From assembly GCA_017458195.1 (NCBI GenBank), contig JAFTGI010000122.1, positions 1 to 36,468 on the forward strand: a stretch of 36,468 bases of DNA, read 5' to 3'. The DNA is from Prevotella sp. GTDB taxonomy: Bacteria > Bacteroidota > Bacteroidia > Bacteroidales > Bacteroidaceae. The translations under genes and the position numbers were made by a program. A model generated the notes under the pieces. The model was given only the letters and a program-made list of their open reading frames with translations. It did not search any database and was not told where the DNA came from. This document shows positions 1-36,468 of this stretch, one piece after another. Position 1 is the first letter of the stretch; every line of letters starts with the position of its first letter.

Positions 1-65
1 ACTCGTGCTAGAATGCATATGTCCTTGTGTCGAAAGGCTCCTGAATGATGTTATATTAGAGTAAA

Positions 66-1199
66 ATGTATCGGCAGGCACGAGATGAAAACATCATCTA
101 CGCGACACTATTGGAAATATTGTTCATAGTGCCCGCGGTGATGATCTACTATCAGTCCGTCAGGTCGCAAGTGGACTTCCGCTGGGGCGAACTGCTGATG
201 ATATGGCGGCGCATGTCCATGTTCCTCGCTGTGTTCCTGATTCACAATTTCTTCTTGGCTCCCATCCTTGTCTATCGTCAGCAACGGCTCCGTTACTTTT
301 CGTTCGTAGCCGCCCTGGTCCTGATATTCGCAACCGTTCAATGTATCAGCCGTCCGCCGATGGGTGATCGTCCGCCGATGGACGAGCCAGTTGAGCGGCG
401 TCCGCCGATGGACGAGTTCCGGGGGCCAATGGCAGATTTCCATCGTCCCGCCTTCGGCAAGGAGCCACTCCGCCGGGAGCGCCACGAACCCGCCGTCCTT
501 TTCGGTCAGCACGACTTGATAGCCACCATCATGCTCATCATGATGCTTGGCATGAACATCGGCATCAAACTCTATTTCCGCCAGAAGAGCGATCAACAGA
601 AGCTCATTGACCTGGAGCGCGAGAACTTGGAGCGGCAACTGGAATATCTGAAGTATCAGATTAACCCTCACTTTCTGATGAACACGCTGAACAATATCCA
701 TGCGCTGATAGACATTGAACCGGAACAGGCGAAGGAGAGCATCGTGGAGCTTTCAAAGATTATGCGGTTCGTGCTCTACGAAGGTTCAAAGCAGAAGGTG
801 CCCCTGAACCGCGAGATAGGTTTCCTCGAGAACTACATCGAACTGATGCGCATGCGGGTGGCCGACCATGTGAAGATCAGTTTCGAGCTGCCTGAGCGCA
901 TGCCCGACTGCGAGATTCCCCCGCTGATATTCATCACCTTTGTTGAAAATGCATTCAAGCACGGCGTCAGCTATCGTCAGGCGTCGTTCATCGACATCAG
1001 GATCGACACGACGGCAGACACACTTCACTTCGCCTGCACCAACAGCCGCATACCCCAGAGCGAGGACAAGCACGGGGGCGTAGGACTGCAGAACGTGCGC
1101 CGGCGGCTTGACTTGATCTATCCCGACCGGTACACGCTGGATATCCGAGAGAACGAAGAAACATATAATATTGACCTAACCCTGCCACTGAATGATTAG
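66..1199 (+). CDS. LytS/YehU-type sensor histidine kinase
   Basis: Membrane sensor kinase of the His_kinase (LytS) family that phosphorylates the response regulator encoded next to it. About 377 residues. Hydrophobic segments lie near residues 13-30, 48-70, 77-95 and 150-170, followed by a short coiled linker (172-195). The H-box is NPHFLMNTLNNIHALI with the phospho-acceptor His at 202, the N-box is FVENAFKHG (292-300) and the G-box GGVGLQNVRRRL (337-348), so the ATPase domain is intact. The ATG at 66 follows an in-frame TAG at 57, so no longer start is possible. The loop at 96-146, predicted periplasmic, holds three RPPM repeats and many Met, His and acidic residues. The gene overlaps the next one by 8 nt, a typical co-translated pair. 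The signal sensed is unknown. Confidence 0.93.
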   Translation: MYRQARDENIIYATLLEILFIVPAVMIYYQSVRSQVDFRWGELLMIWRRMSMFLAVFLIHNFFLAPILVYRQQRLRYFSFVAALVLIFATVQCISRPPMGDRPPMDEPVERRPPMDEFRGPMADFHRPAFGKEPLRRERHEPAVLFGQHDLIATIMLIMMLGMNIGIKLYFRQKSDQQKLIDLERENLERQLEYLKYQINPHFLMNTLNNIHALIDIEPEQAKESIVELSKIMRFVLYEGSKQKVPLNREIGFLENYIELMRMRVADHVKISFELPERMPDCEIPPLIFITFVENAFKHGVSYRQASFIDIRIDTTADTLHFACTNSRIPQSEDKHGGVGLQNVRRRLDLIYPDRYTLDIRENEETYNIDLTLPLND

Positions 1200-1923
1200 A
1201 GTCTTAGCCATCGACGACGAACCGCTTGCCTTGAAGCAGCTGACGTCGTACATCAAGAAAGTTCCTTTCCTGGAGTTGGCGGGCGAATGCCAAAGCGCAC
1301 TCGAGGCCCGTGAACTGATGGAAAACGAGGTTGTCGATGTAGTCTTCTGCGATATCAACATGCCCGACCTCAGCGGCATGGACTTCATCCGTCAGCTCGC
1401 AGCGCCGCCGCTCGTGGTCTTCACTACTGCCTATTCGGAATATGCCGTTGAGGGCTACAAGGTCAACGCTGTCGACTATCTGTTGAAGCCTTACGGCATG
1501 AACGACTTCCTCAGGGCGGCCATGAAGGTGCAGGAGCAGTACAACCTGCGACATCATGACACGCCGCGCGAGAGCAGCCCCGTACAGGACGACGGCACGC
1601 TGTTCGTGAAGACCGACTATCGCGTGGTTCGCATCAGCATCAATGATATCCGCTACGTCGAGGGCATGAGCGAATATCTGCGCATCTACCTTGAGGGACA
1701 GCCGAAGCCGGTCATCACGCTGCTGTCGATGAAAAAGATGGACGACTACCTGCCCGCCGGCCAGTTTATGCGCATCCACCGCTCCTACATTGTCAACCTG
1801 CAGAAGATTCAGGAGGTCAACAAGAACCGCGTGATTCTCGACAGCGACACGTATCTGCCCATCGGCGACCTCTACAAAGAGCAATTCAACGACTATCTTG
1901 CCCAGAAGTTCCTGGGCAAGTAG
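1192..1923 (+). CDS. LytTR-family response regulator
   Basis: DNA-binding response regulator, partner of the upstream LytS-type kinase. The receiver domain spans about residues 1-120: acidic pocket D8/D9, phospho-acceptor D54 in FCDINMPDLSG, switch Thr79 and Lys99 in YLLKPY. A LytTR domain covers about 137-240, with the conserved FMRIHRSYIVNL segment at 192-203. The length of 243 residues is normal for the AgrA/LytR/YehT class. The start codon lies inside the kinase gene (ATGATTAG overlap). LytTR proteins bind pairs of short direct repeats near promoters; the target genes cannot be deduced from this window. Confidence 0.95.
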   Translation: MIRVLAIDDEPLALKQLTSYIKKVPFLELAGECQSALEARELMENEVVDVVFCDINMPDLSGMDFIRQLAAPPLVVFTTAYSEYAVEGYKVNAVDYLLKPYGMNDFLRAAMKVQEQYNLRHHDTPRESSPVQDDGTLFVKTDYRVVRISINDIRYVEGMSEYLRIYLEGQPKPVITLLSMKKMDDYLPAGQFMRIHRSYIVNLQKIQEVNKNRVILDSDTYLPIGDLYKEQFNDYLAQKFLGK

Positions 1924-1929
1924 TGCTTA

Positions 1930-2571
1930 TCATGCTAACGCCTCCTGCAACAGGCTTTTCTGCCGGTCGGTCAGATTTGTGGGAAGCTGCACGTTCATCG
2001 TAATGATGAGGTCCGTGCCGTTCTGACCCTTACCGCGCAGACGCATCTTCTGGCCAGGTTGAGTGCTGGGCTTCAGTTTCAGCTTCAGTTTCTTTCCATC
2101 ACTTAAGCCGACGACCACCTCGCCGCCGAGCAGAGCTGTGCGCAGGTCGACATTCATCGAAGCCTGTGTCTCTGTCGGAGCCGACTGCCGCCGCTGGCTC
2201 TGTGACGACGCAAATCCGCCGCCAAAGAGATCTTGGAAGAACGAACTGAATCCCCCACCCTGCTTGAAACTCGAGAAATCGAACCCCTCGAAGGGTGAGC
2301 CGCCACCGCCGGAAGTGCGGAATCCGCCAGCACCAAAGGCTTCTGCATCCTTCCACTGCTCGCCATACTGATCGTACTTACGACGCTTCTCGGGGTCGCC
2401 GATGACGTCGTAAGCCTCGTTCAAGGCCTGGAACTTTGCCTTTGCCTTAGGGTCGTCGGGGTGCAGGTCGGGATGAAACTGCTTGGCGCGCTTCAGGTAG
2501 GCCTTCTTCACATCCTTTTGGTCGATGTTCTTATCGACACCTAAAATCTTGTAATAGTCAATAAATGCCAT
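1930..2571 (-). CDS. DnaJ-domain protein with one C-terminal domain (CbpA-like)
   Basis: J-domain co-chaperone expected to stimulate an Hsp70 (DnaK). The J domain occupies residues 4-70 with the essential HPD at 33-35. A Gly/Phe-rich linker follows (about 76-120), then one short beta domain (about 135-213) containing GQKMRLRGKG and LPTNLTDRQKSLLQEAL. There is no zinc-finger region, so it is not a type I DnaJ. Classical CbpA/DnaJ proteins of about 300 residues or more have two C-terminal beta domains; here the first runs straight into the tail of the second, giving only 213 residues. The reading frame is open with no sign of a recent frameshift, so this looks like a compact lineage form. A strong Shine-Dalgarno sequence precedes the ATG. 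It is divergent from the transporter operon. Confidence 0.88.
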   Translation of the reverse strand: MAFIDYYKILGVDKNIDQKDVKKAYLKRAKQFHPDLHPDDPKAKAKFQALNEAYDVIGDPEKRRKYDQYGEQWKDAEAFGAGGFRTSGGGGSPFEGFDFSSFKQGGGFSSFFQDLFGGGFASSQSQRRQSAPTETQASMNVDLRTALLGGEVVVGLSDGKKLKLKLKPSTQPGQKMRLRGKGQNGTDLIITMNVQLPTNLTDRQKSLLQEALA

Positions 2572-2580
2572 AATTCAACA

Positions 2581-2590
2581 TCTCCTTTCT
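2581..2590 (-). promoter_or_regulatory. extended Shine-Dalgarno sequence of the DnaJ-like gene
   Basis: On the minus strand the bases AGAAAGGAGA end 9 nt before the ATG at 2571. This matches 9 of 10 positions of AGAAAGGAGG, the complement of the usual Bacteroidetes 16S rRNA 3' tail. It fixes the start codon and is exceptional here, because nearly all other genes in the window have A-rich leaders with no such sequence. Confidence 0.75.
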
Positions 2591-2719
2591 TTTATAAAGA
2601 ATACAGCAATTATTATGCCGAAACACTTGAGTGGGAGAAAAAATATTTGCTTTCGCTGCATTCATTCGGCGACAATGATCTGCCTTTTCTTGAATGAGCA
2701 TCTGTTTTCTTGGCAATTC

Positions 2720-2751
2720 TTTGGCGGAATGAATAATATTTTGTAATTTTG
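2720..2751 (+). promoter_or_regulatory. Bacteroidetes promoter of the transporter operon
   Basis: TTTG at 2720-2723 and TAATTTTG (fits TAnnTTTG) at 2744-2751 are separated by 20 nt, the spacing of the primary sigma factor promoter in Bacteroidetes. Transcription should start near 2758. This rules out an in-frame TTG at 2749, which lies inside the -7 box, and supports the ATG at 2800 as translation start, leaving a leader of about 40 nt. Confidence 0.8.
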
Positions 2752-2799
2752 CAGGCAATCCGAAAACATAAAACAACAAAACAATTAATATCTAAAAAA

Positions 2800-4443
2800 A
2801 TGACACAAGCAATTCAAAAGACTCTGCGCGACAGTGCCGCCATGCGCTGGACCGCCTTGCTGCTGCTGGCGCTGGCCATGTTCTGCAGCTATGTATTTAT
2901 GGACATTCTGTCACCCATCAAGGACCTGATGCAGGACACGCGAGGATGGGACAGTGCCTCGTTCGGCCGCATGCAGGGCGCCGAGGTGTTCCTCAACGTC
3001 TATGTGTTCTTCCTTATCTTCGCCGGCATCATCCTTGACAAGATGGGCGTTCGCTTCACGGCCGTGCTCTCCGGTGCCGTGATGCTCATCGGAGGTCTCA
3101 TTAAGTTCTATGCCGTCAGCGAGGGATTCCAGGGCTCGGGCCTCGACCAGTGGTTTACCAACAACCTGAACTGGAATGGCGACCTGCCTATTATCGGACA
3201 GATTCTGCCCTTTGCCGACGGCATGCCCGGCTCGGCCAAGCTGGCTGCCTGCGGCTTTATGCTGTTCGGCTGCGGTTGCGAGATGGCCGGCATCACAGTG
3301 AGCCGCGGTATCGTGAAATGGTTCAAGGGCCGCGAGACTGCATTGGCCATGGGCAGCGAGATGGCCCTGGCACGTCTGGGCGTGGCCACGTGCATGATTT
3401 TCTCGCCCTACTTTGCCAAGATGGGTGGCGAAATCCACGTTGACAATGCCGTCAAGTTTGGCGTCGTGTTGCTCTGCATTGCCCTCATCATGTTCATTGT
3501 CTACTTCTTCATGGACCGCAAGCTCGAATCTCAGACCGGTGAGGCCGAGGAGAAGGATGATCCCTTCAAGATCAGCGACCTGGGCAAGATCTTCACGAGC
3601 CTGGGCTTCTGGCTGGTGGCTCTGCTCTGCGTGCTCTACTATTCGGCCATCTTCCCCTTCCAGAAGTATGCCGTCAACATGCTGCAGTGCAACCTGACGC
3701 TTAACCCTGCCGATCCTTCAAGCTACTGGGGTGGCAGCACAGAGAGTTTCAGCATTCCCGTCACGCTGGTGCAGTATTTCATTATGCTCGTGGTGGCCAT
3801 CTGCTCGTTCTCCAGTAACTTCTCGAAGAAAAAGGAGCTGAAGTACGGCCTGATGGGCGTAGCCATCATTGCTCTGGTGGTCTATTGCTACATGGGCTAC
3901 ATGCGCGGTACGGCCGAGACCATCTTCGCCGTGTTCCCGCTGCTGGCCGTTGCTATTACGCCGATTCTTGGCAACTACGTTGACCATAAGGGAAAGGCCG
4001 CCACGATGCTCATGCTGGGCTCCATCCTGCTGGTGCTCTGCCACCTGACGTTCGCCTTCATTCTGCCCATTTTCAAGGGCGATGCCGTGGGCGGTACGAT
4101 CGTGGCCTACATAACGATTCTCGTGCTGGGCGCTTCTTTCTCGCTGGTGCCTGCCGCCCTGTGGCCCTCAGTGCCTAAGCTGGTCGATGAGAAGATCATC
4201 GGTTCGGCCTATGCTGCTATCTTCTGGATTCAAAATATTGGCCTCGGCCTCTTCCCCACCCTCATTGGCAATGTGCTGCAGAACACCAACCCCGAGGGCA
4301 CTCCTGCTCATGAGCTTGACTACACCTGGGCACTGGTCATGCTGGCCGTGCTCGGCATTGCAGCCCTGCTTATCTCGGTCTACCTGAAGGCTGTGGACAA
4401 GAAGAAGGGCTACGGCTTGGAGGAAGCAAACATTAAAGGTTAA
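2800..4443 (+). CDS. MFS transporter, MFSD1-like (first of tandem pair)
   Basis: Inner-membrane major facilitator protein of 547 residues with roughly twelve hydrophobic segments. The motif A loop between TM2 and TM3 is GIILDKMGVRFT (76-87), and a second copy, LGNYVDHKGKAAT, lies in the C-terminal half. The segments LWPSVPKL and IGSAYAAIFWIQNIGLGLFP resemble the animal lysosomal dipeptide transporter MFSD1, so a small peptide or amino-acid derivative is a plausible cargo; this is inference by motif resemblance. Compared with its neighbour it has extra hydrophilic loops at about 107-146 and around the QCNLTLNPADPSSYWGG stretch. The ATG at 2800 is preferred over an upstream TTG because that TTG is inside the promoter. 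First gene of a four-gene operon; 11 nt separate it from the next. Confidence 0.88.
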   Translation: MTQAIQKTLRDSAAMRWTALLLLALAMFCSYVFMDILSPIKDLMQDTRGWDSASFGRMQGAEVFLNVYVFFLIFAGIILDKMGVRFTAVLSGAVMLIGGLIKFYAVSEGFQGSGLDQWFTNNLNWNGDLPIIGQILPFADGMPGSAKLAACGFMLFGCGCEMAGITVSRGIVKWFKGRETALAMGSEMALARLGVATCMIFSPYFAKMGGEIHVDNAVKFGVVLLCIALIMFIVYFFMDRKLESQTGEAEEKDDPFKISDLGKIFTSLGFWLVALLCVLYYSAIFPFQKYAVNMLQCNLTLNPADPSSYWGGSTESFSIPVTLVQYFIMLVVAICSFSSNFSKKKELKYGLMGVAIIALVVYCYMGYMRGTAETIFAVFPLLAVAITPILGNYVDHKGKAATMLMLGSILLVLCHLTFAFILPIFKGDAVGGTIVAYITILVLGASFSLVPAALWPSVPKLVDEKIIGSAYAAIFWIQNIGLGLFPTLIGNVLQNTNPEGTPAHELDYTWALVMLAVLGIAALLISVYLKAVDKKKGYGLEEANIKG

Positions 4444-4454
4444 GACACGCACGT

Positions 4455-5813
4455 ATGGCTGAGGCCATTCGACAACGACTCAACGATTCGCCGGCTGCTC
4501 GCTGGACAGTGCTCATCATCGTGGCTACGGCCATGATGATGGGCTACTTTGTCAATGATGTCATGTCGCCTCTGGAAGCCATGCTCGAGGCGCCGCGGGC
4601 GGAGGGAGGCCTCGGGTGGTCGCCCTCAGACTATGGCGTCTTCTCTGGCGCTGGCAGCTTCATCAACGTCTTCCTGCTGATGCTCTTTTTCTCGGGCATC
4701 ATCCTCGACAAGATGGGGGTGCGCTTCACCGGTACGTTGGCCTGCTCACTGATGGTGGCGGGTGTGCTCATCAAACTCTATGGTTTGAACGCAGACTTTG
4801 GCGACTCCGTCTTATCGCTGTTCAACTATCATCTTCCCAAGTCGGTGGCAGTCATGTCACTGGGCTTCGCCGTCTTCGGCGTGGGCTATGAGATGTGCGG
4901 CATCTCGGTGTCGAAGGCCATGGTGCGCTGGTTCACGGGCCATGAGCTTGCCTTGGCTATGGGCATCCAGTTGGCAATGGCCCGTTTCGGGACGGCGGCA
5001 GCACTGAGCATGTCAGCCCCCATCGCACAGCGCTACCAGCTCAGCACGCCGCTGCTCGTGGCGCTCGCGTTTCTCATCATCGGTCTGCTCGCGTTCCTCG
5101 TCTTCTGCATCATGGACCGCAGGCTCGATCGCGGAAATTCAACACTCAACATTATACAAGCAGAACTCAATGATGAAGATTTCCGCCTAAAGGACATCGG
5201 GCTCATTGTCCGTAATCCAGGCTTCTGGCTCATCACGCTCTTCGTCGTACTGTTCTATTCGGCCGTGTCGCCATTCTTGAAGTTTGCCACAAAACTGATG
5301 GTGGTGAAGTATGGCGTTGACCCTGACGTGGCAGGGTTCTTTACGTCGATTGCACCCTTCGGCACAATGCTGCTGACCCCACTCTTCGGCTCATTCTACG
5401 ACCGGCGCGGACATGGCGTGACGCTTGTCATCATTGGTACGGCCATGCTTGCCTTCGTCCACTTTGCCTTCAGTCTGCCCCTGCACAGCAGTGCATTCGC
5501 CCTGACCCTTATGGTTATACTGGCTGTCGGCTATTCCTTGGCACCGGCCGCCTTGTGGCCCTGTGTTCCCAAGATTATTCCGCTGAAGTGTCTTGGGACG
5601 GCCTACTCCCTCATTTTCTTCATTCAGAATTTCGGCCGAGCCGTCATTCCCATGATGGTTGGCCGCGCCAATGAGCAGGATCCCAGCTACACCAGCGGCA
5701 TGCTCATCTTTGCTCTCACAGCCCTCGCAGGCGTCGCAGTGGCTATCGGACTGCTATGGACTGACCGCCGGAATGGCTACGGCTTGCAACGACCAAATAT
5801 TACCCAATCATGA
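4455..5813 (+). CDS. MFS transporter, MFSD1-like (second of tandem pair)
   Basis: Paralogue of the preceding transporter, 452 residues, about twelve membrane segments. Shared landmarks include DSPAARWT near the N terminus, GIILDKMGVRFT (81-92), YEMCGISVSKAMVRWF, LFGSFYDRRGHGVT and LWPCVPKIIPLKCLGTAYS. It lacks the two long loops of the first copy, so the pair arose by duplication and then diverged, or the first copy gained extracytoplasmic loops. The tandem arrangement suggests two related substrates, opposite transport directions or a heteromer; the sequence does not decide. It overlaps the downstream phospholipase gene by 4 nt (ATGA), indicating translational coupling. Confidence 0.88.
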   Translation: MAEAIRQRLNDSPAARWTVLIIVATAMMMGYFVNDVMSPLEAMLEAPRAEGGLGWSPSDYGVFSGAGSFINVFLLMLFFSGIILDKMGVRFTGTLACSLMVAGVLIKLYGLNADFGDSVLSLFNYHLPKSVAVMSLGFAVFGVGYEMCGISVSKAMVRWFTGHELALAMGIQLAMARFGTAAALSMSAPIAQRYQLSTPLLVALAFLIIGLLAFLVFCIMDRRLDRGNSTLNIIQAELNDEDFRLKDIGLIVRNPGFWLITLFVVLFYSAVSPFLKFATKLMVVKYGVDPDVAGFFTSIAPFGTMLLTPLFGSFYDRRGHGVTLVIIGTAMLAFVHFAFSLPLHSSAFALTLMVILAVGYSLAPAALWPCVPKIIPLKCLGTAYSLIFFIQNFGRAVIPMMVGRANEQDPSYTSGMLIFALTALAGVAVAIGLLWTDRRNGYGLQRPNITQS

Positions 5814-6781
5814 AACGACTCACACTAATCATCCTCACACTGGCCATGCTGACCTCACTGACCATCGGTGCGCGCCCCCGTATCGGACTGGTGCTCGGTG
5901 GCGGCGGAGCCAAAGGGGCCGCTGAGGTAGGTGCCCTGAAGGTCATCGAGCGGGCCGGCATTCCTGTTGACTACATTGTCGGCACCAGCATTGGCGCCAT
6001 CGTGGGTAGCCTTTACGCCGCCGGCTATAGCGCCGCAGAGCTCGACTCACTGTTCTGCCAGCAGGAGTGGCTCGCGCTGCTTACCGACCGCAACATGGAA
6101 CTGAGCGGCGAGCCTTTCAAGCAGGTCAAGGGCGTCACCTACATCTTCGGGTTCCCCGTGCTCGACCAGAACAGTCCCTCATGGGGCGTGCTGCGCGGCG
6201 GACGTGTGGAGCAGGTCATTGACTCAATGCTCGCCGCTAAGAATGCCGTGGAGTTCGAGACGATGCGAATCCCATTCCGCTGTGTTGCCGCAGAGATGAA
6301 GACGGCTCAGGAGGTGGTGCTCAGCAGTGGCACCGTGCCCCAGGCCGTCAGGGCCTCTATGGCCATACCGGGGCTGTTCAAGATGGTGGACATCGACGGG
6401 CGCAAGCTCATCGACGGCGGCATGATGAACAACCTGCCCGTCGACGTGGCCCGCGACATGGGTGCTGACATCGTCATTGCCATCGACCTGCAGCAAGCCA
6501 AGCATGCCACGCGCCAAGAGATGAACGACAACCCCGTGGTGGGTTTTGCCGACCTTTTCGGTTTAGGCAGCCTGGCCAACTGGGTCATCTCACGCCCCGA
6601 CATCCGCAAATACAATGAAAACCGCGTTAGCGCCGACATCTACATCAACCCTCCCCTGCCCGACTATGAGGCTTCGAGCTTCGGCAACGAGGCCATGCGC
6701 CGCATGATCACCATAGGCGAACAGGCCGCGGAAGTGGTTTGGGACAAACTGATGGAACTGAAACAGAACACCAATAACTAA
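5810..6781 (+). CDS. secreted patatin-like phospholipase
   Basis: Serine acyl hydrolase of the patatin family, probably acting on phospholipids or lysophospholipids outside the inner membrane. A signal peptide covers residues 1-20 (hydrophobic, ending at GA-R). The oxyanion loop is GGGGAKG (30-36), the nucleophile Ser60 sits in GTSIG, and the partner Asp202 is in the DGG motif (LIDGGMMNNLPVDVA). The length of 323 residues matches a stand-alone patatin domain; the POTRA and beta-barrel extension of type Vd autotransporters is absent. The start codon overlaps the stop of the MFS gene, and 14 nt separate the stop from the preferred start of the next gene. Whether it works with the transporters, for example on lipid-linked peptides, is unknown. 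Confidence 0.9.
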   Translation: MKRLTLIILTLAMLTSLTIGARPRIGLVLGGGGAKGAAEVGALKVIERAGIPVDYIVGTSIGAIVGSLYAAGYSAAELDSLFCQQEWLALLTDRNMELSGEPFKQVKGVTYIFGFPVLDQNSPSWGVLRGGRVEQVIDSMLAAKNAVEFETMRIPFRCVAAEMKTAQEVVLSSGTVPQAVRASMAIPGLFKMVDIDGRKLIDGGMMNNLPVDVARDMGADIVIAIDLQQAKHATRQEMNDNPVVGFADLFGLGSLANWVISRPDIRKYNENRVSADIYINPPLPDYEASSFGNEAMRRMITIGEQAAEVVWDKLMELKQNTNN

Positions 6782-6795
6782 TAAAACAAATGATT

Positions 6796-8295
6796 ATGCT
6801 TACACAACAAGACCTGAAACAGATTGCTCAGCGCGGCATCAGCGAGGAGCAGATCAACACCCAGTTAAAGCAGTTTGAGACGGGCTTCCCGTTTCTGAAG
6901 TTAGAGGCTGCTGCCGCCGTCGGCCGTGGCATCGTTGCCCCCAATGAAGCAGAGCGCCGCCAGTATGTCGATGCCTGGCAGCAGTACAAGGCCGAGGGCC
7001 ACCGCGTGGTGAAGTTCGTGCCCGCCTCGGGTGCTGCCAGCCGCATGTTCAAGAACATGTTTGCCTTTGTCGATGCCGATTACGACGTGCCCACGACTGA
7101 CTTCGAGAAGAAATATTTCGCTGAGATTGAGAAGTTTGCCTTCTATGATGCCCTGGACGCCGTTTGCCAGAGAAACGAGGGCAAGGGCATCAAAGCCTTG
7201 ATTAGTGAAGGGAAGTATAAGGCTGTTGCCGCCAACATGCTGAAGGCCGAAGGACTGAACTACGGCCAGTTGCCTAAGGGTATGCTCCTGTTCCACAAGT
7301 ATGACGAAGGCGCACGCACCCCGATGGAGGAGCATCTGGTGGAAGGCGCACTCTATGCGGCCTCAAACGGGGAGGCACATGTCCACTTCACCGTTTCCCA
7401 TGAGCACATGGGCTTCTTCAAGCAGAAGGTGGCTGAGAAGGCCGACGGTTTTGCCAAGAAATACGGCATCAAGTACGACATCTCGTTCTCCGAACAGAAG
7501 CCCTCGACAGACACTGTCGCAGCCAATCCGGACAACACGCCCTTCCGCGAGGCCGACGGCTCGCTGCTGTTCCGTCCCGGCGGTCATGGCGCCCTGATTG
7601 AAAACCTGAACGAAATCGATGCCGATGTCATCTTCATCAAGAACATCGACAATGTGGTGCCCGACCGCCTGAAGCCTGAGACCACGGAGTGGAAGCAGGT
7701 CATCGCTGGCGTATTGGTGACGCTGCAGCAGAAGGCTTTCGGATATCTGCGGTTGCTTGACGAGGGGGCCACCGACGAACAACTGAAGGAGATTGTTCAG
7801 TTCGTTGAGCAGTGCCTCTGCACTGACCCGAAGGGCAGCAAGGTCGACGCCGACTACCTGCGTCGCAAGCTGAACCGCCCGATGCGTGTCTGCGGTGTGG
7901 TAAAGAATGTCGGTGAGCCCGGCGGCGGTCCGTTCCTGACCTACAATCAGGACGGCACGGTCAGCCTGCAGATCCTGGAGAGCTCGCAGATTGACACGAA
8001 CAATGCTGAGTATATGAAGATGTTCACCCAGGGCACCCACTTCAACCCCGTCGACCTGGTTTGTGCCGTGCGCGACTATAAAGGCCAGCCCTTCAACCTG
8101 CCCGAGTTTGTCGATAAGACCACCGGCTTCATTTCGTCGAAGTCGAAGGGCGGCAAGGAGCTGAAGGCACTCGAGTTGCCCGGCCTCTGGAATGGTGCCA
8201 TGAGCGACTGGTCGACCGTCTTCGTTGAGGTGCCCCTTGGCACGTTCAATCCCGTGAAGACCGTCAACGACCTGCTCCGCGAGCAGCATCAGTAG
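6796..8295 (+). CDS. DUF4301 family protein, possible nucleotidyltransferase fold
   Basis: Recognised as a member of DUF4301, a family typical of Bacteroidetes with no assigned function; about 499 residues, cytoplasmic, no signal peptide. Three segments resemble UDP-sugar pyrophosphorylases: VPASGAASRM (75-84), like the N-terminal nucleotide-binding loop; RPGGHGALIENL (260-271), like the PDGNGG-type loop; and FIKNIDNVVPD (about 280-290), like the VDN metal-binding strand. On this basis a GT-A nucleotidyltransferase-like fold is inferred. The ATG at 6796 (MLTQQ) is preferred; an ATG two codons earlier at 6790 is equally open. Last gene of the operon begun at 2800, followed 11 nt later by a convergent gene. 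Confidence 0.82.
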   Translation: MLTQQDLKQIAQRGISEEQINTQLKQFETGFPFLKLEAAAAVGRGIVAPNEAERRQYVDAWQQYKAEGHRVVKFVPASGAASRMFKNMFAFVDADYDVPTTDFEKKYFAEIEKFAFYDALDAVCQRNEGKGIKALISEGKYKAVAANMLKAEGLNYGQLPKGMLLFHKYDEGARTPMEEHLVEGALYAASNGEAHVHFTVSHEHMGFFKQKVAEKADGFAKKYGIKYDISFSEQKPSTDTVAANPDNTPFREADGSLLFRPGGHGALIENLNEIDADVIFIKNIDNVVPDRLKPETTEWKQVIAGVLVTLQQKAFGYLRLLDEGATDEQLKEIVQFVEQCLCTDPKGSKVDADYLRRKLNRPMRVCGVVKNVGEPGGGPFLTYNQDGTVSLQILESSQIDTNNAEYMKMFTQGTHFNPVDLVCAVRDYKGQPFNLPEFVDKTTGFISSKSKGGKELKALELPGLWNGAMSDWSTVFVEVPLGTFNPVKTVNDLLREQHQ

Positions 8296-8306
8296 GATCA
8301 GTCTGA

Positions 8307-8957
8307 TTAAGGAGAAATAATTTCAAACGGGGTGGCTACGAAGGTGGTCGCCCCGTTTTCCGTCAGGAATCCACGGTCACGGAACCCCCACAGTACACTG
8401 ATGCAGGGCAGTCCTGCATTGCGGGCCGTCAGGAGGTCAACCTCGCTGTCGCCTACATAGACGGCCCCATCCTTGCCGACCCCCAAGCGGCGCAAAGCCT
8501 CAAAGACTGTGTCAGGAGCGGGCTTCTTGCGGATTCCGGCCGCTTCGTTCTCACCGATGGCCACTTCTATCAAGTCAGCAAAGAAGTGTCGGCACAATTC
8601 CTCTGTCGCCGCACAGAATTTATTGCTAACCACTGCCAGCCTGCAACCGCGGTGCTTCAGGTCGTCAAGCATCTCCATAATGCCGTCATAAGGGCGCGTG
8701 GCATCGAGGGAATGTTGCAGATAGTGCTGGCGGAAGGTGGCAAAGGTCGCTTCGAACAGAGGGTTCTGCTCGCCTCCGGGGACGGCACGCCGCATCAGCA
8801 TGCGCACGCCGTTGCCCACGAAGCGCCGCACATCGTCAATGGAATGCTCTGGCAAACCGTGACTCCGCAGGGCATAGTTTGTCGAGGCCGCCAAGTCCTC
8901 AAGCGTGTTGAGCAACGTGCCGTCAAGGTCGAAGATGTATGTCTTATACTCATTCAT
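8307..8957 (-). CDS. HAD-superfamily phosphatase, phosphoglycolate-phosphatase-like
   Basis: Cytoplasmic HAD hydrolase of subfamily IA, 216 residues from the chosen start. Motif I is FDLDGTLLNT with nucleophile Asp10 and acid/base Asp12; motif II is the Ser in VVSNK (111); motif III is Lys145 in RKKPAPD; motif IV is VYVGDSEVD with Asp170 and Asp174. A helical cap lies between motifs I and II (about 18-85). The closest well-known relatives are Gph-type phosphoglycolate phosphatases and PpaX-type pyrophosphatases; the true substrate cannot be read from sequence. The ATG at 8957 is preferred because it places motif I at the usual distance; an in-frame start at 9002 would put translation inside the tRNA terminator hairpin. 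It may be transcribed partly by read-through from the tRNA gene. Confidence 0.9.
   Translation of the reverse strand: MNEYKTYIFDLDGTLLNTLEDLAASTNYALRSHGLPEHSIDDVRRFVGNGVRMLMRRAVPGGEQNPLFEATFATFRQHYLQHSLDATRPYDGIMEMLDDLKHRGCRLAVVSNKFCAATEELCRHFFADLIEVAIGENEAAGIRKKPAPDTVFEALRRLGVGKDGAVYVGDSEVDLLTARNAGLPCISVLWGFRDRGFLTENGATTFVATPFEIISP
8325..8359 (+). terminator. probable terminator of the transporter-DUF4301 operon, inside the HAD coding region
   Basis: The plus strand can fold a 12-bp stem (8325-8336 with 8347-8358; starts AAACGGGG, ends CCCCGTTT, with two G-U pairs) around a 10-nt loop, ending in TTTT. It lies 30 nt after the DUF4301 stop codon and within the 3' coding part of the opposing gene. 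Confidence 0.55.
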
Positions 8958-8971
8958 GTGCGTAATGTACA

Positions 8972-9008
8972 TAAAACAAAGATGGTTGCTTTTGTTCAGC
9001 AACCATCT
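8972..9008 (-). terminator. intrinsic terminator downstream of tRNA-Arg
   Basis: A perfect 11-bp inverted repeat (AGATGGTTGCT / AGCAACCATCT, 8998-9008 with 8980-8990) with a 7-nt loop is followed on the minus strand by TTTGTTTT. It begins 7 nt beyond the 3' end of the tRNA, the usual place for a tRNA terminator. Confidence 0.75.
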
Positions 9009-9014
9009 CCCTTG

Positions 9015-9088
9015 TGATTCCGGCGGGATTCAAACCCACAACCTTCTGATCCGTAGTCAGATGCTCTATTCAATTGAGCTACGGAACC
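9015..9088 (-). tRNA. tRNA-Arg (anticodon ACG)
   Basis: The minus strand folds as a full cloverleaf. The acceptor stem GGTTCCG pairs with CGGAATC with one G-U pair; the D arm is GCTC...GAGC; the anticodon stem TCTGA/TCAGA encloses the loop CTACGGA, giving anticodon ACG; the T arm GTGGG/CCCGC encloses TTTGAAT. The discriminator base is A and CCA is not encoded. A34 is expected to be deaminated to inosine to read the CGN codons. It is 74 nt long. Confidence 0.95.
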
Positions 9089-9119
9089 TCCTTGGCTCCT
9101 CATTTCTGATTTGCGGTTG

Positions 9120-9151
9120 CAAAGGTACGCACTTTTTTCGAAACTGCCAAA
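9120..9151 (-). promoter_or_regulatory. promoter of tRNA-Arg
   Basis: On the minus strand TTTG (9151-9148) and TACCTTTG (9127-9120) are 20 nt apart, a perfect Bacteroidetes -33/-7 pair. Transcription should start near 9112, about 24 nt before the mature 5' end. The promoter overlaps the inverted repeat that ends the upstream peptidase gene. Confidence 0.8.
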
Positions 9152-9183
9152 CTTTTAGGCAACTTTTTTCGAAAAAAGTGCGT
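9127..9183 (-). terminator. long inverted repeat after the C69 peptidase gene
   Basis: Arms of 17 bp (9127-9143 and 9167-9183, containing CGCACTTTTTTCGAAA and its complement) are perfect, and the spacer holds a second small stem TGCC/GGCA. It begins 18 nt after the peptidase stop and carries T runs on both strands, so it probably terminates the rmuC-peptidase transcript. The tRNA promoter is built into the same bases. Confidence 0.55.
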
Positions 9184-9200
9184 TTTACCTTCAATTTAGG

Positions 9201-10856
9201 TTATTTTTCCTCGGGAACGGCATAGCGTTTTCCCATTTTCTTCACTAACTGTCGTGCATATTTCTGTGAGTAGCCAGGGCGCTTCACGGTGCTTCCCAAT
9301 CCGTAAGGCGTTTTGGTGAACGTGCCGTTTTCTTCTGGCTTGGAGATCATGTCGTTGTATTTGACGATAAGATAGCTTGCCAAGTCAAGCCAGCAATCCA
9401 ACATCTGATCAGCCTTTTCGCTTGTGTAATCCGTAAGGTATTTCACGCGTGCCTGCTCATTCATTGCCAAAGCGCGGTCTTCAACCTCTTTCTGAAGTCG
9501 GGCATAGGAATTGTCGAGCGAATCGCGCACCTCCTGTAACGAGGGGAAAAGCATGGAATAGCGCGGATAAACCATGTTCGACACCCAGTTCTGCACCCAG
9601 TAGGCATTGTCCGTTGAGAAGTGCAGGTCGTCGGCACCCGGAGTGTCGTAAGGGCGTGGAGCCTTCGTGATACAGCAGTAGACAGGCGTGAAAGGCACCA
9701 TATTGCCGTCGTCGTTGGCAAACCAGAAGCAGCCTCCCACCTCGCGGGGTAGCCATGAGCGCATCTGTGATACGTAGACGAAGCCGGCCTGCTGGGTTGA
9801 GACAGGACGTTCGTTGAAGTATTTCTTTCCGTCGACTTCGAAATAAAGGGGCGTTGGACGATAAGGCATCTCCCAGATACCACCACCGATGTCTTCAGAA
9901 TCGTCAAGCGAGAAGGGCGTATTCTCAAAGTGGTCGCGCATCGCAGCCCGCACATCGGCCACAGAGACCGGACGGTTTGGCTTTACCCACAGAGGCAATG
10001 GCTCGGCATCTTTCTGAATGCCCTCAGCCCAGGGAATATAGCGCTCCATGCCGTCGGCATAACGGTTGAAGAACTGCCAGACACGGGCGTCGCAGATACG
10101 ACGACCGGAAAAGTCCGGAGCGGCATACGCGGCATTAAACGAGAATTCCTCGTCCTTACCCGTAAACCAGCCCATCTTTCGGGCATACTTCACCACATTC
10201 TTTGAATAGAGCACGTTGCCCGTCTTGTCCTTCATGTCGATGGTGGTGATTCTGCTTTGATTGGCATGGCCGCAGATCATGTCATCAGGCACGCGAAGTG
10301 CAACCCAAACGGTGCGCTCCTTGCTCAGCTTGCGATCGCTGGCGCATCCCATCATCTCCATAATCCAGGCTTCGTTGGGATCGCAGATGGTAAAGGTCTC
10401 GCCTTCGGAGCAATAGCCATATTGCTCAACGAGCGTCGTCATGATGTTGATTGCCTCGCGGGCCGTGCGAGAGCGCTGCAGGGCGATATAGATGAGCGAT
10501 CCATAGTCGATGATGCCTGTGGTGTCGACCATCTCCTCGCGCCCGCCAAAGGTCGTCTCGCCAATGGTCACCTGCCATTCGTTGATGTTGCCGATGGTGT
10601 TGTAGGTTTCTTCGGCTTCAGGGATTTCACCAAGATACTTGTTCGTGTCCCAGTCGTAGATCTGTCGCATTTCACCTTTGGCATGCTTGCCGGCGGGTTG
10701 ATGTCGCAGACCGGTGAACATGCCGTAGCTGTCGGCCGAATACGAACAGATGACCGAACCGTCCTTTGAGGCTTTTTTGCCAACGATGAAGTTTGTACAT
10801 GCCATGGCGCCTCCGGCAACCATGATAAATGCAGAAAGAATGATTTGTCGTTTCAT
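9201..10856 (-). CDS. secreted C69-family dipeptidase (PepD-like)
   Basis: N-terminal-nucleophile hydrolase of peptidase family C69, expected to cleave dipeptides in the periplasm or outside the cell. Residues 1-19 form a signal peptide ending AMA, immediately followed by Cys20 in CTNFIVG; removal of the leader exposes this Cys as the catalytic N-terminal nucleophile, as known for the family. The body contains features typical of the group, such as DGSVICSYSADS and the aromatic-rich acyl-peptide region. About 551 residues, the usual size. The second ATG (10856) gives the cleanest signal peptide; the ATG at 10862 is two codons longer. It follows rmuC with a gap of about 17 nt and probably shares its transcript. 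No lipobox is apparent. Confidence 0.9.
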   Translation of the reverse strand: MKRQIILSAFIMVAGGAMACTNFIVGKKASKDGSVICSYSADSYGMFTGLRHQPAGKHAKGEMRQIYDWDTNKYLGEIPEAEETYNTIGNINEWQVTIGETTFGGREEMVDTTGIIDYGSLIYIALQRSRTAREAINIMTTLVEQYGYCSEGETFTICDPNEAWIMEMMGCASDRKLSKERTVWVALRVPDDMICGHANQSRITTIDMKDKTGNVLYSKNVVKYARKMGWFTGKDEEFSFNAAYAAPDFSGRRICDARVWQFFNRYADGMERYIPWAEGIQKDAEPLPLWVKPNRPVSVADVRAAMRDHFENTPFSLDDSEDIGGGIWEMPYRPTPLYFEVDGKKYFNERPVSTQQAGFVYVSQMRSWLPREVGGCFWFANDDGNMVPFTPVYCCITKAPRPYDTPGADDLHFSTDNAYWVQNWVSNMVYPRYSMLFPSLQEVRDSLDNSYARLQKEVEDRALAMNEQARVKYLTDYTSEKADQMLDCWLDLASYLIVKYNDMISKPEENGTFTKTPYGLGSTVKRPGYSQKYARQLVKKMGKRYAVPEEK

Positions 10857-10873
10857 TATCATTAAATTTAGGT

Positions 10874-12220
10874 TTATGATTCTTTATTGTTGAGTGACGG
10901 CGACTCCAGATGGCGTCGCTTCGGGTTCTCCTGGGCACCGTATTTCAGCAGGCGCTGGGCGGCCGTGGTGATGCTTAGGCCTTGAGGCTGAGCAGAACGC
11001 TTCAGTTCATCGAATGCTTCTTCGGTACGCCGAAGTTGGTCGTCCACCTTCAGCAGGCGTTCGTAGAAAATCTGTACGCGCTCAACCAGCATGTTCGCTG
11101 TATTCATGATTTCCTGCTGATTTTCAACTTGTCTCACCTGGCGCCATGTCATTTCAAGCACTCGGAGCATGATGTAGAGGCTCTGGCTGCCCGCAATGAT
11201 AACACCTTTATCGTAGGCATCGCGCCATAGCTGAGGGTCGTTGGTGAGGGCCAGCTGGAGTGCGCTCTCGCTGAAGACGTACATCATCACGAAGTCAAGC
11301 CGACGGCTCCCGCTACGGATATAGCTGCTGTAATTCTTGCGCGACAACTCACGGACATGCTGACGCATGGAACTGATGTGACGTTGCAGGGCCGACTGAC
11401 GTTCATCGTCATCCGTCGCGGCATAATAGTCCTGAAAGGCCTTGAACGACATCTTCGAATCGATGACGACATCGCGCTCATCAGGAAAATGAAGAACGAC
11501 ATCGGGCACGAGCCGATGGCCTTCTTGCGGCTCATGCACGGCCCTGCCATCGGCGTCGCGCAGCGTCACCTGTTCTTCAAACTGGACGCCCTCTTCAAGC
11601 CCCATCTCCTCAAGCAGTTGCTTCAGCCGGAGCTCGCCGAAGTTGCCCTGCGTCTTGTTTTCTGAGGTCAGGGCCTGTGCCAGTCGGTCAGCCCGTTCGC
11701 CAACCTCCTGGGCTTGACGCAGATTCTCCTTGATGGAGGCGTCGAGGCGTTCCATCGTGACCGTCTGCTGGCGGTCGCTTTCGACGACAGCCTCACGCAT
11801 CCTCCGTATGTTGTCCTGCAGGGGGGTAAGCAGAAGCGACAGTTGCTGCGCGTTGACGGCAGAGAGTTCTGCAGCTCTTTCTTTGAGGATCTTTTCCGAG
11901 ACGATGTTCATCTCTGATTTAATCAGGCTCATCTGCTGCTCCATCTGTTGGCGCGTCTGTTCCTCGCGTTGCTCGTGGTTTGAGCGCATGTCGGCTAATC
12001 GCTGCTCGTACATCGTCGTCAGTTGATCCACCTGCGAGCTCAGCACGTCGCGCTCAGAGTGGAGCCGCAGGTTGTCCTGACGCATGGCGTCGAGTCTCTC
12101 GGCCAGCGGACGTGCCATCCTTCGGCCAATCAGGAACCCGGCGATAAGGCCAATGGCCAAGCCAAGCAGGAGCATCAGTATTGTGACTGCATTCATCATT
12201 TCATTGCCAAGAGTGGTCAT
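10874..12220 (-). CDS. rmuC: DNA recombination protein RmuC
   Basis: RmuC-family protein, about 448 residues, a predicted membrane-anchored nuclease-like factor linked to limiting inversions and rearrangements at short repeats in E. coli. The N terminus has one membrane segment (about 11-31, ending FLIGRR). A long Glu/Gln-rich coiled coil follows (about 40-185), then the RmuC core beginning at GNFGELRL (192-199) with PDVVLHFP (239-246) and IDSK (253-256), a PD-(D/E)xK-like arrangement. The tail is basic and disordered. The ATG at 12220 is chosen because a TTG six codons upstream lies in the -7 box; the double ATG at 12199/12196 is also possible. First gene of the rmuC-peptidase transcript, divergent from glyA. 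Confidence 0.93.
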   Translation of the reverse strand: MTTLGNEMMNAVTILMLLLGLAIGLIAGFLIGRRMARPLAERLDAMRQDNLRLHSERDVLSSQVDQLTTMYEQRLADMRSNHEQREEQTRQQMEQQMSLIKSEMNIVSEKILKERAAELSAVNAQQLSLLLTPLQDNIRRMREAVVESDRQQTVTMERLDASIKENLRQAQEVGERADRLAQALTSENKTQGNFGELRLKQLLEEMGLEEGVQFEEQVTLRDADGRAVHEPQEGHRLVPDVVLHFPDERDVVIDSKMSFKAFQDYYAATDDDERQSALQRHISSMRQHVRELSRKNYSSYIRSGSRRLDFVMMYVFSESALQLALTNDPQLWRDAYDKGVIIAGSQSLYIMLRVLEMTWRQVRQVENQQEIMNTANMLVERVQIFYERLLKVDDQLRRTEEAFDELKRSAQPQGLSITTAAQRLLKYGAQENPKRRHLESPSLNNKES

Positions 12221-12235
12221 TTCTGTTTTGCCCTG

Positions 12236-12267
12236 CAAAGTTAGTAAATATTACTGAATTAACCAAA
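12236..12267 (-). promoter_or_regulatory. promoter of rmuC
   Basis: Minus-strand TTTG (12267-12264) and TAACTTTG (12243-12236) have the canonical 20-nt spacer. The predicted start near 12229 leaves a leader of only about 9 nt before the ATG at 12220, or about 30 nt if translation begins at 12199. Confidence 0.8.
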
Positions 12268-12321
12268 TAATTGGCGATTTAACGCTTTATGAAGATGAAG
12301 GAAATAATTCAAACTCAAAAA

Positions 12322-12353
12322 TTTGGTAGAGCAAAATGTTTTTCGTAACTTTG
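12322..12353 (+). promoter_or_regulatory. promoter of glyA
   Basis: TTTG at 12322-12325 and TAACTTTG at 12346-12353 are 20 nt apart, matching the Bacteroidetes primary promoter exactly. The leader to the glyA ATG is about 60 nt and A-rich, without a Shine-Dalgarno sequence. It is divergent from the rmuC promoter about 55 bp away. Confidence 0.85.
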
Positions 12354-12418
12354 CAGCCGTTAAAAGCAGAACCATTTAAAATCAAACCCCATTAACCCTA
12401 TAAAAAAGAATTGAAACT

Positions 12419-13699
12419 ATGCAAAGAGACAACACTGTGTTTGAACTGATTGAGCGTGAACATCAGCGCCAGCTGAAGGGCATTGAGCTCATCGCTTCAG
12501 AGAACTTCGTGAGCGACCAGGTGATGCAGGCCATGGGCTCATGGCTGACCAACAAGTATGCCGAGGGCTATCCCGGCAAGCGCTATTACGGCGGCTGTCA
12601 GGTCGTCGACGAGGTGGAGCGTCTGGCCATCGAGCGCGTCTGCAAGCTGTTCGATGCCGAATATGCCAACGTGCAGCCTCACTCTGGCGCACAGGCCAAT
12701 GCCGCCGTGCTGCTGGCCGTGCTGAAGCCGGGCGACACCTTCATGGGCATGAACCTCGACCACGGCGGCCACCTGAGCCATGGTTCGCGCGTCAACACCA
12801 GTGGAATCCTATATCATCCCGTCGGCTATAACCTCAACCGCGAGACTGGTCGCGTTGACTACGACGAGATGGAGCAGCTCGCACTGGAGCACAAGCCCAA
12901 GCTGATCATCGGCGGCGGCTCTGCCTACAGCCGCGAGTGGGACTACAAGCGCATGCGTGAGATTGCCGACAAGGTGGGCGCCCTGCTCATGGTCGACATG
13001 GCCCACCCCGCCGGCCTCATCGCCGCCGGACTGCTCGACAACCCCGTGAAGTATGCCCACATCGTCACCTCGACCACCCACAAGACCCTGCGCGGCCCGC
13101 GTGGCGGCATCATCCTGATGGGTAAGGACTTCGACAACCCGTGGGGCCTGACCACCCCGAAGGGTGAGGTGAAGAAGATGTCGGCCCTGCTCAACTCGGC
13201 CGTCTTCCCCGGACAGCAAGGTGGCCCGCTGGAGCATGTCATCGCAGCCAAGGCCGTGGCCTTCGGCGAGGCTCTGCAGCCCGAGTTCAAGGAGTGGGCT
13301 GTGCAGGTGCAGAAGAACGCCAAGGTGCTGGCCGAGGAGCTCATCAAGCGCGGCTTCCATATCGTCAGCGGCGGCACCGACAACCACTCGATGCTGGTCG
13401 ACCTGCGCACGAAGTATCCCGAACTGACGGGCAAGGTGGCTGAGAACGCCCTGGTGGCTGCTGACATCACGGTGAACAAGAACATGGTGCCCTTCGACAC
13501 GCGCTCGGCCTTCCAGACCAGCGGTCTGCGCCTTGGCACGCCCGCCATCACCACGCGCGGCGCTAAGGAGGACATGATGGTCGTCATTGCCGAACTCATC
13601 GAGGAGGTGCTCAACGACCCGACCAATGAGGAGGTCATCGCCTCGGTTCGCCATCGCGTCAACGAGATGATGAAGGACTATCCCCTGTTTGCCTACTAA
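12419..13699 (+). CDS. glyA: serine hydroxymethyltransferase
   Basis: PLP enzyme interconverting serine and glycine with tetrahydrofolate, the main source of one-carbon units; cytoplasmic. The 426-residue length is full for the family. Recognisable blocks are [13 protein letters not shown] near the N terminus, the [16 protein letters not shown] substrate loop, the cofactor Asp in VDMAHPAGL, and the PLP-binding Lys222 in [13 protein letters not shown]. Codon use is strongly GC-rich and regular, as expected for a highly expressed gene. It is a single-gene unit with its own promoter, and a strong hairpin terminator follows the stop codon by about 25 nt. Confidence 0.98.
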
Positions 13700-13723
13700 T
13701 CAGGCACTTAGAATGACTTATGG

Positions 13724-13773
13724 ACAGATGACGGTTTATTCTTCATGAAGAATGCTGTCATCTGTCTTTTTTT
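13724..13773 (+). terminator. rho-independent terminator of glyA
   Basis: A perfect 10-bp stem GACAGATGAC / GTCATCTGTC (13724-13733 with 13757-13766), with an inner palindrome CTTCATGAAG, is followed directly by seven T residues. This separates glyA from the 22-bp repeat array that starts 22 nt further on. Confidence 0.85.
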
Positions 13774-13794
13774 ATATAATAATGGCCCATGGAG

Positions 13795-13890
13795 AAAAGC
13801 GGTACTTTTCTGCCAGAAAAGCGGTACTTTTCTCCTGGAAAAGCGGTACTTCTCTACCGGAAAAGCGGTACTTTTCTGGCAATGAAGTAC
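13795..13890 (+). repeat. 22-bp palindromic tandem array 1
   Basis: Four units with the core AAAAGCGGTACTTTTCT start at 13795, 13817, 13839 and 13861, exactly 22 bp apart; a decayed fifth slot begins near 13883 (GAAGTACTGCAAAG). Within each unit AGAAAAG and CTTTTCT (CTTCTCT in unit 3) are inverted repeats around CGGTA, so each can form a 7-bp hairpin. The 5-nt linkers vary between units while the core is nearly constant. The array lies between the glyA terminator and the pectate lyase start codon at 13913, so the pectate lyase leader probably contains some of it. Confidence 0.92.
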
Positions 13891-13912
13891 TGCAAAGAAA
13901 AAAATACAACGA

Positions 13913-15040
13913 ATGAAACGACTGACTTTAACATTCATCCTCACAGTTACGCTCATTGCCGTCAGCGCCACGGCACAGCGGCCAACCATGCGCTTTAAGA
14001 AACTGGCTTACCAGATGCCCACGAAGTGGTTTGCCACGGCTGAGGCTCAGGCCATTGCCGACACGGTTGTGAAATATCAGTTCCCATCGGGCGGATGGGC
14101 CAAGAACAACGACTGGAACCTGCCGGCCGATGAGGGCGGGAGGCTGAAGGCCCGTCAGGAAGTGTGGCAGCAGATCCACAGTGCCGACGGCGTGGGTGCC
14201 ACCATCGACAACGGCGCCACGACGAGCGAAATGCTCCTGCTGGCCAAGGTCTACGAAGCAACGGGGAAGAAAAAGTATCGCGAAGCCTTCATCCGCGGGC
14301 TCAACTATCTGCTCGAGGCGCAGTACGACAATGGCGGCTGGCCGCAATACTACCCCTTCAAACCGCTCAACAGCGAGGGGCATGCCTTCTATTCCAACCA
14401 CATCACGTTCAACGACAATGCCATGGTCAATGTGCTCACGATGATGCGCGAGGTCTATGAGGAGCGGACGTCATACTATAAAGCCCTCCGCATCCCCGAC
14501 AAGCTGAAGCAGCGTCTGCATGAGTCGTTCGACCGCGGCATCGAGTGCATCCTCAATTGTCAGATTCGCAAGGACGGACGGCTTACCGTCTGGTGCCAGC
14601 AGCACGACGAGAAGACCTTCGCCCCTGCTCCCGCCAGGAGCTATGAGCTGGCTTCGTTCACCGGCAGCCACGAGACGCCCAACATTCTCGAGCTGCTTAT
14701 GTCGCTGCCCAATCCGAGCGACCGCGTGGTCGAGGCTGTCACGGCGGCCGTGGAATGGCTCAAGGCACATGCCCTGAAGGATGTCCGTCTGGAGTCGTTC
14801 GTCAATGCCGAAGGACAGCGCGACCGTCGGCTGGTACATCATTTCGGAGCGACAACCTGGGCCCGCTACTATGACCTTGACACGGAGGAACCCTACGTCT
14901 GCGACCGCGACGGACGGCCGCAGCCCTCGCTGGAATATATCGGCCATGAGCGCCGCAACGGCTACGGATGGTATGGTGAGACGCCCCGTGAAATAATTGA
15001 GGCCTTCCCCGCTTGGCTCAGTCAGGTAAGGCCTCAATAA
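13913..15040 (+). CDS. secreted pectate lyase, family PL10
   Basis: Polysaccharide lyase that cleaves polygalacturonate by beta-elimination, yielding 4,5-unsaturated oligogalacturonides. A signal peptide covers residues 1-21 (ends ATA-Q). The rest, about 350 residues, matches a single PL10 catalytic domain: WAKNNDW (62-68), TIDNGATTSEM (97-107), QYDNGGWPQYYP (137-148), HITFNDNAMVNV (163-174) and the Arg-containing ARSYELAS (241-248). No carbohydrate-binding module is attached. The gene follows the repeat array with no recognisable -33/-7 pair, so its promoter is unclear. It converges on the GH105 gene, whose product would process unsaturated ends released by such lyases; stop codons are 8 nt apart. 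Confidence 0.92.
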   Translation: MKRLTLTFILTVTLIAVSATAQRPTMRFKKLAYQMPTKWFATAEAQAIADTVVKYQFPSGGWAKNNDWNLPADEGGRLKARQEVWQQIHSADGVGATIDNGATTSEMLLLAKVYEATGKKKYREAFIRGLNYLLEAQYDNGGWPQYYPFKPLNSEGHAFYSNHITFNDNAMVNVLTMMREVYEERTSYYKALRIPDKLKQRLHESFDRGIECILNCQIRKDGRLTVWCQQHDEKTFAPAPARSYELASFTGSHETPNILELLMSLPNPSDRVVEAVTAAVEWLKAHALKDVRLESFVNAEGQRDRRLVHHFGATTWARYYDLDTEEPYVCDRDGRPQPSLEYIGHERRNGYGWYGETPREIIEAFPAWLSQVRPQ

Positions 15041-15048
15041 TCAATCGC

Positions 15049-17373
15049 TCACCGGAGCGTCACTTGCAGCGGATGCTGCACCGAGCGTAGGGTCCACCCT
15101 ACCCGCTCGCGCCATTCCGCCATCGTCCTGACATCGTATTTCGACCAGGCCGACCCGAACAGATAGCTGTAGGGTTGGCCTTTATAATTGTCTACGATGC
15201 CGAGCGCATGGCCTTCGTTGCCGTCGCGGGGCTGGTCGAACAGTTTCTTTGTTGTCGATGTGACACCGTCGGGATAGAGCGTCGCCACGTAGAGCTGGCA
15301 GTTGTTCACGGCCACGTTGTCGGTCGGGTCGGCATAGACGACGTAGTTGCTCCCCAGCTCCACGCTCTCCTTGTCCTCAGAATGGAGCACGACGCCCGAA
15401 GCAAGCTGCTGCGGGGCCGTCAAGCCGTCGTACCAGACGGTCATGCGGTTGAAGTTGGAGCCCTTGTCAAGCTGGATGATACGGTGCTCGGTGACGCTGT
15501 CGCCCTTGACGGCCGTCGTGTTATAATCCAGCCGGACGCTGACACGCATAGGACCGAGGTCTAAGGTCTCATAGCTTTTAAAGCAATAGGGATACATCAG
15601 CTCGCCGTCGGTCATCAGCGCGGGTGTGCCGCAGCCCAGTGTGGCCCCCACCTTGTAGAGGTCCATGCCGCGCCCGTGATCGTTGTGATACGACGATTCG
15701 CGATAGAGCAGGTCGCCGGCGCGGCGGTCGGTCTTGCGCAGTTCGCGTGACCGCGGAATGTTAATGTCCTCGGTATGGTACCGATAGTCTATGACCAGCT
15801 CGGGCGTGTTCTTCGACCAGACGTCGAGACCGTAGCTGCGCTCGCCCGTCCGCTGCAGGGCTGGGCCATAGACGCGATAGGCGCCGCGGTCGTTCTCCCA
15901 GGCAAAGTCGTCCTTGCGCTCCGGCACGATGCGGCCATAGCACACAAAGGGGAACGTCTGGGGCGTGCCCTTGCGGAAGGTGAACGTGAGCTGACCGTTG
16001 GGGCGCACGCCTGCATCGAGCAGCACGTGACCGTCGTGGCTCAGCTGATAGGGCACCTCAAGACCGGCGCGGTCGAACACCTGGAACTGGCGGCCTCCCT
16101 GGATGCCAAGCTTCTGGAAGATGGCCTCTGCGTCGACCTCCACGACTTGCTGGCGGAATTCATTGCTCGGGTTACTCACTACTACTTCAACACCAGGCTC
16201 CTGCGAGGCGCCGTCGGCCTTCTCAGTCGAGGCGTCCTCATAGCGCAGATGTTCGCAGGCAGCCAGAAGGAACGCGCCCACACCGAAGTTGGCCTCGTTC
16301 TTGGCCGACAGCTGCTGACCAGGTATGGCGCGCTCGCCGATGGGCTGCACATAGCCCACGGCGCCGTCGGGCTGCAGGGCCGTCAGGGTCAGGTAGCGCC
16401 AGGCGCGCTGCATAGCAGGTTCGTAATCCTCGCGTGAGAGCAGACCGTGGTTAATGCCCCACAGCAGACCGTAGCAGAAGAAGGCGGTGCCGCTGGTTTC
16501 GGGGCCCTCGGCGTGGTCCTTGTCGAGCATCGAACGCGTCCAGTAGCCCTCGGGCTGCTGACAGCGGGCCACGGCTTCGGCCAGATGCTTGAAGCGTTGC
16601 TCAAAGAACGGGCGGTGCTCGTAGTCCTCGGGCATGTCGCTGAGCACCTTGGCCAGACCGGCCAGCACCCATCCGTCGCCGCGCGCCCAGAAGTCCTTGC
16701 CGCCGTTCTGCGTCTTGGCCTTGGGGTAGATGTACTTGGCATCGCGGAAATAGAGATGTTCCTCGGGGTCGAACATCAGCGAATCGGCAAAGCTGAAGTT
16801 CTGGTAAAGCTTATCCAGATACTTCACCTCGCCCGTCGTCTTATAGAGCTTGGCAAAGACGGGCATCACCATATAGAGTGCATCGGCCCACCACCAGAAG
16901 TCGGTCTCCGGCCGGCGCACCTCGTAGTCCATCACCTCCAGTGCCCGCTCAATCTTATACTTGTCGGGCGTCAGCTCGTAGAGGTCGAGGTAGGTCTGGA
17001 AGCAGATCTGCCAGTCGCCGAACAGCACGTAGTCCTGTCCCTCGCCGTAGCTCTTGTACTTCCATTTGGCAGGGTCTTGCTCCTGTGCGCCCATCCAGCG
17101 GTTGTGGCGGGCCCAGGCATCGCTGTAGGCGTGCCAGCGGGCATGGCCCAGCAGACGGTAGGCCTCCATGTTGCCCGTGTGGTAGGCGGCTTCGTCCCAG
17201 AACGAGCGCACTTGCGGGGAATGGGTCTGCTGCCAGTGGTCGTTCACCTTAGTGATAATCTCGATGGTCGGTGGCGCCACCGGCTCGGGACGTTTCTTGC
17301 GGGCACGTGCATCAACCGCAGTGCTTAGCGCCATGAGGAAGGCAGCCAGTAATACAAAACGTTTCTTACTCAT
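15049..17373 (-). CDS. GH105 unsaturated glycuronyl hydrolase fused to DUF4861
   Basis: Two-domain secreted protein of 774 residues. A signal peptide covers 1-22. Residues about 35-380 form an alpha/alpha-barrel of the GH88/GH105 type, hydrolases that remove 4,5-unsaturated uronic acids left by polysaccharide lyases; landmarks are WWWADALYM (160-168) with the probable catalytic Asp163, and FWARGDGWVL (228-237). Residues about 395-774 match DUF4861, a domain often found with pectin-degrading enzymes but of unproven activity. The domains are joined by a low-complexity linker (380-394). The gene starts 1 nt after the stop of the DPP-IV gene, so it is the last gene of that operon. Pectin-type substrates are inferred from family and from the neighbouring PL10 lyase. 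Confidence 0.9.
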   Translation of the reverse strand: MSKKRFVLLAAFLMALSTAVDARARKKRPEPVAPPTIEIITKVNDHWQQTHSPQVRSFWDEAAYHTGNMEAYRLLGHARWHAYSDAWARHNRWMGAQEQDPAKWKYKSYGEGQDYVLFGDWQICFQTYLDLYELTPDKYKIERALEVMDYEVRRPETDFWWWADALYMVMPVFAKLYKTTGEVKYLDKLYQNFSFADSLMFDPEEHLYFRDAKYIYPKAKTQNGGKDFWARGDGWVLAGLAKVLSDMPEDYEHRPFFEQRFKHLAEAVARCQQPEGYWTRSMLDKDHAEGPETSGTAFFCYGLLWGINHGLLSREDYEPAMQRAWRYLTLTALQPDGAVGYVQPIGERAIPGQQLSAKNEANFGVGAFLLAACEHLRYEDASTEKADGASQEPGVEVVVSNPSNEFRQQVVEVDAEAIFQKLGIQGGRQFQVFDRAGLEVPYQLSHDGHVLLDAGVRPNGQLTFTFRKGTPQTFPFVCYGRIVPERKDDFAWENDRGAYRVYGPALQRTGERSYGLDVWSKNTPELVIDYRYHTEDINIPRSRELRKTDRRAGDLLYRESSYHNDHGRGMDLYKVGATLGCGTPALMTDGELMYPYCFKSYETLDLGPMRVSVRLDYNTTAVKGDSVTEHRIIQLDKGSNFNRMTVWYDGLTAPQQLASGVVLHSEDKESVELGSNYVVYADPTDNVAVNNCQLYVATLYPDGVTSTTKKLFDQPRDGNEGHALGIVDNYKGQPYSYLFGSAWSKYDVRTMAEWRERVGWTLRSVQHPLQVTLR

Positions 17374-17374
17374 A

Positions 17375-19591
17375 TTACTTCAGGTTATCATTCAAGAAAT
17401 TCAGGCACTGGCGGAACAGATGGTTGCGAGTGTTGCCGCCGTAGATGCTGTGGTTGCGGTTGGTGTAGACGAGCTGACGGAAGTCCTTGTCGGCATCGAC
17501 GAGCGCGGTGACGTAGTCGGCCGTGTTCTGATAGTGCACATTGTCGTCAGCCAGACCATGGCAGAGCAACAGCTTGCCATGAAGCTTCGGCGCGCGGGCG
17601 ATAGGACAGACGTCGTCGTAGCCCGAGGCGTTCTCCTGCGGGGTGCGCATGTAGCGCTCCGTGTAGACGGAGTCATAGTAGCGCCAGTTGGTGGGCGGCG
17701 CAATGGCGATGCCGCAGCAGAAGACGTCGCGACCCTCAGACATCGACATCAGCGTGTTGAAGCCGCCATACGACCAGCCCCAAATGGCGATGCGGTCCTT
17801 GTCGACATAGGATTGCTTGGCCAGCCAGAGGGCAGTCTCCACCTGATCCTTCGACTCCAGGTCGCCCAGGCGCAAATAGACGGCCTTCTCAAACGCAGCA
17901 CCGCGACCACCGGTGCCACGGCCGTCGACACAAACGACCACGTAGCCCTGCTGAGCCATCAACTGCTCATGGATGGCGCCCTGGCCGTTCATGCCCACGC
18001 CCCAGGCGTTCTTCACCTGCTGATTGCCGGGACCGCCGTACTGATACATCACGACAGGATATTTCTTCGAGGCGTCGAATCCCACAGGACGTACAATCCA
18101 GCCGTTCAGCTGGATGCCCTCGCTGGTGGTGAACTTAAAGAGCTCCTTCTTACCCATGTCGTAGGAGGCATACTTGTCGGCCAGCGCCTTGTTGTCAATC
18201 ATGGTCTTCACGGCCTTGGCGCCCGCGCCGTAGAGTGTCACGACGGGCGGCGCCTGGAGATCGCTCCAAGTGCCGAGCCACGACTTGAAGTCGCGCGAGA
18301 AGACAGCCGTGTTCCAGCCGTCCTTCGGCGTCAGGCAGTCGGTCTTTCCGTTGCGGTGGCTGACGTAGACCTTCTGATTCATCGCGTCGGCTGAAAGGGC
18401 GGCAAAGTAGAGGTCACCCGTCGGCTCGTCGAGGCCATAGACGGCCGTGACCACCTGCTGCTTGACGGTGCGCTGCAGGGTGCCGTTGAGCGAATAGACA
18501 TAGATGCTGTTGAAGCCCGAGCGCTCACTGGTCAGCACGAGGTGCTGGTCGGTGATTAGGACGTCTTGGAAGACTTCTTCCTTGACGTACTTGTCAATCT
18601 TGTCCTCCACGACCTGCTGGCAGACGGTGGTCAAGGGGTTGGCCATGTAGATGCGCAGGCAGTCCTGATGGCGGTTCAGCGTGAACACGGCGATGCGCGT
18701 CGGGTCGCTGGTCGTCATGATGCGGGGGATGTAGCCGTCCTTGTCAAGCGGCAGCTGCATGGCGCGCGTCTGATGGCTCTTGATGTCGTAGCTCATCAGG
18801 CTGACCGTCGCGTTCTTCTCGCCAGGCTTGGGATACTTGTAGGAGTAAGTCCCCTCCATCCTTCCCCATGCGGGCGAGGCTTTCTGTGCGCCGGCCTTCC
18901 AGTCGAGCGGCGTCAGGGGCAGATAGCGCTCCAGCACCTCCGACTCGTCGTAGCGCACCCAGACAATCTGCTTCGAGTCGGCCGTGAACACCATGGCTCG
19001 GTTGTGCGAAAACTCCTCCTCGCACACCCAGTCGGGCACGCCGTTGAGAACCTTGTTGCGCTCGCCGTCCTTCGTCACCTGGCTTTCGGCGTTGCCATAG
19101 AGCAGCTTTACGAGGAAGATGTTATTGTCGCGCACGAAGGCAATCTGCTCACCGTCGGGGCTCCACAGCGGCGTCTGCTGAGGGCCGCCGTCGCTCAGGG
19201 GCTCCAGCGTGTTGTTGGCTATCGTATATATATAATAGGTGGCGGTGAATGAACGCCGGTAGATGCCTTTCGAGTCGGTCTGGATGAGCATCCGCTTGCC
19301 GTTGGGGCTCATGATGTAGCCCTCCACGCGGCCGACCTTCGGCCCTCGGGCGGTCGCGGCGTCGAACAGGACGCCGAGCTGCTTGCCCGTGCGGAAGGAA
19401 TAGCGCACCACCTGCTTGCCGTCGCCCGAGATCTGTGCGTAGCTCTCTCCGTCGTCAAGCGGTTGCAGGGCGGCCATCGATTCGCCGCGGAATGCACCAC
19501 TGGTAATCTCTTTCAAGTCAAGTTTTCCTCCGGCTGTCAGTTGGCCAAACGCCATGAGGCTGACCGCCAGGACTAACAAAATCTTTTTCAT
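17375..19591 (-). CDS. dipeptidyl peptidase IV-type serine peptidase (S9B)
   Basis: Periplasmic or exported prolyl dipeptidyl peptidase, releasing X-Pro or X-Ala dipeptides. Numbered from the ATG at 19600: a signal peptide lies at about 4-24; a beta-propeller (about 40-480) carries the N-terminus-binding Glu pair in DWVCEEEF (190-197), where a Cys replaces the usual Tyr; the alpha/beta hydrolase domain holds Ser610 in GWSYGG, Asp685 in GLADDNVH and His717 in NRNHSIYGG. All catalytic residues are present, and the length of about 740 is normal. The ATG at 19591 is preferred because the Lys-Lys of the signal peptide follows directly. It sits 13 nt after the EcsC gene and 1 nt before the GH105 gene. 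Prolyl tripeptidyl peptidase is an alternative specificity. Confidence 0.93.
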   Translation of the reverse strand: MKKILLVLAVSLMAFGQLTAGGKLDLKEITSGAFRGESMAALQPLDDGESYAQISGDGKQVVRYSFRTGKQLGVLFDAATARGPKVGRVEGYIMSPNGKRMLIQTDSKGIYRRSFTATYYIYTIANNTLEPLSDGGPQQTPLWSPDGEQIAFVRDNNIFLVKLLYGNAESQVTKDGERNKVLNGVPDWVCEEEFSHNRAMVFTADSKQIVWVRYDESEVLERYLPLTPLDWKAGAQKASPAWGRMEGTYSYKYPKPGEKNATVSLMSYDIKSHQTRAMQLPLDKDGYIPRIMTTSDPTRIAVFTLNRHQDCLRIYMANPLTTVCQQVVEDKIDKYVKEEVFQDVLITDQHLVLTSERSGFNSIYVYSLNGTLQRTVKQQVVTAVYGLDEPTGDLYFAALSADAMNQKVYVSHRNGKTDCLTPKDGWNTAVFSRDFKSWLGTWSDLQAPPVVTLYGAGAKAVKTMIDNKALADKYASYDMGKKELFKFTTSEGIQLNGWIVRPVGFDASKKYPVVMYQYGGPGNQQVKNAWGVGMNGQGAIHEQLMAQQGYVVVCVDGRGTGGRGAAFEKAVYLRLGDLESKDQVETALWLAKQSYVDKDRIAIWGWSYGGFNTLMSMSEGRDVFCCGIAIAPPTNWRYYDSVYTERYMRTPQENASGYDDVCPIARAPKLHGKLLLCHGLADDNVHYQNTADYVTALVDADKDFRQLVYTNRNHSIYGGNTRNHLFRQCLNFLNDNLK

Positions 19592-19604
19592 ATCTATCAT
19601 TTAG

Positions 19605-20369
19605 TTAAACTTCCTCATACTCGTCGAACTGGACATTGTCCGGCACATCCGCGCGGTCGACCGTCTGGAAATAGGCCATGCTCTGCTGCAGCTGGCGGTT
19701 CAGCCGGTTGGCTCCCTGCTTGAACGTCAGGAACGAGAATCCGCCCGAGATGGCGGCGCCGGCCACAGGAATCAGTTTCGAGGCAATCGTGGCCACCTTC
19801 TTCTTCGACAGCTTCACGCCGATGGCCTGGGCCACGCTCTGCACCACCTGGAACCAGGCCGCGCGCTGCAGCGTGTCGTTGGCCATCTTCTGGACGGTCG
19901 ACTCCACCACCTTGCGGGCCAGCGCATTGATGGCCTCGTTGGCCTTGGCCACGCCCATCATCACGCCGACGAAGATGGTCAGGTTGCGGGCCAGTTCGCC
20001 GTCGACGCGCCGCAGGTCGGGATAGCCGTAGAGGTAGGCCAGCTTCTGTGCCAATACGAAACAATGCCAGTAGTATTGCCCCAGGTCAGCAGGCAATGCA
20101 ACCCAGGCGCCCCACCCTCCCGGCAGTCCGGCTGCGGCGGAGATGGTGGTCACGTTGAGCACATGATGGCTGATGACGCTCTGGGCAATCTCCTGAAGCA
20201 CATCCTCGCGGATGACGACGTCAGGGCGCTCGCTGATGGCCTGCTCCAGCTGCTCGCGTGTGCAGAAGCGGTGCAGCGTGTCGCGCAGGAAACTGGCCCG
20301 GTCGACCTGCACGCCGGGCAGGCGCATGGCCATGTCCATCACGTTGTTCCAAAGGTTCTGTTTCTCCAT
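19605..20369 (-). CDS. EcsC family protein
   Basis: Member of the EcsC family (named after a Bacillus gene next to an ABC transporter); the biochemical role is unknown. About 254 residues from the chosen start. A Gly-rich hydrophobic segment, GLPGGWGAWVALPADLGQYY, with the following AQKLAYLYGYPD, is the family hallmark. Two further hydrophobic stretches (LTIFVGVMMGVA and IPVAGAAISGGFSFLTF) could associate with the membrane. No signal peptide is seen. An in-frame TTG at 20381 overlaps the -7 box, so the ATG at 20369 is taken as start. It heads an operon with the DPP-IV peptidase and GH105-DUF4861 genes, a combination with no obvious functional logic. Confidence 0.85.
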   Translation of the reverse strand: MEKQNLWNNVMDMAMRLPGVQVDRASFLRDTLHRFCTREQLEQAISERPDVVIREDVLQEIAQSVISHHVLNVTTISAAAGLPGGWGAWVALPADLGQYYWHCFVLAQKLAYLYGYPDLRRVDGELARNLTIFVGVMMGVAKANEAINALARKVVESTVQKMANDTLQRAAWFQVVQSVAQAIGVKLSKKKVATIASKLIPVAGAAISGGFSFLTFKQGANRLNRQLQQSMAYFQTVDRADVPDNVQFDEYEEV

Positions 20370-20378
20370 ATTATGCGG

Positions 20379-20386
20379 CAAAGTTA
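20379..20386 (-). promoter_or_regulatory. -7 box for the EcsC-peptidase-GH105 operon
   Basis: Minus-strand TAACTTTG fits TAnnTTTG exactly. No clear TTTG is found 20 nt upstream, where the sequence is AT-rich. With a start about 7 nt downstream the mRNA would be nearly leaderless with respect to the ATG at 20369. Confidence 0.6.
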
Positions 20387-20404
20387 AGAAAAACTATTGA
20401 AAAA

Positions 20405-20436
20405 TTTGCATAACTCAAAAAAAATGTGTTACTTTG
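20405..20436 (+). promoter_or_regulatory. promoter of the outer-membrane barrel gene
   Basis: TTTG at 20405-20408 and TTACTTTG at 20429-20436 are separated by 20 nt. The -7 element has one mismatch to TAnnTTTG. The leader to the ATG at 20481 is about 38 nt. Confidence 0.7.
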
Positions 20437-20480
20437 CATCGGAAATTCGTAAACATTAACTAATAAACAACAATTGAATT

Positions 20481-21098
20481 ATGAAAAAGATTCTTGTGGG
20501 CATCATGGCTGTGCTGTTCTCAGCTCCCTCGTTCGCTCAGTATAGCAGCGGCGGTTTCTCACTCAGTGAGAGCACTCTCTACTACGGTATCCGTCTTGGC
20601 GTGAACTTCAGTTCTATTACCGGCGACTACATCGACCTGGGAACCCGCACGGGCATGAACCTTGGTGCCGTCATCGGCGCACGCGTGAGCGACTCCACCC
20701 CGATTTTCCTTGAGAGTGGTCTTTACTTCGAGAGCAAGGGCGCTAAGAAAGATAAGCTGTCGATGGGCCTGAACTACCTGGAGCTCCCCATTCTTATCAA
20801 GTACGGCGTGCAGGTGAGCGACGACATCGCCCTGCTTCCCTATGTCGGTCCATACTTTGCCTATGGCCTCGGTGGTAAGTATAAGTATAACAGCGACAAG
20901 GTCGTTGTCAAGGATAGCTCCTATGACTACATGAAGCACTTCGACATGGGCTTCAAGATCGGCTGCGGTGCTGAGTACAATAAGCTCTATGCCGAGCTGG
21001 GCTACGAGTTTGGCGTGGTCAACATTGCCAAGGACAACCCCCAGGATCTCGGTGCCCACAACGGCGCATTCTACTTCAACGTCGGTGTGAACTTCTAA
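20481..21098 (+). CDS. small outer-membrane beta-barrel protein
   Basis: Probable eight-stranded outer-membrane barrel of the PorT/OmpW-like OMP_b-brl class, 205 residues. A signal peptide covers 1-19 (ends SFA-Q). The mature part alternates hydrophobic and polar residues in strand-length blocks, with Gly and aromatic residues at strand ends, for example LYYGIRLGVNFSSITG, LNYLELPILIKYG, LYAELGYEFGVVNI, and ends in a final strand GAFYFNVGVNF with the C-terminal Phe typical of barrel proteins recognised by the BAM complex. Function unknown; such proteins may be structural or sensory. It is transcribed alone and is followed 12 nt later by repeat array 2. Confidence 0.85.
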   Translation: MKKILVGIMAVLFSAPSFAQYSSGGFSLSESTLYYGIRLGVNFSSITGDYIDLGTRTGMNLGAVIGARVSDSTPIFLESGLYFESKGAKKDKLSMGLNYLELPILIKYGVQVSDDIALLPYVGPYFAYGLGGKYKYNSDKVVVKDSSYDYMKHFDMGFKIGCGAEYNKLYAELGYEFGVVNIAKDNPQDLGAHNGAFYFNVGVNF

Positions 21099-21109
21099 GC
21101 AATCAATAG

Positions 21110-21280
21110 AAAAGCGGTACTTTTCCCTGAGAGAAGTACCGCTTTTCTCTGACTAAAGCGGTGCTTTTCTCCCAGAGAAGTACCGCTTTTCTGTAAGTAA
21201 AGTACCGCTTTTCTGTTCAAGAAGTGCCGCTTCTTGATACCAATATAGGGGTATATTGGTCTTGAGAAGTGCCGCTTTTA
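21110..21280. repeat. 22-bp palindromic tandem array 2, mixed orientation
   Basis: Eight slots at 22-bp pitch fill the gap between two convergent genes. Slot starts are 21110 (forward core AAAAGCGGTACTTTTCC), 21132 (inverted), 21154 (forward), 21176, 21198 and 21220 (inverted), 21242 (unrelated sequence) and 21265 (inverted). Neighbouring forward and inverted units can pair over 15 bp or more. Slot 7 is replaced by a different palindrome and adds one base to the pitch. The last unit ends against the stop codon of the carboxypeptidase gene. The core is the same as in arrays 1 and 3. Confidence 0.9.
21239..21260. repeat. 9-bp hairpin inside array 2
   Basis: ACCAATATA (21239-21247) and TATATTGGT (21252-21260) are a perfect inverted repeat around GGGG. 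It occupies the slot of one 22-bp unit without sharing its sequence. Confidence 0.8.
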
Positions 21281-22438
21281 TCAGCGACAAAGCTCGACAC
21301 ACAGTCGGTCGATCAGCTCACGACCCTCGGCGGCCCGCATGACGCCCTGGACGATGACGGCGAAGCAGAGACGATGGCCATCCGAGGCCGTCAGATAGCC
21401 AGCCAGCGAGGTGATGCCCGTCAGGGTGCCCGTCTTCGCCTGTACGTTGCTCTCGGCTGGTGTGCCGGTCATGCGCTTCTTCAGTGTACCGTCCTGTCCG
21501 GCCACCGGCAGCGTGGGCAGCAGATGGCTGTAGATGCGATTGTCGAACCATGCATAGCGCAGCAACATCGTCAGCGCCTCGGCTGAAAGATAGTTATAGA
21601 GCGACAATCCGCTGCCGTCGGCAATGCGATAGTTCTGTGGCAGCAGTCCTGCCCTCGACATCACGCCACGTTCCAGCTTGCGGGCTTCCTTGGCTGTTGC
21701 CGGACGCTGTCCAGAACGGATGGCCGTCTGATAAAACATCGACTCGGCGTAGAGGTTGTTGCTCTCCTTCATCATCTCGAGCATCACCTGGTCGATGGTG
21801 TGCGTACGGGCACAAACAAATGCGGAGCCGCCCGGCAGGCGCCCCTTGGCGGTTGAAACATTCACCAGCACCGCCCCACCCCTCTGCAGGGCTGCAGCGA
21901 ACTGCTCGGCAAAGTCGAGTCGGCGCCCGATGCGCAGCGGTGTCAATACGGGGTTGTCGTCGTCCCAACACCATCCCTCACCATAGCGCAGCGTGTCCTT
22001 CACCGACAGATCGCTGACAATGCGCCCCCTGATGGTATCGATGCCCAGCCGGCGCACATTGGCCACGAAGGCCTCCATGTCGTCAGCGTCGAACATCGGA
22101 TCCATGCCGCCGACGACGTAGAGGTCGCCCTGGAGCGTGCGGTTGCTGACAGTGCCCCTATAATATAAAGAGGTGGAAAAGGTGTAGTCAACGCCGAGCT
22201 GGTCGAGAGCTGCGACGGCCGTCAGCACCTTCATCGTCGAGGCGGGGCGCAACAGCTGCTGTGCCTGATAATTGAACATGGGCTGGTCGGCCGTGAGGTC
22301 CCACACCAGCATGCCTATCTGGGCCGTCTGTGCCAAGGGGGAAGCCGTGAAGACAGAGTCTAACCGATGTCTCACATCCTGAGCCATCAGCGACGCCGCG
22401 AAGGCCATCAGCACGAGGAAAACTGATAATTTCTTCAT
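21281..22438 (-). CDS. dacB: D-alanyl-D-alanine carboxypeptidase / endopeptidase, PBP4 type (S13)
   Basis: Periplasmic penicillin-binding protein that trims or opens peptidoglycan cross-links. About 385 residues from the ATG at 22438. A signal peptide covers about 1-19. The three active-site motifs are SxxK as STMK with nucleophile Ser67 and Lys70, SxN as SNN (226-228), and KTG (335-337, KTGTLTG). It is shorter than E. coli PBP4 (about 477 residues), the difference lying between the SxxK and SxN motifs, so the extra domains are reduced. A GTG start at 22447 would lie inside the -7 box and is rejected. Divergent from nadB; its 3' end abuts repeat array 2. Confidence 0.92.
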   Translation of the reverse strand: MKKLSVFLVLMAFAASLMAQDVRHRLDSVFTASPLAQTAQIGMLVWDLTADQPMFNYQAQQLLRPASTMKVLTAVAALDQLGVDYTFSTSLYYRGTVSNRTLQGDLYVVGGMDPMFDADDMEAFVANVRRLGIDTIRGRIVSDLSVKDTLRYGEGWCWDDDNPVLTPLRIGRRLDFAEQFAAALQRGGAVLVNVSTAKGRLPGGSAFVCARTHTIDQVMLEMMKESNNLYAESMFYQTAIRSGQRPATAKEARKLERGVMSRAGLLPQNYRIADGSGLSLYNYLSAEALTMLLRYAWFDNRIYSHLLPTLPVAGQDGTLKKRMTGTPAESNVQAKTGTLTGITSLAGYLTASDGHRLCFAVIVQGVMRAAEGRELIDRLCVELCR

Positions 22439-22446
22439 AATTGCCA

Positions 22447-22454
22447 CAAAGGTA
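22447..22454 (-). promoter_or_regulatory. -7 box of dacB
   Basis: Minus-strand TACCTTTG fits TAnnTTTG. A -33 TTTG at the usual distance is not evident. Transcription would begin within a few bases of the ATG at 22438, so the mRNA is nearly leaderless. Confidence 0.6.
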
Positions 22455-22497
22455 CAAAAAAATCTTCATTCATAATTCATAATTCATAATTATTTTG

Positions 22498-22505
22498 TAC
22501 CTTTG
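22498..22505 (+). promoter_or_regulatory. -7 box of nadB
   Basis: TACCTTTG fits TAnnTTTG and lies about 20 nt before the nadB ATG. The upstream -33 position holds AT-rich repeats rather than TTTG. Confidence 0.6.
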
Positions 22506-22525
22506 CCACGTAATTAGCTAAAACT

Positions 22526-24112
22526 ATGGTCTATAAATACGACTTCCTTATTATTGGAGCAGGCGTGGCCGGCATGAGCTACGCCCTCAAGGTGGCCCGC
22601 GCTAAGAAGGGCTCAGTGTGCATGATTTGCAAGACTTCGCTCGACGAGGCGAACACTTCGTTTGCTCAGGGCGGCGTCGCCTCAGTGACCAATCTAGCCG
22701 TCGACAACTTCGACAAGCATATCGAGGACACGATGATAGCCGGCGACTATATCAGTGACCGCCAGGCCGTGGAGCAGGTGGTGCGCAAGGCACCGGAGCA
22801 GATCCGCGAGCTGGTGCAGTGGGGCGTCAACTTCGACAAGAAGGACGACGGCACGTTCGACCTTCACCGTGAAGGCGGTCACTCCGAGTTCCGCATCCTG
22901 CATCACGCTGACGACACGGGCGCCGAGATTCAGCGCGGCCTGATGGCTGCCGTGCGCGCCTGTCCGGACATCACGGTCAAGGAGCACCACTTTGCCGTCG
23001 AGATCATCACCCAGCACCACATGGGCGTCCGCGTCACCCGCCGTTCACCCCACATCAAGTGCTATGGCGCCTATGTGCTTAACCCCGACGAACAGGTCGA
23101 CACGTATCTGGCCAAGGTCACGGTGATGTGCACCGGCGGCTGCGGCGCCGTCTATCAGACCACGTCGAACCCCGTCATTGCCACCGGCGACGGCATCGCC
23201 ATGGTCTATCGCGCCAAGGGCACCGTGCAGGACATGGAGTTCGTGCAGTTCCACCCGACCGTGCTGCATAATCCCAATGAGACGCACCCCGCCTACCTTA
23301 TCACCGAGGCCATGCGCGGCTACGGCGGCATTCTGAAACTGCCCAACGGCGAGGAGTTCATGCAGAAGTACGACGAGCGCCTGTCGCTGGCCCCGCGCGA
23401 CATCGTGGCCCGCGCCATCGACAAGGAGATGAAGATCCACGGGCTCGACCACGTCTGCCTCGACGTGACGCACAAAGACCCGGCTGAGACGCGCCATCAC
23501 TTCCCCAACATCTACCAGAAGTGCCTCTCGATGGGCATCGATATCACCCAGGACTATATTCCCGTGCGACCTGCAGCGCACTATATGTGCGGCGGTATCA
23601 AGGTCGACCTGAACGGCTGCAGCAGCATCGACCGCCTCTATGCCCTCGGCGAATGCTCCTGCACAGGCCTCCACGGCGGCAACCGACTGGCCTCCAACTC
23701 GCTTATCGAAGCCGTGGTCTATGCCGACGCAGCTGCACATCATTCACTGGAGCACGTCGACCTCTACGACTGGAATGAGCAGGTGCCGGAATGGAACGAC
23801 GAGGGTACGATGTCGAACGAGGAGAAGGTGCTCATCACTCAGTCGGTCAAGGAGGTCGGCCAGATCATGTCGGGCTATGTCGGCATCGTCCGCTCCGACC
23901 TGCGCCTCCACCGCGCCTGGGATCGCCTCGACATGCTCTACGAGGAGACCGAGCGCCTGTTTAAGCGCGTAAAGGCCTCGAAGGACATCTGCGAGCTCCG
24001 CAACATGATCAACGTCGGCTACCTCATCACCCGCTTCGCCCTCGAGCGCAAGGAGAGCCGCGGCCTCCACTTCACCATCGACTACCCCGTGCATGCCTAT
24101 GATGTCAAATAA
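22526..24112 (+). CDS. nadB: L-aspartate oxidase
   Basis: FAD enzyme oxidising L-aspartate to iminoaspartate, the first step of de novo NAD synthesis; NadA then makes quinolinate. Residues 8-30 form the FAD-binding strand and loop (LIIGAGVAG). Further landmarks are ANTSFAQGGVA (42-52), the substrate-domain HREGGHSEFRILH, the conserved EFVQFHPT, and HGGNRLASNSLIE (383-395), typical of the fumarate reductase / aspartate oxidase family. The tail has the helical domain (to 528). The R-rich APRDIVARAI segment separates it from succinate dehydrogenase subunits. NadA and NadC are not in the window. The gene stands alone and divergent from dacB. Confidence 0.95.
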   Translation: MVYKYDFLIIGAGVAGMSYALKVARAKKGSVCMICKTSLDEANTSFAQGGVASVTNLAVDNFDKHIEDTMIAGDYISDRQAVEQVVRKAPEQIRELVQWGVNFDKKDDGTFDLHREGGHSEFRILHHADDTGAEIQRGLMAAVRACPDITVKEHHFAVEIITQHHMGVRVTRRSPHIKCYGAYVLNPDEQVDTYLAKVTVMCTGGCGAVYQTTSNPVIATGDGIAMVYRAKGTVQDMEFVQFHPTVLHNPNETHPAYLITEAMRGYGGILKLPNGEEFMQKYDERLSLAPRDIVARAIDKEMKIHGLDHVCLDVTHKDPAETRHHFPNIYQKCLSMGIDITQDYIPVRPAAHYMCGGIKVDLNGCSSIDRLYALGECSCTGLHGGNRLASNSLIEAVVYADAAAHHSLEHVDLYDWNEQVPEWNDEGTMSNEEKVLITQSVKEVGQIMSGYVGIVRSDLRLHRAWDRLDMLYEETERLFKRVKASKDICELRNMINVGYLITRFALERKESRGLHFTIDYPVHAYDVK

Positions 24113-24179
24113 CTATCCAAAGGCCCGCTTTTCTTTTAATTCAGAAGAAAAACGAAAGAAAAACTAACAATAATTAAAA

Positions 24180-24216
24180 AAAGTGAGCGTTTCGAAGTAC
24201 CCGAAACGCTCACTTT
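24180..24216. terminator. strong hairpin between nadB and the susC-like gene
   Basis: A 15-bp perfect inverted repeat (24180-24194 with 24202-24216; AGTGAGCGTTTCG and its complement) with a 7-nt loop. It lies 67 nt after the nadB stop and 68 nt before the susC-like ATG. The T-rich side is on the minus strand, so the plus-strand terminator function is plausible but not typical; it might instead shape the leader of the susC-like gene. Confidence 0.55.
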
Positions 24217-24284
24217 GCGATATAAGGAATATAAGAGCAGACAATTAGGACTCACATTATATTCACTTATTAAACATTCAGCTT

Positions 24285-27200
24285 ATGGATAGACATTTGC
24301 AACGATTCGGCTTGTGCCTTGCAGCCCTGCTCTTGCTATGCGCATTGCCAATGGCTGCGCAAAAGCTCGACAAGCAGGTCACCATCAAGGCATCAAGCGA
24401 AGCCCTGACGAAGGTATTCCGACAGATTGAGACGAATACCAGCTACAAGGTGCTCTACGTCACTGAAGACGTCAAGAACGCACGCGTGAGCGGTACATTC
24501 ACGAGCGACGACATCAGCGACCTCATGACAAAGGTGCTGCAGGGGACACGTCTCTACTTCGTCATCGACGGCTCGTTTGTCACCGTCACCAAGACCAAGC
24601 CCTCCGACGGCCCGAAGCTCGACAGTTATGACGGAGCTGCCGATGCCTACCTCTTATCGGGAAAGGTGGTCGACGAGAACGGCGTTCCTCTCCCTGGCGT
24701 CAGCGTTTTCATAGTTGGCACCAAGATGGGTACGACGACCGATGCCAACGGTCAGTACAGCATCAAGGTGCGCCCTACAGATGTGCTCCGCTTCACCTTT
24801 ATTGGTTACAAGGAGAACATTGCAAGTGTGAAGGGACAGAAGACGGTCAACGCGTCGATGCGTCCCGACTCACAACAACTGAAGGAAGTGCAAGTCGTGG
24901 CCTTCGGTACACAGAAAAAAGAGAGTGTTGTGGGTGCCATTACGACCGTCCGCCCTATGGACCTCAAGACTTCAAACAGCGACTTCACAGCTGGCTTCGC
25001 CGGCAAGATTGCAGGTGTCATCGGATGGCAGACTGGCGGTATGCCCGGCGCCCTGACCGAAGGTGAGATGAACACGAAGTTCTACATCCGCGGTATTACC
25101 TCGTTCCAGACCAATGCCAACACCGACCCGCTCATCCTGCTCGACGGCGTTGAGACCTCCAAGCTTGAACTCTCGCGCCTCCAGCCTGAGGACATCGAGT
25201 CGTTCTCGGTGATGAAGGATGCCTCGGCCACGGCCATGTACGGTGCCCGTGGTGCCAACGGTGTCATCCTCGTCACCACTAAGAAAGGTGAGGAAGGAAG
25301 CGTCTACACCGCCACCCGCTACGAGTGCATCGTCTCGTCGCCCACATCAAACATCGATGTGGTTGACCCCATAGACTACATGAAGTATTACAACCAGGCC
25401 ATCTTCGGCCGCACGGCCTCGGCTACACCTAAATATAGCGTCGAGACCATCCAGCGCACGGCCTCCGGCAAGTATCCCGACTGGGTCTACCCTGCCAACG
25501 ACTGGTACGACATCCTGTTCAAGAACCAGTCGGTCAACCACCATGCAGGCGTCAACATTCGAGGCGGTTCGGAGAAGGTGCAGTACTATGCTTCGGTCAA
25601 CTACAACCACGATGAGGGTATGATCAAGACCGACAAGCTGAACGACTTCTCGTGTAACATCGTGAACAACGAGCTTCAGTATCGAGTCAACCTCAACATC
25701 GACCTGACCGCCGGCATCAAGCTGGTGCTCAACTCGAGCGCCACCCTCGACAAGAACCACGGTCCCGTGGAGAGCCAGACGGAGGCTTACTCCTATGCCT
25801 TCAATGCCTCGCCGGTCGACTTTGCACCGACCTATCCCGGCGACGACACTTACAGCTGGCCTCACTTCCGCTTCGGCACCACCCCGGCTGGCCCGTCGGA
25901 CACTAACATCAATCCCTACGCCCTTATCCAGCGTGGCTACAAGGATGCCACCCGCTACAACACCATCAACCGTGGTGAGTACATCCAGAACCTGTCGAAA
26001 CTGGTGAAGGGTCTCGAATTGCGACTCATCGCCTCGCACGTGCAGACGGGTCTCTATCAGACGCCATTCGTCACTGGCCCTTACTACTATTCACTGGCCA
26101 AGTACGACTTTGAGACAGGCAAGCACATTCTCCAGCCCTATTCTGAGAATGAATACTATGGCCGCCGCACGCTGGCTGTCGACACTTACAACAAGAAGCA
26201 TGAGGCCGAAACCCGCGTCACCTACGAAGGCCGCATCTATCACACTGCAGCCTGGGACGATCACCAGACCGCCTTCACCGGCGTCGCACAGTGGTATGAG
26301 CGCAGCTTCGTGCCGCAGGAGACCGACGTGCTCGAGTCGATGCAGCAGCGCAACGTCACCTACAGCGCACGTTTCTCCTACGGCTACAAGGACCGCTACT
26401 TCGGCGAGGTCAGCGGTGCCTACAACGGCTCGGAGCGCTTCGCCAAGAGCCACCGCATGGGCTTCTTCCCGTCGGTGGGTGCCGGCTGGGTGATCAGCAG
26501 CGAGCCGTGGATGAAGAAGCTCTCCGAATACTACATCCCCTTCCTCAAGGTCAGAGCCTCATGGGGTAAGGTTGGTAACGACGGTGTCATCCTGAAACCT
26601 AGATATGTCTACCTGCCCAGCATATCCAACATTTTTGATTACAGGGAGTCTGCTCCTGACCTTTATCAGCATGACGTGCGCGCTGACCTGCGCCCGACGG
26701 TCAACGGGACGCTCTACAGAAATCTGGTCGTGGCCTATCCCAATGAAGACATTCTCTGGGAGATTGCCGAAGACTATAACCTCGGTTGGGAGGCCAAGTT
26801 CCTGGGTGGACTCTTTGAGTTGCAGGCCGATTTCTACAAGAGTTTCCGCCACAACATCCTCTCGCAGCGTGTCAACATACCCGCTTCTATGGGTATTGAG
26901 ATCGACCCGCTCGACAATGTGGGCAAGACCTACTCGCGTGGTGTCGACCTCTCGGCAAAGCTTCAGCATCAGTTCAACGACGACCTCTGGTTCATCCTCA
27001 GCGGTACGCTTACTTATAATAAGGTGACCTACAAGGAGATTGAGGAGGCCACGGGCAAGCCCGTCTGGCAGCGCAAGATTGGACGCGAGATCAGTCAGGC
27101 CATGGGCTACATCGCTGAGGGTCTGTTCAAGGATCAGGCTGAGATTGACAACTCTCCTCATCAGGACGGCGACGTGCAGCCTGGCGACATCAAATACCGC

Positions 27201-27779
27201 GACCTGAACGGCGACGGACTCATCGATGTCAACGATGCCACCTTCATCGGCTATCCCGAGACGCCCCGACTCATCTACGGCTTCTCTGCCTTTGTCAACT
27301 GGAAGAACTTCGAGTTCTCTTGCAGCTTCCAGGGCTCAGGCAAGCGTACATTCTTCATTGACCCCATGAAGGTCTCGCCTTTCTATAACAACCACGCCAT
27401 GCTCAAGGCCATCGCCGACGACCACTGGTCGGAGAACAACCAGGTCGACCACCCCTTCTGGCCCAGGCTGACCCCCTACTCCATTTCATATCACAATCCC
27501 TACGAGGACTGGTATAACGACGACAATGCCGAAGTTCGTAAGAGCACCTATTTCATGAATGAGTGCCGCTTCCTGCGCTGCACCCAGTTGGGCATCGCCT
27601 ATAACCTGCCCCGCAGCCTCATCAACAAGTGGAAGATGAAGAACATCAAGGTGTCGCTGCTCACGAACAACCCCTTCTGCTTCACCAGCTTCAAGCTCTG
27701 GGACGTGGAGCTCGGCGAGGACGGATTCAAGTATCCTATCCAGAAGACCTACTCCGTAGCACTGCAAGTTAACTTCTAA
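24285..27779 (+). CDS. SusC/RagA-type TonB-dependent receptor with N-terminal STN domain
   Basis: Outer-membrane importer of oligomers such as glycans, working with the SusD-like lipoprotein as lid and powered by TonB. 1164 residues: signal peptide 1-25; STN signalling domain about 26-105; carboxypeptidase-regulatory-like beta domain about 122-195 (LSGKVVDENGVPLPGVSV); plug domain about 200-345 with the SusC signature GVILVTTKKG near its end; beta barrel to the C terminus, ending LQVNF. The STN domain marks receptors that signal to a FecR anti-sigma factor, and an ECF sigma / FecR pair lies 5 kb downstream in the same cluster. No good TAnnTTTG promoter precedes the gene, consistent with ECF control. 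Substrate unknown. Confidence 0.95.
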   Translation: MDRHLQRFGLCLAALLLLCALPMAAQKLDKQVTIKASSEALTKVFRQIETNTSYKVLYVTEDVKNARVSGTFTSDDISDLMTKVLQGTRLYFVIDGSFVTVTKTKPSDGPKLDSYDGAADAYLLSGKVVDENGVPLPGVSVFIVGTKMGTTTDANGQYSIKVRPTDVLRFTFIGYKENIASVKGQKTVNASMRPDSQQLKEVQVVAFGTQKKESVVGAITTVRPMDLKTSNSDFTAGFAGKIAGVIGWQTGGMPGALTEGEMNTKFYIRGITSFQTNANTDPLILLDGVETSKLELSRLQPEDIESFSVMKDASATAMYGARGANGVILVTTKKGEEGSVYTATRYECIVSSPTSNIDVVDPIDYMKYYNQAIFGRTASATPKYSVETIQRTASGKYPDWVYPANDWYDILFKNQSVNHHAGVNIRGGSEKVQYYASVNYNHDEGMIKTDKLNDFSCNIVNNELQYRVNLNIDLTAGIKLVLNSSATLDKNHGPVESQTEAYSYAFNASPVDFAPTYPGDDTYSWPHFRFGTTPAGPSDTNINPYALIQRGYKDATRYNTINRGEYIQNLSKLVKGLELRLIASHVQTGLYQTPFVTGPYYYSLAKYDFETGKHILQPYSENEYYGRRTLAVDTYNKKHEAETRVTYEGRIYHTAAWDDHQTAFTGVAQWYERSFVPQETDVLESMQQRNVTYSARFSYGYKDRYFGEVSGAYNGSERFAKSHRMGFFPSVGAGWVISSEPWMKKLSEYYIPFLKVRASWGKVGNDGVILKPRYVYLPSISNIFDYRESAPDLYQHDVRADLRPTVNGTLYRNLVVAYPNEDILWEIAEDYNLGWEAKFLGGLFELQADFYKSFRHNILSQRVNIPASMGIEIDPLDNVGKTYSRGVDLSAKLQHQFNDDLWFILSGTLTYNKVTYKEIEEATGKPVWQRKIGREISQAMGYIAEGLFKDQAEIDNSPHQDGDVQPGDIKYRDLNGDGLIDVNDATFIGYPETPRLIYGFSAFVNWKNFEFSCSFQGSGKRTFFIDPMKVSPFYNNHAMLKAIADDHWSENNQVDHPFWPRLTPYSISYHNPYEDWYNDDNAEVRKSTYFMNECRFLRCTQLGIAYNLPRSLINKWKMKNIKVSLLTNNPFCFTSFKLWDVELGEDGFKYPIQKTYSVALQVNF

Positions 27780-27786
27780 TTTAGAG

Positions 27787-27796
27787 AGAAAGGAGA
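27787..27796 (+). promoter_or_regulatory. extended Shine-Dalgarno sequence of the susD-like gene
   Basis: AGAAAGGAGA lies 7 nt before the ATG at 27804 in the 24-nt gap after the susC-like gene. It matches 9 of 10 bases of the expected anti-Shine-Dalgarno complement and is the same decamer as before the DnaJ-like gene. It may lift SusD-like translation relative to the receptor. Confidence 0.75.
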
Positions 27797-27803
27797 CAAG
27801 ATT

Positions 27804-29789
27804 ATGAACAAGAATCATTTCAGACAATATCTTACAAGTGCAGCCGCTACTGCCTCGCTTTTCTGCTTGCTGACGACGTCGTGCAGCGACGACTATCTCG
27901 ACGTGGTGCCCGTGAACGACATCACCACCATTGAGAGTATGTTCGAGAAGCGCGTGGATGCCGAGCAGTGGCTGCAGACCTGCTACGTCTTCATGACCAT
28001 CTATGCTGCTGAGGAGCTGCACAACCCTGCCTACCTTGGAGCCGACGAGTTCTGTGGCGGCGACTATATCCGCAAGAACGAAGAAGAATATGCCGAGGCT
28101 CTCGGCATCGGCGACGGTCTGCAGGGCTCCAATGCACCGCTCTGCAACGTGTGGCACAAGAACCGCTACTTCGCTGCCCTGCGTTATTGCAACATCTTCC
28201 TCGACAACATCATGAATGTCTATAACATGCAGGACAACGAGAAGAAGCTGTGGCGGGCTGAGGTGCAAGCTGTCAAGGCCTTCTACTATTTCGACATGAT
28301 GCGCCGTTATGGTCCCATCATCCTTGTGAACCACAACATCGCGACCAACGAGTCGATGGAAGACATGCAGCAGCCGCGCCGGCCGATAACTGAGGTGGTC
28401 GACACCATCGTCAGCCTTTGTGATCAGGCTATGCCCTACCTGCCGCACCGCTACGAGAAGTCAGCTGACCGTATCGCCTACTTCAACAAGGAGGCCTGCG
28501 CCACGCTGAAGGCCCTCACCCTGCTCTATGCCGCCTCGCCCCTGTTCAATGGAGCCCAGGCATTTGCCAAGATGACCAACAAGAACGGCGAACTGCTCTT
28601 CCCCACCTACGACAAGGAGCGCTGGCATCGCGCTGCCATTGCTGCCGACGAGGCCATCCAGATTGCCCGCGAAGGCGGCATCGATATCTACTCCGGCACG
28701 CTCGACCAGCCGACGGCACTGCTCAACACCATCTGGGACTGCGAGTACCCCTGGGCTGGCGGTAAGCCCAATGGCTGGAGCAACACCGAGGCCATCATGA
28801 CGATTCGTCCGTCGTGGAGCGACCGCAAGTCGTCGTGGCCCGGCCAGCCCTTCGACTTCATGACGATGGTCTATTGCCAGACCGGTGAATATACCACACT
28901 GAGCCGCGGCTGCTTAGGTGCACCGATGAACATGGTAGAGATGTACTACACTGACCATGGACTGCCAATCGATGATGACAAGGCTTGGATGCCCAACAAG
29001 TATGCCATGAGCAAGGAGAACGACCAGCGCTATCGCAACGTGCTGCCCATGAATCAGGATGTGCTCAACCTGCACCGTCATCGCGAGCCCCGCTTCTATG
29101 CCAGCATCGGCGGCGACCGCATGATGTGGTACAGGTTCGACGATCAGGTCTATTACATGAACGGCATCCTGATGCAGAACCGCCGTGGCGAATGGGCCGG
29201 CACACTGGCACGACGTATCGACGAGAACACGCCGCAGTGCATCACGGGCTATTGGATCATCAAGAACTCACAACCAAAAACTCAGTTGGGCTGGTATTGC
29301 TACAACGGAACCGGCATGCCGCATATCACCATGCGATTCCCCGAGCTGCTCCTTGCGTCAGCTGAAGCCTGGAACGAATATCTGGACGAACCCGATGAGC
29401 GTGTCTACGGTCCGCTCGACCAGGTGCGCAAGCGTGCCGGCATCCTGCCCGTGCGCGATGCGTGGACCAGCTACTCGAAGACTCCAGACAAGTGTCGTAC
29501 TCAGGTCGGTATGCGAGAGATTATCCAGCGGGAATGGAACATTGAGTTTGCCTTTGAGGGTCGCCGCTTCTGGAACGTGCGCCGATGGATGACCGCACCG
29601 CAGGAACTGAACTCCCCGCAGTACGGCTGGAACATTCTGGCTGACGACCAGGACGGATTCTACTGCAACTACCAGGGACCGCGCGTTGTCTGGAAGAAGC
29701 GCAACTTCACGGCTCCACGTGACTACTTCTTCCCCATCCGCGCTGAGGAGATCCTGATCTCAGGCGTGAAGCAGAACCTGGGATGGTAG
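27804..29789 (+). CDS. SusD/RagB-type surface lipoprotein
   Basis: Outer-leaflet lipoprotein that binds substrate and closes over the SusC-like channel. 661 residues. The lipoprotein signal peptide ends at LTTSC with the lipidated Cys27, followed by SDDYLDVVP; the acidic residues after Cys are typical of surface export in Bacteroidetes. The N-terminal part has the TPR-like helices of the family (for example RAEVQAVKAFYYFDMMRRYG), and the C-terminal part contains the signature REIIQREWNIEFAFEGRRFW followed by an R-W-rich end. It is somewhat longer than the average SusD (about 550). It is 24 nt downstream of the receptor gene and 49 nt upstream of the next lipoprotein. Confidence 0.95.
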   Translation: MNKNHFRQYLTSAAATASLFCLLTTSCSDDYLDVVPVNDITTIESMFEKRVDAEQWLQTCYVFMTIYAAEELHNPAYLGADEFCGGDYIRKNEEEYAEALGIGDGLQGSNAPLCNVWHKNRYFAALRYCNIFLDNIMNVYNMQDNEKKLWRAEVQAVKAFYYFDMMRRYGPIILVNHNIATNESMEDMQQPRRPITEVVDTIVSLCDQAMPYLPHRYEKSADRIAYFNKEACATLKALTLLYAASPLFNGAQAFAKMTNKNGELLFPTYDKERWHRAAIAADEAIQIAREGGIDIYSGTLDQPTALLNTIWDCEYPWAGGKPNGWSNTEAIMTIRPSWSDRKSSWPGQPFDFMTMVYCQTGEYTTLSRGCLGAPMNMVEMYYTDHGLPIDDDKAWMPNKYAMSKENDQRYRNVLPMNQDVLNLHRHREPRFYASIGGDRMMWYRFDDQVYYMNGILMQNRRGEWAGTLARRIDENTPQCITGYWIIKNSQPKTQLGWYCYNGTGMPHITMRFPELLLASAEAWNEYLDEPDERVYGPLDQVRKRAGILPVRDAWTSYSKTPDKCRTQVGMREIIQREWNIEFAFEGRRFWNVRRWMTAPQELNSPQYGWNILADDQDGFYCNYQGPRVVWKKRNFTAPRDYFFPIRAEEILISGVKQNLGW

Positions 29790-29838
29790 ACTTGACACAG
29801 TGAAAAGTGAATAGAGAATAACATAAAAGATTAAGATC

Positions 29839-31227
29839 ATGAAACTAAGATATTTATTGTTCGCACTGATGGCCTGCGCCCTTTGGAGCTGCTCGGACGA
29901 TGAAGAAACGTTCGAATCGGGCCTCACCCCGAATGCGTTCAGCTTCAAGCCGGTCACGGGTGGTGCCATCATGTACTATCAATTGCCCGATGATCCTGAA
30001 GTGACGGGGCTATACGTGCGCTATAACGATGCCTTCGGACAGCCCGTGACGCGCTCGGCCAGTACAGCCAACGACTCGCTCCTCCTGACGGGCTTCAACG
30101 AAGCAAAGAGCAACGTACCCGCCCAGGTGTACGTCCAGCGGCGCGACCGCACCGAGTCGACCCCTATCCCCGTCAGCTTCAGCACCGAGGACTCCGGCCC
30201 CGTGGCGTTCATGAAGTCAGTACAGGTGCTGAGCAACTGGGAGGGCTTTACCCTGATGTACAGCACGCCTGATTTCAGCGAGGGTCTGGTAAACGTATTC
30301 TATCTCGGTGTGGATCCTCAGACGGGTGGCCCCGACACTGTGCTCATCAGCAGCTTCACGCTTGAAGATGCCACCGTTGACGAGACTATCAACTTCAAGG
30401 TTAAGCAGCAGGTGGATAAGCCAACCGTCATTCTCCGTACCGAGGACTTCCGCGGTAATCGTATCTCAGAGAAGTCTTTCGAAGGAGTGGAGTTTCTGGA
30501 GCAGGCCATGATGCCGTCGTCGGAATTCGATTTCTACTGTGCAGTGGCCATGGAAGAAGAATATGAATATTCCGGAAGCAACTATTATTTTCATCAGCAT
30601 ATCGGTCCTGATGTGCTGTTCGACGGCGACATCCTTGGGGCAAAGGCTATTGAATACAATGGTCTCAGCACGTTTGTTGCTGGCCCCAATGCCTGTGGCC
30701 CCGATCCGTTCCCTATGTACATCGATTGTCGCAAAGAACGCACCATTGCAGGCGTGCGCATGTATAACGCCCTCTATGCCGACTGCACTCAGCAGGACTA
30801 CCAATGGAACGGCTCATGGGGACACGCCGTGATGATGCCCTGCGACGTGACGCTCTATGCGGCCTATGACGACGGCGACACCACGCCGTTGGCGGAAAAG
30901 AACATGGAAGCTCTCGACTGGAAGCGCGTCTCATTCTTCTATCAGGATCCCGACCTGGCCAATGCGGCCCGCTGGTGTCCCTGGACCTTCCCCAATGCAG
31001 GATGGGAAGCCGGCTTCACCACCGTTGAGGAAATGGAGGCCCATGGGCCTGAGTACATGGAGATGGTGGTCTCGGCTGCCGGTCAGGGCAACGGCTACCG
31101 CTATATGAAAATTGTGGTGAATAACACGTTCAATGCAGCTGGCGATCCATGGATTGCCGGGGATTGTCACAACGACGCCCACATGATTACGTTCACCGAA
31201 CTTGAAGTTTACACCAAAAAAGACTGA
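29839..31227 (+). CDS. DUF4959/DUF5126/DUF5000-type surface lipoprotein
   Basis: Lipoprotein of 462 residues often found directly after SusC/SusD pairs. The signal peptide ends ALWSC with Cys18, followed by SDDEE, an acidic surface-export signal. By recall of family features, about 30-110 matches DUF4959 (GAIMYYQLPDDPEVTGLYV), about 120-215 DUF5126 (NWEGFTLMYSTPD...), both fibronectin-like beta folds, and about 240-460 a discoidin-like DUF5000 domain ending with ITFTELEVY. The C-terminal domain is a candidate carbohydrate-binding module, so the protein probably acts as a surface glycan-binding protein. Domain boundaries are approximate. Five nt separate it from the next gene. Confidence 0.8.
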   Translation: MKLRYLLFALMACALWSCSDDEETFESGLTPNAFSFKPVTGGAIMYYQLPDDPEVTGLYVRYNDAFGQPVTRSASTANDSLLLTGFNEAKSNVPAQVYVQRRDRTESTPIPVSFSTEDSGPVAFMKSVQVLSNWEGFTLMYSTPDFSEGLVNVFYLGVDPQTGGPDTVLISSFTLEDATVDETINFKVKQQVDKPTVILRTEDFRGNRISEKSFEGVEFLEQAMMPSSEFDFYCAVAMEEEYEYSGSNYYFHQHIGPDVLFDGDILGAKAIEYNGLSTFVAGPNACGPDPFPMYIDCRKERTIAGVRMYNALYADCTQQDYQWNGSWGHAVMMPCDVTLYAAYDDGDTTPLAEKNMEALDWKRVSFFYQDPDLANAARWCPWTFPNAGWEAGFTTVEEMEAHGPEYMEMVVSAAGQGNGYRYMKIVVNNTFNAAGDPWIAGDCHNDAHMITFTELEVYTKKD

Positions 31228-31232
31228 CGATT

Positions 31233-32750
31233 ATGAAGACAATCTGCAAAATAACGGCAATGCTGGCCGTGGCCCTGCTTATGGTGAGCTGCGGTGAAAG
31301 CTTGGAGGACACTTACAAGGACTACTCCGGCGACGGTACTTCCATCCGCTACACCGGCCGCTGTCGTAACATCAGCGTGACAGGTGGCTGGCAGCGCATG
31401 GTGCTCAACTGGACCAACAACGTTGATCCGATCATCAAGAATGTGAAGATCGTGTGGAAGTATGAGGATGAAGCTGACTCGGTCTATCTGCCCGCAGGTA
31501 CCACCGAGTACAGCATCGACCACATCGGCAGCGAGCCTCTGGGCGACCGCAGCTTCGAGATCACTATCTGCTCTGTCAGCGAGCAGGGCGTGGAGTCGCT
31601 GTCGAATACGGTGTACGGGCGCCCCTACACCTATACCCATGAGGAGGTGCAGGCTTTCAACCGCCTGGTGTCGTCGGCCTACAAGATCCGCGACCGCGTG
31701 ATCCTCACCTTCCTTCCCTGGCAGGAGGGCATCAGTGCGGCCCACCTGACCTACACCAAGAAAGATGGTTCGCAGGGCTATCTTGAGCTGACACCCGAGC
31801 AGGTGGCCATGAATTATTACATGTTGGAGGATGAGGTTGACAACGACAAGCCCATCGTAGTCCACCGGACGGCCAAGCTCGAAACCTGTGTGGACGAGAT
31901 CGAATTCCTTCCCTACGAGTTCGACGACACCCGCATCTTCAACTCTGACTTCCTTGAGGACCTGCGCCGTCAGTTTGGTTTTGAAGAAATTCCTGAGGAC
32001 TGGATTGAAAGGCAGACTGTGCTCTATCTCGATGCCTTGAGCTACAACTCGTTCATCGACCTGCTGAACTTTCCCAACCTTAAGAAGGTGGTGTTAGGTT
32101 CACGCCGCTACTTCCCCGAATCGGAGGTCGATGATGAGGAGTATGCCCAGGACATCGTTATGGACGTCGAGGAGAGCAACTTCGCCCTGCAGGTGCTTCA
32201 CGAGCTGAACGGCCTGACTGTTGAGCGCTACAACAATCATTTCCCGCAGCTGGAGGTGAAAGACTTCTTCACGGAGAAAGGCCAGCCCGTAGAGCCCAAG
32301 AAGCGCCTTATCGACCTGACCGGCAAGACGTTCAAAGTTTCGCCCGAGGACGAGATGGGATTCAACTCGCACCTGCCCAACCTGACCGACGGCGACCCAA
32401 GCACCTTCTGGCAGCCACGACTGACGGGTGAGGCCTACCAGTATGAGCTCTCCATCGACCTGGGCGAGGTGAAGGCCGTCAGCGGTGTGAAGATTGTGCA
32501 GCGCATGTGGGAGAACGAGCAGGAGCACATGGTGGCCCCCAAGTCATGCCGGGTGCTGCTCTCTGAAAACGGAGCCGAATGGGGCTACGCTACCTATCTG
32601 GAAAGCTATCCCCTCGGTGCAGCCAACGGCGAGGTGAACTACATCGACTTCCCCTTCACCTTCGGCGCGCGCTACGTCATGGTCGTAGTCCCCTCGGGCT
32701 TCTACTTTACTCTGAACTTCACTTCAATTGCAGAAATCTCTCTCTACTAA
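31233..32750 (+). CDS. DUF4998 / F5/8 type C (discoidin-like) surface lipoprotein
   Basis: Second accessory lipoprotein, 505 residues. The signal peptide ends LMVSC with Cys20. Residues about 25-225 match the DUF4998 type (DTYKDYSGDG then two beta domains with VLNWTNN). A middle region (about 230-345) is a Leu-rich helical or mixed segment containing LDALSYNSFIDLLNFPNLKKV. The C terminus (about 360-505) is a discoidin-like domain, with NLTDGDPSTFWQP, ELSIDLGEVKAVSGVKI and the ending FTSIAEISLY, a common sugar-binding fold. It is the last structural gene of the locus; a GC-rich terminator hairpin follows. Confidence 0.8.
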   Translation: MKTICKITAMLAVALLMVSCGESLEDTYKDYSGDGTSIRYTGRCRNISVTGGWQRMVLNWTNNVDPIIKNVKIVWKYEDEADSVYLPAGTTEYSIDHIGSEPLGDRSFEITICSVSEQGVESLSNTVYGRPYTYTHEEVQAFNRLVSSAYKIRDRVILTFLPWQEGISAAHLTYTKKDGSQGYLELTPEQVAMNYYMLEDEVDNDKPIVVHRTAKLETCVDEIEFLPYEFDDTRIFNSDFLEDLRRQFGFEEIPEDWIERQTVLYLDALSYNSFIDLLNFPNLKKVVLGSRRYFPESEVDDEEYAQDIVMDVEESNFALQVLHELNGLTVERYNNHFPQLEVKDFFTEKGQPVEPKKRLIDLTGKTFKVSPEDEMGFNSHLPNLTDGDPSTFWQPRLTGEAYQYELSIDLGEVKAVSGVKIVQRMWENEQEHMVAPKSCRVLLSENGAEWGYATYLESYPLGAANGEVNYIDFPFTFGARYVMVVVPSGFYFTLNFTSIAEISLY

Positions 32751-32828
32751 ATTAGCATTGACAGTTTTAACCATTAACAACATTGATGTGAAGCACATGG
32801 ATTCCCCATCATCTGCAACGTGGGAATC

Positions 32829-32855
32829 GGGAGGGGGCAGCGGCCTCCTCCCTTT
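32829..32855 (+). terminator. terminator after the surface lipoprotein genes
   Basis: A 9-bp GC-rich stem GGGAGGGGG / CCTCCTCCC with one G-U pair (32829-32837 with 32844-32852) and a 6-nt loop is followed by TTT. It lies about 80 nt after the stop codon and before the -7 box of the sigma factor gene, so the four structural genes and the two regulators are probably separate transcripts. Confidence 0.6.
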
Positions 32856-32917
32856 CCTGCATTTATGATGAAACAAAAAAAGTCGGCAAGTAAAGCTGTT
32901 ATTTGAAAAATAATGAT

Positions 32918-32925
32918 TACTTTTG
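32918..32925 (+). promoter_or_regulatory. -7 box of the ECF sigma gene
   Basis: TACTTTTG fits TAnnTTTG and lies 42 nt before the sigma factor ATG. A TTTG is present at 32902-32905 but only 12 nt away, so the -33 element is not convincing. Confidence 0.55.
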
Positions 32926-32967
32926 TCGGCGGAAACGTGACTTAATAAAGAATAACTCCCAAACGCG

Positions 32968-33465
32968 ATGAACAAGAAACAGGACTTCGAGCGGTTCTAC
33001 CGTGAGCATTACAACGCGCTCTTCTACTACGCCATGCGCTTAGTGGACGACACGGAGGCCTGTCGTGACATCGTTGGGGAGGCACTGGAGCAGACTTGGG
33101 CAAGAATTGAGCAGATTGAGCCATCGAAGCTAAAGAACTTCACCTACTCGCTGATCCACCACAAATGCGTCGACCACCTGCGCCACATGGTCGCAGCCAA
33201 CCGCTACGTTGCGTTCTACATGCAGCTCTATTCCCGGCAGGTCGACGACGACGAATGGCAGGAACATGAGCAACTGATCAGCAGTGTCACGGATCTGCTC
33301 ACCCGGCTGTCACCGCGCACCCGATACGTGCTGGAGCAATGCTACTTCCACCATAAGCGCTATGCTGAAGTGGCCGAAGATATGGGCATCAGCGTCAGCG
33401 GCGTCAAGAAGCACATCGTCACGGCATTGAAACAGCTGAGGGCCGAATTGGCTAAAAAATCCTAA
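32968..33465 (+). CDS. ECF-type RNA polymerase sigma factor
   Basis: Extracytoplasmic-function sigma-70 factor of the FecI-like group, 165 residues. Region 2 spans about 5-75 (FYREHYNALFYYAMRLV, then the DNA-melting segment with FTYSLIHHKCVDHLR). Region 4 spans about 110-160 (LSPRTRYVLEQCYFHHKRYAEVAEDMGISVSGVKKHIVTALKQL), with a helix-turn-helix. It is cytoplasmic and held inactive by the FecR-like protein encoded just downstream. By analogy with known Bacteroides systems, ligand import by the STN-bearing receptor should release it to transcribe the susC-like operon. Its position after rather than before the receptor genes is less common. Confidence 0.93.
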   Translation: MNKKQDFERFYREHYNALFYYAMRLVDDTEACRDIVGEALEQTWARIEQIEPSKLKNFTYSLIHHKCVDHLRHMVAANRYVAFYMQLYSRQVDDDEWQEHEQLISSVTDLLTRLSPRTRYVLEQCYFHHKRYAEVAEDMGISVSGVKKHIVTALKQLRAELAKKS

Positions 33466-33495
33466 TATGTGAAGGACATAAGTATACTAACCAAG

Positions 33496-34731
33496 ATGAA
33501 AAACGATATAATTAACAGAATGACAACCAAAGACGATTATCATAAGAACACAGAAGAACAACTGCTCGAACAGTTGGTGGACATCATGGACGAGGGCCAT
33601 GAGCTCACCGACGACGAGATGGCCCGGCTGGCTGGCAACGAGGAGGCTATCAGAGCCTACCGACAGATGGCTGCGCTGAAGCATGTTGTCGGGACACCCG
33701 AGCCGGAATCGTCTGCGCCGAGTGAACATTTAAACGCCAACGGCGTGGAATCGGCTGCGCCGAGTGAACATGAATCGGCTTCACCGAGCGGACGTTTGTT
33801 TAATGTTCACGCGCTGCCGGCGCTCTTGGCTATAGCCGCCGCCATCCTGGCCTTGGTCATATTCACACATCCTTGGAGTACGACGATAACAGAAACGGCA
33901 GAAGGATCGGGTAGCCTCATGGCATACGAGCATACAGAGAAGCCCGACGGCATCATCCTGAAGACAAGCGAGGAGCGGCCGATTGACCTGACGGCAAAGA
34001 GAAGCCGGGTGACGCGAGCCCGACTGACCAACAACAAGGGACAACTGGTGCTCGACTATCAGACTTCCTCCGGAAACAGCTACAGCATCAGCCACCCCGT
34101 GCAGACTGACACCATCGACGTGCCCTGCGGCAACGACTTCAAACTCATTCTGGCCGACGGCACCGAGGTGTGGCTATATGCTGACTCCAGGCTTATATAT
34201 CCGGCACAGTTCGTGGGCGACGAGCGTCGCGTGTTCCTCGAGGGTGAGGCCTATTTCCGGGTCACGAAGGATGCTGACCATCCCTTCATCGTAAGCACCG
34301 ACCGCATGGAGGCCCGTGTGCTGGGCACAGAGCTTAACGTGAACAGCCGCGAAAACCATGTGGCGCTGATTAACGGCAGCGTTGAGGTGAAGGGTATAGG
34401 AATCGACGGCGTCCAGCGCCTTATTCCCGGTCAGGGGGCATCGCTCATCGATGGGCGTCGCCTGCTGGTGGAGCAGGAGAATATGGACACCTACGTCTAT
34501 TGGCGCAACGGCTACATCTTTTTCGATGACAATTCGGTGAGGGATATTGCCCAGCAGCTCGGCCGGTGGTTCAACGTCAGCGTGGAAATCTCAAGTGAGC
34601 GGCTGGCAGCCATGCGCCTGCATTTCCTCTACAAGCGGAGCGACAGTATGAAGCGCATCCTGGCCTTGCTGAACAGTTTTGGAGAGTTCAACGCTGTCAT
34701 CAAGAATAATACACTCGTCATTCGGGAATAG
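33496..34731 (+). CDS. FecR-family anti-sigma factor
   Basis: Inner-membrane anti-sigma factor, about 411 residues from this start. The cytoplasmic N-terminal part (about 1-100) would bind the ECF sigma factor; it includes a Ser/Pro/Glu-rich segment with near repeats of SAPSEH. A single membrane helix lies at about 107-124 (LPALLAIAAAILALVIF). The periplasmic FecR domain spans about 209-291 (DFKLILADGTEVWLYADSRL...). A DUF4974 domain closes the protein (about 336-411), the part that contacts the STN domain of the receptor. The start is uncertain: a GTG at 33469 (3 nt after the sigma stop) and an ATG at 33520 are alternatives; the ATG at 33496 is the first ATG. Repeat array 3 begins 7 nt after the stop. 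Confidence 0.9.
   Translation: MKNDIINRMTTKDDYHKNTEEQLLEQLVDIMDEGHELTDDEMARLAGNEEAIRAYRQMAALKHVVGTPEPESSAPSEHLNANGVESAAPSEHESASPSGRLFNVHALPALLAIAAAILALVIFTHPWSTTITETAEGSGSLMAYEHTEKPDGIILKTSEERPIDLTAKRSRVTRARLTNNKGQLVLDYQTSSGNSYSISHPVQTDTIDVPCGNDFKLILADGTEVWLYADSRLIYPAQFVGDERRVFLEGEAYFRVTKDADHPFIVSTDRMEARVLGTELNVNSRENHVALINGSVEVKGIGIDGVQRLIPGQGASLIDGRRLLVEQENMDTYVYWRNGYIFFDDNSVRDIAQQLGRWFNVSVEISSERLAAMRLHFLYKRSDSMKRILALLNSFGEFNAVIKNNTLVIRE
33705..33795 (+). repeat. degenerate in-frame tandem repeats within the anti-sigma gene
   Basis: GGAATCGTCTGCGCCGAGTG (33705-33724) recurs nearly unchanged at 33747-33766, both followed by AACAT, and a weaker third copy starts at 33772. They encode the SAPSEH-like repeats just before the membrane helix. 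Confidence 0.75.
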
Positions 34732-34737
34732 TTTGAG

Positions 34738-34845
34738 AAAAGCGGTACTTTTCTCATAGAAAAGCGGTACTTTACTGGCAGAAAAGCGGTACTTTTCTCA
34801 TAGAAAAGCGGTACTTTACTCCGAGTAAAGCACCGCTTTTCTTTA
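34738..34845. repeat. 22-bp palindromic tandem array 3
   Basis: Units with the core AAAAGCGGTACTTT start at 34738, 34760, 34782 and 34804, exactly 22 bp apart; a fifth slot at 34826 is inverted (AAAGCACCGCTTTTCT). Units 1 and 3 carry CTTTTCT while units 2 and 4 carry CTTTACT, so the array has an alternating 44-bp super-repeat. It fills the gap between the convergent fecR-like and alaS genes. Confidence 0.92.
34803..34841. terminator. bidirectional hairpin formed by the last two units of array 3
   Basis: Unit 4 (34803-34821) and the inverted unit 5 (34823-34841) form a 19-bp stem with one mismatch and a minimal loop. T-rich tails follow on both strands (CTTTTCTTT on plus, CTTTTCTATG on minus), so it can end transcription from both convergent genes. 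Confidence 0.65.
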
Positions 34846-34850
34846 GTGAC

Positions 34851-36468
34851 TTATAGTTTTGCCAGCTCTACGACCTTGTCGACGGCGGCAGCGAGACCAT
34901 CTATGCTCTTGCCGCCAGCCTGTGCGTAGTGGGGCTGACCGCCGCCACCACCCTGGATGAGCCTTGCGGCCTCGCGAACCATCTGGCCTGCGTTCAGGCC
35001 ACGCTCGCTGACCAGGTCGTCGCTCATCATGACGGAGAGCATGGGCTTGCCCTGGAACTTCGAACCGATGACGCAAAGGAAGGGCGCATCGACGGCGGCG
35101 CGAAGCTTGAAGACAAGGTCCTTGGCGCCATTGGGTGACATGTCAATGACGCGGGTAATGACGTTGACGCCGTTCACAGTCTGAATCTCGGTGAGCAGAT
35201 AGTCCTTCGTGCGCTCGATGGCCTGCGCCTGAAACTGCTCAATCTCGCGCTTCATCTGGTCGTGCTCGTCAATATACTTGCGGATGACGCCCTCCAGGTC
35301 CTTGGCATTGTTGAAGAATGCCTTGACGGCCTTGAGGTGGTCCTCCATCACATACATCAGGTCTTCGCACTCTCGGCCCGTCTTGGCCTCTATGCGGCGC
35401 ACGCCTGCGGCCACGCTGCTCTCAGAGATAATCTTAAAGAAGCCGATGCGGCCCGTCGAACTGGCGTGGATACCGCCGCAGAGCTCGCACGAGGGGCCGA
35501 AGCGCATCACGCGCACGCTGTCGCCGTACTTCTCGCCAAAGAGGGCGATGGCACCCATCTTCTTGGCCTCCTCCATGGGCACGTCGCGGTGCTCGTCGCG
35601 CGGCAGGTCCTGACGGATCAGGTCGTTGACCAAGCGCTCCACCTGGCGCAGTTCCTCGTCGGTAACCTTCTGGAAGTGAGAGAAGTCGAAGCGCAGCGTG
35701 TCGGGAGAGACCAGCGAGCCCTTCTGCTCCACATGGTCGCCGAGCACCTGCTTCAAGGCGTAGTCGAGCAGGTGGGTGGCAGTGTGGTTAGCAGCCGAGG
35801 CATCGCGCTTGTCGGTGTCGACGCAGGCCATGAACTGAGCCGTCGGGTCCTTGGGCAGCTGGCGCACGATGTGGACAGTCTGCCCGTTCTCGCGCTTCGA
35901 GTCGATGACCTCGATGGTCTCGTTCTCGGAGACAAGCACGCCCTGGTCACCCAACTGGCCACCCATCTCGCCGTAGAAGGGCGTGTAGTCGAGCACGAGC
36001 TCATAATGCTCGCTCTTCTTCTGCGTGACTTTGCGATATCTTAAGATATGGCAGGTGTATTCGGTGTAGTCGTAGCCGACGAACTGCTGTTCTGATCCGG
36101 CGACGGAATCGCCGGACACTGTGACCCAGTCGCTGTTTTCTACGGCGGCGGCGTTGCGGGCGCGCTCCTTCTGCTTCTGCATCTCGACGTTGAACTGTTC
36201 CTCGTTGACGGTAAAGCCATTCTCGCGGCAGATAAGCTCCGTCAGGTCAAGGGGGAAACCGTAGGTATCGAACAGACGGAAGGCCTGTTCGCCGTCAAGC
36301 TCGGTCTTGCCTTCAGCCTTCAGCGTGGCCATGGCCTTGTCAAGCAGCTGGATGCCCTTGTCGAGGGTGCGCAGGAAGGCATCCTCCTCCTCCTTCATCA
36401 CGCGGGCGATGAGCTGTTGCTGGGCACGGAGCTCGGGAAAGGCGTCGCCCATCTCCTCGACAAGCGTA
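34851..36468 (-). CDS. alaS: alanyl-tRNA synthetase, C-terminal part (cut by window end)
   Basis: The visible part is about 538 residues of an enzyme normally near 875; the catalytic N terminus lies beyond the window. The reading frame stays open to the last base ([13 protein letters not shown]), so this is truncation by the window, not a broken gene. Visible parts: the tRNA-recognition domain ([12 protein letters not shown]); the editing domain with zinc-type ligands HTATH (35772-35786) and CELCGGIH; and the C-Ala/DHHA1 domain with [14 protein letters not shown] near the end. It attaches alanine to tRNA-Ala and clears mischarged Ser or Gly. It converges on the anti-sigma gene across repeat array 3. 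Confidence 0.97.

What the first reader, a model, noticed from the sequence alone, without database searches (positions are those of the whole stretch)
13795..34845. A dispersed family of 22-bp-pitch palindromic arrays in three intergenic gaps
Seen directly: the core AAAAGCGGTACTTTTCT recurs in arrays at 13795-13890, 21110-21280 and 34738-34845 and nowhere else in the window. The pitch is exactly 22 bp within each array, except for one 23-bp slot in array 2, and is kept where units are inverted. Linkers vary more than the core. Every array lies downstream of a plus-strand gene stop; two sit between convergent genes. Inference: conserved pitch near two helical turns suggests sites for a protein bound side by side on one face of DNA, or a mobile or amplifying REP-like element, or tandem RNA hairpins at mRNA 3' ends. 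I know of no described element with this core.
Basis: partly seen in the sequence, partly recalled or inferred. Interest (0 to 1): 0.85.

Follow-up and report, generated by a model that had tools for sequence, protein, structure and literature searches.

The report
Phased palindrome arrays at gene ends
Many Prevotella-type bacteria carry short DNA arrays, each a row of small palindromes (often four or five) set two turns of the helix apart and mostly placed just after genes end; the layout is shared across species while the letters differ from species to species, and what reads them is unknown.

Summary
Three window arrays repeat a 13-bp palindromic unit, AAAG-CGGTA-CTTT, at 22-bp pitch in either orientation, and belong to at least 25 arrays in the genome. 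The layout is wider than stated: two AAAG-N5-CTTT units 22 bp apart occur in 112 of 398 genomes of the genus, with centres typical of each rich genome, and a three-unit pattern in 7 of 30 genera of the family. Pitch looks species-constant: 22 bp mostly, 21 bp in G022. In RUG12472 linkers are nearly random, yet spacing stays mostly 22. One orthologous array has cores 87% and linkers 37% identical, no indel. Arrays favour gene 3' ends and convergent gaps, and in this genome form hairpins with T-rich tails. Best reading: rows of protein sites on one DNA face acting as transcription-unit boundaries. Bidirectional RNA terminators and selfish repeats remain serious rivals. G188 carries the array inside a MITE. 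PINSR of Prevotella intermedia is probably one dialect (untested lead).

The parts
13793..13876 (+). Array 1: four units, all plus, starts 13795, 13817, 13839, 13861, between co-directional genes (stop at 13699; next start at 13913 in the ORF listing, 13988 in my caller)
13883..13897 (-). Possible decayed fifth unit in register with array 1
   Evidence: read by eye; not scored by any search
13722..13773 (+). Ordinary intrinsic terminator (hairpin about -24.8 kcal/mol plus T run) between the gene and array 1
21108..21281 (.). Array 2: seven units of mixed orientation (+ - + - - - -), starts 21110, 21132, 21154, 21176, 21198, 21220, 21265, in a 182-bp convergent gap
21240..21259 (.). AT-rich hairpin CCAATATAGGGGTATATTGG filling one slot of array 2; a similar sequence lies beside units in three other own loci (C40, C65, C186)
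34736..34843 (.). Array 3: five units (+ + + + -), starts 34738, 34760, 34782, 34804, 34826; fills nearly all of the 119-bp convergent gap 34732-34850
   Evidence: the orthologous gap in RUG12472 also holds units in register

Best explanation
Each array is a row of sites, often four or five, for a dimeric DNA-binding protein (not identified). A site is the palindrome AAG-N5-CTT plus a species-typical centre. Sites are two helical turns apart, so bound proteins line up and touch on one face of the DNA. Most arrays sit at the ends of transcription units, after a stop and often between convergent genes, where the bound row would act as a boundary: a roadblock that ends or separates transcription from either side, whatever the orientation of single units. 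Shown here: unit, pitch, species-typical centres, bias to 3' ends, stronger conservation of cores than linkers in one orthologous array. Inferred: the protein itself, side-by-side binding, boundary function, and co-evolution of centre and protein.
For: Pitch: in the fetched pieces of 7 genomes every distance of 5-70 bp between strict units is 22, 44 or 66, except one of 26. Of the 18 genomes among 150 with 20 or more fixed-22 pairs, 13 gain less than 18% when arm spacing and linker are left free. G022 has 0 pairs at 22 bp and 87 with free spacing; its listed loci (9 contigs; 49 of 171 matches listed) run at 21 bp. In G125 many units are N6, yet one arm stays in the 22-bp register (read by eye). 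In RUG12472 59 of 61 linkers are distinct, linker identity between arrays is 0.29, and 56 pairs are at 22 against 5 at 23, 24 or 31. Orthologous array L044/L223: same count, orientation order and spacing; cores 45/52, linkers 10/27, 60-nt flank 46/60 identical. No compensatory change at 0/12, -2/14 or -3/15 in RUG12472. Place: 20 of 22 own arrays with a neighbouring stop are within 32 nt of it or overlap it; 32 of 38 co-directional arrays lie nearer the upstream stop; 35 of 80 placed arrays in 7 genomes are in convergent gaps, against 70 of 328 gaps of 80 bp or more in the same pieces.
Against: No binding protein was found; the AsnC/Lrp domain is in 197 of 200 genomes and says nothing. The array itself folds into terminator-like hairpins at 29 of 33 own 3' ends, so RNA could do the work. 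Some pairs do co-vary: -1/13 in RUG12472 (z 5.3; also 13/21 across the linker, z 4.9), -2/14 in the own genome (z 2.6), and the inner pair 4/8 in four pooled genomes (z 3.7). 19 of 105 arrays are in divergent gaps. G188 lacks an array at the three own loci compared (L043, L034, L037). Copying could also fix the pitch: own linkers repeat (62 distinct of 94), and linkers two apart are more alike than neighbours (0.68 against 0.57). Pitch is not perfect: RUG12472 also has 8 pairs at 45 or 46, and G144, G044, G047, G060 and G125 gain 28 to 131% with free spacing.
Confidence: 0.42

Rival explanations
1. Bidirectional intrinsic terminators at the RNA level: units of opposite orientation (or two units of one orientation through their AAAAG/CTTTT arms) pair into hairpins followed by T-rich tracts on both strands; several units give several chances.
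For: Own genome: 29 of 33 array-facing 3' ends have a hairpin of -12 kcal/mol or better with a T-rich tail, 5 of 33 control 3' ends do; an independent terminator precedes the array in 3 of 33. RUG12472 12 of 20 against 37 of 127. Several own arrays fill convergent gaps with almost no room for anything else. In G084 8 of the 10 listed two-unit elements are perfect inverted pairs.
Against: A fixed 22- or 21-bp pitch has no evident use in a hairpin loop. No general compensatory changes beyond the core. 9 of 25 own and 8 of 22 RUG12472 arrays do not show both orientations (some units could not be oriented). Array 1 of the window lies behind a real terminator. G188: 9 of 25 against 17 of 88, a weaker excess, with a terminator already before the array in 4 of 25. 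The test is partly circular because palindromes always fold.
Confidence: 0.3
2. Selfish intergenic repeats (REP/MITE-like) with no host function: they spread by copying, are tolerated behind genes, and the pitch is a fossil of the founding array.
For: Dispersed, species-typical families. In G188 the array is the core of a MITE of about 325 bp with inverted ends GCTGTCCGCTAAA. In G343 and G502 one pair of array flanks each shares 186 and 138 bp. Arrays missing at compared G188 loci. Repeated linkers in the own genome.
Against: Flank matches are few and short among own and G677 arrays and, apart from one split locus, RUG12472 arrays. Linkers are near random in RUG12472 while pitch and cores are kept. 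Core-over-linker conservation in an orthologous array. Same layout in different dialects in several genera. Y1 transposase is in 9 of 21 array-rich and 102 of 179 other genomes.
Confidence: 0.23

Closest known systems
[quoted passage not shown] passages and section 3.4 read)
   Same: Intergenic, probably non-coding, 177 and 184 copies in two strains, about three quarters of the regions shared between them, no inverted ends, function unknown. Elements in G146, G132, G348 and G124 have five 22-bp slots inside a shared stretch of about 250-290 bp, so PINSR is probably one dialect.
   Different: The section read describes no unit, pitch or palindrome, and says the repeat is apparently absent from other Prevotella clades. 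The consensus figure is not held, so identity was not tested.
BrickBuilt MITEs of Porphyromonas gingivalis (PMC4596501; passages read)
   Same: Bacteroidales; tandem repeat of about the same length (23 nt) inside a MITE, as the array sits inside a MITE in G188.
   Different: Unit AGAYCATARTATCCTCTCRTRTG is unrelated; ends resemble those of IS5-family ISPg elements. Own arrays showed no shared flanks or inverted ends.
REP/BIME elements of enterobacteria and Pseudomonas (recalled)
   Same: Short palindromes in mixed orientation, dispersed, mostly at gene 3' ends.
   Different: No positive Y1/RAYT link, strict two-turn pitch, rows of often four or five units, centres that change per species.
Bidirectional intrinsic terminators (recalled)
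   Same: Place, T-rich tails and hairpins on both strands.
   Different: Many units, fixed pitch, present behind a true terminator and in divergent gaps.

Membership tests
REP/BIME with RAYT | dispersed intergenic palindromes, mostly not in genes | tested here: met
   2 of 105 arrays inside called genes
REP/BIME with RAYT | presence goes with a Y1 (RAYT) transposase | tested here: not met
   9 of 21 genomes with 20 or more pairs have PF01797, 102 of 179 others
MITE (own genome) | terminal inverted repeats and sharp ends in dispersed copies | tested here: not met
   6 short flank matches among 25 arrays; the inverted end of G188 absent from the 27 own pieces at up to 1 mismatch
MITE (G188) | terminal inverted repeats and sharp ends in dispersed copies | tested here: met
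   21 of the 40 scored main matches begin at the same query base (171 candidates); 13 distinct copies with paired GCTGTCCGCTAAA ends, 324-386 bp; target duplication not resolved
BrickBuilt | 23-nt unit AGAYCATARTATCCTCTCRTRTG | tested here: not met
   unit differs by inspection
PINSR | 188-bp consensus of the paper's Fig. 4A | not testable with these tools
   figure and supplements not held; resemblance only
intrinsic terminator | hairpin plus T tract right after the gene | tested here: met
   29 of 33 own array-facing 3' ends; weaker in RUG12472 (12 of 20) and G188 (9 of 25)
intrinsic terminator | pairing kept by compensatory changes | tested here: inconclusive
   none at 0/12, -2/14, -3/15 in RUG12472; some at -1/13 there, -2/14 in own, 4/8 in pooled genomes
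intrinsic terminator | RNA 3' ends map to the element | not testable with these tools
   no transcript data held
DNA uptake sequence | single copies scattered through the genome | tested here: not met
   of 89 places with 0-1 mismatch, I see only about two (C136, C186) outside arrays
CRISPR array | repeats with long unique spacers | tested here: not met
   9-bp linkers, palindromic unit
known structured RNA | match to an Rfam family | tested here: not met
   window: only a tRNA; 20 loci of this and other genomes: none

The most novel reading that the evidence does not exclude
A family-wide class of DNA boundary element: rows of dimer sites at an exact two-turn pitch, read by a lineage protein whose recognition of the centre changes with each species, which ends or insulates transcription units by a protein row on DNA instead of an RNA hairpin. 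PINSR and the G188 MITE would be two of its dialects that happened to spread.
Probability: 0.3. Interest if true: 0.87.

Novelty: new variant of a known kind. Interest (0 to 1): 0.7.

Why it matters
If the arrays are read by a protein, Prevotella and kin have a dispersed DNA code with a fixed spacing rule and species dialects, up to several hundred unit pairs per genome, at the ends of their transcription units. That would be a new way to mark or close transcription units in common gut, rumen and oral bacteria, and a pull-down could find the protein. If they are only repeats, they still may explain PINSR and give a natural series (same layout, changing letters) for studying how bacterial intergenic repeats arise and are kept.

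Tried and rejected
RAYT/Y1 transposase as the mover: no positive link. Lrp/AsnC octamer as the binder (a guess from the 110-bp length): the domain is nearly universal, so the test could not discriminate. RNA fold z-scores of about -5 in own and RUG12472 arrays and -6.7 in G188: set aside because any palindrome beats a shuffle. A first, cruder terminator scan missed the obvious terminator before array 1 and was replaced. Viruses: 71 stretches of the viral collection hold the two-unit pattern, with no chance expectation computed; 14 of 76 pair matches had a third unit-like neighbour, and by eye L242, L257 and L287/L311 look like true arrays. Plasmids: no match for the G188 element or array 3. 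Rfam: none. G344 was left out as a rich genome because its reversed control is nearly as high as its count (154 and 143). Literature: core and dialect strings (four hits, human or mouse papers by their listing, not opened), topic searches. PMC5771137 was seen only as passages.

Known weaknesses. My gene caller is home-made and was checked only by eye against ORF listing on the window; gap classes and distances depend on it. Pieces of other genomes were mostly chosen because they hold arrays, and the gap background comes from the same pieces, array gaps included. Three of the 105 arrays are pieces of one RUG12472 locus (L220). In the own-RUG12472 comparison 10 gaps were looked at: 6 hold arrays in both (L033, L035, L043, L044, L053, window array 3), 4 do not (L041 and L047, both divergent; L049 with broken synteny; L052 with one side not matched). 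RUG12472 pieces for L033, L043 and L044 were picked because they hold arrays; those for L035, L053 and window array 3 were not. Only L044 keeps the unit order clearly; L033, L035 and L043 do not (by eye). The strict three-unit phylum search is insensitive: within the family it scored 2 of 5 genomes.
Full report
What is there. The window holds three arrays of a unit whose strict core is AAAG-CGGTA-CTTT (13 bp, palindromic arms, asymmetric centre), repeated at 22 bp in either orientation. Sixteen of the 17 matches with up to 3 mismatches lie in the arrays; 0.36 would be expected. The window is contig C212 of a draft genome of 3.19 Mb in 238 contigs, 76% complete. That genome has 78+78 matches with up to 2 mismatches, against 8+2 for the reversed pattern. 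In 26 fetched pieces plus the window I counted 25 arrays of three or more units, 19 of them of four or five. These pieces hold 58 of the genome's 64 strict two-unit pairs, so a few arrays were not looked at.

How far it reaches. With up to 1 mismatch the core is common only in this genome (44+45) and in G188 (49+55) of 200 genomes of the genus; the rest have at most 5+5. Replacing the centre by N5 and asking for two units 22 bp apart finds 112 of 398 genomes of the genus (own included), with counts up to 526 and a reversed control near zero in most (G344 was dropped). Rich genomes have their own centres: for example CGGCT, CTATG, TTGAA, GTTAT. A relaxed three-unit pattern finds 23 of 301 genomes drawn from the family, in 7 of 30 genera with the own one; several have one or two hits and may be chance, while G589, G602, G621 and G645, outside the genus, have 5 to 20. 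A strict three-unit pattern over the phylum finds 2 of 395, both of this genus; five of the 395 belong to the family, so 0 of 390 lie outside it, but within the family it also missed three of five. A named relative is RUG12472, an uncultured Prevotellaceae, with 373 relaxed pairs and control 0.

Pitch. In fetched pieces of seven genomes, every distance of 5-70 bp between strict units is 22, 44 or 66, with one exception of 26. Those pieces were chosen with a 22-bp pattern except for the own genome, so I searched 150 genomes with free arm spacing (3-7) and free linker (0-24). Of the 18 with 20 or more fixed-22 pairs, 13 gain less than 18%; G144, G044, G047, G060 and G125 gain 28, 33, 43, 69 and 131%. 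G125 gains because many of its units are N6, yet one arm stays in the 22-bp register; the others were not resolved, though the one G047 locus seen runs at 22. G022 goes from 0 to 87 and its listed loci run at 21 bp; G040 goes from 0 to 16 and its one fetched locus runs at 21. So pitch looks like a species constant near two helical turns.

What is conserved. In the logos AAG and CTT are the most conserved part in each genome (mostly above 1.3 bits, often near 2), the centre differs between genomes, and mid-linker holds little; some own and G188 linkers recur. In RUG12472 59 of 61 linkers are distinct, and linkers of different arrays share 0.29 of positions, close to random. Spacing there is 22 in 56 pairs, with 1 at 23, 3 at 24, 1 at 31, and 8 at 45 or 46. 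Four units is the commonest length (13 of 22 arrays). If the pitch were only a relic of copying, linkers this scrambled should show more indels; that is inference, not measured. At one orthologous gap (L044 against L223) the array has the same four units in the same orientation order, no indel, cores 45/52, linkers 10/27 and the 60-nt flank 46/60 identical. That is one locus.

DNA or RNA. If each unit were an RNA hairpin, arm changes should compensate. In RUG12472 pairs 0/12, -2/14 and -3/15 do not (A-C clashes at 0/12: 19, expected 17.9); pair -1/13 does (z 5.3), and so does 13/21 across the linker (z 4.9). In the own genome -2/14 is slightly positive (z 2.6); in four pooled genomes only the inner pair 4/8 is clearly positive (z 3.7); in G188 several outer pairs are negative, affected by copying. 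On the other side, 29 of 33 own 3' ends facing an array have a terminator-like hairpin with T-rich tail, against 5 of 33 controls; RUG12472 12 of 20 against 37 of 127; G188 9 of 25 against 17 of 88. I therefore keep an RNA terminator as a close rival.

Place. Of 105 arrays in eight genomes, 43 are in convergent gaps, 38 co-directional, 19 divergent, 3 at piece ends and 2 inside called genes (three are pieces of one RUG12472 locus). In the seven genomes with a background count, 35 of 80 placed arrays are in convergent gaps against 70 of 328 gaps of 80 bp or more. In co-directional gaps 32 of 38 lie nearer the upstream stop. In the own genome 20 of 22 with a neighbouring stop lie within 32 nt of it or overlap it. 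Window array 3 fills 107 of 119 bp between two stops. In G188 the convergent-gap arrays lie farther off, mostly about 100-200 nt from the nearest stops, inside the larger element.

Turnover and spread. Between the own genome and RUG12472 six of ten compared gaps hold arrays in both, three of them in pieces picked for their arrays, and mostly with different unit order; the two divergent own arrays compared are missing. G188 lacks arrays at the three loci compared. In G188 the array is the middle of a dispersed element: 40 main matches were scored of 171 candidates, 21 of them beginning at the same base, and 13 distinct copies have paired inverted ends, so that dialect is MITE-borne. Own arrays seem to grow locally: linkers two units apart are more alike than neighbours (0.68, 0.57), as expected from 44-bp duplications.

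Known relatives. PINSR, a 188-bp intergenic repeat with 177 and 184 copies in two P. intermedia strains, no inverted ends, function unknown (PMC4755523, section 3.4 read), probably corresponds to the five-slot element in G146, G132, G348 and G124; G146 and G132 have two contigs and the paper reports two circular chromosomes (abstract start). Its consensus is in a figure I could not see. BrickBuilt (PMC4596501, passages) shares the idea of a 23-nt minisatellite inside a MITE but not the sequence. REP/BIME elements share the place; the Y1 transposase does not follow the arrays (9 of 21 rich genomes, 102 of 179 others).

Verdict. The finding is real and larger than stated. The most likely mechanism is a row of phased protein sites acting as a transcription-unit boundary (0.42), then RNA terminators (0.30), then selfish repeats (0.23). 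The layout with fixed pitch and species dialects was not found in print in ten full-text searches of an open-licence library; most subscription papers are not in it.

Noticed in passing
window 21240-21259; also L037, L039, L051 (own contigs C40, C65, C186): An AT-rich hairpin, AATATAGGGGTATATT or its complement, occupies a slot beside the units in four own loci.
   Followed up: partly
L176:7913-8240 and copies L312-L341 (G188): A MITE of about 325 bp with inverted ends GCTGTCCGCTAAA and the array at its centre; direct repeat GAATTTTCYTTACAT on both sides of the array; no autonomous partner sought.
   Followed up: partly
G022 (L237) and G040 (L235, L240): Genomes of the genus whose arrays seen run at 21 bp instead of 22: a natural test of the pitch rule.
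   Followed up: partly
L287 6507-6585 and L311 6883-6961 (IMGVR_UViG_2558860931_000002); also L242, L257: A viral-collection contig holds two four-unit arrays with centre CATAG, and two further contigs hold array-like rows; may be prophage or host flanks.
   Followed up: no
L041, L047, L055 (own): Three own arrays lie in divergent gaps; L041 and L047 have units of one orientation only and have no array at the matching place in RUG12472.
   Followed up: partly
window 9014-9088, minus: tRNA-Arg (ACG).
   Followed up: no
G344: Nearly as many hits for the reversed control (143) as for the pattern (154): some other repeat-rich sequence.
   Followed up: no
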